From Blepharisma japonicum (Eukaryota > Ciliophora > Heterotrichea > Heterotrichida > Blepharismidae), in assembly GCA_949751835.1 (NCBI GenBank), contig CATKHK010000057.1:124001-188000 (forward strand): 64,000 bases of DNA, written 5' to 3'. Each line of letters starts with the position of its first letter. Position 1 is the stretch's first letter. Both the position numbers and the translations under genes were made by a program. Below are positions 1-64,000 of this stretch, one piece after another. Under the pieces are notes generated by a model, which was not told where the DNA came from, made no database searches, and saw nothing but the letters and a program-made list of their open reading frames with translations.

Positions 1-3000
1 TTTCGAAAGATGTTTTTCTTTAGGTGGAATTTCATCATGATGATGAGTATTTGCAAGTCTGTCCACAATTGACTGTGTAAGCTCAAGATAATGCTTACAA
101 GCAGATTTTCTAACACTATTTCAAAGATTATTTTCAATTTTTAGAGTTGAATAGCAAAATGGAGCCATAATAAGAACACATGCACCAAGGACAGCAATAC
201 TTAATACCAATAAAATCAGCATTTTTGCCTTGAAGTCTGATAATCCTGATTGTTGGCATTCTATAATATCATATAACGAGCTATTACAATAATGAAATGC
301 TTCTCCATAGCCACTCAAAACCATAAATGAGGCTTCATATGTGACGTCTTCTTGATTATCGAATTTTCTTGTAAATTCATTTCCCTATATAGCTTTTACA
401 GTATGAATAAATTTAGTTACTGTGTCCAATAAGCTTGTTTTTTCTCTAGCAACGTTATAATTTACATATCATAGATTGATATTTTGATCAGTAAAATAAT
501 TCCTCCCTGAGCACGAGCTTCAATCTGTTAGATTTGAAGTAATATATGAATGAATATTGTCCAGCTCTGTTAATACACCTTTAAACGCTGACATAGTGTT
601 AACAGCATACTCTCTAGTCCCAGCCTCCGGATAAGAAAGCACTAAAATAGTTTTCGCAAGATAAGCAGCATACTGCAAGTTTTTACCAACATTTCCAATT
701 GTCAAAGGAAGGCTCATATCACTGACTAAGTTAATACTGGAAAATGCATAAAATAGGACTGCGATATTTGTGGATATAACAATTAAGATCTAAATAAAAA
801 TTACTGATAGGACAAAAACAGAATGCAAAATATTTATGGCTCTTGAAAATATTTTTGTAATATTTATAAAATTTTTTAAGGAAGTGTGCTGAGACATTAC
901 AGATTTTTCGTCTATTTTTTCTGAAGAAAGATTCCCATGAAGGTCTGAGAAATTGTCAGCTTGATTAAAAATTAGTTTGCAATCGGAATCATAATCATGC
1001 TCTTTGTTTTCTTTTAAAGCTGGAGTAGTTGGCAAATTTAATGGGATTTCTATATTTTCGAATGGTTTTTCAATTCTTTTGGTATGACTAGGAGTTGTAT
1101 CATAGCTAAAATTCCCATGAAATCCTTTTAATTTTCACTGCTGTATTTCTTCAGGGTCATTTATTAATAAAATATATGGGATTTTAATATCATGAAACTC
1201 GAAATAGGCAAACACAAGGATGATATCTCTTTGAATACCAACTAAATTGTAAGGAGTAAATGGATTAAAATTAGACATTTCTAATTTTAGGATATTGCTT
1301 AAAACAAGTCCTGCTAAATTGCATTGGTCATTTCCAGAAAATTCAGAAAAGTTTTCAGTGTGGCATAAAATTTCCAAACTTTCTGTTATTAATGCAATTT
1401 GATGGCTAACTTGTTTAGCCTTAAAAGCAAGCACTGTTATAATACATTTGTTAATTGCAGTGATTGATGCTTTTCCTGTACATTCTAATATAAAATTTGA
1501 TGGCAGATATATAAAAAATCCATCATTTAAATTAATTTCTGAATTTGAGCCATAATGAGTAAACCACATAGATTTTTCAATAAATTTTTTTCTATAATAA
1601 GGAGGAATAAAATTAGATATGCTATTGCCAATTATGGAATCTGAAGTAGATTTTAAAAGTTCTATAGCTGCTGGATTAGTAAAAAGGATTTCTCCGAAAT
1701 TTTCTTCTTCATTTGAAAAAATTATAATTCCATTTGTATCATTAAAAAAATTAACTTGCTTAGTGTCGATTGTAGAGCTTTGAGCAAGTCGATCAAAATA
1801 TCTTAATTTATTATCAAGCATAATTGACTTTTCAATGTCATACAAGATATTTCTTGTATAAGATGCATAAAGTTCGAGTGATTCTCTAGAATTAGAGAAT
1901 TTCGTTATTATTTGACTATATTCATTGCTAAGAAGAGCAACACTGCTATCTATCGATTTCAGCTGCGTTATGAGCCTGCTCAAGATGGGTTTTTTTGATG
2001 TCACTTCTTTCCAAAATTTAAGTAAATCCCCGCATAATGCTTTATCTTTTCTTTTTATCCAGTTTAGCTGATGAAATAAGCTTAAAAATTGTGAACTTTC
2101 ACTCATGTAAGAATCTTCAATATTTTTCTGACATAAATAAGCCTGATAATTTATTTCTCAATTCCAATCCAAAATTGTTTTTATTTTGCTTAATTTTGCT
2201 TTAGCTAAAGATTCATCTTTTAAAGTAAATAAACAATAGTTTGTTTCTCATATAATCTGTAGCTTGCCTCTATTTTGAGTTATAAAAAATATCTCGAAGA
2301 GAAAAATAATTTGATCTTTGTTATTAGTATCATTTTCACATAAAGCATACCTTATAGCTTTTTCTAATTTGTATTGAGAATCAATATCTACCAGATTATT
2401 TGGTATTGTGATATTTACTCCTTTTTGCAATTTTAGGATAAAGTAAATAAAGCATATTGATATTATAGGCAGCAATATAATTGCAAATAAAATGATAGAT
2501 AAAGAATTATCTATTCAATATCCTAGAAGGAAAATAAAAGATATTAAAGCAATAACAAAAAATTTGAGGATCACTATTGAGCTGTAAAATATCGAAAAAT
2601 AAGGAAGAAATTTCATGCTCTCTACCATAAGAGTTAATGAAGCAGTCATTATCAAAAATTGATAAATAAAGATATGGTTTTCTGCAAGCATTACATAAAC
2701 AATCGGCAAAAAATACACAAAAATTGCTGTATGCGCGTCAATTCTTGAATGAGCCTTTGCTTTTAAAGTTCTCTTACTAGCAAAATGCCTAATTTCACCA
2801 GAAAATTCAGTGTAAAGCAAAAGTAAAAAAAAAGAAATAATCATCACAAAGACAATAGCGACTTGCAAGGCTGAGCTTATTTCAAATTTTTTAAAGCCAT
2901 TATTAAAATGATATTCTAATACTGTATCATGAGGCCAAAAATTATATTTTTCGAAGATGGAAAATAGTGTAAGTGAAGGTATAAAAAATAAAGTTAGCCA

Positions 3001-3453
3001 TAAATAGAATGCTCTTTTAAATAAAGCAAATGCCTGAGCTGGGATATCAAAGGATTTATATGTACAAATAACTAAGACAAAAATACCTAAAACATTAAAA
3101 ACAACCATAAAAATTGATAAATAAAGGCATTCTCCTATAATTGCAAATTCAGCACAAGTATTGTCAAATCTCAAATATCCTACAATTTCCCAAATATAAG
3201 AATTCCCACTCCAATTTTTAATTGGTAGGTTTGGGATTCAAATTAAAGCTATTATTTGAAAGCATCAAATTGAGGCCTCAAATATAGCTTTTGCTTTATG
3301 CCTGTAAATTGATTTCTCTCCAAAATTCTTTTTGAAGTAAAGTTGTCGATAAACTTCGAAAAGGGCTTTTATTCATGATTTTTCTCTTTTTACCCTCAAA
3401 AGCTTGCTTTTGAATGTGGTGACTTGACCTTTATCATCATCGATTCCAATCAT
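1..3453 (-). CDS. TmcB-like multi-pass membrane PAS sensor, paralogue A (3' end outside window)
   Basis: Predicted membrane sensor, subtype 1; function unknown. The start is the ATG at 3453 (MIGIDDDKGQ). With TGA as Trp one frame runs to the window edge, broken only by two 15-nt introns at 790-804 and 385-399, both GTAA...TAG and both with an in-frame TAG. Order: short cytosolic N-terminus, about eight hydrophobic segments (residues ~55-380), a helical region of the TmcB/TPR type (LEKAIRYALC, then the YQAYLC and LLKFWKEV motifs), a PAS domain from about residue 571 (NGIIIFSNEEENFGEILF, then the NFIPPYY motif), a PAS-like segment ending in PYILLINDPEEI, a membrane segment at intron 1 (residue ~883), a presumed extracellular loop with paired cysteines (YCNSSLY...C), and another membrane segment. 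The last membrane hairpin lies outside the window. The family call rests on motif memory, not on a search. Confidence 0.8.
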
Positions 3454-4439
3454 AAATGGAGATAATTATAAGAAAAACTTTGACAGGATGATTTGATAAT
3501 ATAAAGTGCATAAAGCACACAAATTTTTATTCTTAGAGAATTAATTAAATTTGAATAAATTATGTGATTTCGAATTTAAATTTGATGTCAATAAGTCATT
3601 TTTCAGTGTATTTTCGAAGGAAAATACAAAAGAGAGCAAGCTTTAAGGTTTTTTACTTATAATTATTGCGAGAAACGAATATGAACGAAATAAAAAAAAG
3701 TAATAAACTTTTTAAAAGGCAATTATTGTTTAAAATAGGGATTCATCAAGATTTTTAATAAATTTTATCTGCTTCTTTTACACTGATGATAAAACACTAT
3801 AGTTTGCTTCTGCTATTTAAGGATTGACTATCTAAAATTATGGAAAAAGCATAAAGAAAGGTACTTTATAAGACCAACTAATTTCTAAAAAAATATTTCG
3901 TGATTATTAGAAGGAATGCAATTAAAGCTAACTTAAAATTTTTACACAGAATTTGCTACTTAGCAATTTCATGAATAGTAATAAGATAAATTATATGAAT
4001 TTTTATTTTGGCTGTTTTTTCTTGATTTTAAAACTCCATGCCTTTAACGATTAAAAACTAAGTTTATAACCTATATTTTGAATGGAGAATTGATTGGAGT
4101 TTTTATTAAATAATTATTAAATATTAATTTAAGAGGAGCTAATTTTAACAATTTTGTTTATGATTGGGGTAAGTGAGTCTAATTCTAAAATAATAAGCAA
4201 GCAAGATATTGTCATTTTCCATTTATTGAAGCTCTCTTTCAGTCTCATTATGAGATTTCTTAAAAATATGATTAAATCTTAAATAAAAGAAAAGGTAAAA
4301 TATATAGCAATTGGCTATTTGTAACGCTTTTTCTGGCAAGTTTATTGAATTTTATTATTTTATTTTAACATATTAAAATTTTGTTTTAATTGAAACAATT
4401 AAAAAAGCTATTGATAAATTTAATCTGTATTAAAAGCAC
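3454..4439. other. AT-rich intergenic region between paralogues A and B
   Basis: About 1 kb of AT-rich DNA with frequent stops in all frames. No conserved ORF or RNA gene was recognised. It must hold the promoter of gene A, but no motif can be named. Confidence 0.5.
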
Positions 4440-4667
4440 TTATATTTCTTTGCATATTTCATTATAGGTATTCTGCATGTCAATTTCGTTTTGGCACATG
4501 AAGAGCATTCTTTTGGTCTCCATATACCAAAGTGGAATTGATATGAGGAAGTCTATAATAATAGTAATAGAAAGCACAATAAGAAATTAATCAAAAAAAT
4601 TAATATAAAACTCTATATGCAGACTATCTTTTTCTTCGAGCACGGACAAATGGGTGCCAATTTTAAT
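4440..4667 (-). pseudogene. In-frame ORF tail after the stop of gene B; possible C-terminal relic
   Basis: Directly after the TAA of gene B at 4668-4670 the same frame stays open for 75 more codons to a TAA at 4440-4442. It encodes an acidic stretch (LSVLEEKDS), a strongly hydrophobic segment (WFLIVLSITIIIDFLISIPL) and a charged end (YMETKR...ICKEI). That is the order of the last membrane hairpin of the array proteins (NLIIA... hydrophobic, FF-R/E-EKK...). No GT...AG intron can remove the TAA. It may be the remnant of another copy's 3' end, or chance. Confidence is modest because residue identity to the paralogues is low. Confidence 0.35.
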
Positions 4668-7600
4668 TTAATTAAAATGATTTCTCGGAATCAGCTTTGC
4701 TATAGCTTTCATCTTTTTAAGCCTTCTTTGTTCTTCAATCAAAAATGGTAAATAAATAGCGAAATATAAAATTAATGATAAAACAATAAAAAATGCTAAT
4801 GCGATAGTAATCCAATTCAATTGCTCTGAAATAGCAGTTTTTGAATCTTCATCTGCTAAATTCACCAATAAATCATATTGGCTGTCAAGGGCATTTATTT
4901 CGCATACTAAATCAAATCATAATACAAGATCATCACGGCCATTAACATCTAAATAATAAGCTTCAAAAGGCAATACTCCACCAGCAGCATAAATCCCAAA
5001 ATCAGCTATTTCTGCAACATTTTCAGTTTTCGCATAAAAAGCTTGCCTAAATTTTTCAGAAAGTAAAGAAGAATACTTATGGCTTCTTATTTCTTTTTCA
5101 GAATACCATAATGAAGATATCACATGACTAACTAGTGTAATTGCTTCTGGAAAGGGATAAGAGCTAGACATCATATTGCTTAATGAAACAGGGGCATCGT
5201 CAATTGATTCTTCACTTGTTCAAACAATTAATGATTTATACAGGACCTGAGAATTAATTATTTCTCTCAATATGCTTGGTCTTAATTGCAAATATGATAC
5301 ACAGCCATCGTATAAAAACAAAACATTTATCAAAAAGAAAGCCAGCGCTAAGGCAAAATAAGCAAAATTTCTTCATATATATTTTCAATAATTAATAAAC
5401 TTTGTGAAAGATTTTGTAGTTTTTATATCATAAAATCAAATATCGTTTTTGCCATGAATTGTAACTAATCTATCAATGCAAGTATTTTTTAGATTTTCAT
5501 GCTGTTCACAGGTGTGCCTTTTAATTTGGCTTCAAAGATTATTTTCAGAACTTACAACATGCTGAGCAAAAAACATTGTAATTATCAAGCATATTACTAA
5601 AACTATAAATCCTGCTGATAAGAGATAATTCATTTTTAAGCCTAAATCCTCACTTTTCTGCATCACACAGTCTGTAGAACTATATAAAGTACGATTACAA
5701 TAGTGTAGAAGATGGTCTAGACCATTTATATTGAAAAATTGCACCTGTTTAGTTTGGTCTTCACTGTTGTTTCATTTCTCAATAAATATATGCCCCTAAA
5801 TGCCATTTACCTGCAGAATAAATTCTGAAATTGCATCAATTAAATTAGTTCTTTTGAGAAAAAACTTATCATCAACGCTTCATAGGAAAACACTTTCATC
5901 CATAAATACATCTGTTCCTTCACAAATTTTCCAATTTGTTAGATCTCATGTAACATTATAATGAACCTCTTCCAATGTGTTTAAATTAATAAGAAAATGC
6001 TTAAAAGAAAAATCCACTAATTCTTGCACGCCATAAAAGCCATTAAGCACATTCATCCCTCTAGAAAAATGAGCAAGTGCTTGAACTGATTTTCCAATTT
6101 TTCCTAATAAAATAAGTAAATCAATATCACTTTGTTCAACAATTGCTGCTGAAGTGTAGATCAGCACAAATGAGTTTGTCAGCATTACAATAAGCATCTA
6201 TGTAGAAATTACAGCTAAAACAAAAACAAAATGGAAAATTTTGATTGAGCGAGACGATAAATTTGTGATTTTATCAAATGTGAGGTATCAAGAATAACTT
6301 TCTGAATTCTGTGAAAGCTCGATTTTTTGAGAATTTTCAAAGACTTCATATTTATGTTGGGGCAAATCGAGTAAAATGTTATGCAATGGAAATGGCTCAT
6401 GATTTTTCTCAATGGAGAGGTGCCTTTGGTTATTTTTTCAGGCTTCAATTTCGTTTTGATTATTAATTAATAAAATATAATTAATCCTTGTGTCATAAAA
6501 CTCCATATAGCAAGGAATTAAATAGGTCTCCACATCAATATCAGCAAGAGGATAAGGGGTAAAAGGCTGTAAATCTATATGCTTTAGGCTTGGGAATATC
6601 TCTTTAATATTAATACCAGTTAAATCTTCAGACAATTTTTGTGAAAATTTTGCAAAATTTTCACTTTGGCAACAAATTTCTCATTCCGAATCAATAACAG
6701 CAAATTCTTGAGGGAGTATTATTTCTTGAAATACAAATAAAAAAATTAGATGGTCTGATATAGATGATAGTATAACTTTTCCAATACAATCAATAATAAA
6801 TCTGTTAGGCAATAATAGGAAAATATGATTAGGAATTTTTATTTCTACGTCTAAAATAGAGCTAATAAAATCCGGCCCTTGGGAAGATAAATATGAATCA
6901 TAAGGAGGTGGAATAAAAACTGAAATTTTATTTTCTATGATTTGGTTAGCAGGGTATTTGAGAATTTCTGAGGCTTTTTGATTTGCGTATAAAATAACCC
7001 CAAAACTTTCATGTTCACAAGAAATCAGCATTATCCCATTATTTTCATCAAAAAAGCTTAAACCTAAACTTGTTTGACTTGGCTGACTTGCAAATTCTTC
7101 AAGTGTTTGAAATTTATAGTTTAGCTGAATTGATTTATTGTAGTCACATAAAATTTGCTTAATAAATGTAAGATAGCAATTTAATGCTTCTTTTGATTTT
7201 GGGAATTTTTCATGGAGACTTGAATAATGTTCTTCAATAGAAGTTGCTGACTGCGATATGAAGTCCAACGCTTTATTCAATTTTTGAATATTCGGCTTAG
7301 GCGACACTATTTCATTTCAAAAATTAATAAGCTCTATGCATAGAGATTCGTCTTGGTTTTTGATTTGATTTATATTTTTGAAAAAATCTAAAAATCTAAG
7401 ACCTTCTTCTGCATTTGATTCTGAAACAATTTTTCTGCAAATAAATTCTTGATAGTCTCCTTCAATGCTATGATCTGAATATTTTGCTTTGCAAAGCTTT
7501 ATTTTTGCTAAGGCTTCATCTTCTAGAGTAAAAATGCAATAATTCGTCTCCCATATAGCAAAAAGCTTATTTTCGTAATTTTTAATCCTATTAAATGTTT

Positions 7601-8762
7601 GGCCGAAAAATGAAAGAATTTTATTTTTATTTCCTATATCATTTGTGCACAAATATAGTCTCAAATTCTTCTCAATCATGTAAATATTCTTCTCATTGCC
7701 TATTTTATCTGTAAAATTTAACTTTTTGACGATTTTTTTTATCAATTGAATTGTTAATATAGTGAATAAAGGTATTAATGTAAAAACTGATAGTAAGACA
7801 ATTAGCGATGCATTAATAATTTTTGCAGAAATAAATAGAAATGATAGGAAAGAAATTTCGAAAAATTTGATCGATACCAAACAATTCATAAATAAATTAA
7901 AATAAGGTGCCATTTTAAGAGTTTCTATCATTAAAATTGCAGAAATTACCATCAAAATTGTTTGCCAAAGCATGGTATTATCAACTCCTAGTATTACAAA
8001 TAATATTGGCATTATTGCTGTATAAGAAACTGTGTAAATATCAATTATTGAAAATGCTTTCGATCCTATTATTTGGTGAGCCATTGAATGCCTAATTTCT
8101 GCTGTGCATACTGTTGTCATTAAATTAATAAAATACTGTCCAATTATACTGAAAATAATTAAAATTTGGATAGGGATACTCAATTCAAAATATGAAAATT
8201 GATTATTTTGTTCGTATTCTCAAATAAAATTTTCAGGAAATCAATTATATTTCAAGCAGATAAAAAATAGGATAGATATGGGTACATATAAAACATTTCG
8301 AAAAGCATAAAACATGCTTTTAGAAATTTTGATCATAGATTTTGGTATTGAAAAAGAATAATAAATTAAAATCACAATAACGAAGATTCCTATGATATTT
8401 GCTATAACAAATACAATTGATGAATAAATGCATAAGCTTATAACACCAAATTCTGAGCACAAATTATCTAATCTAATATAACCAATTAATTTTCAAATTT
8501 TTTTGTTATCTTTCCAATCACTTATATCTAGATGTGGAATTCATAATAAACTACCAATTTGAATGAATCAAATAAATTCAACAATCAAAAGCTGCATTTT
8601 CTGAGCCAAAATTGACTTTTGTTTTGGTTTCCTTTCATAATAAATCATCCAATAGAGTTCAAAATACGAATGAATCAAAGATTTTTCTTGTTGTTGATAG
8701 TTGAGACTTGATGGTGAGTTTTTATCATTTAGTTCAAGATCAGTAAAGTTTATTTTTCACAT
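4668..8762 (-). CDS. TmcB-like multi-pass membrane PAS sensor, paralogue B
   Basis: Subtype 2 member of the array. Start ATG at 8762, where codon 2 is TGA (MWKINFTDLELND). It stops with TAA at 4668. Removing 15-nt introns 6198-6212 (GTAATTTCTACATAG) and 5796-5810 (GTAAATGGCATTTAG) leaves 4065 nt, 1354 residues, in one frame. Layout: first membrane segment around residues 60-80 (IGSLLWIPHLDI), about seven more to residue ~370, helical TmcB-like region (YQEFICRKI, LCIELINF), PAS from about residue 566 (FFDENNGIMLIS... with the FIPPPYDSYL motif typical of subtype 2), PAS-like segment ending INYILLINNQNEIE, membrane segment at intron 1 (~850), cysteine-bearing loop (FRYCN-type motif, C pair), then a second hairpin with RSHKYSSLLSEKFRQ and a last membrane segment before IPRNHFN. 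Function is not known; a sensory role is inferred from the PAS domain and the external loops. Confidence 0.82.
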
Positions 8763-9149
8763 TTATTTAATTTTTATTTAAAAATAAACCAATTCTTTTA
8801 AAAGAGTTAAAAATGCTAATAGATTCTCATGAAATTAATGTAAGGAATAAATATTATTATTTATTAGTTAAAAATAGACGCATAACATATGAGTTTATGA
8901 ATAAATTATTAAATTGTACAATATTTATTATATTTTATATTTATATTGAGACTATGATTATTTGAAATAAGACTTATAATATTTTTCATAAATTTATATT
9001 TTTTCACAGATAGTTGCTAAAAATTTTATATTTAATTATAAATATTTTTTAAAAATTTAAAGTTGACTCTTAATGAGCTAAATTTTTTTCGTTAAACTTC
9101 TTATAATTTAAAATTGTCTTGCTTTTATCACTATATTTTTTAAATTTAA
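8763..9149. other. Intergenic region between paralogues B and C
   Basis: 387 bp of AT-rich DNA; no ORF. Its part from about 8880 to 9149 resembles 29400-29710, so it is a source or sister of the duplicated junction described there. Confidence 0.5.
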
Positions 9150-12100
9150 TTATGTATCATGAATATTTATAATTTTTTCAGGCATAATTTGCAGCATTGA
9201 ATTTATCTTTTGCAAATATTTTTTCTCACATCTAAAAAATGTCAAGTAGACCCCAAAGTACATCAGAATAGAAATTATGATAAAAATTGCTAAAACTCCA
9301 ATAATCACACTCATTTGATCATCAATTACATTTTTTGAATATTGATTATATTGTTCAATAAATTCATTATAATCATCATCTAGTTCTTGAAGGCTAATCA
9401 TCAAAGCAAGCCAAATATCGACCGACTCACCCTGCAGTCTTGAAATTAATAGTCCATCAAATATTGATATTTCTCCTCCTGAAAAAATCCCTAAATGGTG
9501 CACTTTAATGTCACAGTCATCATTCTCAAAAAAATGTTCTTTAAAACTTCTAGGTAAAATTGAAGAATATTTAGATTTTCTAAAAGTAAGCTGAGACGCT
9601 TGTATCTGAACAATAATGTCATCTAAATTTGATAAAGCGTTGCTAAAAGGACTCCCTAATGATAGCATATCTGCGAGTGAAAGACCTGGGTACTGCATGG
9701 CTGCTTCTGTAACTCATATATTTAAACTTGTAAATAAAACTTGAGAAGTAATTAGCTGTTTTGTAACTTCAGGCCTATAATATAAATATTCTGCACATTT
9801 TTGGTAGAAATAAGTAATATTTATTATGCAGAATATTGAAGTTGCTATTAAAAATAAGGTAACTCTTCATATGTATTTTCAATAACTTCTGAAGCTTAGC
9901 AAGTTTTTTGATCGGTTTCCGTTGAGTACAACTGTTTCATGCTGATTGTGGACTGAATTAAGTCTAGAAATGCATGACTGTTTAAGCTCAACGTAATTTT
10001 TGGTGGCATATTTTCTTATATTATTTCATAGCAAATTTTCAGTCTTTATAGCAGAGTTACAAAATGGGACCATAATAATAATGCCTGCAGAAAGCACTAC
10101 AATTCCTAGTACCAATAATATATATATTTCAGTTTTAAAATCAGAAATCGCTGACTTTTCACAGTCTATCACATTATATAGAGAGTCATAGGAGTACTTA
10201 AAAGCTTCCCCATATCCATTTATGGCAAAAAATGCAGTTTCTTTATAAACATTTTCTCCATTATTGAATTTTGTAATAAATTCATAACCCTATATGAAAA
10301 TTACAGATTGAACAAACTGCCCAATAGTGTCCATGAGAGTGGCTTTTACCTTGTACATTCCGTCATCAATTTTCCATAAATTAATATTTTGTTCACTAAA
10401 AATGCTGTTTCCTGAGCATGAATGCCAATGAGTCAAATTTGTAGCTGCATTTATATACAAATTATCAAGAATTTTTACATTTTCTTGAAAACGATTAAAA
10501 CAAAGCTGAACAACGTCATCGACGCCTCCCAATCCAGAAAGCATTAAGACCAATCTTGAAAGAACGCCCAGTTGCTGAAAAGCCTTACCTGCGTCTCCTA
10601 TAGTTTTTGGAAGGTTTATATCGCGGACAATACCAATGCCATTAAAGGCGTAAAATAAAACAGCTAGATTGGTAGCGAGGACTACAGCTATCTAATTATA
10701 ATTTACTAATATAACAAAGACAATATGCAGAGCATCGATTGCTCTTGATGAAATTTTCATCATATGAAGAAAAACGCTCAAAGATGAGCTTTCTGTTTGA
10801 GATTTTTCGTCATCATTTTTTTCTTTTATATGATTATTTACTAATTTTGTAGTTTCGTTTGGATTTGGTAGGTAATCTGACTTAGGATCAGCGAATTCTT
10901 TAGACATTAATAAAGAATTTTCTTCAGAAGGTGAAGATCTGAACATATGGAATGATAGTGGAGTTGCCTTTATAAGGCTTTCATCTTGAAGATCATCTTG
11001 TTGTCTTCATTTTTCGTCTTTTCATTTGAGAATTTCATCAGGATCGGTTATCAATAGTACATAAGGGATTTTTATATTATAAAACTCTGTGTAGCACAAC
11101 ACCAAAATTGTTTCATTTTCAAAGCCTGATAAACGGTAAGGAATCAGTGGCTGAAAATCTATTTCTTCTAAATCCGGAAATAAAGATTTTATATTAGCTC
11201 CTACCAAGTTATCATGACCAACAATACGAGGAAAATCTTCTGTATAGCAATAAATTGCTCCAACTTCCGATATCAAAGCTACTTGATGGACCGATTTATT
11301 TAATTTGAATACAAGTATAGTCACAAGAATATTATTAATCGAAGTTATTGATGCTTTTCCAATACACTCTAATAAGAAATTTCTCGGGGAAATAAAAAAA
11401 CATCCATCATTAAAATATATTTCTGTTTTTGAGCTAAAATGAGTCATTTCATTCATTATATGAACTGTTTTTTCGTTATAAGGTTCTGGAATAAAATGAT
11501 TTATATTATTTCCCACAATCCCATGAGTTGAAAGTTTAAAAATTTCTGCTGCCCTTGGACTTGCAAAAAGAATTTCTCCAAAATTTTTTTCCTCGTTAGA
11601 AATTAATAAAATCCCATTATTTGAATTAAAACAGCTTAGATTTTGGGCTTCATTGGTTACGCTAGAAAAAATCCTCTCAAAAAATCTGAGCTTGTAGTTA
11701 AGTTTATCAGAGTTGTCATAATCATGCAAAATATTCCTCATATATAAAAAATATAAACCTAAGGCATCTCTTGAGTTATGGTATTTTGTAGTAAGCTGCT
11801 TATATTCGGTATTCAGAAAAGTAATACCATCATTAATTGAATTCAAAGATTTGATTAATTTAGAAAATGATGGCTTTTTTGAAGTAACTTCCTCCCAAAA
11901 AACTGACAAATTGATACATAATTTTCGATCTTGCTGTTTTATTTGATGGATTTTATGATAATAATTCTCGTAAGCTACACTTTCGTTAGAATCTGATTCC
12001 ATAATAATTTTATTGCATAGATATTCTTGATATCTTGCTTCTAAGCATCAGCCTGAAATATGCTTAATTTTTGATAATTTAATTTTGGCTAAGGCTTCAT

Positions 12101-13343
12101 TTTTTAATGTAAATAAGCAATAATTTGTTATTCATATAACTTGAAGCATATCTCTATGAAAACTCTTTGAAAGAAAAAAAATTTCAAAAATCCTAATAAT
12201 TTCATCTTTATTTTTGACATTTCCGGAACATAACGCATATCTGAGGGATTTTTCTAAATCATATTGGCTTTTTATTCCTGATATATTTTCTACAATATCT
12301 TTGCTTAATTTTCTCTGTATTTTTAAAGCATAAATAATGATAAATATAATAGAGATAGGGAATAAAAAAATTGCAAATAAAGTAATAAATAGCGAATTGT
12401 CAATGCAATAACCAAATATAAAAAGAAAAGACATTAAAGTAACTGTAAAAAACCGAATAATTATAAAAATGCTGCAATATTCAGAAAAATAAGGTAAAAA
12501 TGTAACAGTCTCAGCTAATAAAAATGCAGAGGTAATAAGTGCTAAAATCTGCAAATGTATAATATAATTATTAGCAAACATTGAATATAAAATAGGAAAA
12601 GTAAATGTAAAAATTGCTGCATGAATATCAATTTTTGAATGTGCTTTGGCTTTTACTATGCTTTTTTGTGTACAATGCCTGATTTCACCTGAAAAATTAG
12701 AATACAAAAACATCATCAAGAAATTAACTATAATCGCAATAAAGCTTAATGCTTGTATTGGACTTGATATTTTAAAATTTGCTGAATTGTCATTTTTTTC
12801 ATATTCGGATACATTTTTTTGTTGTGAAAAATTGTACTTAAGAAATATTGTGAATAATTCCAAAGAAGGTATATACAAAATATTTAGCCATATACAGATT
12901 AGTTTCTTGAATACGCTAAATATAATTGCTGGTAAGCGAATATTATAATAAAGAAGTAATACTAAAACAAAAACACCTAAAAAAGCAGCGAAAACATATG
13001 CTATTAAGATATATAAGCATGTATCAGCAATTCCAAGAGCTGAACAAGTATTGTCTATTTTTAAATATCCAATAATTTTCCACATAATCATATTTTCTTT
13101 TCAATCTTCAATTGGGAGGTTTGGAATTCATAGTAAACTGACCATTTGAAGGCATCAAATAAATACTTCAATTGCTATTTTGACCTTTTGCTGCGGTAAA
13201 GTTTGGCCTAAATAGCTCTTTTGATAGTAAAGTATAGAGAAAAACTCAAAAATTGCACTTAATATAGGTTTTTCATCTTTTAGGTTAGCATTCATTTTGT
13301 TTAGAGAAGAAGCTCCACTTATTTCAGCTTCGAATTCTATCAT
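9150..13343 (-). CDS. TmcB-like multi-pass membrane PAS sensor, paralogue C
   Basis: Subtype 1. Start ATG at 13343 (MIEFEAEISG), stop at 9150 after NIHDT. With introns 10692-10706 (GTAAATTATAATTAG) and 10290-10304 (GTAATTTTCATATAG) removed it reads as 1387 residues in one frame. N-terminal membrane bundle to about residue 350; helical region (LEKSLRYALCSGN, YQEYLC, LSVFWEEVTSKKP) ~360-560; PAS from ~570 (NNGILLISNEEKNFGEILF, HFIPEPYNE); second PAS-like part ending YVLLITDPDEI; an acidic, polar linker (KEKNDDEKSQTESSS) before the membrane segment at intron 1 (~879). The two external loops follow; the last one has LPRSFKEHFFE and CDIKVHHLGIFSGGE. The final membrane segment is followed by a short basic tail. 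The gap to gene B is 387 bp, the shortest in the array. Confidence 0.83.
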
Positions 13344-13938
13344 TATATATTAATTAGTTAAAAAACATTAAAAGCTGGAAAGATAAGATGGGTGAGAGAT
13401 TAAAGAAAAATTGTTATTAATTCAGTTGTTTTTTGAAATTATGGTAGTTAATTTACTTTATTCTTATAGGCAAATATCCAATGAATATTTAGAATATTAA
13501 TAGTCTATTTATATTATTTTTATGAATAATTTTCACTTAAATTGATATATTATATGCATTATTAGCTTTAATATATATTTATATCAGATTGAAGGCAATG
13601 AGCTTTAAATATACTCCTTCATTCCCTTTAAAATTTTATAGGGGCTTCTAGTTATATATTAAAAGCAAAATAAGAAAAACTTGGCAAAAAGTAAGAAATT
13701 TTCCAATCCAAATAAAAGATCAGGAGAGTTGAGTATCCCCAATAGGAGGTAAAAAGAAAAAAGTGATTGTTTAATTGTGGAGAATAAAAAATGGAATCAA
13801 GTATTGTTTGATTTCTAAATTTAAAATTTTCAAAAAATTCAGCTTTAATTTTTCAAAAAAATCTCATTATCACTTAAATTACACATATTAATAAAGTAAG
13901 CTAATTCAACAGCTAAATTATTAAAATTATCCGAAAAA
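13344..13938. other. Intergenic region between paralogues C and D
   Basis: 595 bp, AT-rich, nothing recognised. It contains the start-proximal upstream region of D's neighbour C and the 3' flank of D. Confidence 0.45.
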
Positions 13939-16900
13939 TTATCCTGGAATTAGCTTTGCAATTATCTTCATCTTCTCAAGATTATTTTGTTCCTTGATTA
14001 AAAAAGACAAATAAAATCCAAAATACAATATTAAGGAATTGAGAATAAAAAGAGCCAAAGCCACTACAATTCATTGAAGCCTGCTCATAATAGCATTTTG
14101 GGAATCTTTATTTGCTAAATTCACCAATAAATCATACTCACTATCTAAAGCGTTTATTGCTTGAACCAAATCAAATCAGAGCTCCATATCGTCTATTGCA
14201 TAGTAAACGAAATAATAAGCATCAAACGTTAAAATTCCTCCAGAAGCATAAGAACCATAATCAGCTATTTTAAATACATTTTTAGTACGCTTATAAAATA
14301 ATTGTCTAAATTCATCAGAAAGCAATGAAGAATATTTCGAATTTCTTATTTCTTTTTCAGAAAATACCAAAGAAGATGCCGCATCATTAAAGCAAGTAAA
14401 AGGGCTTTTAAACTGATATAAATCAGGCAGTTTTGTTGTTAAATCAGCAGGAGAGCCAACAATTGAGGTTTCACTTGTCCAAACAATTAAAGTTTTCATT
14501 AAAACTTGAGAATTTATGATATCTCTTATGAGGCTTGGCCTCAAATATAAATATTCTACACAGTTTTGATATAAATAAAGGAGATTTACTAAGAAAAAAG
14601 TTAATGCTAAAACCAAATACATAGAATATCTTCATATATATTTTCAGTGATTTTTAAAATTCCCTTTCATACTTGTATGTTTCACATCAGAAAATAAAAT
14701 ATCCTTTTTACCATGAATTGAAGTTAGCCTATCAAGGCAAGCATTTTTAAGGACTTCGTAGTGGTCATTAGCATGCTTCTTTATTTGATTTCATAAGTGA
14801 TTTTCTGTATTAATAACATGTTTTATAAATGGAGTTGTAAGCCCAAGACTGATAACCAAAATTCCAAAGCCTGCTGCTAGCAGAATATTCATCCTATATT
14901 CCAAATCGTCAATATTGCTCATCCCACATTCTGTGACTCTATAAAATGAGCTATTACAATAACGGAAAACTTGATTTAAACCATTTAAATTAAAAAACTG
15001 TATCTCTTTGGTTTGGTCTTCATGATTATTTAATTTTTCAATAAAAGATTTTCCCTGAATAATAATTACCCGAATAATAAATTCCGAAATAGCATTGATC
15101 AAATTTATCTTTTTTAATTGAAAATCGTTATCAACATCTCAGAGGAAAATATTTTCATCTATAAAAATCTCATTTCCTCCACATGATTTCCAACTTTTTA
15201 GATTTTCTGTCACGTTTAGTCGAATTTCCTTTAAAAGCTCCAAATTTATAATAAAATGATTATAGGAATAATCTGTTAATTCTTGTGGGCCGCTAAGATC
15301 GGTAAGTACATTTATCCCTCTTGAAAAATGGGCTAAAGCTCCTATTGATTTTTCGATTTTTCCTAGTAAAAGGTTTAATTCAATATCACTCCCCGCAATA
15401 ATTGCTGTGGCTGTATAAATTAAAACGATTGAGTTTGTAGTAATTACAGTTAGCATCTAAATATATTTTACAGCAGAAATCAATACAATATGGAAAATTT
15501 TTATAGAGCGTGTCGATAAATTTGCATTTTTTTCTAAATTGTGGCATCATGAAGAACTTTCTGATTCGCTTCCAATTCTTATTTTTGATTGAGATTCTAT
15601 CTTAATGATTTCAAAAGATTTATTTTCATTTTTTGGTGAAAATACTTTGCAGGGTATAAAATTTTGTGGAGTTGAATCGATATTTTTATCAATATAATGA
15701 GCAACTTCATTCGTATTTAATTCTTCGATTTCATTTGGGTTATTAATTAATATAATATAATTGATCCTTATTGTATAAAATTCAAAAAAGCTCGGAATTA
15801 AATATGCTCTTAAATGAGTATCAGTAAGAGGTAATGGTACAAATGGCTGTAAATTATGATTTTGCAAGCTCGGAAACAAATCTTTTATATTATAACCTGC
15901 CAAATCTCCACTAAAACTTCTAGCAAATTTTCCAAAGTTTTCGCTGTGTGAATATATTTCCCCCTCTTCTGAAATTATTGCGAATTCTTCTGAAGTTTTT
16001 ATTTCTTGAAAAGCAAATAAAATAGAGAGATTACCTTTTATGGAAACTAATGATCCTTTTCCGGTACAGTTAATAATGGACTTGCTTGGCAATAATAAAA
16101 AAAAGTGATTTGGAATCTTTATTTTTACTTCAGTTGCTAATTGAGAAAAATCTGAAATTTGGTAATTTAGATATGAATCATAAGGAGGAGGTATAAAAAG
16201 TGAAATTTTATTTCCTAAAATTTCATTTATTGAACATTTTAATATTTCTGATGCTTTTTGATTTGCATAAGTAATTTTTCCAAAATTTTTATTAGAACAG
16301 GTAATAAACATTATTCCATTGTTTTCATCAAAAAAAGATAAATCTCTTGTACCTTTTTTTGGGATTGACTGGCTTGTTAAGTTTTCTATTGTCTGAAATT
16401 TAAAGCCAAGCTTATTTGATTTTTCAAAATCATACAGAATATGCTTCACAAATGAAAAATAATAGCTTAAAGCTTCTTTGGATCTTGGGAATTTTTCATG
16501 CATATTTGAGTAGTTTTCTGTAATAAATTCAAGATATTCTGGTATGAAATCAAGCATTTTATTTAATTTTACAACATTTGGATGCATAGACACCACTTCT
16601 TTCCAAAAATCTAAAAGTTTTGCACATAAAGCTGTGTCAATCTTTTTTATTTTATTAATTTTTTGGAAATAGTTTATAAATATAATGCTTTCATGTCCCT
16701 CAAATTCAGAAAGCACTATTTTGCAGGTATATTCTTGGTAATTTCCTTCTAGGCTACTATTAGAGTATTTTGTTTTGCATAATTTTATTTTAGCTAGTGC
16801 TTCATCTTGTATGGTGAAAATACAATAATTTACTTCTCAAATAATAAATAATTTACTTTTGTAGAGCGAAGTCTCGTTAAAGCATTTACCGAAAAAATAA

Positions 16901-18054
16901 AGGACTTGATCTTTATTTTCGGCATTGCTTGAAGATAAAATATATCGTAATTTGTGCTCAAGGCTGAAAATATTTTTAATTTTTTTATGATTTTTAGGTA
17001 TTTTTGGAGCGATTGCTTTAATTGAGTGTTTTACAAGCTGCATGAGTAGAATTAGGACAATTGGCACTATTGTAAATGTAAATAATGCTATTGCAAATGA
17101 TCTATCAAGAATTCTTGCAAAAATAAATACGAACGATATTAAAGAAACTCCTGAAAATTTGATTGTAGCCAAATAGTTTGCAAAAAGGTTAAAAAATGGT
17201 AATTTTGTAATAGTTTCTCACACTAGAAAGCCAGAAATAGTCATTAAAATAAACTCAAAAAATATAGCATAATCACTCCCAATAATACAAAATATAATTG
17301 GTGATAAAATAGTAAGTACTGATGAATGAAAATCTATTTGTGAATAGGCTCTCGAGTCGATTTTCTGCTTCATCATTGAGTGTCTAATTTCTCCAGTGAA
17401 TATATTGCTATTTAAATATACAAAAATGTTTCCAAATAACCCTAAAAATATTAAAAATTGTATTGACTTGCTCACTTTGAAATCGCTCACGTCATTATTT
17501 TCAAAATACTCTGAAATTGAATTTTTTGTAAATCAATTGTATTTCAAGCATATAGAAAGTAAGACAACAATAGGAATTTCTGTAAAATTTATAAACCCAT
17601 AAAGGAATTTCCTCATAAACCTTATAAAATAAGGTGGCAAAGTTATTGAATAATGAATTAAAGCTACAATAGCAAAAATCCCCACAATATTAGCTATGGA
17701 AATAGCAGTTGATGTATAAATGCAAAAATTTATTATCCCAAATGCTGAGCATACATTATCTAATCTTACATAACCTATAAACCTTCAAATATCTTTATTT
17801 TTATCCCAATCGCCTATTGAGAGATTTGGGATCCATAGTAAGCTGCAAATTTGGATACACCAAACTAAAGCCACAACAACAATCTGTATTTTCTGAATAA
17901 AAAGTGACTGTCTTTTTGGTATTTTCTCATAATACATTAATCTATATAACTCAAAAACAGAATCAAGTCAAGATTTCCCTTTTTTTCGATAATTTTGAGT
18001 TAAATATCACGCTTCATCCCTAGGTTCAAATTTAGTTAAATTATCCTCTGACAT
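13939..18054 (-). CDS. TmcB-like multi-pass membrane PAS sensor, paralogue D
   Basis: Subtype 2. Start ATG at 18054 (MSEDNLTKFEPRDEAW), stop TAA at 13939-13941 directly after KLIPG, several residues shorter at the C-terminus than its sisters. Introns: 15457-15471 (GTAAAATATATTTAG) and 15055-15069 (GTAATTATTATTCAG). The second has no stop and is a multiple of three, so a naive reading would keep it as VIIIQ; alignment with the sisters shows it should go. Spliced length 1361 residues. PAS from about residue 573 (FFDENNGIMFIT, FIPPPYDSYLNY), then EEGEIYSHSENFGKF and INYIILINNPNEIE. The linker before the membrane segment is long (KVFSPKNENKSFEIIKIES, Ser-rich end). External loops carry C-G (SCGGNEIF), RYCNSSFY and the RNSKYSSLLSDEFRQ motif. 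Ligand unknown. Confidence 0.82.
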
Positions 18055-18794
18055 TAATATCTTTGATTATTATACCATTAATCCATGCTTACAGCTAGAA
18101 GAACTAGAAAATCTACGCAATTCAGACTTTTTACTTCGATAAAAATAAAAAATTCGTATACTATTTGGATCGCTATAAACTTTACATTTTAGCAACATTT
18201 GCACATTGAATTTAAAAATAAAAACCCAGCTCGTGAAATTTTACAATCTTTATTATATAAAGGTTAGTTTATTTTTTTGTTTTTTATTTAAGTAAGCTGA
18301 TGAAATTAATTAAAGTGACACTTGAATTATAAGAATTTATTATACTTTTCACCTATAACATAATAATTGCCATTTGTTTATATGCAATAACTAATTCATA
18401 ATTTTATTATATCAATTAATATAAGCTTAAGCACCTATTTTTGTGCTAAAATAAAAAATTGATATTACAAAACTGCTTTCTTCCAGGAATACACAATTAT
18501 TGATGAACTTCTGCAACCTAGCGCAAAGAAACAGTATATCGAATCTTTCTGAAGATAAAAAATTTCATTTCTCATATAAATTTTAAGGAAAATTTACTTT
18601 ACTCTTTAATGTAAGGCGATTATATTGCAAATTCTAATATCATTAAGTAAATGAGGAAGAATGAGCGATATATTTATTGTATGTTTTCACAATTCACTAA
18701 GGTAAGATATGCTGTTCGTAATGTTTGATAGTAAATTTATAATATGAGCTAAAAAAGATTTATAAATAAACTTAATACCAAACTATAAAACTGC
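18055..18794. other. Intergenic region between paralogues D and E
   Basis: 740 bp of AT-rich DNA with no ORF or RNA gene recognised. Confidence 0.45.
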
Positions 18795-21700
18795 TTATTT
18801 AAAATATTTAGTAGGAATAAGCCTAGCAATGACTTTCAAATTTTCAAGCTTTTTTTGCTCTTTTAATAAAAACGGCAAATAAAATACAAAATATAAAATT
18901 CAGGAGCTCACTGTAAAGATACCCAAGTTTAATGCTATTCATTGCAATTGTTGCATAATAGCATGCTGTGAGTCTTTATCTGCTAAATCTACCAATAAAT
19001 CATACTCACTGTCTAAAGCGTTTATTTCTTTCACTAATTTAAATCACATTGTAAGATAATCGTCAATACCTGAAAAATCTAAATAATAAGCTTCAAAAGG
19101 TAATAATCCTCCCGCTGTATAAACTCCATAATCTGCGATTTTTGCTATATTTTTTGTATTTTCATAAAACACCTGTCTAAACTCATCCGAAAGTAATGAG
19201 GAGTATTTTGAATTTCTTATTTCTTTTTCAGAATTTAGTAATGAAGATATTACATTATTCATGCAAGATAATTCATTATAAAATGGGTAAATGCCAGATA
19301 AATAAATAGGTAAGGCAATCGGGGTTGTTGATATTGAAAACTCGCTTGTTCATACAATTAAAGTTTTATATAAAACTTGAGAGTTTATTATAGTTCTTAG
19401 AAGACTTGGCCTTAAATACAAATATTCTGCACAGTTCTGATATAAATAAAGAGAGTTTACTAAAAAGAAAACCAATGCTAAAATGAAATAAACTGAATTT
19501 CTCCAAAAATATTTTCAATAATTTTTAAAATTTCCGCTTTCACTAGTTTTCTTTATGTCAGAAAATAAAATATTGTTTTGTCCATGCATTTCTGAAAGTC
19601 GATCAAAATAAGTTTTTTTAAGTTGCTCATAATTTTTGGAAGCATTCTTTTTAATTTTATTTCATAAATTATTTTCTGCATTTATGTTATATGCTGCAAA
19701 AATCATTGTAATTCCTAAACAAATAACTAAATTTGCAAAACCAATCAATAGTAATACATTCATTCAGGATTCTAGCTCTTTTGAGTTATTCATAATACAG
19801 TCAGTAAAGGTGTATAAAGAGCTGTTACAATAATTAAAAATTTGGCTTAATCCATTTAAATTGATAAATTGGACTTCTTTTCTATAGTCTTGCTTATTAT
19901 TATATTTATCCAAAAATATATTTCCCTATATATCAGTCACGGTAATTATAAATTGTGAAACAGCATCAATCAAATTGGTTTTCTTTGTATAAAGCCCATC
20001 AAAATTATGCCAAATCGGAATATTTTCATTCGTAAATTCATCATCTCCTTTGCATATATTCCAATCAATTAAATTTGACGTTATATTTTGATGAGTTTCT
20101 TCTAAAACTTTCATATAGCTAATAATTTGATTGTAAGAATAATCTATTAGTTCTTTTGGGCCTCCTGTTAGTACACCTACACCTCTAGCATTATGAGCAA
20201 TTCCCTGCACTGATTTTTCTATTTTTCCGAGTAAAATAAGCAAATCAATATTGCTTTCAGCGACAATTGCATTTGAAGTATATATTAAAACAATTAAGTT
20301 TAAAGCCATAACAGTAAGCATCTATATAATTTTTACAGATAAAATAAAAACAATATGGAAAATTTTTAATGAGTGTGATGATAAGTTCACAATTTTGTTT
20401 AAATTTGTGAATTGTGATGAGCTTTCAGAGTTTTGAGAAAATTTTGGCCCTGACTCGGTTTTAAAATTATTTAGAAATTTACTTTGAGTACCTTGATTTA
20501 CTGCATCACAACTTAATTGATATTTTGAGGGATCCTCAAGATTTTTCTGGCTACTTTGGATTTTTTCATATGGTTTGCCGAGATTTATTTGATAAGAATC
20601 ATCAGATATTAAAATATAATTTATCCTTAAGCCATAAAACTCATAAAAACAAGGAATTAAATAAGTTTCAGTTTCAATAAGCTTATGAGGTTTAAAATAC
20701 TGTAACTCAATGCTTTGTAAGCTGGGGAATAAATTATTCAAGCTTAATCCTTCAAAATTTTGAGCCGTTTTCCCAATAAATTTCGAAAAGTTTTCACTAT
20801 GCCAAGAAATTTCTTTACCTTCAGAAATTATAGCAAATCCACTAGATAGCTTTATTTCTTGAAATATAAATAGCATATAAATCTGGTTCGAAAGAGATAC
20901 CAATGACGCTTTTCCAATACAGTCAATAATAAATTTACTCGGCAATGACAAGAAAAAATGACTTGGAGTTTTTATTTCTACATCTGTTGCAAATTGAAGA
21001 AGATGAAACAATTTGTAGTTAAAAAAAGAGTCATAAGGAGGGGGCACGAAAAATGAAAAATTATGCCCTAATATTTCAATTATCGGGTACTTAAGTATTT
21101 CTGATGTTTTTTGATTTGCATAAGCAATTTTTCCGAAATCTTTATTTTCTAAAGATATTAGCATTAATCCATTATTGGGATCAAAAAAACTTAAATCTTT
21201 ACTATCAACATTTTGCTGAATAGATAATTTATCAATAGATTGAAGCTTGCTACTTAGAAAATTTGATTTATCAAAATCGCACAAAATATCTTTTATATAT
21301 GTTAAATAATAAGATAAAGCTTCTTTAGATTTTGGGAATTTTTGGTGCAAGTTTGAATAATTTTCTAAAATGTTTGTAATAGTCCCTGAAACTATTTCCA
21401 ACATTTTATTTAGTTTTTTTGGATTAGGATTTACAGATACGATTTCTTTTCAAAAATCTAGAAGTTTGACACATAAAATTGCGTCTTCCATTCTATTTTC
21501 ACCAATTTTTTGAAAATAATTCAAAAACTGAATACTCTCATGTCCATCAAACCCAGAAACATTTTTCATGCAAACATATTCTTGGAAATCTCCTTCTAAG
21601 CTGTGATTCGAATATTTTGATTTTCATAACTTTATTTTGGCTAAGCCACAATCATGAAGAGTAAAAATGCAATAATTGACTTCCCAAATAACTAAAATTT

Positions 21701-22889
21701 TATTTCAAGATAGAGTAGTCTCATTAAAACATTTGCCTAAAATATATAAAATTGGATTTTTATTTTCTATACTATTTGAGCATAGAAAACTCCTAAGATT
21801 ATGCTCAAGGCTATAAGCATCGTTAATATTTTGAAGGTCACTTGGAATTTTAGAATTAATAATATTTTGAGTTGAAATTTTTACTTGTCGGATAATTAAT
21901 CCAGTCAACAAAGGGATTATAGTAAACATAAATAGCCAAATCACAATTGATGTATCAATAATCTTTGCAAAAATAAATAATGCAGATAATAAGGAAACTT
22001 CTAAATATTTAATTGTGGCTAAGCAATTCATAAAGACACTGAAATATGGCAGCTCATTGATAGTTCGCATTGCTAAAATTCCAGAAATAATCATTAAAAA
22101 TACCTGAAAAAATATGATATACTTACTTCCTGATGCCTCAAAGATCAAAGGCACAAAGAATATTAGTAACGCTGAATAAATATCGATTTTTGAATGGGCT
22201 CTTGAATCTAGCTTATAATGAGCAAATGAATGGCAAACTTTTGCTGAGCAAATAGAGTTGGCTAAATTAAAAAAAAATAAACAAAACAATCCTAAAACAA
22301 TAACAAATTGTGTATTATTGCCTACTTCAAAAGAAGAAATTTCGTTTTTATCAAAATATTCCCAAACATGATCATTTGAAAGTCAATTATATTTTAAACA
22401 AATAAAAAGTAAGGTAAATATAGGGAGTGTCAAAAATTTGTTTAAAGTTGTAAGATTTATTCTAAAAAAATCAAAAATAAATTCTGGTATTCGTTTTAAT
22501 AAGTAAAGAAGTATTAAAACACTAAAAAAGCCAATAAAATTTGCAATAATAATGCCAATTGATACAAAAATACACAAATTTATAACTTCATACTCTGAGC
22601 ATAGGTTATCTAGCCTTGCATATCCAATGATTTTTCATATATTTTTATTGTCTTCTCAATCACTTATTGCTAAATTTGGAATCCATAAAAAACTTGACAT
22701 ATAAAGAGACCAAATAAAATTTTCAGCAAACAATAATATTTTTTGCTTAGTTAAAGAGCTTTTCTGCTCATTTTGCCTATGATAAATCTTTCGATAAAAC
22801 TCAAAAGTCGATTCTAATCAAGATTTTTCATTTTTGACTTCCAGGTTAAATGATGAATTTTCATTAAGTCCTTCAAGTTTTGTTGACAT
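18795..22889 (-). CDS. TmcB-like multi-pass membrane PAS sensor, paralogue E
   Basis: Subtype 2, closest in style to D. Start ATG at 22889 (MSTKLEGLNENSSFN), stop TAA at 18795-18797 after PTKYFK. Introns 20322-20336 (GTAAAAATTATATAG) and 19926-19940. The latter reads GTGACTGATATATAG, so its 5' end is GTGA rather than the GTAA seen in the other copies. Spliced length is 1354 residues. PAS from about residue 574 (FFDPNNGLMLIS, FFVPPPYDSFF), then the PAS-like stretch ending INYILISDDSYQI. A polar linker (NLEDPSKYQLSCDAVNQ, Ser/Gln-rich) leads to the membrane segment at intron 1 (~851). The loops keep the Cys and RNSKYSSLLSDEFRQVFYE motifs. Confidence 0.82.
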
Positions 22890-23493
22890 ATATATTTATA
22901 ATCCAAAAAAAATAAGTGATTTTGAGCTGAATGATAGATAGCTAGCTCATTATTATCTTCTTTCTTTGAAACTAATTAAATACATAAAATAATAAAAAAA
23001 TTAAGTAATTAAGCCAGAAACTTATGAAATAGAGAGACAAATTTCATCTAATTCTAAGTGAGTAATGATTAGACATTTGCCAATAATTGAATTATATGTA
23101 GCTTAATTATTCCTTCATTGACAATTAAAATTAATTTAATATAATAAGAAATAAATTGTATATTAAGATTAAGTTATTTTTACCTTAAATAAATAATAAT
23201 ATACCTAAAATAATTAAGCTTTTAATTCTATTAAAAAAATGCAGCTTAGGGATAATTATTTTCTGCTTTAATAGAAGTAAAATTGCTCCAGTTATAGAAT
23301 TAATTTTGAAGCTAAAGATAAGTTGTAGAGTCTAATTTTGTATCTTGGATCGGCTAATCTGCTGTTGATTATGGAATTATTATATTTTACAAATTTATTT
23401 TATATATAAGTGATACTGCTTAAAAACCTTAAAAGCTAGGCAAATTTTATAGGAAATAATCTCCTAATTAATTAACGAAATATTAACAAAAAT
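22890..23493. other. Intergenic region between paralogues E and F
   Basis: 604 bp, AT-rich. No feature recognised. Confidence 0.45.
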
Positions 23494-26400
23494 TTATAAA
23501 TCTGGTATTATTTCTAACATAGAGCTGATCTTCTTCAAATATTGCTTTTCTTTTATAAAAAATGTCAAATATAAGCAAAGATAAATCGCACAAGAGCTTA
23601 CAATAAAAACGACTAAAGCAATTATTATTGTATTCATTTGTTGGTTAATTACATTTTGTGAATATTTGTCGGCATCATCAATTATATCATCGTAATCTAT
23701 ATCTAAATCTTGAATCTCAATAACCAAGTTTATTCAAGAATCTATATGTTGTCCAGCATTGTGGCTTATAAACTCAGCTTCAATTATTGAATATTCTCCA
23801 GCTTCATAGACGCCTAACCTATGCTCTGCTCTCTTACTGTCTATATCTTCCTCATAAATATGCAATTTAAAACTTTCAGAGATAATTGGGGAGTATTTGG
23901 GATTTCTTAATTTCTTTTTTTGCACCATTAAGCGAGAAATAGCATCCCTGAAGTTTGAGTCAGCATTGCTAATAGGAAGTGGGTATGAAGTTTCTACTTC
24001 TATAGAGGCTGAAGAAATTTTTAACGCCATTTCTGTAGTCCATACGTTTAAATCGGTAAATAAAATTTGGGAATTGAGAAGATTTTCAATAATTTCAGGT
24101 CTATAGTATAAATATTCACTGAGTCTATAATAGAAAACAGTCATGTTAATTATGCAGAATACTGAAGTTGCTATTAAGAACAGACAAATTCTTCATATAT
24201 ATTTTCAGAAATTTCTGAAATTTTGGTCATTTTTGTATCGATATTCACGATTTGCTGGTGCTTCAGGTTTAGAATGGATATTTGAAAGCCTTATAAGGCA
24301 TGGCTGATAAAGCTCTTCATAATACCTATATGCATGCTTTCTTACTTTATTTCATAAAATATGTTCATTTTTAATAGCAGAGTAGCAAAATGGAATCATT
24401 ATTAATATGCCTAAGGCAAAAACAATAATTCCTGCAACTAAAAGAACATAAATTTCGCTTTTATAATTAATAATTTGCGATTTTTGGCATGCAACTATTT
24501 CATGCATTGATTGATTACAATAATGAAACGCTTCGTCATATCCATTTAATAGAAAAAATGTTACTTCACTTGAAGAATCTGCTGAGATATTTAACTTTTT
24601 AATAAAATCGTTTCCCTACTTATGATTTACTAGCTGGATAAACTGTGAAGTAGTGTCTAATAAACTTGCTTTTTCTCTATAGATCCCATTGTCAACATTC
24701 CATAAATTTATATTTTTGTGAATAAAAATATCTTGTGCCGAGCATAAACTTTGCCTGTTTAAAAGAGATATCATCTTTGAGTAAAAGAACTCTAAATTTT
24801 CAATGTTACCGACAAAATAATTATAAGAAAATTGAAAAATAGTATCATCTCCATATGATTTAAATATGTTTGCTAGTCTTGAAAATAATCCCATTTGCAT
24901 AAATGATTCACCAATATTTTCTAGAATAACAGGAACAGTAACATCTCTCACAGCATCAACACTATAAGAGGCATAAAATAATACGATAATATTTGTAGTC
25001 AGCATCCCTAAAATCTATTTTAAAATTACTGCTAAAACAAATACCAAATGCAAAAAATTTATCGATCTTGATGAAATTCTTATTACATGAATAAGTGCAT
25101 TTTGAGTTGCATTTTCTGTGTTTTGAGACTTTTCTTCATCATCTCTGACCATCAAGTGACTTTCAAACATTTTTGCTTGATCTATATTTAAGTGATTGTC
25201 ATCTTCAGAATTTATGATTTTTTCATATGTTTCACTTTGATAAGCTGCGGATATTTCCCTTGGATATAATGATCTTAGTGCATCATATGTTCTTTGGCTG
25301 TTTTGTATTAACTTTTCTCCTCCTAGATTAATTTCTAAATTTTTATTTTTTCACTCAGTAAATTCTGTATAGTTATTAATCAATAAAATGTAGGGTATTT
25401 TAATGCCGAAATATTCTGATGACAATAAAACCAAAATTATTTCGCACTGTAAGGATAAGCGGTAAGGAGTGAATTGCTGTAAATTAGCATTTTCTAGATT
25501 AGGAAAAATACTATTAATTGTAGATCCTATCAAATTATAGTTCGGTTTTCCAACAATCTCAGAAAAATCTTTTCCATAGCAAAGAATGGTATTATCATCT
25601 GAAACTAATGCAGTTTGATGAGCGCTATCATTTGCATTGAAAATTAAGATGGTAACAAGAGAATGATTAATAGAGCTAAGCAAGGCTTTTCCCATATACC
25701 CTAATAAACCATTATTCGGCGAAATTAAAAAAAAGTTTTCTCCTAAATCAATTTCTATACTCGAGCCAAAATTAAGCATTTTTTTTATATTTTCGATCAC
25801 AGCTTTCTTATAATATGAAGGAATAAAATTGAATATATTATCTTCAATGATAAATTCCAAGTGATAGTTCAAACTTTCAGCAGCTTTCGGGTTTGCAAAA
25901 AGAATATCTCCAAAATTGTCTTCTTCATTGGAAAAAATTAAAATTCCATTATTATTGTCAAAACAACTCATATTTTTGAAAAAATTAGAAAAAAAGCCAT
26001 CAAAGGAGTTTATTTTAAAGCTGATTTTGTCATAATTTTCATAGTCATAGATTATATTTTTCAAGTATGAGCAATAGAGCTCAAGTCCTTCTCTAGTATG
26101 AAAATCAGTTGTTATTTGCTTGTATTCACTGCTTAAAAACTGCATATCTTTGCTTATAGAATTAACAGATTTGATCAGTTTATAAAATTTTGGTTGTTTT
26201 GAAGTAATTTCTTTTCAAAAACTTGATAAATTTAAGCATAATTTTTTGTCTATATCTTTTATTTGGTTTATTTTATTGTGGTAGCATTCAAAAGCGACAC
26301 TTTCAATTGAGTTCGAATCCATTATAGCTTTATCACATAAATATTCTTGAAAATTAGCTTCCAAATCTCAATCTGAGATTGCTTTACTTTTGCACATTCT

Positions 26401-28067
26401 AATTTTTGCTAAACCTGCATTCTTAACAGTATACAAGCAGTAGTTTGTCAATCATATCACCTGCAGCTTATCTCTTCATAAAATATTTTCCAAAAAGAAA
26501 GTTTCAAAAGTATAAATAATTTGATCTTTATTTTCAGCATTGAGAGAGCATAGCTCATATCTAAGAGATTTTTCTAAATCATATTTATTTTTTCTTTCAA
26601 TTGTATGAATAGAGAAGCTTTTATTAATTTTTTTATGCGACCTAATAGCATAAATAATAATCAAAATAATTGCTATTGGTGACAGAAAAATTGCAAATAT
26701 TGTGATAGTTAATGCATTGTTAAGTCAGTTTCCTAAAATAAAAAGAAAAGCTACCCAACCAAAAATAAAAAACCGAATAAACAATATTATGTTGCTATAT
26801 AGACAAAATAAGATTAAGATTAAAATATACAGCCATAAGAGAGTGAACCACTGATCCTTGCCTTTTCTTAGCTCTAGAAGAAGCAATAGCCTACATATAC
26901 CTCTAAATGCAAATAAGGAAATATAGGGCCTACACTTTTGAATCTCTTACTAGAAGCACCTGTGCCAGGGTTAGCACCTGTGCCCTTGCAGTCCCAATAA
27001 TGAAAAGAGTGCAGTAGGAATGACCTGTCCGCCTAAGCAGAAATAGAACACCTTAGGGTAAAGAAAAAACTTATTATTCATCAGGCATCTTCAAACTTCA
27101 TGACTTATTCCCAGTCACAAGCACTACTCATTTCGGACCATAGAGATTGCTCCTACCTGCTCCTTAAGAGGTGAGACTAGGAGTTTTCCTTCTGTTAACA
27201 TAGTATACAAAAATAGGGAATATAAATTATTGATTCCATCATCAATAAAAATGAGCTCAGCATTGCAAAAATCTGCAGATATATTATATAGTCTTCATTA
27301 TAGATTGAAAAAAGAATTGGAAATAAAAAGGTTAAAATTCCTGCATGAAGGTCGATTTTTGAGTGAGCTTTTGCAGTAATCGTACTCTTTGCATTATTAT
27401 GTTTGATATTTCCAGAGCATTCTGTATTGAATAAGACTATTACTAGCCACATCACAATTGCCAATATACAACATACTTTCCAAGGAGTGGCGATTTCAAA
27501 ATCAGCATAATTGGAATCATTTTCGTATTCAACAGAATCCCTTTTGTTCCAAAAATTGTACTTGATAAAAATGGAAAATAGCTCTAAGGACGGAATGCAC
27601 ATTAATGTCTGCCATAAATAATTTATTTTTTCAAGCATATAAAATGCTACCCTTGGAGCTTTTTTACAATAACTAATTATAAAAACTAAAGCTATAGTTC
27701 ATGAGAAAATACTGAATACTCCAAAAACTGATACATATAAGCATTTATCAATAATCCCTAGAGTAGCGCAAGTGTTATCTATTCTTAAATATCCAATTTT
27801 TTCTCATAAAGCCATATCATCTCTTCAGTTTTTAATAGAAAGATTTGGTATTCATAGCAAGCTTATCATTTGAAGGGACCAAATGGCACATTCAGCAGCG
27901 ACTTGGATCTTCTGCTTAATTAGAGAAGTTTTAGTTGGTTCTCTTGAATGATACAGTATCGAGAAAAGTTCATAAACTGGGTTTAAAATTCTGTGATTCT
28001 TTGTGCTTTGTAAGGGATTTTTCTCACTAATTTCAAGACTAGTGATATCACTATCAAATCTTAGCAT
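23494..28067 (-). pseudogene. TmcB-like PAS sensor, paralogue F, interrupted by a 404-bp insertion
   Basis: Subtype 1. Start ATG at 28067 (MLRFDSDITSLEISEKN), stop at 23494 after LEIIPDL. Introns 25015-25029 (GTAATTTTAAAATAG) and 24616-24630 (GTAAATCATAAGTAG). The membrane-bundle coding part is broken at about 26803-27206: the frame enters the insert from IYIPYFC, meets a TAA within a few codons and changes phase. Taking out 404 nt restores a single frame of about 1379 residues and restores exactly the ten-residue spacing between PYF and (R/K)FF seen in A and C. All else looks intact: PAS from about residue 566 (NNGILIFSNEEDNFG), helical region, hairpins. So the gene is either recently dead or the insert is removed in a way not visible here. 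Marked pseudogene on present reading. Confidence 0.7.
26803..27206. mobile_element. 404-bp insertion in paralogue F with 8-9 bp near-repeat at its ends
   Basis: The insert is visibly richer in G and C than the array around it. It is flanked by ACAAAATA (26803-26810) and ACAAAAATA (27207-27215), an imperfect target-site duplication. A 12-bp direct repeat AGCACCTGTGCC occurs at 26955-26966 and 26973-26984. Read on the minus strand its 3' end is TAATCTTAATCT, a short tandem repeat such as retroposon tails can have. There are no clear terminal inverted repeats and no ORF of note. It could be a short non-autonomous retroelement or an unexcised germline segment; TA-bounded excision gives the wrong frame or spacing in the combinations tried. 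Confidence 0.55.
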
Positions 28068-28805
28068 TATTTAAAAAAATAAGTCATTATTCATTAAAAT
28101 GATTTAAACCAGTTCAAATAATTTATAAAATCAAGACTTTCTTTATGATTTTAATCAGAAGTCATTTTATTTAATTAAAATAAAAATTGATCTTCAGTAA
28201 TTTAAAAAGAAAATGAAATCAATTAGTTACAAAATAGCTGTATCTAATTTTTGGTTATTTGGTTTTATTTTTGTAATAATGAAAAGAATAGCAGCGATTT
28301 TGTATTTTAATAAATTAAATCCTGCTTCTTTACAGCAAGTTAATGACTAGTTAAAGTATAACGAATAAGATCATTAATGCCTAATCAAGTTCTATTAAGT
28401 GAAGAAAATTGCGATTTTCAATAAGATCAGTCACTGTAATAACAGGCTTTTAAGAGAACTTTCATTAAAATTGACTACACAAGATATCATAATTGAACTT
28501 CTATTAAAATTTATAAAAATGATAAAAAATATTAATCATTTTTTTAGTTATAAATAAAGCTACATAAAGGTTAAAATTTTGCGATTTTGAGAAAGAAGAT
28601 TAGATTAATTGTCGTTCGGCTTTCGGATAGGTTGAGTATGAACAAAAAATTGACCTTGGGAGAAATGCAATTTTTGACTGCCAAGCTACTATTTTCATGA
28701 GTCATACTTTTCTTATCTCTTATATTAAGTCTCATATTAATTTCATTAGATCCTTCAGCATTTTTAACTATTTTAAAAAAATTGGTTTAGTTTAAAAAAA
28801 ATCGA
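28068..28805. other. Intergenic region upstream of paralogue F
   Basis: About 740 bp of AT-rich DNA; nothing recognised until the inverted relic that begins at 28806. Confidence 0.45.
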
Positions 28806-29050
28806 ATGCGGAAACTAAATTACTTATCTTGAATTAAATGATGAAAGCTCACCATCAAACCTAAAGTATCAACAAGAAGAAAAATCATGGCTTAATTCTT
28901 TTTTTGAGCTCTATTGGATGATTTATTATGAAAAGAAACCAAAACAGAAGTCAATTTTGGCTCAGAAAATTCATCATTTGGTTGTAGAAGTTATTTGGTG
29001 TATTCAGATTGCTAGTTTATTGTGAGTTCCAAATTTAGATATAATTTTTT
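28806..29050 (+). pseudogene. Inverted 5' relic of an array gene (resembles paralogue B)
   Basis: On the plus strand, opposite to the whole array, an ATG at 28806 opens a decayed copy of the N-terminus of a subtype 2 gene. Readable pieces are LELNDESSPSNLKYQ, FFELYWMIYYEKKPKQKS, ILAQKI and IWCIQIASLLWVPNLDI. They match gene B (LELNDKNSPSSLNYQ, FELYWMIYYERKPKQKS, ILAQKM, SLLWIPHLDI). A two-base deletion near the start shifts the frame, and similarity ends after the first membrane segment. No matching downstream gene follows on this strand. Confidence 0.75.
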
Positions 29051-29399
29051 TGTAATTTCTTACAACTCTCTATGTGAGGAATGAACTCAACATATATGAA
29101 AATATTTTAGAGGTGTAAAGACAGGTCATAATATGCAAACTAAATATGAAAAAAAATCTATGTTTGGAATGGAATTCCATATATGAATAGCTGTTAAAAA
29201 TTTCAGCAAGGTTTTATATAAGTGATTGAAGATATGTGCCCTGTTAGAGACAAAGAGAGAAAGATATGAAAATAAAATCGTCTTGCATCGCTAGCTCAGA
29301 GAAAAAAGTTTGAAGGTATAGTAATGTGAATTTTGGCTCCTCTCTATAAATGGTCTTATGAACTCTAAATAAATTCTTTCCTGCCTTAGCGAAACATAG

Positions 29400-29935
29400 A
29401 TGCATTAACAAAGCAATTAATGAATAAACTATTCTGGACAATATTTGTTAAATTTTTATATTATATTGATGTTATGTTAATTTGAAACAAGGCTTATAAT
29501 ATTTTTCACGTATTGCTGATTCAAAGATTAAAAAATTATTAGTTGATCAATAATGAGCCAAAACTCTAATTTCTTTCAAACTTAAAGTTTAACACTCGCC
29601 TAGTTTTCCTTTCATCCCTAAACTTAAAGCAGTTTCGAGCTTGAGTGATTTAAAACTGTCTTGTATTAATCACGATATTTTTAAAATTTAATTATGCATT
29701 ATGAATGTCTATAAGGTATTGTATAAATATTGGGGCTCTACATGTAAAAATAATTTACGTGAGCAACCAAAATTTCACTTGTGGAGTCTCCACACTTGGA
29801 TGGCTTCACGCTTGGAATTTTGGTAGCACGCGTAGAATTATTTTCTACATATGGAGACCATCCCACAATTATTGCAAGCAATAATATAACTTTTTCAGGC
29901 ATAATTGCAGCCTTAAGTTTATTTTTTTGTTGTAA
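29400..29935 (-). pseudogene. 3'-flank and C-terminal relic of a paralogue C-like gene, split by a foldback element
   Basis: The stretch 29400-29530 resembles the DNA at 8880-8990 downstream of gene C (shared CTTATAATATTTTTCA). The stretch 29690-29714 plus 29885-29935 resembles the last codons and stop region of gene C (9137-9205), with an IMPEK segment on the minus strand matching IMPEKIINIHDT. Coding similarity ends after about 20 codons. The copy is interrupted by the element at 29715-29884. Confidence 0.65.
29715..29884. mobile_element. 170-bp MITE-like foldback element
   Basis: The element is flanked by a perfect TATAA duplication (29710-29714 and 29885-29889). Deleting the element and one TATAA gives a sequence that lines up with 9150-9190 of gene C. 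The two halves form long imperfect inverted arms: the left arm at about 29719-29780 (CTACATGTAAAAATAATTTA, then CCAAAATTT) pairs with the right arm at about 29811-29876 (AATTTTGG, then GAATTATTTTCTACAT). A small palindrome GTGGAGTCTCCAC sits near the middle. It has no coding capacity. It is probably a non-autonomous DNA transposon that used a TA-containing target. Confidence 0.7.
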
Positions 29936-30108
29936 ATCTGGTGAAAGTAGCTTTTATTAAAATTTTAACAAAATTTTTTTAAAGCAAAATTATTGCAAAA
30001 ATATAAAAATTACATCTCTTGCAATAATCTTTAATATTTTAACTATTAATATATATTAATCAATTGATAATCAATAAATTTATGAATATTATTTAAACAA
30101 TCTAAAGC

Positions 30109-33100
30109 TTATTCAGGCATGAGATTAAGCATTGAATTTATTTTCCTCAAATAATTTTTCTCTCTTCTAAAAAATGTAAGATACAACCCCAGATAAATTC
30201 CAAACGATAAGCCAATAAAAAGAACCAAAAATATGATTATTGTGCTTATTTGATCATCTATTAAATTTTGTGAATGATGATTATTCTCATCAATAAATTC
30301 ATTGTATTCATCATCCATTCTTTGAAGTTGGATTATAAATTTTAGTCAATCTTCGACGCTAGCATTTTCATAATATGCAATATAATAAGCATCAAGCATT
30401 GCAACTTCTTCAGCTACATAACTACCATATATATGCTCTTGTACATCTCCATCTTTCTGATATTCATACAACTCTTCTATATAAGATTTAGCAAGAATAT
30501 TTTTGCATTTCGTATTTCTTAGCGATATTTGAGAGTCCTTAGTTGAAGCAATAATATCTCTAAGCTTAATGTTGCTGTCGCTAAAAGGAAGCTCAAATGG
30601 TAGCATGTTTTGTAAAGAATAGTCAGTTGTGTATAATCCTGTTTCACTTGTCCATATGCTTAAACTTGTAATTAAAACTTGTGAATGAATTAAGGACTTG
30701 ATGACTTCAGGTCTGCAGTATAAATCTTCTGTGCATTTTTCATAAAAAATTAAAATATTCAGTAAGCAGAATAATGAGGTTATTATAAAAAATAAGCTAA
30801 CTCTTCATATATACTTCCAATAGTTTTTAAATTTCAGCCGCTTTTTATATCGGGTTTCCTCATGATAAGTTAACTCAAGTTGAGAATGAACATTCACAAG
30901 TCTTTTAAGGCATGCTTTTTTCAGACGATAATAATGCTTGTATGCATTATTTCTAATATTGTTTCAAAGCATGTTTTCAGTTTTTATTGCGAAATAGCAA
31001 AAAGGAGCCATTACACAAATTCCAATTGCAAGTGCCACAATCCCTATTATCAAGAGAGCAAACATTTCAGTTTTTAAGCCAGAGATTTTCGATTTTTTGC
31101 ATTCTGTAACATCGTATAGCGAATTATTGCAATAATTAAAAGCTTCCCCATACCCATTTAGTGCAAAAAATAAAACTGCATCTGAATAATCTTCTGTTGT
31201 ATTGAATTTTCTTATAAATTCTTTTCCCTTTATAAAAATTACATATATAATAAATCTGGAAACAGTGTCTATTAAATTTGCTTTTTCTTGATATACTTGA
31301 GGATCAATATTTCACAAATTTATATTTTTCCCTGTAAAAATACTTTGACTTGAGCATGAGTCTCATTTTGTCAAATTTGAGCCGATGTTTATATAAATAT
31401 CTTCAAGATTGGCTACATCAGATTTAAAAAGATTGAAGCAATACAAAACGGCTTCCTCAGATCCTGGAAAATAGGAAACTATCCCAATGATTCTCGAGAG
31501 GAAGCCCATTTGTTGAAAGGATTTCGCTATATCTCCTATTGATCTTGAAAGGCTTATGTCTCGTGCTGAATTAATGCTATAGACAGCATAAGATAAAACA
31601 GCAATATTTGAACCTAATACTATGAGAATCTAAATAATTGTTACGCATAAAACAAAAACACAATGCAAAGCATTAATTGACCTTGCCGATATTTTCATCA
31701 TATGAATAAAAACAATTTGGTTTTCATTATCTGTATTTTGAGTGTTTTCTTTATATTTATCCATCAAAATATTTTCAATCATTTTTGAAGTCTCATCTGA
31801 TGACTGATCAGACTTAGACTCAAGGATTTCTGATTGGTTTATTTCATCATGAATTATAGAAGAATCTTCGATTGTGAGTAGCATATTCTTATTTTTTTCT
31901 TCTCTTTGCGTTTCTACTTTAAGAGAGCTAGAACTGTCAGTTGTCCACTTTTGAATTTCTTCAGGATCATTAATTAATAATGCATAAGGGATTTTTATAT
32001 TAAAGCACTCTAAATATGATGAAACCATTATTGTTTCTTGGGCAAAGCTATGCAATCTATATGGAATAAATGACTTTATGTCAATCTGTTTTAGATCGTA
32101 AAATAAATTGCTGATTGAGGCTCCTATCACGCTTTTGTGAGATGTACTCGCAGCTGCTGGAAAACCTTCTGAACAGCTAAAAATAACTCCATCATTTGAT
32201 ATTAGAGCGGATTGATATTTTGCTATTTTTTGCTTGAAAATCAAAATCGTTACAACTATGCTATTAATTGAGGAAAATAGAATTTTTCCTGTGCATTCTA
32301 AAAGAAAATTCATGGGTGAAATTAAAAAAAAACCTTTGTGTAATGAAATTTCTGTATCAGAGCTAAAATCTATCAATTTAGACAATTTTTCAAGAATTTC
32401 GGTATTATAAGGAAAAGGAATAAAATTCTTTATATTACTCCCAATAATAGAATCCAGAGGAAATTTCAAAGTTTCTGCAGTCTTTGAATTTGAATAAAGA
32501 ACTTCTCCAAAATTTTCTTCTTCGTTTGAAATTATTAAGACTCCATTATTTGAATCAAAATAACTAAAATTTTCAGTATTCTCTAAATTCAAAAAAGTCT
32601 CTTTTAATGACTTTAGCTTGAAAATAAGCATCTCTGATCTCTCAATTTCATACAAAATATTTTTCAAGTATGAAGAGTAAAGAGACAATATTTCTTTAGA
32701 TTTATCATATTTTAATACCAATTCTTTGTATTCATTATTGAGAAACTCAATTCTTGCATCTATTGAATTAAGTGTTTTGGTTAATTTGAAAAATCCAGGG
32801 TTTTTAGAAGTAATTTCTCTTCAAAATTCTAATAAATTCAGACATAATTTTTTGTCTTCTTTTTTAACCCTATTTATATTTTGATGGTAATTTCCAAAAG
32901 ATATACTTTCATTTGAATAGGCACTCATAATAGCTTTATTGCACAAGTATTGATGATAATTAGCCTCAAAACTCCAATCTGAAATATTTTTGGACTTGCT
33001 CAATTTAATTTTAGCCAGGGCTTCATTTTTTAAAGCATATATACAGTAGTTCGCAGCCCATACAATTTGAAGTTTATCTCTATGCATTATTTTTTCCTTA

Positions 33101-34260
33101 AAAAATATTTCAAATGTGCCAATAATTTCATTTTTATTTTCAACATCATTTGAGCATAAAGCTCTCCTAAGATATTTTTCTAGATCAAATTTATTTTTAA
33201 TTTCAGCAATGGTTGGAGGGGTGCTTAGTTTTGATTTTTTCGAAATAAACTGAATTATACATAAGATAGATATTGGTACTAAAATAATTGCTAAAATTGT
33301 CATAAGTAAAGAATTATCTATTCAATATCCCAAAATAAAAAGAAATGATATTAAGGCCACAAAAGTGAATCTAATAATTTCTAGTCTATATGAGTAGACA
33401 GAAAAATAAGGTGAAAATATCAGGATTTCTCATATTAATAATGATGAAGTAGCTAAAACCGAAAATTGAAAATAAATAGTAAATTTATCAATTGATAGTG
33501 GATAAAGAATTGAAAAAATGAATGTAAAAACTGCTGCATGGAATTCTATTCTTGAGTTAGATTTTGCTTTTATAATATTTTTCGCAGCACAATGACGTAT
33601 TTCTCCTGAAAATTCAGATGAAAGTATTGCCATTAAAAAGCTTAACATAATAGCAGAAATACTCGCTATTTGTCATGATGCAGTAAATTTAAAGTCAGAT
33701 AAATTATCGCTATTTTCATATTCAATTACATGATCATGATTAAGAAAATGGTATTTAGAAAATATGGATAATAGCACTAAAGAAGGTATGTATAATAGTC
33801 CTAGCCACAAATAAATAATTTTTTCAAATATAATTACTAGTGTTTTTGGCACTTTAACTGAATAATAAAGCGACAGGATCAATAAAGCAGTGCTTGAAAA
33901 AATTGCGAAAATTCCAGCAATTGATATGTAAAAACATTTATCAATAATTCCCAAAGTTGAGCAAGTATTATCTATCCTAAAATATCCAATAATTTTTCAG
34001 ATAATCATATTACTCCTTCAATCTGTGATTGAAAGATGAGGAAATCAGAGCAAAGTTATGATTTGGATGCATCAAAAAATAACTTCAATCGTCAGCTTAA
34101 TTTTTTGTTTCGTCAAAGAATCTTCTCCGGAAATCTTTTGATAGTACACCAAGCTGTAAAACTTAAAAATAGATTTTATAATTGATTTCTTTGGGTTAAG
34201 CTCAATCTTGTTTTTCCTCAAATTCATCGGATGGTCAATTTCACTATCTAGATCAAACAT
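30109..34260 (-). CDS. TmcB-like multi-pass membrane PAS sensor, paralogue G
   Basis: Subtype 1. I chose the ATG at 34260 (MFDLDSEIDHPMN) over an in-frame one at 34278 because it matches the start of gene F. Stop at 30109 after LNLMPE. Introns 31630-31644 (GTAACAATTATTTAG) and 31228-31242 (GTAATTTTTATAAAG). The second has no stop and would read VIFIK if retained. Spliced length 1373 residues. PAS from about residue 573 (SNNGVLIISNEEENFGEVLY, NFIPFPYNTE), then PYALLINDPEEIQK. The linker to the membrane segment is the longest of subtype 1: acidic and Ser/Asn-rich (about 80 residues, IEDSSIIHDEINQSEILES in it). C-terminal loops: SKCKNILAKS-type motif and YGSYVAEEVAMLDAYY. Last membrane segment, then RREKNYLRKINSMLNLMPE. 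Confidence 0.82.
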
Positions 34261-34904
34261 AATTATGGTAACTTGCAAAAAGATTAAAATGCATCATGAT
34301 GCAACTTTTCTTGATGCGATATCGTAAATGCTATTTATTTATAAGCTTTTTAGAATTATTGTAAAGCTTAAAAAAGCCATCAACAAAATATATACTGAAA
34401 AAAATAGCTCCAGTGTTATAATAAATTTAAATTAATTTCGGTATTATATAAAGCATATTATAGTTATAGATATAAGCTAAATATATATATATACTCAAAC
34501 TACTAATTGATTTATAGGCAAAATATTTTATAAATTAGCAAATTATAATAATCATCTTTAGGTTAATTAACTTATATCAAGAAATATCGTATAAAATTTG
34601 TTTTGTTTAAAGATAGAAACCTTGAAAAAGACCTAGATATTTAGGAGATTAGATGATTTCTTAATTTGAATTAAATCTATTTTCCATTTATTAAAACCTT
34701 TTTTAAATAAAAAGCAAGCATTCATACTGATTTATTAGAATGTAATAATTAAAATATTTTAATATTATCAAGCAGCTTAATTTGGAGATAAATGAAATAA
34801 AATAAAATAATTTTACAAAGTTTTATTGGTAAAAATAATTTTATTAATAAATTCCATCTTTATTAAAAAGTTTTAATACTAAAGCAATAAACAAAAGCTT
34901 TACT
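34261..34904. other. Intergenic region between paralogues G and H
   Basis: 644 bp of AT-rich DNA; no ORF or RNA gene recognised. Confidence 0.45.
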
Positions 34905-37900
34905 TTAATATTTGAAATATCTATCAGGAATAATCTTTGACATTTCTCTCATCTTACTAAGATATTTTTTTTCTTGTATCAAAAAAGATAAAAATATTCG
35001 TAAATAGATTATTACTGATACAATGCAAAAACATATTAGTGCTGCAATAATAAAGCTTAATTGACTCTCTATGAGATTCTGTGAATCATGATCGGCAATC
35101 TTAATTAAAACATCATATTCTTCATTAAAAACACTTAACTCTTTGGTTAAGCTATACCAAAAGTCAAGGAAATTAGGATCATCTGAATTATCCAAATAAA
35201 AAGCTTCGAAAGTTAAAACTTTCCCTGCTGCATAAACTCCATAATTTGTGATAATATTTGAGCTTTGGCATTTTTCATAGAATAATGCATTAAATTCATG
35301 AGATAAAAGAGGAAAATATTTAGAATGCTTGATAGCTTTTTCTGATAAGGCTATAGAAGCTGAAGCATGATCAACTTCATATCGAGGATCACTAAAAGGA
35401 TATGCTTTATCTATATTAATAGTCAAAGATACTGGGAACGCTATTACAGAGACCTCACTTGATCATATCCATAAAGATTTATATAAAGCCTGGTTGTTTA
35501 TTAAATCTCTCAGTAAGCTTGGTCTCAAATATAAATACGTTAGGCAATCACTGTATAAGTAAAGGATGTTCATTAAAAAGAAAGCCAATGCTAATATAAA
35601 ATATATAAAAATTCTTCAGCTGAATTTTCGATAGTTTCTTAAATCAGAGTTTTTGCTAATATTATTTCCATCACTGAATAATATATCTTGCTTGCCATGA
35701 GTGGTCATAAGTCTATCTAAGCATGCTTGCTTTAATTCTATGTAATTGGTGTATGCATGCTCTTTTATTAAATTTCAAAAAATATTTTCCATATTTATCA
35801 CAGCCAACGCAAATGGAACAGTAAACCCTAGACAGAGAACTAGGGTTCCAAACCCAACTGCTAATAGGATATTCATTCGATATTTCAAGCCATTTATGCC
35901 TTGTATTTCACAGTCTGTAAGGCTATTTAAAGTATTATTACAGTAATGAAATACTTCATTTACTCCATTTCTTACAAAATATTTTATTTCAGTATCCAGA
36001 CTTTCATTATTATTCACTTTCCTTATAAAATCATAACCCTTGCTAATAGTATCTAAGACAGCATCTATTAAATTCGACTTTTTCTTACTAATGCTGTTGT
36101 CCTCATTTCATATATGTATTGCTTCATGCACAAAAGCATTTTCTCCTAAGCATTTATGAACTCCCAATAAATTATCAGTTATATTTGTATGAATTTCTTG
36201 AAGCAGAAATAATTGTGCTTTAAAACTATCAAAAGCATAATTAATTAATTCCTGTGAACTTCCAAAAAGTGTTAGCACATGTACAGCCCTCGAAAAAAGT
36301 GCAATTGACTGCATAGCTTTTTCAGTGTTTCCCAAAGTTATCTGCATATTAATATCACTTTCAGAAATAACTTTAGTTGAAGTGTATATCAGAACTATAG
36401 AATTTGTTGCCATAACAATCAACATCTAAATAGAGCTTACAGCAAAAACAAAAGAAATATGAAAAATTTTTATTGATCGTGACGATAAATTTACGATTCT
36501 TTTCAAAGCAAAATGCTGGGATGTATTGATTGTTTTATTTGAATGCTTTTCTTCTTCAAAGCTTTTCCCGCTATGTTCTTCTGCAACTTCAGTGCTATCT
36601 ACATTTCCTATATGCGTATCCCACTTCGGCAATTCTTCAATCTTTGTTTGTTTTTTTATTTTCTTTTTTTTTATTATATCGCTGTTATCAGTGCTTAATG
36701 ACCGTATTAAATTCAATGAAATTCTATTTTTTGAGGTAAATTTTATGATTTTTCCAGTCTCTTGAAATTCATCAAACTCCCCGCGCCGACATGCTTCAAT
36801 TTCTTCTGGATCATTTATAATCAAAATATAATTGATATTTACGCTATAAAACTCAGAATGACAAAAAATTAAATACGTTTCAATTTCCATATATGAAAGA
36901 TGATAAGGGAAAAAAGGCTTAATATTTTCTCGCTGAAATATAGGGAGCATGTCTTTCAATTTATAACCCCTTAAGTTATTATTGGTTTTCCCAACAAATT
37001 GAGGGAAATGCTCTGAGTGGGAATAAATTTCTCCCTCGTCAGAAATCAAGGCAAATTGATGAGAACTATTTCGGTTTTTAAATACTAATATAAAAATTAA
37101 GTGGTCAGATATGCAAGAAAGAGAAGCCTTTCCTTTGCATTCAATAATAGATTTGTTGGGCAATTGGAGGAAAAAATACTTTGGGAGTTTTATTTCTGAG
37201 TCTGACACGTATTGAAGAGAGGAATAAAAAATATCATCTGTATAGGTATTATAAGGAGGAGGAATAAAAAACTGCAATTTGTTATCGATAATTCCATTGA
37301 CTGGGTATTTTAATATTTCTGAAGCTCTTTGGTTAGCAAATGTTATTTGGCCAAATCTTTTTTGTTCAGCTAAGCCTAGTAAAATTCCATTTCCTTCGTC
37401 AAAAAAACTTAAACTTTTAGTGTCCCTTGAAGAACCATTTGCAAATTTATCAATTGATCGCATTTTGTGTTCTAATATTATAGATTTTTCGGTATCACAT
37501 AATATATTTCTTGTAAATGAAGAGTAAAGCATTAGTGCTTCTTTACATTTAGGAAATATTAAATGTAGATGTGAATATTCTTTATCTAAATACGATATAG
37601 AATCAGATATTGATTTTAAAAGGCCATCCAATATAGTTAAACTTGGCTTTACTGAAACAATTTCTTTTCAAAAATCTAAAAGCTCCATACACAAAATTTC
37701 ATCTTCTTGCTTCGCATCATGAATTTTTTGGAAATAATTCAGATACTCAATACTTTCATTTGTGTCGAATTCAGAAAGGACTTTTTTGCATAGATATTCT
37801 TGATAGTTTCCTTCCAAGCTGAAATGCGAGTATTTTGATCTTCCAAGTTTTATTTTAGCCAATGCCTCATCATTTAGGGTAAAAATACAATAATTTGTTT

Positions 37901-39128
37901 CTCATATTGCTAGAAGTTTGTTTTGATATAATTTACTACAATTATAGCATTTTCCCAAAAAATAGAGAATTTCTGCTTTAGCTTCAATATTATTTGAGCA
38001 AAAAATCGGCCGTATTTTACTCTCAAGGGCATATATATTTTCTAATCTCTTAGGGTCAATAGGAACATCAAAATTTGTTTTCTTTAGTAAATTAACTAGT
38101 ATTCTTGCAATTATAATATTTAAAAATGGGATTACAAGAAATACAAATAAAGGGATCACAAGAGCGTTATCTATAATATTCCCAAATAAAAAGGCAAATG
38201 ATATCAAAAAGATAGTTGAAAATTTTAATAATTCTAAAAAGTTCATAAAAGTATTAAAATAAGGCAAGCTTCTTATAACATCTAAAGCCAAAACTCCAGA
38301 AATAATCATAAAAATAACTTGAAAGTACACGATATTGTTCTCTGCTGTAATTGAATAAATTATAGGTGCTAAAAAGGCAAAATTAGCAGAATCCAATTCT
38401 AAATTTGAATGTGCTTTTGAATTTAATTTTATTTTTCACACAGAATGCCTTATTTCACTTGAGAAAATAGTATTCGTTATTATCATAAAATAATAAATAA
38501 TCAAGGTAAAAACTATTCCAATTTGTATCCCAATAGGCACTTTTAAGTCTTCTGTCGAATCTTTATCTTTATACTCTAAAGCCGTCTTTTCAGGTGAAAA
38601 ATTATATTTAAAACATATACAAAGTAGTGTGACTGTCGGGATTAATAAAAAATTTGACAAAATATAAAGCATTTTTTTTATTATATTGACAAAAATTTCT
38701 GAAAATTTGACTAGCTCGTGAATTAAAATCACGAATATAACAATTAAGATAGCAGCTAGTCAAACAGTTGTAAGGGATATATAAATGCAAAAATTTATAA
38801 TTCCTATTGAGGAGCATGCATTATCCAGTCTTAAATGTCCAAAATATTCTCAGATTGTTTTGTTATCATTCCAATTGCTAATTGGAAGATGAGGAATTCA
38901 CAGTAAACTTGCAATTTGAATGCACCAAATTGTAGTAATAAAGACTATGTGTATTTTTTGCTTGATAATTGAGATTTCTTCAGGCTCCTTTTGGTAATAA
39001 GCAAGTCGATAAAATTCAAATATTGACTTGATCAAGCAGGGTTCTTGTTTATGCCTCTTATGCTTTTTAATAAATTCTATACCTAAGTCATTTTCGTTTG
39101 CAAAGCTGGTCAATGCTAAATTTGACAT
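34905..39128 (-). CDS. TmcB-like multi-pass membrane PAS sensor, paralogue H
   Basis: Subtype 2. Start chosen at the ATG at 39128 (MSNLALTSFANENDLG), matching MSNLTFTDFG of gene I, although the frame is open to an ATG at 39185. Stop at 34905 after DRYFKY. Only one intron, 36426-36440 (GTAAGCTCTATTTAG). At the second site the coding sequence runs straight through (DTISKGYDFIRK) with no GT...AG insert. Length 1402 residues. PAS from about residue 578 (FFDEGNGILLGLAEQKRFG, FIPPPYNTY), then EGEIYSHSEHFPQFVG and INYILIINDPEEIE. The linker is unusual in being basic (IIKKKKIKKQTK) then acidic (AEEHSGKSFEEEKHS). The C-terminal loop has HSKYFPLLSHEFNALFYEK and NYGVYAAGKVLTFEAFY. Confidence 0.82.
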
Positions 39129-39325
39129 AATTAATATATCATGACAATCAGATTTTAAGTTTAAAAGTAGTCTATTTGATTTCATATAAAACTATTGAGT
39201 AGAAATTATTAAATAAATGAGGGTGATTTTTTTTTAGAAAACTATAGGAAATAAGAAAATACTATGTATTAATTTGAAGAAAACTAAAAAATAGTTTTGT
39301 TGCCATTCGAAGAAATTTTAAAAAC
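39129..39325. other. Short intergenic stretch upstream of paralogue H
   Basis: About 200 bp of AT-rich DNA leading into the decayed copy; no feature recognised. Confidence 0.35.
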
Positions 39326-40220
39326 TTATATTATCAGCGAATTAGAATCAAAAGAAATATTATTATTATTAAAAAAATTATTTATATTGAAGATATTTTC
39401 AGGGATAATTTTTAGCAATTGCATAATTTTCTCAAAATATTTTTTTTCATTTATCAAAATGATAAAATTAGCCGCAATTATATGGCAATTAATCCCAAAC
39501 AAAGGCAAACAAATATATAATCTATTAATTCAATTTTTTTTTTATAATACCATGTGATCTTTTATCTGATGAATCATTTAAAATTTTATATTTCTCATCT
39601 AAAATCTTTAAATCTCTTGTCAATTTAAATCCAAACTCATTCATCTTATTAAGATCAGTAATATTAGAATAATCTCAATAGTAAGCTTCAAAAAAAATGT
39701 TCCCCTACAACATTCACCCCATAATTCATAATTTCAGTTTAAAATTCAATTTTCATAAATATTTTATTAAACTCATCAGAAAGTAAAGGAAATATTTTGA
39801 ATCTTCAATTCTTTTTTTTTAAATTGATAACAGATAAAGCACTAAGCTGCAGATTGTGGAGATCAGGAAAAGGATATCTTGAAGTTAAGCTAAGGGCTAG
39901 ATGGGCATAGGAAATCCAATCTCCATTATTTTGAAAGTCCAAATATAAAAGAATTTATATAACCTTGCATATTTATCAGAGATTGTCTTAAGCGCAAGTA
40001 TAAAGAGCAATCATTGTATAAATGAATATAATTTATTAAAAAGAAAACTAAGGTCTAATCAAATAAATTAAATACATATTCTTCATATGAATTTTCAATT
40101 AATTGCTTTTTTAAAATTTTCTCATTTTTGAGAAAATGTCTAATGGCTATGCACAGTTAGGAGCTGAACTAGGCATGACTAAAATTAATGAACTCAAGAA
40201 CAAATTAGCATGCTTCTACG
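39326..40220 (-). pseudogene. Decayed C-terminal fragment of a subtype 2 array gene (closest to H)
   Basis: Pieces of the last third of an array protein can be read on the minus strand in shifting frames: RIEDSKYFPLLSDEFNKIF (compare HSKYFPLLSHEFNALF in H), NYGVNVV, a TAG, FFEAYYWDYSNITDLN, then LDEKYKIL, and finally EKKYFEKIMQLLKIIPENIF, matching the EKKYLSKMREMSKIIPDRYF end of H. In-frame stops and frameshifts are present, and no PAS or N-terminal part remains. It lies between H and I, so it is probably the stump of a copy lost by unequal exchange. Confidence 0.75.
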
Positions 40221-40310
40221 TAGAATTGGCAATATCCTTTATTTTTTATTAATTTTAAATTTAACTATGAAGCTTATCACTATTCTTTATATATAAAGGA
40301 AAATTAATAT

Positions 40311-43300
40311 CTATCGGATATATTTATTAGGAATTAATTTTGTAATTGATTGCATTCTTTCAAGATTCTTTTTTTCTCTGCTGAAAAATGGTAAATAGCA
40401 CCCTAAATACAATGCCAATGAGCTTGCCACAAATAGGACTAGTGATGCGATAATTAAATTCAACTGAAACTTAATAGCAGTTTTTGATTCAGTATCAACT
40501 AAATTTATTAGCAAATCAAATTCATTATCAATATTATTTAATTCTATCATAAGGTATTCCCATACGACCAGAAAATCAATTCGATGTGAGTAATCCATAT
40601 AAGAACTTTCAATTGCAAGTAGTTTTCCTGCTGGATAAGTTCCATATTTTAAGAAGTTGCTTATATTTTCTGTATTCTCATAGAATAATTTCATAAATTC
40701 ATCATTAAGCAAGATAGAATATTTTTTATTTCTTAGTTTTTTTTCTGAGTAACTGAGATATTTTCATACCTCATGAAACTTTGCCTCAGTTGTCATAAAG
40801 GGGTTAGAATTTGGCAACAAAACGATAAGAGACTGTGGAACGTCGACAACTGTCAGTTCGCTAGATCAAACCATTAAGTTTTTATATAGAACTTGCGTAT
40901 TTATTAAATCTACTAATAAATTAGGTCTCAGATATAGTAGCAATGCGCAATGCTTATATAGATACAAGCTGTTCAACAAAACAAATAAAAGTGCTATCAG
41001 CAAATAGGCCAAAATCCTTCACACATATTTTCAGTAGTTTTTCAAGTTCGCTTCCTTACTCTTTTTCCCTTCATCAGAAACATTATAATCTCTTTCATGA
41101 ATATTTATAAGTCTATCTAAGCATGCCTGCTTTAGTTCTCCATAATTTATATAAGCATTCTTTTTTATTAAATTCCAAAAACTATGTTCCATTTTGATAG
41201 CTGATAAGCAAAATGGAATAATAACAATAAAACAAAGGAGAAGAATGCCAAACCCTACAGATAAAAGAATATTCATTTGCAGCTCCAGAGTGTTTATTTC
41301 TTCTGTCACACAATCATTTAAGTCAAATAAAGTATCATTGCAATATCTAAATGCTTGCCAATAGCCATTTAAGCTGAAAAACCTCAATTCATCAGAGTTA
41401 TCTTCTTTATTTTTTTGTTTTTTTATAAAATCATTGCCATTTTTTATAAAATCTGATATTATATTGATAAGATTTGTTTTTTCCAAATGAATTCCTCCAG
41501 TTGTGCTTCATATCACAGCTTTTTCATCAGTAAAAATGGTCATAGAGCATGATTTTCAATTTAATAAAGTTGATACTATATTCTGATATAATTCTTCCAA
41601 ATTTTTTGCCTGGATGTAATAATTTTCATAAGAAAAAGCTAATATTTCAGGTGGACCATTTAAAGAATCAATAACTGAAACAGCTCTAGCATAAAATGTA
41701 TATGCATGAAATACTTCTTGTAGCTTCCCTAGTGTAATAGGCACATCAATATTGCTTTCACTTTTAACTTTTGAGGATATATAAAAAACCACTATTAAAT
41801 TTGTAGCTATTGCTGTTATCATCTAAATAAAAATTACAGAAAGTACTAGCATTATATGAAAAATTTTTAATGCTCGGGTAGATAATTTGACTAGATGGTT
41901 TAGCACATAAGTTTGTGAAAGAGACTCAGATTTTACTGAAGACCTTAATGAAGATTTTTCATTTTCTATCATCCCTCCACTTAAAAGAAAGTCAAAACTA
42001 CTATCAAAATGTGAAGTGTCAGTTTTAAAGGTGGTTTCTTTAGAATTTAATTTATGTGAAAAATGGTTAGTTTCTTGGTTTTTAAAATTTTGGCTGCTAT
42101 TAATAGTTAATTGTCGTTTTAAATGTAAAGCACTGTGGACTTTTTTAATAATGCCAGATTCTAGGAGTTGAGGGCTATTTAAATGTTCATGCTTTCAAGA
42201 TGAAATTTCATAAGGGTCTCTAATAAGTACTATATATGGAATTTTTATATTGTAAAATTCCATGACACAATATGCTAAAAATGTTTCAATAACTGTTGAA
42301 GGGATTGAATAAAGCTTTCATGATTGCAAGCTTGTATCAGGTAAGTTAGGAAATAGCTGAGAAATATTACAATATTTTAAATTTTTCAATTTTTGAGATG
42401 CATATTTAGAGAATTTTTTAGAGTGCCCATAAATATCTCCGCTACTTGAGATAATGGCGAATTGTCTCTTGGCGATTTTTTTCCGAAAAAGAAGCACAAA
42501 CCATAATTTGTTAGAAAAGCAAGCTATTGAGACTTTTCCAGCGCACTCTATAATATGCTCATCAGGCAAGGCAAAAAAGAAATTATCAGGAATCTTCAAA
42601 CTAGCATCATCTACCAGCTGCAGTAAATTGCAAAGGCTTTTATTAAATAACTCACTATATGGATGAGGTATTATCAATGAAATATTATTCTCTATAATTG
42701 CATCCATAGGGCATTGCAAAATTTCACAAGCCCTTTCATTCGCAAAAATTATTTTTCCAAAATTTTCAATTCCTGCGGATGCTAAAATTATTCCGCTATC
42801 ATCGTCGAAGTAGCTAAAACTTTTGTTATCTTTTGAGGAGCTTGTAGTAATTTTATCAATAGATTTTATTTTGTATTCTAATAGCGCTGATTTTTCGTTA
42901 TCATATAAAATATCTCTTACAAATGAAGAATAAAAAATTAAAGGCTCTTTACATTTTGGGAATAATGAGCCTAAATGTGTATATTCTTCGTTTAAATATG
43001 AAATAGACCCGGATATTGACTTTACTAGCCTATTTAGGATATTTAAATTTGGTCTAATAGATACTAATTCTTTTCAAAAATCCAAAAGCTGAGTGCAGAG
43101 AATCTCATCTTCAAGCTTCGATTCATAAATTTTCTGAAAATAATCTAGATATTGAGCACTTTCGTTGGTGTGAAATTCTAATAGTGTTTTTTTGCATATA
43201 TACTCTTGGTAGTTTCCTTCCAAACTGAACAGTGAATTTGCTATCTTGCTGAATTTGATTTTGGCTAAAGCTTCATTATTTAATGTAAAAATGCAATAGT

Positions 43301-44522
43301 TCACTTCTCATAGTACTAAAAGCTTGTTTTTGTGTAGCTTGGTACCATTATAGCATTTTCCTAAAAATGTTAGTATTTTATCTTTAAATTCTATATTATC
43401 TGAGCATAAAAATGGCCTTAAATAATGCTCTACACAAAATAAGCCTTCTAGTCTTTGAATATCTGAAGGAATTTCTGGCTTAATTTTTTTTACTCTACGC
43501 ATCAAGTATTGTACAATAAATACACATAGGATTGGCATGACAGTTAAGGTAAACAAAGTTATCAAGAAAGCTTTATCGATTAAATTTCCTAGAAAAAATA
43601 TTCCAGCTATACACATAACTGCACAATATTTTACTGTGATTAAATAATTCATGAAAATATTAAAGTATGGCAGACTTTTAATCACTTCAATTAATAAAAT
43701 CAAAACAATAATCATAAAAGCAAATTGGAAATATTGTATATTATTTTTTGAAACTATTGAATGAAAAACCGAAAAAATAATTTCAAATAAGGCACAATGA
43801 ATTTCTATTTGTGAATGCGCCTTTGAGTTTAGGTCGAAATTTATTACAGAATGCCTGATATCACTTGCAAAAACAGAATCCATTAAAATGATTATAAAGC
43901 ATAGCAGCAAGCTCAAAATTATCATGAATTGCATGGCAGTAACTACTTCAAAGTCTTTTCCTTCACTATTATCATAGTAATCAGCGGCATTTTCTTGATT
44001 TGAAAAATTAAATTTCAAACAAAAAGTAAGCAATGATATAGATGGGATAACCAAAAATTTTGTTAATAAATATAGGCTTTTTTTGCAAAAACTTAACCAA
44101 AGCTCTGGAAATTTTATTGATTTATAAAATAAAATTGCAGGAATTGTAATTAAAGCAAAATTGACCAAAATTGTGGAAATTGAGGCATAAATGCAAAAAT
44201 TAATCACCCCTAAGGCAGAGCACGCATTGTCTAACCTTAAAAAGCTGATTAAATTTCACATGCCCATACTTTTTTTTCAGTCTTCTATAGGAAGATTAGG
44301 AAGCCATAATAGACTTGAAATCTGAAAACATCAAATTGTAGTGGTAAAAACAACTTCTATTTTCTGCTTTAAAAATGATTTTTCTCTAGGTATTTTTTGG
44401 TAGTATGCAGCTTTGTAAAACTCGAAAATCAATTCCAAAGGAGAATTTTTATTTTTCCTTTTTTCTGTAAGGCTAAGATTTTCAGTTGTTTCTCCGAAAT
44501 CAGTAAAAGTCAAGTTTGACAT
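40311..44522 (-). CDS. TmcB-like multi-pass membrane PAS sensor, paralogue I (first gene of the array on the minus strand)
   Basis: Subtype 2. Start ATG at 44522 (MSNLTFTDFGETTEN), stop TAG at 40311-40313 after PNKYIR. One intron only, 41823-41837 (GTAATTTTTATTTAG). The second intron site is absent (ISDFIKNGNDFIKK), as in H. Length 1398 residues. PAS from about residue 564 (DDDSGIILASAGIENFGKII, IIPHPYSELF), then SGDIYGHSKKFSKYA. The linker is long and rich in Ser, Asn and His. This copy has TGG in HSFWNLIKK where other copies have TGA at the aligned site (ENNL-W-N), which supports TGA as Trp. The C-terminal loops show RYCNDTLFDLNDC and NKKYSILLNDEFMKLF. The 5' flank faces the plus-strand gene at 45414. 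Confidence 0.83.
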
Positions 44523-45413
44523 ATCTTTATATTTAAAAATTATATTAGTTTACAATTTAAGGCCAAAAAGGCCTCTCGATATGTTTATTATTATTTTTAA
44601 TTACATATACTGATAACAATACTTAACCAAAGAAAAATATTTTGGAGGAGAAATTGAGAAAAATTTAAATAGATTTGAGGCTTCATTTAAATTGATGAAA
44701 CTTCCATTAAATCTCAAAAATAAAATGAAATATTGATTTTTTTTTGTGCAAAGCATAAATCAAAAGTATTCAACAATTCTATTAAAATGATGATAAGAAA
44801 TTTATTTCTGTTTAGCTATTAAGATACTTAAATAAAATTACTGTTAGTGAGTCAAAAGATAAGGTTTTTTATATAATTTATGAGTTTCAATAGCTTGATA
44901 TGAATTTTGGAATGAGCAGTCAATTGGAGAGCTATGGGAAATAATTACTTGGACACTTATCCGAGAGCTCCAAGCAAAGTGTTTTTAATTACTGATAAGT
45001 GTGCTTATTGGATTCAAAACCATTAAATTATTTGTTTATAATTTTAAACTTCTCAAAAACCTTTTATTTGAGTTTTAAGATCCTTTTTAAATAACTGACA
45101 CTTTAAATTAAAGAATTTTATAATAAAAGGAATTATATTTAAATCCACCTACATATTTACTAAACACAGATTTTATTCTTTATGAATTAATCCAAACTCA
45201 TTTAATGATTGATTAATCTAGCTTTCATAAATATTTCTTATAATTTCATAATCAAATCATACATAAATGAGCTTTTTTGATAATTAATATAATTAAACTA
45301 TTTTCCTATTTTTAAAACCTTCTAATTCTAAAGTTTAAATTAATTTCAATTTATTTTATTTTCCTTCTTTTACGGCTAAGCTAATAAATATTTATAAAGA
45401 ATTTCAAACTGAA
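44523..45413. promoter_or_regulatory. Divergent intergenic region between paralogue I and the gene at 45414
   Basis: 891 bp of AT-rich DNA between two divergent start codons, so it must hold both promoters. No specific element is recognised, and no ORF or RNA gene is seen. Confidence 0.4.
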
Positions 45414-48065
45414 ATGACAGATTTCAAAAGCCTCATTGATCAAAAAGTTTCTCAAACATTTTATATAATTTCCCAACAATCAAAATATTCCCCTAAAAAA
45501 TCGATCCTCAAAAGCCACAGAAAATCCCAAATTCCTCCAAATATTCCAAAATCTACTTTAACTCCTAAATCTAAGCCAGATCAATCTATAATATCTCAAT
45601 TTTTATCATCTGCAAGAGAAAAATCAAAGCCTCGCCACAGCACATCTATGATATCTCAAAGGCATGAAGACAATGACCCATATAAAGCTCATAAAAAGTT
45701 AGCTTTAGCCCAGCATCCATTATTAATCGAATGCATTAAAGGCTGATGAAATGTTATGGACCCTCACGGTGAAAATGAAGACCAACGAGAGCCATGTACC
45801 CGAGGCTTTATCACAAAAGACCAATATGTAGGCTTCAATTTACGAGTCCAAAAAACAATCCAAAATGACTTTTATTATGAAGAAGCCAAAGAAATCGCTG
45901 AGGAGGACTGAAATATTGATGCAGAAGAATGGCATCAAATGGAAGCAAAAGCTGTGAATTTTGACAAATTTTTGGATTTTTTGTGTGAAATTGCTGAAAG
46001 CTGAAATGAAATTACTAGCATTGAAGGGGTTTTGGTGAGTATAAACGCGATTATGCTGAATATTTCTTATGGGGTGCATTTGAATACATCATTATTTAAA
46101 GAATTAAATTCAATTGAAAAATTACCTCAGCAGTTTCATGTAGAAATTGATCAAATCCAGCAGTCAAGTAAACAGCAAGTTGGCTTGGAATTTATAAAAT
46201 GGTACCAAACTAATTTTTTGGAGCCAGAATCTATAAGAAAAGAAGTACAAGAGAGACTTATGAAAATTTTCCCATATGAAGCAAGAATTAACGATATTTG
46301 AATAGAGCAAGCTGGGTATAACCAAACAGCAGTTTTATTGCAGTGCACTACTAGATTAGAGAGTTTGTTAAACCAAATCAAAAAGCAGCCAGTTCTGCAA
46401 TTTTCAGAAAAATCAAAGCCCTTGCAAAATAAGACATCTACTTCTTTTAGAAGCACAAGATATCAGTCTTCCAAAGTCCCGACCTTGCCTATTTTAACCC
46501 AAAATCCAGAAGATGAGCCAACTGTATATTCAAATCGAATTTCTTTTACTAGAAAAGTGAATTTGTCATTACTTGGCCAATCAATATCAGCAAGACCTCC
46601 AGGTACAGGAGGTAATATAAGCCAAGACACAGTTAACCAAGAAACTTATCCTATGTCGAATTCCCAAAATTCTAAAAGAGAAGTAAATATTTCACTACCA
46701 AGCAGACTGCAAACAATAGGACAAAACCCAGTCTCAGAAACCCCTGAGCTTACACATGTAGGAACAAATTCTCAATTATTTGGAGATACCCCTTTATCTA
46801 ACAGATCTTCTAAACGAATCGTTTTTACTCGAAGCCGGTCTCTTTTAGAAGAACAAACTATAGAAGATTTAGAATTTAAAAAAATCACAAGGAAATTTTC
46901 CCTTGACGATTCTGCACTTTTTGAAGACTTTCCTGACCCAGAGTATTCAAGAAATATCAATTATAAGAAAAGTGACGTAAAATACCACAAAATCAACAAA
47001 AAATGACGAACAGGCAAATATTTCAGAGAAAATTCAATAACACCAGAAACTGGGCTTGGAAATGTTAATAAGAAAAGCCCAGATTTATTTATACAAGAAA
47101 AGCGTATGATTGCACAGCAGATAATAACCAGAAACAATTCTCCTGATAAAGGATGCCAAGCAGAGGAAAAACAAAATATTTCTCAACAGGAAGAAGAAAA
47201 ATTGCAGGTAATTGAAAAGAAAACATATGAAAGATCAATTAAAGATGAAACTGATAGAGAAGTTGGGTTTAAGGTGACTGTAAGAGTTTCGCCTTCACAA
47301 AAAAGAAACCAATTTTCAGCTCCTGTAAGTGAGCCAATATCAAGACCTCGAGAAACATATAGAAGTAATGGTGATAACTCAGTGAAAACAGCCCCAATTA
47401 ATACAGGAAGAATAACAAATGCGACAGTTTTAACTGCAAAAGTAATCCCAGCTGAATATACATTTGAGGACTATGCTCATTTACTTCAGCAGCCAAAAAA
47501 GCCTGAAAAAATGGTATTTTATGACAATTTAGAATTTTTTTGTGCCCTTAATAAAGCCAAACATGAGTTTAATAAAACTTACCAAAGCGAATTTATTAGG
47601 AATTATAAGATGAAAAATGATGATTATAGGTCGAGAAGAGATGAATTAGAAGGGGTTATTACTGATCAAGATTGAAGAGAATTCATTCAAAGATTAGAAA
47701 ATCTACTAAATTTGACGAAAAGAAGAAGGAGGATGAGAAGGGCTAGGAGGAAAAGAAGAGGGATGAATTTAATTCTTCCGAAGTTCATAAATGGCACAAA
47801 GCAGCCAAATCTTCAGAAAAACCGACTATGGAAAAGTGTATTTATCAAAGCAAATTCCAAAAATGCAGATATCTCTAAAAACAACAATTATTTAAACCAT
47901 ATTCACAATCTTGGCGAAGCTAGATTCACATCTTTGCCTCCACCTTTACAAAAAGTTGTCAATGAAACTACCAAAATCCCTCGACCTCCTACTTCAGCCC
48001 GCCCCAAAAATCTCACTAATAGGAACTTTAGTCCTGCAAGATATAAATCCCCAGAAAAATTGTAA
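45414..48065 (+). CDS. Unknown basic protein, 883 aa, with an EF-hand-like segment
   Basis: The frame is continuous from ATG 45414 to TAA 48063-48065 when TGA is Trp (TGA at about 45744, 45909, 45999, 46299, 47004 and 47673). I do not recognise the family with confidence. The first 100 residues are basic and rich in Ser, Pro and Lys. Residues ~105-200 (GFITKDQYVGFNLRVQKT, EEDWNIDAEEW, FDKFLDFLCEIAESW) resemble paired, degenerate EF-hand helices found in ciliary and centriolar proteins of protists. The rest is low-complexity and charged, with an Arg-rich patch (TKRRRRMRRARRKRRG) near residue 770 and a Pro-rich end. The Arg-rich patch reads as acidic/Lys-rich in another frame, so a local frameshift cannot be excluded. 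It is followed 22 nt later by the Prp40 gene. Confidence 0.6.
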
Positions 48066-48087
48066 AATTAAAATAAATATTAATATC

Positions 48088-49794
48088 ATGGAAACTTGGG
48101 AAGAACGTAAAGCAGAAGATGGGCGTCTTTTTTATTTAAATACAAAGGTATTTCCTATATAGAGCAATGAAACCAGCTGGGTACGTCCAGAAGATAATAA
48201 AGATCCCAAAACAAACCCTACAGAATGGGAAGAAAGCATCACCCAAAGTGGGAAAATTTACTACATAAACCAAAGGACCTCAGAAACGTCATGGGAAACT
48301 CCAGCTGAAGTCCAAGAATGGAAAAATAAAGTTTCTGCTTTAAATCTTCAAGAAAAATTAATTCAGGAAAATTCAGATACAGAAGAATGCGAAGAAGGAC
48401 AAATTCCCGACGAGTTCTTAGATAAGGATGGAAACCCTACAAGAAAAGAAGAAATTAAACAAGTTTATATACAAATGTTTCAAGAAGCAGGGGTAACTTC
48501 TACATGGAAATGAGAAGATTTTCATAGAATAATGAGAGATGATTCGCGATTTAATATGCTGAAAAATATAGCTCCAAAAAAACAGATTTTCCAGGAATAT
48601 GCGCAGATGTTGAAAAGAAAAGATAGAGAAGACGCAAAAAAGAAAAAACAAGTCGCAAGAGAAAATTTTATGAAAATGTTGGACTCTTCAGGGATTTTAC
48701 GAGCTGAATCAAAATATTATAAGACTGCTCATTTTTTCCAAGGAGACCCTAGGTGGAGAATTTTAGAAGAAAAAGAAAGGGAAGAGCTTTTTCAAGACTT
48801 TTTAGACGAACTTGAAAGAAGGGATAGAGAAAAACAAAGGCAGCTGAGAAAACAACAAATGCAAAGTTTAAGGAAATTATTGGATGATAGAGAGGATATT
48901 GACCATACCATGAAATGGGGAATTATACAAAGACTGCTTGCAGAGCATCCATTATTTAAAGCAATTGACAAGCTAGACCAGCTAACAGTGTTTAGTGAAT
49001 ATGTTTTAGATACTGAAAAGCAGGTAAGTGAAGCTAAAAGATTAGAAGAGCGCACAAAAGCCAGAAAAAGAAGAGAAGCTTTTAGAGAGCTATTAGAAGA
49101 TTTAGTAAAAACTGGAGAAATCAACGCTGCTTCTCATTGGAGGCCAATAGTCCAAAAAATAAAAGACGAGCCTCAATATCTAAATTTAGTTGGCCAGCCA
49201 GGGTCTTCCCCTCAAGAACTCTACTCTGACATAATAGAAAGAGAAAAAGAAAAAATAAAGGACTACAAAGAAGCTTTATCTGATTCCCTCCTCAATTTCC
49301 AAATCACCCCTACCACCACTTATGAAGACATTTTAGAGCATTCCAGAGAAGCCCTCGAGTCAATCCCTGACAATCTTCGCGTTATTGTTTTTCGTGTTCT
49401 TTACGACGAAGCCATGATTGATTTAAAAGACAAAGAAAGAAAAACCAAAAAAGAGCTCAGCAAATACGACGACTACTTAAAATCCAACGCAAATATCGCA
49501 TCAAATTCCACATATACAGAATTCGAAAACGAAATAAAAGAAAAATTCGTGAATTTATCAGACACCCAGCTCAGAGATATTTTTAATAAATTCGTGGAAA
49601 AATTAAAAGATGAAGAAGCAAGCGAAATTGAGCCTGGAGAAATAAAAAATAAAAAGAGAGACAGGAAAGAAAAGGACCATAAGAAGCATAAGCATGACGA
49701 AAAGCATAAGCACAAGCATAGAAGTTCAAGATCCCCAGTAAAATTCATATAGAGTCATAAAAAACATAAGCATAAACACAAGTATCAAGATTAA
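48088..49794 (+). CDS. PRP40: Pre-mRNA splicing factor Prp40 (WW and FF domains)
   Basis: U1 snRNP-associated factor that bridges the 5' splice site and branch-point proteins (known for the family). ATG at 48088 starts METWEERKAEDGRLFYLN. Two 15-nt introns: 48148-48162 (GTATTTCCTATATAG), inside WW domain 1, and 49738-49752 (GTAAAATTCATATAG), inside the His/Lys tail. Spliced length 558 residues, stop TAA 49792-49794. WW1 at residues ~3-30 (ends ETSWVRP) and WW2 at ~36-65 (IYYINQRTSETSWETP). FF repeats begin at ~140 (WEDFHRIMRDDSRFNML, KKQIFQEY) and continue with ARENFMKML, LRKLLDDREDI and FRELLEDLVKTGEI. The tail is a Lys/His run (KKHKHDEKHKHKHRSS). The first FF Trp is encoded by TGA. Gene ends 10 nt from the convergent bL12m gene. 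Confidence 0.93.
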
Positions 49795-49804
49795 CTGTAG
49801 TTTT

Positions 49805-50485
49805 TTATCTAAGATCTACTATGGAACCCATCTCTTTAAGTTTTTGCACCAGTTCATTGGCTTGCTCAGTTGGGAGCTGCTTTCCTATCAGTAGAGGCTC
49901 ATTTGCAATAGCTTCAACTTTGTCTTTAGCATCTTTAAGGCCGATATTAAGGATATTTTTGACTTCTCTTATAAGCTTAAGTTTTCCATCTGGGCTAAAT
50001 CCTCTTACGATGACATCAAAATTGGTTTTTTCCTTTTCCACAGGTTTTTCTTCTTTTTGCTCTTTTGGAGCTTCACTGGCTGCTGCGCTCATTTGGAAGT
50101 CTCCAGAGATGACTTTTTCTAAAAATCCGCCTTGGAAATTTACGTTTACTTTGATATTTTTTAGGATTTCGAAATTGTCTGGGGTAAGCTCTGGCCAATC
50201 TTTAGTTTTTTGGATTTTAGGAGTAAAATCGTTATAGAGAGCAGGGTCTACGCCTACTGTTTCTTGGTATTTGTCACGGAAAAGCTGGTAGAGGATTTGC
50301 TGCTCTTCTTCAGACATTTCGTTGATCACTTCTGTAAGAAGATTCACTTTTTTAAGCTGAAATGGAGATAAAGAAGCAAGAGCTGCTTTATATTGTCTAT
50401 GTGACGATTACTGTTCTTTTGTGGCTTTGAGAATCTGAAGCTGCTCAGATTTAGAAAGGAACCTTTTGATGCAATTTCTAATCAT
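49805..50485 (-). CDS. MRPL12: Mitochondrial ribosomal protein bL12m (L7/L12)
   Basis: Stalk protein of the mitochondrial large ribosomal subunit, which recruits translation factors. Start ATG at 50485 gives MIRNCIKRFLSKSEQLQIL, a basic amphipathic presequence. A 15-nt intron at 50397-50411 (GTAATCGTCACATAG) joins it to the long downstream frame. The spliced product is 221 residues, stop TAA at 49805. The C-terminal domain (residues ~150-221) is the classic L7/L12 fold: FDVIVRGFSPDGKLKLIREV, then GLKDAKDKVEAIANEPLLI and ANELVQKLKEMGSIVDLR. A Glu/Lys/Pro linker (EAPKEQKEEKPVEKEK) precedes it. The N-terminal dimerisation region is longer than in bacteria. Confidence 0.92.
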
Positions 50486-51103
50486 ATAAGCAAACTATTA
50501 GAAATGGCACATTAACTTTATCAATTAATTAAAATTAATATCAAATCATACATTTTGGGGCAATTAACATTTGAGGGAACGTATAATTTTTAATCGAAAA
50601 ATTAAGAATTACTTCTTTTAGATAAACCAAGGGGTTGTTTATAAGTTCTATTGAAGCTTATTAGTGAATTTTACAAGCAATTTATTAGTTATTACCTATT
50701 TAATATAAAACTAATATTAAAACCTCTTATTATAATTGCTTAGATCTGTAAAAATTGATGAATTTGATTTCCTTAACATAGAAAATTTTGATTTTTTTTT
50801 GTAGTGTGATTATATATGCTCCAAAAATATTAAAGTTAATTATTAGCACTTTTCTTAAAAAAGAATATGATTTCTTACCTTCTAGTTCAAATTTTGTTTG
50901 GCTGTTAATATTTCGAAGAGAAAAAACTTTTCTAGGCCATGGGTGAAGACATTTGCAATTCTGTACATTTAATTATTATAATTGCCCCCAAATTTAATAT
51001 TTTTAATTAACTTTATAGAAATTATACTTACTAAAAATAATTATTTTTCCGACAGTTATTTTTGGCTAAATTTTTAATGTAGTTTAATTCCTAGTAAGAT
51101 TTA
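50486..51103. other. Intergenic region between bL12m and the channel gene
   Basis: 618 bp, AT-rich, between the start of bL12m and the end of the channel gene. No feature recognised. Confidence 0.45.
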
Positions 51104-54100
51104 TTAGTTAGAGCTAGAGAGAAGCTCTTTTATCTCATTCATCTGCTTTTGATTTTCTTCTTTAAAAGCTGTGAAATTCTTATTCATTTCTTCAATTTTC
51201 CCTAGAACTTCTTCTTTGTCAGTAGATCTCATCACATCAACTTTATCTTCAAGTCTTTTCAAATCATTTGCATGACTGGAGCTTACATTATTGATTGACT
51301 TATGAATAGCCACAAGTCTAAGCTTCAATTCTCTAACTTTTCCAAGCCACGTATCAACCTCATGGGTTTGTTCTTGCTCACCTAATACTTGAATATAAAG
51401 TGCTTGCCCTAGTCCTCTTTTCCAGTAAAGCAAAGTTTCAGCTTCCAGGACCATTTCAGCAAGTTCTTTTAAGTCAGAAATTTCTCTACCATCTTGAACT
51501 CTATCATACGTATCACCCATGATTGAAATCAATAAGTTCAGCATGATTAATGGATTTACGACTGAAGCTAGGAAAAATATAATCCAATCAATTGTAGAGT
51601 ATCCTGCAGTATCAAAATCTCCTAAGTCAATTCTATAAGAAATAGTTAGGTAGCTACCAAAACTGTCGCCTTCTCCTTTTGTAATTGCAACAAAAATTAA
51701 CGAAAATGCTAGAGTTGAATATAAAAGCAAGGCTAGGAATGATGTCATATCAGAAAATACTTCTGAAATCAAATCGATGAGGTAACGTGTTTTTTGGAAT
51801 AAGCGGAAATAAGAAATCCCTCTAATCCAAGAAAGCAAGGTCAAGAAAACAAACAGCTTTTCATTCGCTTCAAGCCCGATTTCTATGAATAAAAGAACTG
51901 CATAAATAAAGCACGTAAAGCTTCTGGTCAAATCCAAATAATTCCATGGATCAGACCAATAATCAAGCCCCGCAACACCCATCTGGAAAACTTCATATGC
52001 AAGCAAAAACAGATTTATCACAAAAATCGGAGCCAAAAATGAAACTGAGCCTAAAAAGTTTGTTGTGTATATAGACAATAGCAATAAATAAGTGCCATAT
52101 ATTAAGCCTTGAAGTCTCATGACCCATCTTACTGTTTCCCATTTTTTGTTTAAGATCACCTTGATAAACCTCGTCCTGAAAATATCAGGATTTGGGCAAT
52201 CTATCAAACTTTCCAAAAAGTTAACACTAGCTTCAGAGCCAATTTGGGTATCCAGTTTAACATAACTACTCCAAAATTGGATAGATTTTCCTTCATTCTT
52301 GTACATTTCTTTAGGAGCGAACTTATCAGGGATAATTTCATTTGTATTGGATTCCAAGACAACAGGCAATTTTGTCAAAGGATCAATGAATTTTGGAAGG
52401 GTAATGTCTTTTGATGGGATTATTAAATAATTATAAAACTCACTAAGGTTTGCATAGCCTTTTTCATTCAATTTTATAAGCAAGTCTTCGACTAAATATA
52501 GAGAATAAGGAGACTCGTTAACTTTTTTCTCTAAAGAACCGAGGATGATATTGGCACAGTCAGTGAAATCTCTTTCAATGCACAAGGACAAAGGATTTCG
52601 ATTCATGACTGAGTTATAAATTGGAGAGCCTAAAATAAATGCTTGCTTTAGATGGTTTTGAAGATTAAAATAAGCATAGAGATGCACCGCATTCATTCTC
52701 ATAGGAGCAATAAGCCATTTATCCATCTCTGGGTTATGCTCAACTTCTTCATCATTAATTAGCTTTGCTATATAATCAATGATCCCTTGAGATGACCTTT
52801 CTGGACCATAAAATCCAAAATTGTCTGTGTTCATTGGGTTTTCTTGTATAAAAATATTTGATTTTTCCACGACATACAAGGTTTTCTCATCTGGAGAGCA
52901 ATTAATAGCTAAGCAGAGGTCATCATAAGTGAGGTTTGTGATATATGAAAAATCTCGATAATTCCAAAAAGACACTTTTTGGTCAGTTGAGGCGACAATA
53001 AAGTATTCTTCGTCTTTAGAAAAATAAACCCCATTTATTGCTCCTGTATGAAAAGTAACTGTTTTGTATAAAAATAGTTTATTGATACTCCATATCTTAA
53101 AAGTGCTGTCCCAAGAGCCAGATATGAGGATTTCGTCATTTCTTGATACTGCAAGGCATTTTATTTTTTTTGTGTGTCCTAAAAGCTGGCCTTTTTCAGA
53201 GCCGATATTAAGGTCATATAAGACTATTGACCCGTCTTCGCCGCCAGTTATAAGTGTGCTAGAGTCATGAGTTGTGGCAAGAGACCACACAGTATTTTTA
53301 TGTTTCCTAAACACGTATTTCACTGGTCTTTCTTGATTGGTTGATGGATCTCTATACTCAGTTACTGTGATTCTATTTTCTGTATCTCCAGTAACATAAT
53401 ACTTCCCATCAGGTGTACAGCAAACTGCTTTAACAGTCACATTTGAAAGCTCATTTATACTGAAAGGCTCATAAGTGTCAATATTCCACATAATCATCTG
53501 CTTTTGTGATGTGCAAGTAATCAAGTAATTTTCGTCTTGTGTTAAAGTCATTGCATAAATTCCAGCTTCATGCAGGAGCTCTTTAACTTTGACTTTTTTA
53601 ATTGGGTCCCAAATAATTGCTTTTTTATCATTTGCATTTGTGAAAATCAAGTCTCTTTTTTGTGAGTATAAACAGTTATAAACGTTTTCTGTGTGACCTG
53701 TTAATTTTCATTCGTTGTCAAGGTTGACTGGGACTTTCCATACAAGAATTCTGCAGTCTTCTGAAGTTGTGTAAATTGATCGTTGATCATCACTAAGCAT
53801 CATTGATTTAATCCAGTTTTTATGTCCTGTGTATACAATTTCTCTTCTATCATGATCTAGAGACCAAATTCTGACTGTTTTATCATTGCTGGCCGTGATT
53901 ACAACTTTTTCATTATTCAAAAATTCAATGCAGGACACTCTTGCTTCGTGTCCTGTCAATTGTCGAAATAAGCTCCAAGTTTTGCAATCCCATATAAAGC
54001 AGCCTGCATCATTATCTCCAGCAGCTAGCATTGATTTTGACTTCGAAAATTTGACGCTTCATATACTATTGGTCGGCCCTTCTAAAGTTTGTAAGACATT

Positions 54101-54772
54101 TTTTTCTTTTAAGTCATATACGTATACTGTTTTGTCAGCACCTCCAGTAGCAAGCCACTCTTCATCTTCAGACACGCTCATACATAGTGACCTATCATTG
54201 TGGCTATAAATAATTTCTGAGCTGCCATCAGCCATATTCCAAATTCTCACACTTTTGTCATCGCTACAAGTGTACATGACTTTTTCATCATTTGAGAAAA
54301 AGATTTCACTGATTTTTCCGTTATGTCCTTGGTACTTTTTAACGAGCTTGAAATCACTTAGCCTGTATTTGAAAATGATTGCGTCTTTTCCTCCGACAAA
54401 AACATATTGGTCATTGTTGAAAAGAGCAAGTGCATAAAGCCCATTGTCAGACAGTTTTACATCATTGGTAACTTCTTTGGTTAAGCGATTACAGACTCCA
54501 AGCCTTCCTTCGACACTGCAGAAGACAAAAGAAGTCTTGTCTTTGGTTAATGCCAGACAATTCCCTTTGAATGGAATCGGAATTTCGTCTGGCTTCATTC
54601 GCATTAGATTTTTGAGGATGTTTTGGATGTCACTTCTGGAGTCATTGGCAGGGAAAGAGGTGAAGAGGTCGCCTATGTTAGGATTTGCTTTGAGCTTGAG
54701 TTCAATATCTTGAGTAGTCGTAGATTGCCCGAGACTACTTAGAAGAGGAACTTTGAGCTCCATGCTGGCCAT
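51104..54772 (-). CDS. WD40-repeat / TRP-like cation channel fusion, 1222 aa
   Basis: One intronless frame from ATG 54772 (MASMELKVPLL) to 51104, with TGA as Trp at two WD40 positions (TNSI-W-SVKFS and LDNE-W-KLTGH). Residues ~60-640 hold about a dozen WD40 repeats (SDDKSVRIWNM, SNDKTVRIWSLD, GGEDGSIVLYDL, SGSWDSTFKIWSI). The second part (~840-1120) is a six-segment ion-transport domain: hydrophobic segments at GTYLLLLSIYTTNFLG, APIFVINLFLLAYEV, FTCFIYAVLLFIEIG, FVFLTLLSWIRGISY and ALLLYSTLAFSLIFVA, a pore loop (TKGEGDSFGSYLTIS), and a last segment VNPLIMLNLLISIMGDTYDR that is the signature end of TRPV/TRPA-like channels. The tail is a coiled coil (EEVLGKIEEMNKNFTAFKEE), which suits tetramer formation. 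Ion selectivity cannot be read; a regulatory or anchoring role for the propeller is inferred. Confidence 0.88.
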
Positions 54773-55113
54773 TATTTATTATCATTCTAATTAGAGGTTT
54801 ATTAGTTATGGATAATTAGAAACAGCAGTTCCTTTCTTGCAGTAAATAAATATTATTTATTTGACAGAAATTTCCTTTATAATACAGTTATTTTTTTTTT
54901 ATTAAATAACAGTTGAAAACCAAAAAAATTTTCGGATTTACTGCATTAATAAGGTAATTGAAGCTTCCTAGTCATAAAATATTGAGCTGAGCCAAATCAT
55001 TTCATAAGCGATCTCCTGAGCTGTTCTGATGGTATAGGGTATTAAAAAAATCATAAATGGCAAATGGCAAAAAATTTAGTAATAAATATTAAGATGGACA
55101 GAATTTTTAATTA
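54773..55113. other. Intergenic region upstream of the channel gene
   Basis: About 340 bp of AT-rich DNA with long A/T runs. It holds the upstream region of the channel gene; no motif is recognised. Confidence 0.4.
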
Positions 55114-55870
55114 ATTGAATTTTATTGAGCTCTTATTCATATAAAATAGCCTGATGTGCTTCAGAACTCCAAGTGGTGGATAACCTTATGCATGCCTGGG
55201 AGTGGTTTTTGCCTGGGCTCAAATGACCTTGAAGGAGACTTATCCTTACTAAGTGGTGAAATGTCTTATGGTTTTCTTTTGATTTTCCCCCTCAGCTTTC
55301 TCAATGCCCTTTTTTTCCATTGTCTTTTTGACCATTTCTGCTTCAACTTTTCATCAATTTCTTCAATTTTCTTCTTTTTCCAATCTTCTATACTTTTCTC
55401 CGCTTTTTTTTGCTTTTATTCTTTTTGTTCTTTCTTTTTCTGGAATTTTCCTGCCTCGACTTTCTTTAATTGACTCTTCTTCTTGCCTCTCGACTTTCAG
55501 CAGATTTTTGGTAGATCTTTTAGAGAGACTTTTGGTGGTCTTTCAATTAGTCTTATAGTTGGCCTTTTGGTGAACCTTTTGGTGGACCTTTTTGCGGGTC
55601 TTTTAGTGGGATTTTGGTGGATCTTTGATGGTCTTTAGTTGATCTTTAGTTGATCTTTTCATGGGTCTTTAGTGTTTTTTTAGGTCTTCTTGTGGATCTT
55701 TTGGTGGGTTTTTTGGTGGGTCATTTAGTAAGTCTTTTGGTGAGTCTTTTGGTGCACGTCTTTTTGAGGAATTTTGCGAGTCTTTTGAAGGAGCCTAAAT
55801 GGACCCTTTGATAGGTTCTTATGTAGGTATTTTGGTGCATTTTTTGATAGGTCTTTGGGTAATACTTTTC
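55114..55870 (-). pseudogene. Decayed repeat-protein locus (KR(P/S)T repeats and coiled coil)
   Basis: On the minus strand protein-like stretches are readable in one main frame with interrupting TAA codons. First come short repeats of a Pro/Thr-Lys-Arg kind (NPTKRPAKRSTKRFTKRPT), encoded by a degenerate repeat of about 15 nt (ACCAAAAGA core). Then comes a Lys/Glu-rich coil (AEKSIEDWKKKKIEEIDEKL, KWSKRQWKKRALRK), then SPSRSFEPRQKPLPGMHKVI before a final stop near 55114. At least three in-frame TAA codons interrupt it, and none can be removed as a GT...AG 15-mer. The plus-strand ORFs here are its antisense shadow. No family is recognised. Confidence 0.4.
55500..55870. repeat. Degenerate short tandem repeat, core TCTTTTGGTGG on the plus strand
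   Basis: About twenty variants of a 12-18 nt unit (TCTTTTGGTGGAT, GTCTTTTGGTGAG, GTCTTTAGTTGATC) follow each other with drifting length. It overlaps the decayed coding locus and probably began as its repeat-coding part. Confidence 0.65.
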
Positions 55871-56685
55871 TGACATTCTTCTTTTATTTTTTCTCTATTG
55901 CTCTGGTGATCTATATGGTTAGAATTAGTTCACCATCATCCAAGACTCCTTTCGTTCAATTTTGAATTAAAACTCTCACTCTCTCAAGTCTCTTTGCTTT
56001 CTTCCTCTAATTCTTTTTATCACCTTTCGTCTTCCTCTCAATTTTCTTCAATTTTTTCAATGCCTATTTCATCTTCTTCCAATAGCCTAATCTCATTTTC
56101 TAGAGCTCTATTTCGTCTAAGATCATTATATGTCATTGTTATATCCTGCGTCACTACATCATAGTAATATTGCTGTAGGAGCTATGGCTAATCTTCATAC
56201 TAATTTACCATGTTTGTGGCAAGAAAATAGTTTTTTGGCATGAAAAGAGTCAATTATGCAGCTAATGCTTCTGAACATGATACATAGAAGAGGGACTTTA
56301 ATCAATGCTTTAATCTAGTCTAATATTTTCAGTCTTATACATTTTAAATGAAGAGTAATCGATTTTAATGAAAAGTAGTCAATTTAAAATCCTCAATTAT
56401 AAAGCTATTTATATTTTCATATTCTTTAAATTGATAATGAATATTGTTAAAGCTTTATTATCAACTAGCAATTATTTCTTATAAATCTCCTTTTATTAGA
56501 CTTAGGCACTAAATAAGAAAATAAAATCGTAACGAAAATAAATAATTAAAGTAAAGCTATAGTCAAATTATAATTATTTTAAAGATTAGAAATTATTTAT
56601 GCTCTAAACTCTAAAACCAATTTAATATTGCATGAATGCATAAGCGCACAATTTAAAGATAAAAAGATATACTGAATTATAGTTC
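55871..56685. other. Intergenic region upstream of the secreted protein gene
   Basis: About 800 bp. The first 200 bp are CT-rich on the plus strand, the rest AT-rich. No ORF is supported; it contains the promoter of the gene at 56686. Confidence 0.4.
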
Positions 56686-57870
56686 ATGGTGAATAAATTT
56701 ATTATAATGAAAATTCTCCTATTAGGATTTCTAAGCTTGATATTTGCCAAAGATCTTACTTTTTATCATAATGCAGCCGAAATTGACACTGAAAGTTTGA
56801 CTGGCCAAGCTGCAGAATGTCCTAAATACATTTGTAAGACGCCATCAATTACTTTTAGTGAAGGTACTTGCATTTATCTTGACATGCCAGCGTCAACCTA
56901 TTATGCCCAGCCTTGCACAAAGAGTGAGTTATCTTGCCAATCTGGCCCTGAAGACAACTCTACCTGTAAAGCTCGGCCCAGTGCCTATTCAAATGCCCTT
57001 CCAGGTGAAGAATGCAAGACCTCAGATGACTGTTCAGTCCAAAGTTGGGCAGGCTGCGTTAATTCGATATGCCAAGGGGCTCCAGAGCATGCCACATGTA
57101 ATTTTCCTTGGCAATGTAATCCAGGTCTGACATGTAATACAACCACGAACACATGCACACCTCAATTAAAAATTGGAGAAACAGGCTGCACTTTGTTTAC
57201 AGATTGTGTGAATAATGCGGGTTGCAATATAACTCATAACGTTGGGACTTGCTTTGAGTTAGGCTCTTTTGAACCTCATGATTTTGTAAGTGACTGCAGC
57301 GTAAATACTGGTGTATCAGGGATTAGCAATTTATGCTCTTCGTGGAGTTGCGTGGTGACTAATAATGGGCACTTTCGATGCTTAGATCCTATAACATCAA
57401 GCCAAGAGCTTCCAATTAAATGCACAGCTACAGGAAGTTCTGGATGCGCCTCCAAGAAAGATGAATTTTCAGGAATTCAAGTCCCAGGGGATTGTGAATG
57501 TGGCTATAACCCTGATGGAGATTCTTATTGCTCCTTATTCCCTGGTGACAGCCAATATCAAGCGTTTATCAAGCAGACTAATAAATGGTTACAAAGTCAA
57601 GGCATTTCCTTATGCAACACAGTTGGAAGATTAGATTTTCTTTGTATGAAGACTCACTGGGATTCAGATAATTATAACAAATACGTTTACTATAATTATT
57701 TGATTCAAGATTACCCTTTAATGCAGTCAAGCCTTAATTGTGTATTAGATACTATGCTGGAGCCATATGCAGAAGCAAAAAAGAGATACAATGCTGGCGA
57801 TGATGATAGTTCAGATGCTAGCCATAATAAATTATTAGTAGTGATCGTGTTAGCTTTCGCTGCTATTTAA
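56686..57870 (+). CDS. Secreted or surface-anchored cysteine-rich protein, 394 aa
   Basis: ATG at 56686, with a second in-frame ATG at 56707 that begins a clean signal peptide (MKILLLGFLSLIFA, cleavage likely before KDL); either may be used. The mature part has about 40 cysteines in spaced patterns, including CKTSDDCSVQSWAGCVNSIC and CNFPWQCNPGLTCNTTTNTC, which recall Dickkopf/EGF-like cysteine modules common in ciliate surface proteins. After about residue 290 cysteines thin out. The C-terminus (GDDDSSDASHNKLLVVIVLAFAAI) has a small-residue site followed by a hydrophobic end, as in GPI-anchored proteins. No intron. Likely an extracellular surface protein; the ligand is unknown. Confidence 0.82.
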   Translation: MVNKFIIMKILLLGFLSLIFAKDLTFYHNAAEIDTESLTGQAAECPKYICKTPSITFSEGTCIYLDMPASTYYAQPCTKSELSCQSGPEDNSTCKARPSAYSNALPGEECKTSDDCSVQSWAGCVNSICQGAPEHATCNFPWQCNPGLTCNTTTNTCTPQLKIGETGCTLFTDCVNNAGCNITHNVGTCFELGSFEPHDFVSDCSVNTGVSGISNLCSSWSCVVTNNGHFRCLDPITSSQELPIKCTATGSSGCASKKDEFSGIQVPGDCECGYNPDGDSYCSLFPGDSQYQAFIKQTNKWLQSQGISLCNTVGRLDFLCMKTHWDSDNYNKYVYYNYLIQDYPLMQSSLNCVLDTMLEPYAEAKKRYNAGDDDSSDASHNKLLVVIVLAFAAI

Positions 57871-58126
57871 AAGATAATTCAATTAAAAGCTTGAATTTAA
57901 AATTTTACTAAATACTCTAATAAAATATTGGTATTAAAAAACATAAAAAATAGAATGCTCAGTCTGGCTACAAAATTAAGGTAGCAATATAGCTTTATAC
58001 AAAAGTATATTTTTGAAATTATAATTTTATAAGATTTATGTAAACATTAATTATTATATATTTGATGATTTTCTTTGGATCCAGTTTAATGAAACGTATT
58101 AAATCTAAATTATCTTTTGAGATATT

Positions 58127-60190
58127 ATGGAATCATCATCGTCAAGTTCTGGCTCTTCTTATACTTATTCTAGCGATATAGAGAGACTTGACCCTAGCTA
58201 TTTTGCTAAAGCTAACCAAAGTATAAAAAATGATCAAAACTCCAAGTCAAGTCTTCAAAATGTAAAAAGATCCAAAAAATCAAGTAGTTCTTCATCAAGT
58301 CTTATAAATGAAATCAATGAAAAAGCCAGAAAAGAGCATGATGCAAGGCAACAAAAAATCCCTCAAGTGAATCTTGATGCACCTGAAATGAGTGAATCTG
58401 ATAATTATATTAACAATCTTCAAAAGCAGTCTTATGTCCTTAAATTAAGCATGCTGCCAGCTCAGCCAATTCCTGCAAGAAAATTAGAGTTTCCTAATGA
58501 TGATCCAATTTTTGCAAAAAATAAAAAGAGTTATCAAGATCATGCAATTGAAATTAATGCAAATAAAAAAATAAAGCAAGAAAGTGAGCTGATAAATATT
58601 GAAGAGGAAAAAAGCAATGGAAAGGGAAGACAGAAGCTGTGGAATGTCAAAAATGCTGAAGCAGAGGATAAAAAGAAAAAAAAAGAAATAAGGGTTGAAG
58701 AAATCAAAATTATGGAAGAAAGCTCTAAAGGAAAAAATGATGAAGCTGCTCAAAAGAAAAAAGATAATGTTAAACTCTTTAAACCTAAAGCACAAGATCC
58801 ACAAGAAGAGGAAAAAGCTAAACAAAAATCGACCGAGCCTTTAAAGTCATCAGAAATAGTAAAAAATCTGAACATACAGCCGAAAATTCAAAAAAAAAAT
58901 TCTCCAAAAGAGAGAGATTCAGTATCATCTATTGATAGTAGACCTTCTGTAAGAGGCAAAAAGCAAGATTTTAAATTTGATTTCCCAAAGGATCCAGAAA
59001 TTTCAAACCAAGATAAAAAGTCTTCCACAATTCAAAGTAAGAATATTAAGGCTCCTTTATCGCAAAAATACAACAATTTAGATTGTTCTATTTCCTCACC
59101 TTCTTCATCTTCTGATGAAGATAGCAAAGAAGAAATAAAAGTTCAAGTAAAAATACCTGAAAAACCAGAAAATCCCCAAGATAATACCAATCCTCCTCTC
59201 TTGAAATTAAACTCAAAAAAGAAAAAAGAAAGCCCAAAAGTCGAAGTTTCTATTAAAAATGAGCTTGAGCCTGAACTAATTGACCGAAAAATCCCTGAGC
59301 TTCCTTCAGCAGTCAAGGTCGCTAGAAAATTAAAAAGTAATCCCAGTGATTTACAACAAGAAGAAGTCAAGCCTATCGATCCTCAACTAGAGTCACCAGT
59401 AGAAAAATTCCATAAAGAAATTGGATTAAATATTCCAAAAAATCGACATGAAGAAAGTGTTAATGCTGATATTGACGAAATAAAATATTATACAATTGAT
59501 GATGCCTTATGCAAATTCAAAGAGTTTAAACTCCCTGTAAGCTCCTCAAGAGTAATGATAAAACCAAGTCTTTTTGCTAGATTGTGTGGGTGTTGTGGAA
59601 AAAGCAATGTTAAGCTCACAAAAGAGCAAGCAGAAGAATGCGACAGAGTAATAAGCTTTTCTGAGACGACTTTTAAAATGCCTCAAGTATTCCACAGGAG
59701 TTTATTATTAAGTGTTTATTGCAGCATCACAAATGAAACCTCCTGGCCTAACTCCTTCAAAAAAATTGGAATTTCTAACTTTGATAAAGATACCAAAGGC
59801 AAAGGCATTCCACAATTTTTGATATTTATGCTATTTTTTACCAATTTGTTCACAAAAGCAACGAAAGAAATGTTTGAGGCTTCAAAAGATAAAGAAAAAG
59901 GCTTTCCTCTTGCTCCTTGTCTTTTAAAGCTAGGAGAGATTGTTATAAAAGTGCTAAAGGAAAATAAGCTCAATAAATTCATAAAATCAAACAATAAAAC
60001 ATTAGAGGTCATACTTTTCTTTTATGCAGGAATTGTTCTTTACTGATACAATATTTTCACCCATAATCATTCAAATATGAATCTATTTGACAGCATTTAT
60101 AATAAGACGTTAATAAAAGCAATGGGAGGTCCAAATGACCTCATATTATCAGCAAGATCAACTTTTGCAAAGCAAAGCAAAGGTATATAA
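58127..60190 (+). CDS. ELMO-domain protein with long disordered N-terminus, 687 aa
   Basis: ATG at 58127 opens a Ser run (MESSSSSSGSSYTYSS). Residues 1-450 are charged and low in complexity, with many Lys/Glu and Ser patches. From about residue 455 the C-terminal part resembles an ELMO/CED-12 domain: FHRSLLLSVYCSITNETSWP, then FKKIGISNFDKDTKGKGIPQ in the place of the usual W..IGFQG.DP.TDFRG.G motif, then a helical part ending with EVILFFYAGIVLY-W(TGA)-YNIF and FDSIYNKTLIKAM. ELMO proteins act as GTPase-activating or exchange-factor partners for small GTPases of the Arf and Rac type. The usual Arg of the ELMOD GAP motif is not obvious, so activity is uncertain. A Cys-rich patch (LCGCCGK) precedes the domain. 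Stop TAA at 60188-60190. Confidence 0.72.
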
Positions 60191-60202
60191 ATAATAATTT
60201 AA

Positions 60203-60976
60203 TTAATTAGTCTGACTTCTTCCCAAGGTACTCGAACTTGGAGAACGATTTCTAATTGAAATCAATAAATTACGAACTGACTGTCCTCTTTGCTTATTAT
60301 TAGGACTAATAGATTTAGCCTTGACGTTAATAAACACATTTGAATGATGACGGTGAGGCTTTATGTCTTTTGGATGAAAATACGAAATTTTTGGGTCATT
60401 GAGGGATTTGAATTTTTCTTGGGTATTTTGCCAAGTAAGGGTAGAAAGCACAGTTAAAGGAGTATGTTCTATTGAAACTGGGCTTGATTCTGTGTTTGAA
60501 TAGTAGCGATTTAATTTTCCATAAAAATCAGTTGATCTGATCATCATTGGATTTGCATTTTTTGTTCAGTTTTTCTCATTTTTCGATGGCGATGGAGTAT
60601 CGTCTCCATATTCAGTCTCTTGAGTTATCGTTCTAATAGGAATCAAACTGATAGACCTAACTTTTAATTGTTGATTTGAGCTATCATTTTCTTCAGTATT
60701 AAAATTCAAGCTGATCTTTTTCATGAGTTTTTCTTTTGTCGCACTCATAATTGTAATAGCACGGTTATTTTTCCTTACAATTTCATTAGCTTTAATAATT
60801 GCAAACGGATTAGGATTCGCATCTTGTTTTACAAGTAGTTTTTCTTTTGCTGCCGCATTTATTTTTACAATTGACCGACGTGGAGATCTCTCTTGAGAAT
60901 TGGTAGTCTTTTGGTCGCTTATATTTGAATCTAAAGATTTATTGAACTCTTGGCTACCAAAAATTTCATCATTCAT
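60203..60976 (-). CDS. Hypothetical basic, Ser/Asn-rich protein, 257 aa
   Basis: Continuous from ATG 60976 (MNDEIFGSQEFNK) to TAA at 60203, with one TGA read as Trp (NEKN-W-TKNANP). It is polar and basic, with the repeated phrase KINAAAKEKL / IMSATKEKLMKKI and Ser-Pro sites (ERSPRRS, DDTPSPS, NRSPSSS) that could be kinase targets. No domain, signal peptide or membrane segment is seen, and no family is recognised. It ends 12 nt from the ELMO gene (convergent) and starts 12 nt downstream of the CID gene's stop on the same strand, so the spacing is extremely tight. Confidence 0.65.
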
Positions 60977-60988
60977 TTTATTAAAATT

Positions 60989-61630
60989 TTAATTATCTAA
61001 TTTTTTTAACTTTTCATTAATTCTCCCAATTAATATCGACACATTCAGATTTCCATGATGGATTTTTTTCATGACTCCTACGATTTCTTTTATTATGTCT
61101 TCCCTCAGCTTGGATTCTTCATCTGACATTTTTACAGCTTCCCCATTCATATTTTTCATTTTTTCATCTAAATCTTTCAAATTATTTAGTTTTTTAGCTA
61201 AATTTATGATGTAAATTAGATTTGATCGGTCTGATATAGGGAGCTGGCTTTCTGCTCTTTGGCAAATCTTTTCTCATTCTTCGATAGAGGATTTTGGGAA
61301 TACTTGACGGTCGTCTCAGACTTTTAGAACTTTTCGTATGTCTTGAATCTGCGTAGGGTTTGTAGCGGAAATTGTGAAAGCTCGGGGTAACGCGAAGTTG
61401 AACATGGATTTTAAGGTTTCATTGTGGGATTGCTGGATAATATCATTTGCGAGGAATAAAAAAGCAATTTTTTGAGGGCTGGTTTCTAAGGATTTTGATC
61501 ATGCATCGACTATGCTTTGAGTTTTAGAAGGGTTTGATGTAAGAAACTCTTGACACCAGCGAGAAGCATTGTGAATTTTTTCTTGTGTAGGATCTAAGTG
61601 CTCCAGGAGATCTTTAAATTCCTGAATCAT
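60989..61630 (-). CDS. CID-domain protein (RPRD1/Rtt103-like), 213 aa
   Basis: ATG at 61630 starts MIQEFKDLLEHLDPTQEKI; the frame runs to 60989 with TGA as Trp at three places (DA-W-SKSLE, KV-W-DDRQVF, EE-W-EKICQ). The N-terminal ~130 residues are a CTD-interacting domain: ASRWCQEFLTS, KIAFLFLANDIIQQSHNE, and VWDDRQVFP, which is the conserved (V/I)W..R.(V/I)(F/Y) end helix. Such proteins bind the phosphorylated C-terminal repeats of RNA polymerase II and act in termination or 3'-end formation. The second half is a coiled coil (NLKDLDEKMKNMNGEAVKM) as in the RPRD family. Length is shorter than human RPRD1 (about 310). Confidence 0.87.
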
Positions 61631-61843
61631 AAATATTATAAGGCTTGGGGGAACTAATAATTTTATTTTCGATTAAAATTTTTATAATAAAAATATCTCA
61701 ATTTTACAAATTTTCTACCCCTGCATTTGTGTTTTTCAAAATTAGCTTGAAGAATAACATAATTAAATAAATAATACTTTCAATATTACTTTTGGTATAC
61801 CAATTCAGTAAAATATTGATCAGAGTTAGATAGTTGTAAAAGT

Positions 61844-62119
61844 ATGGGAGGAAGGAATGCCAAAAAGAAAAAAGAAAAGCAAAAACAACAGCAACAGCAG
61901 AAAAATGCAAATGCCCATGCAGTTAAAAAGCAAAAAATATTGAAAATAATAGAAGAGCCAGCTATTGTGGAAAAAACTGCAGGGGATGGTGGAACCCAAG
62001 GCGATCCTTCAATCCCTATATATATGGATGAAGAAGGTGACATTGGAAATGATTTTTACATAGAATCAAATGGAATTTTGACAAAAGTGGGAGAAGAATT
62101 TTTAATTAAAATAAGATAA
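61844..62119 (+). CDS. Small Lys/Gln-rich acidic-tailed protein, 91 aa
   Basis: ATG at 61844. It begins with a Lys/Gln run (KKKKEKQKQQQQQKNAN), then an acidic part (DGGTQGDPSIPIYMDEEGD). No family is recognised. The codon pattern, the TAA stop at 62117-62119 and the 30-nt gap to the next plus-strand gene fit a real small gene. The antisense Cys/Phe-rich ORF here is its shadow. Confidence 0.55.
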   Translation: MGGRNAKKKKEKQKQQQQQKNANAHAVKKQKILKIIEEPAIVEKTAGDGGTQGDPSIPIYMDEEGDIGNDFYIESNGILTKVGEEFLIKIR

Positions 62120-62149
62120 CCTCAAATATTTTACTCAAAATGAGTAATA

Positions 62150-62740
62150 ATGGATTATAGCTTCGATAACCAAGTCTTAGAATTATCAGATTTTACAAAA
62201 TTATTTGGCCATACCCCAGGCGCAGTATCCTTATCCTTAAAAATTGCTTTAGTCGGATATCCAGCAACTGGAAAGACCACATTTTTACGCAAATTCACAG
62301 ATCAAGTAACTCCACCTACACATATCCCTTCCATAAACTTAGAGCTTGCTTCAGAAGTAATTAGGATGCCAAATGGGCTAGTTGTTGAAGTTTTTCTTTA
62401 TGATGTTCCAGGACAAACTCAATATATTGAGCTACCAAAACTATTTGCTAATAGATGTCATGGAGTTATTTATTTTTTTGCGCATCATTATGCATATAGC
62501 TTTAATCGGATTGAATATTTACTGAAATTTACAGAAAAATATTTTCTTGGAAATTGTTATAAATTGATTGTTGGTAACCAATTTTCGAACAGAGAAAATG
62601 AAATCCAGCCATATGAAGCCTATGAGTTTGCAGGACAAAAGGGGCTAGATTATATAAAAATTGATCTAGTCAATGACAGCAAAGTTGTAGATCAATGCAT
62701 TGCCTATTTTATCTCAAAGTTTATCAAGGATGAAAGCTAA
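62150..62740 (+). CDS. Divergent Rab-like small GTPase, 196 aa
   Basis: ATG at 62150. P-loop GYPATGKT at residues ~37-44 (GxxxxGKT), switch II DVPGQTQYIELP at ~85 (DxxGQ), effector-side Thr/Pro-rich strand (VTPPTHIPSINLEL) between them, and LIVGNQFSNREN at about 140 in the position of the N/TKxD guanine motif, where Lys and Asp are missing. The C-terminus (FISKFIKDES) has no prenylation cysteines. It therefore belongs to the Ras/Rab superfamily but is atypical; it may bind nucleotide weakly or differ in membrane attachment. Rab-like proteins of cilia (RABL/IFT types) are one possibility. No intron. Confidence 0.78.
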   Translation: MDYSFDNQVLELSDFTKLFGHTPGAVSLSLKIALVGYPATGKTTFLRKFTDQVTPPTHIPSINLELASEVIRMPNGLVVEVFLYDVPGQTQYIELPKLFANRCHGVIYFFAHHYAYSFNRIEYLLKFTEKYFLGNCYKLIVGNQFSNRENEIQPYEAYEFAGQKGLDYIKIDLVNDSKVVDQCIAYFISKFIKDES

Positions 62741-62960
62741 ATGAAAAATTGATAATAAATAAATTGCAATTATATAAAATTATTTATTTCTGGTTGAATA
62801 TATCGAATTTCAAAATAATTTTATGCTTATACTTTAAAATCTCATTATTATTTTCATTTAAAAATAGTTTGAACATTTTAATCTTTTAAATGTTAAAGAA
62901 ATTAGTGATTTTATAATATAAGCATAATGCATTTTCATATAAATTTGATAATTTATAGTA

Positions 62961-63296
62961 ATGATAAATAGAATTTCTAAAGCTCTTCTTTTCAGAGGTT
63001 TTGCAGTTGCTTCATGTGATAAAAATATGGAAGGGTTAACAAAGCTCGAAGAAAGAGTCAGCAAGCTTGAGTTTGTCTTAAAAGACAGGGCAAATGACAT
63101 TGTCAGACAAATACAGGCAGAAATTCTTCAAGATTTGTATAAAATTAGAGCTGCATTAGATGAGGACCTCAAAGATATGAAAACTTCTGAGAAAAGCAAA
63201 GAAAACAAAGAGCTCCTGGAAGAAATTAGCACGCTGAAAGATGAAAACGAAAGACTTAAGTATAGAATCCTTCATCTCAAGCGTAATTTAGATTAA
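62961..63296 (+). CDS. Small coiled-coil protein, 111 aa, possible mitochondrial presequence
   Basis: ATG at 62961 gives MINRISKALLFRGFAVASC, a basic amphipathic start like a mitochondrial targeting sequence. The rest is a heptad-rich coil (LTKLEERVSKLEFVLKDR, LKDENERLKYRILHLKRNL). Stop TAA at 63294-63296. No family can be named. An alternative start at residue 23 (MEGLTKLEERV) would drop the targeting peptide. Confidence 0.6.
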   Translation: MINRISKALLFRGFAVASCDKNMEGLTKLEERVSKLEFVLKDRANDIVRQIQAEILQDLYKIRAALDEDLKDMKTSEKSKENKELLEEISTLKDENERLKYRILHLKRNLD

Positions 63297-63875
63297 ATCT
63301 ATTTCATTAGGCCTTTATAAATCATTAAGCTTTAAGAAGAACTGTGTTGGGGATATCATATGTCAAGTTATAAATAAACTGTTTTTAATATTGTGAGAGT
63401 ATATTTAAATGCTACTCAATTTTTAGTAGAGTAAATAAATAAGTTCCTTTTTCTAAGTTATTGGAATAATTCTGTAATTATTATTAAAAATTCATGCATT
63501 TATAAATTCATTATGCAACGAGCAAATAGTTTTATCAAATAAATACTAAGTCTTCTTACTTAAATGATGAGTAATATTATTCTATCAAATTTAAGAGAAG
63601 TTTCTTAGCTTTTATGATTTTCAGCCCAATAATCTTAACAATAAACAATAACATTCAGATTCTTATGGATCACAAAAATATATAGAGTTATAATATTTAA
63701 TTTAGTTAAATTCACACTCTTAAGGCTATATAGTAGTCTAAGTTTAATTTTTATATGTGTTTCCTTCTTTTTATCCTTAGTTTGTCATTCTATAACGTTT
63801 GTGTTGAATGAAATTTTTCCAAAGAACCATCATAGATAGTTTTAAAAGAAAATCATGAATCTGATTCAATTACTC
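63297..63875. other. Convergent intergenic region
   Basis: 579 bp of AT-rich DNA between the 3' ends of a plus-strand and a minus-strand gene; nothing recognised. Confidence 0.4.
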
Positions 63876-64000
63876 TTAAACTTTTTTACCGTATCCGCTT
63901 TTTCGCTCTGCAGTTTTGAATGCAACTCTACATGGGTATCTCTTATCTAGATCGGCAACGGCTGATGTGATGAAGCCTGCATGTCTCAGGGCTGCAATTA
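63876..64000 (-). CDS. 3' end of a conserved-looking gene (5' part outside window)
   Basis: The minus strand is open from the window edge to a TAA at 63876-63878 and encodes ALRHAGFITSAVADLDKRYP, then CRVAFKTAERKSGYGKKV. It is richer in G and C than the flanking DNA and has a basic end as in ribosomal or other nucleic-acid-binding proteins, but I cannot name it. Only about 41 residues are visible. Confidence 0.45.
   Translation of the reverse strand, partial: IAALRHAGFITSAVADLDKRYPCRVAFKTAERKSGYGKKV

Follow-up and report, generated by a model that had tools for sequence, protein, structure and literature searches.

The analysed window is a stretch of 64,000 nucleotides of Blepharisma japonicum (C57:124001-188000, C57 being the contig numbered 57), and it was compared with the genome of 45.2 Mb in 224 contigs. 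Positions 1-44522 of the window are occupied by nine paralogous genes, A to I, arranged head to tail (Table 1). Frame reading confirmed the earlier sequence-only reading that these are nine large genes of the same plan on one strand, which is the minus strand in all cases. With TGA read as Trp and introns of 15 nt (GT..AG, phase 0) taken out, an intact gene is otherwise one constant frame. The seven genes for which stop-free frames had been claimed (B, C, D, E, G, H, and I) do provide them, with 1354-1421 amino acid residues after removal of the 15-nt introns. Gene A runs on in the contig to C57:123272 and is intact, with 1383 residues. Both the genetic code and the intron size of the array agree with those of B. 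stoltei, for which an excerpt of PMC9942806 gives UGA as Trp and introns of mostly 15 and 16 bp.

Table 1. Genes and associated features of the array, in window positions.
Feature	Position	Strand	Length (aa)	Intron 1	Intron 2	Remark
Gene A (C57_123)	1..3453	-		790-804	385-399	truncated by window start
Gene B	4668..8762	-	1354	6198-6212	5796-5810	
Gene C	9150..13343	-	1387	10692-10706	10290-10304	
Gene D	13939..18054	-	1361	15457-15471	stop-free, visible by alignment only	
Gene E	18795..22889	-	1354	20322-20336	19926-19940	
Gene F	23494..28067	-		25015-25029	24616-24630	interrupted
Gene F insert	26802..27205	-				about 0.4 kb; ends uncertain by a few bases; 40% GC against about 28% in surroundings
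Inverted relic	28822..29043	+	74			from the N-terminal end; identity to gene B 73%
Gene G	30109..34260	-	1373	31630-31644	stop-free, visible by alignment only	
Gene H	34905..39185	-	1421	36426-36440	none	1402 aa from second ATG
Gene I	40311..44522	-	1398	41823-41837	none	

The array was taken as nine genes in the sequence-only reading, and this number has to be revised. Reading of C57:54001-208000 together with the genome searches gives 19 genes over about 100 kb (C57:68.6-168.5 kb), extending leftwards past the window start; all are on the minus strand and 18 of them are intact. A 4-kb gap within this array contains an open reading frame of 266 residues (C57:94423-95220, minus strand) with no Pfam match at E ≤ 0.1. 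A second array is found at C38:189001-369000, with 29 gene models on both strands, of which 25 are full frames; C38_257, which ends early at 1297 residues, is counted apart from these. One further copy lies directly past the fetched stretch, at C38:369.9 kb, which brings the second array to about 30 genes. From the two arrays 48 gene models were fetched. Four (F, C38_292, C38_297, and C38_348) were excluded before splicing and three with an intron 2 of 16 nt (C57_112, C38_196, and C38_207) before alignment, leaving 41 rows in which C38_257 was retained.

The intron positions are strongly conserved. Intron 1 is at the identical place in all 44 aligned copies, and also in F, and is stop-free in eight. 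Genes A-G have intron 2, and the only copies that lack it are H, I, C57_102, and C57_108. The last three of these are united in the tree (clade at 100%), with H in the same 11-row group. The intron places common to both arrays, along with the frames kept in B. stoltei, rule out chance or artefact in the frame reading.

Similar sequences occur at many places in the genome. Exon 1 of gene C as query gave at least 52 places (the best of 197 candidates scored), and exon 2 of gene I at least 85 (the best of 195 candidates scored). The TPR_TmcB profile matched at least 146 places on 38 contigs at E ≤ 0.001, with 150 of 174 candidates scored; 140 of the 146 are above the curated cut-off, and the six below it include that of gene E. 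The profile had no match in 14 control genomes, all of them prokaryotic. Ten runs of at least three places within 15 kb contain 104 of the 146 places, compared with an average of 0.9 for random placement in a model that leaves out contig ends. This clustering, and the identity of 34-48% to gene C of the exon-1 parts of the eight other window genes found in the genome search, exclude chance. The largest runs are on C58 (24 places), C38 (22), C57 (15), and C50 (11); other clusters are on C40 and C56 (8 each), C20 (5), C78 (4), and C51 (3).

The plan of the protein is presented here for gene C. It begins with about eight membrane helices (residues 49-340), which are followed by TPR-like helices (approximately 360-520) and a PAS fold (577-681). 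A second PAS-like order of strands, at residues 687-765, was read from the secondary structure of the model only. A disordered linker (approximately 783-856) leads to TM9, outer domain 1 (891-1062), TM10, and a cytoplasmic helix, and the C-terminal end consists of TM11, outer domain 2 (1171-1334), TM12, and a short tail. The ends of the membrane helices were assigned by hand from hydropathy and the model. About 12 membrane passes are predicted, with the N and C ends both inside, and the loop charge alternates as this topology requires in all charge-bearing loops. According to the models, the last four helices would carry two outward four-helix bundles, each located between two membrane helices that continue into the bundle. 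The model of exon 1 has a mean pLDDT of 73.1 and a pTM of 0.55 (33 sequences), and that of the C-terminal half of gene I has values of 81.7 and 0.76 (15 sequences). Of the 41 rows, 33-40 have the residues Cys971, Cys1041, Cys1051, and Cys1173 of gene C, and 37 have a sequon at position 1042.

Profile searches agree with the TmcB/TPR and PAS parts named in the sequence-only reading. All four window exons bearing the region (A, B, F, and I) match TPR_TmcB with 32-50.9 bits, against a cut-off of 27, and a PAS domain with the PAS fold is present after the TPR part. Of the 15 members of alignment A2, 13 match TPR_TmcB at E ≤ 1; the remaining two are C-half exons, which do not include this region. 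The 4HB, NIT, and PilJ profiles were absent from the Pfam families matched by these 15 members at E ≤ 1, under filters that drop most matches above 0.1, and a genome search with the NIT profile is uninformative, as it gave zero matches in the controls too. Neither an MCP signalling domain, by any Pfam match, nor a catalytic domain above the Pfam cut-off was found in the scanned window exons and scanned B. stoltei proteins. A search of PDB sequences with profiles of both halves gave nothing for A2 and one chance-level match for A1 (ribosomal L24, E 0.43), and Foldseek with the C-half model returned nothing at E ≤ 0.001.

The first protein search gave 25 matches, all from B. stoltei, the best of which, P0001, is 87% identical to gene C over the full length. 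The C-terminal half gave 17 matches, again from B. stoltei only. Since both searches need shared words of five residues, remoter relatives may be missed. The B. stoltei proteins carry the automatic names "TmcB/TmcC TPR repeats domain-containing" or "PAS domain-containing", and their array, ectodomain, and function are undescribed among the literature matches listed. The phylogeny proposed at the outset for the nine copies and all others in the genome was obtained for 41 copies of the C57 and C38 arrays with the B. stoltei relatives, 70 rows in total; two of the 31 B. stoltei proteins, shorter than 850 residues, were left out. Many array genes have one-to-one orthologues in B. stoltei, for example gene G and P0003, which indicates that the arrays are older than the divergence of these two species. 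The orthologues of the C57 genes are located on one contig of 1,026,051 bases, and those of the C38 genes mostly on one contig of 1,349,163 bases. Orthologue identity by domain averages 0.75-0.93 (15-18 pairs).

It is important to compare this conservation with the variation among paralogues. For the pair statistics 18 orthologue pairs were hand-picked from the tree, of which a length filter left 15-18 for each domain, and nine paralogue pairs were also picked by hand. Between paralogues the two outer domains have identities of 0.36 and 0.33, the lowest among the folded parts; the values are 0.43 for the membrane part, 0.48 for TPR, 0.42 and 0.41 for PAS, 0.31 for the N-tail, and 0.20 for the linker. 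Between orthologues the outer domains are 0.84 and 0.83 identical, compared with 0.81-0.85 for the rest. The entropy of the C-terminal half, taken in steps of six residues, has a peak of 3.0-3.1 at exon-2 residues 49-72, the turn between helices 1 and 2 of bundle 1, and one of 3.2 at the equivalent turn of bundle 2 (residues 325-330). Values are also high at residues 385-390 (3.0) and 409-432 (2.4-2.9). The lows are at the foot of bundle 1 (about 1.5-1.9) and in TM11 and the foot of bundle 2 (0.9-1.6), and the second turn of bundle 1 has no peak (1.9-2.3).

The whole-gene dN/dS of the nine paralogue pairs is 0.18-0.36. Fast positive selection on the outer domains is unsupported: the top single values, 0.86 for the second ectodomain and 0.83 for TM9 in the pair C38_313/318, are below 1, one dS being not computable. 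The ratios of orthologue to paralogue divergence likewise do not single out the outer domains as a special target. These data fit a history in which the recognition parts diverged after duplication and were then kept; they do not fit a fast arms race.

Signs of turnover are present in both arrays. Gene F is interrupted by an insert (Table 1) which the genome searches find only once and which could possibly be a retained germline element (IES) or the remnant of a transposon. Its ends can be placed at flanking TAs so that the frame is preserved, but this holds for several TA pairs, which weakens the IES reading. The inverted relic (Table 1) stems from a B-like gene. C38_297 and C38_348 appear degraded in the contig reading, and recent local duplicates in the tree are C57_73/78/83, C57_89/97, C38_257/262, and C38_313/318. 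In 10 of the 41 rows the nearest neighbour differs between the N-terminal and C-terminal halves, which suggests gene conversion or old exchange between neighbouring copies. For the pair C38_242/247 the N-half has 64% identity and the C-half 78%. The contrast is probably old, because the counterpart pair of B. stoltei has the same one (64% vs 72% and 84% for two outer stretches).

Between F and G there is an imperfect inverted repeat (29746-29844) with 41-nt arms, 71% complementary and 17 nt apart; this stretch is found once in the genome. The region to the right of the array (45339-64000) contains an open reading frame of 908 residues with no Pfam match at E ≤ 0.1 (45339-48065), a PRPF40-like protein with WW and FF domains (48163-49752), a WD40 protein (51104-54775, minus strand), a CID-domain protein (60989-61672, minus strand), and a Ras-like GTPase (62120-62740).

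The gene models of B. stoltei give some hints on transcription. Six of the 31 models (P0002, P0015, and P0022-P0025) end three residues past the Val at the intron place, as with a retained intron. P0009 and P0012 retain an intron-like insert of five residues, and P0003 and others read through both places without an insert. The published account names Intronarrator, a tool that presumably relies on RNA reads. If the annotation did rely on such reads, some B. stoltei copies would be well transcribed and others hardly at all.

The array genes belong with the TmcB/TmcC family (PF25474), whose name, "tiny macrocysts", comes from a Dictyostelium protein of the sexual stage with a role in macrocyst development. 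The dispersed members, such as the C54 gene, SteCoe_1458 (Stentor), and PBRA_000878 (Plasmodiophora), have in common with the array proteins the order of TPR_TmcB and PAS, a multi-pass membrane part, a long linker, and a C-terminal membrane part. L007, a stretch of 1053 residues from the C54 gene, has an identity of 98% to B. stoltei P0032, of 68% to Stentor SteCoe_1458 over 68% of the query, and of 22% to Plasmodiophora over 60%. A description of it as single copy was dropped, since two C54 places score alike and B. stoltei has a second relative, P0035, at 60%. Profile-profile alignment (hhalign) of the array family with the dispersed group gave Prob 99.9 (E 7.1e-37, 1308 columns) and 100 (E 1.3e-41, 1169 columns) at only 7-12% identity. 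This homology spans nearly the full length, so that the array copies are full-length, faster-evolving cousins of deeply conserved genes. They differ from the dispersed genes in being heavily tandem-duplicated, shorter (about 1390 residues vs mostly about 1450-1730), and more divergent between species, with orthologue domains 75-93% identical vs 98% for the C54 piece and P0032.

The PAS of the dispersed proteins contains an invariant His-Asp (H663 and D664 of P0032) in all 12 rows of alignment A3. It is absent from the array copies, which in most rows have Leu, Ile, or Phe at the aligned place. A His is found at the corresponding place of the FixL-type heme PAS, and NCBIfam lists FixL and DosP for dispersed members, both far below their cut-offs. 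From these residues, the dispersed TmcB-like PAS could possibly be a heme sensor.

The reading that we favour, with somewhat more confidence than doubt, is that the array belongs to a repertoire of membrane sensors, shaped by birth and death, with which a heterotrich like Blepharisma perceives external and probably chemical cues. It builds on the gene structure, the array, the domain order, the orthology, the sites of variation, and the purifying selection, and takes topology and folds from prediction. The sequence-only reading had suggested a large local family of membrane sensors with varied external loops for recognition of changing signals. The analysis supports that reading in part. An external cue would bind at or near the variable distal turns of the outer bundles, and the long bundle helices might then shift in the manner of bacterial four-helix-bundle receptors. 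The signal could cross the membrane domain and reach the TPR-PAS part, and the latter would recruit a separate effector; a separate effector is proposed because no catalytic domain was found.

The proteins could instead be structural, adhesive, or mechanosensing surface proteins of a large contractile cell, with no soluble ligand, their variation reflecting partner pairing or relaxed constraint. The outer domains, predicted to be mostly helical and anchored at both ends, and the lack of a catalytic domain above the Pfam cut-off would suit such a role. We consider it unlikely, because TPR and PAS are retained in the intact genes and orthologues, variation is highest at the turns and not along the bundles, and the size of the repertoire seems more typical of recognition families. 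It is also improbable, to a similar degree, that these are transporters or channels, with a pore made by the eight N-terminal helices and only a regulatory role for the PAS domains and outer bundles. These eight hydrophobic helices have no assigned fold, and exon 3 of gene C has a weak Cation_ATPase_C match (E 8.7e-5, 22.8 bits, cut-off 27.3). However, this match lies over the C-terminal membrane helices, not the eight, and no channel or transporter profile of Pfam rose above cut-off in those exons that were scanned, each as a whole.

A role in mate recognition or self/non-self distinction appears quite improbable; in such a system one copy or a few would act as gamone receptors, and the diversity would follow mating type or species. 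The origin of the family name in a sexual-stage protein would favour such a role, and so would the fact that gamone receptors are still called putative in an excerpt of PMC10892320. Against it, the orthologous outer domains are well kept between the two species, paralogue dN/dS is below 1, and the array appears far larger than two mating types need; that some array members are gamone receptors is a guess. Least probable of all is sensing inside the cell, in a compartment such as the contractile vacuole or the pigment granules, where the bundles would face the lumen: the topology predicts a non-cytoplasmic side only and the sequon suits any secretory compartment, but nothing points specifically to one and the repertoire size would suggest many different cues.

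To our knowledge, the recognition of food, toxins, and mates by ciliates is poorly known at the receptor level. If the array proteins are sensors, they supply defined receptor candidates. The question becomes directly testable, since the candidates have a modular outer part, intact genes, and one-to-one orthologues in the well-studied B. stoltei, a species with a public RNA time course (ERR6049461-ERR6049485, named in PMC9942806). The deeply conserved dispersed members beside the many array copies also offer a good example of how receptors arise and are lost in a single-celled organism. In the open-licence literature, judged by title and start of abstract, the matches listed contain no description of these arrays, of paired bundles, of the array scale, or of ciliate TmcB, and do not treat the Dictyostelium TmcB gene. 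The family name was already known, and the paired bundles and the array scale are absent from the matches listed.

A wider and distinctly more tentative proposal, which we regard as possible rather than likely, is that the arrays are the chemoreceptor repertoire of a unicellular eukaryote. It would comprise well above 100 TmcB-type receptors of 12 passes, with paired tip-variable four-helix bundles outside, a bacterial-style head on a TPR-PAS protein, odorant-receptor-like diversification, and possibly gamone receptors. The bacterial four-helix-bundle sensors (NIT of NasR, NarQ, 4HB chemoreceptors, and PilJ) share a helical bundle between two membrane helices, which is a prediction in the present proteins, and NasR pairs two bundles. 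The array proteins differ from them in being eukaryotic, with TPR-PAS inside; no sequence similarity to these sensors was detected and no MCP or kinase output was found. Animal odorant receptors are unrelated proteins, and chemoreception by the array is our proposal. Their repertoires, which form tandem arrays and evolve by birth and death, nevertheless resemble the Blepharisma arrays in these features, in the presence of broken copies, and in one plan with a variable recognition part.
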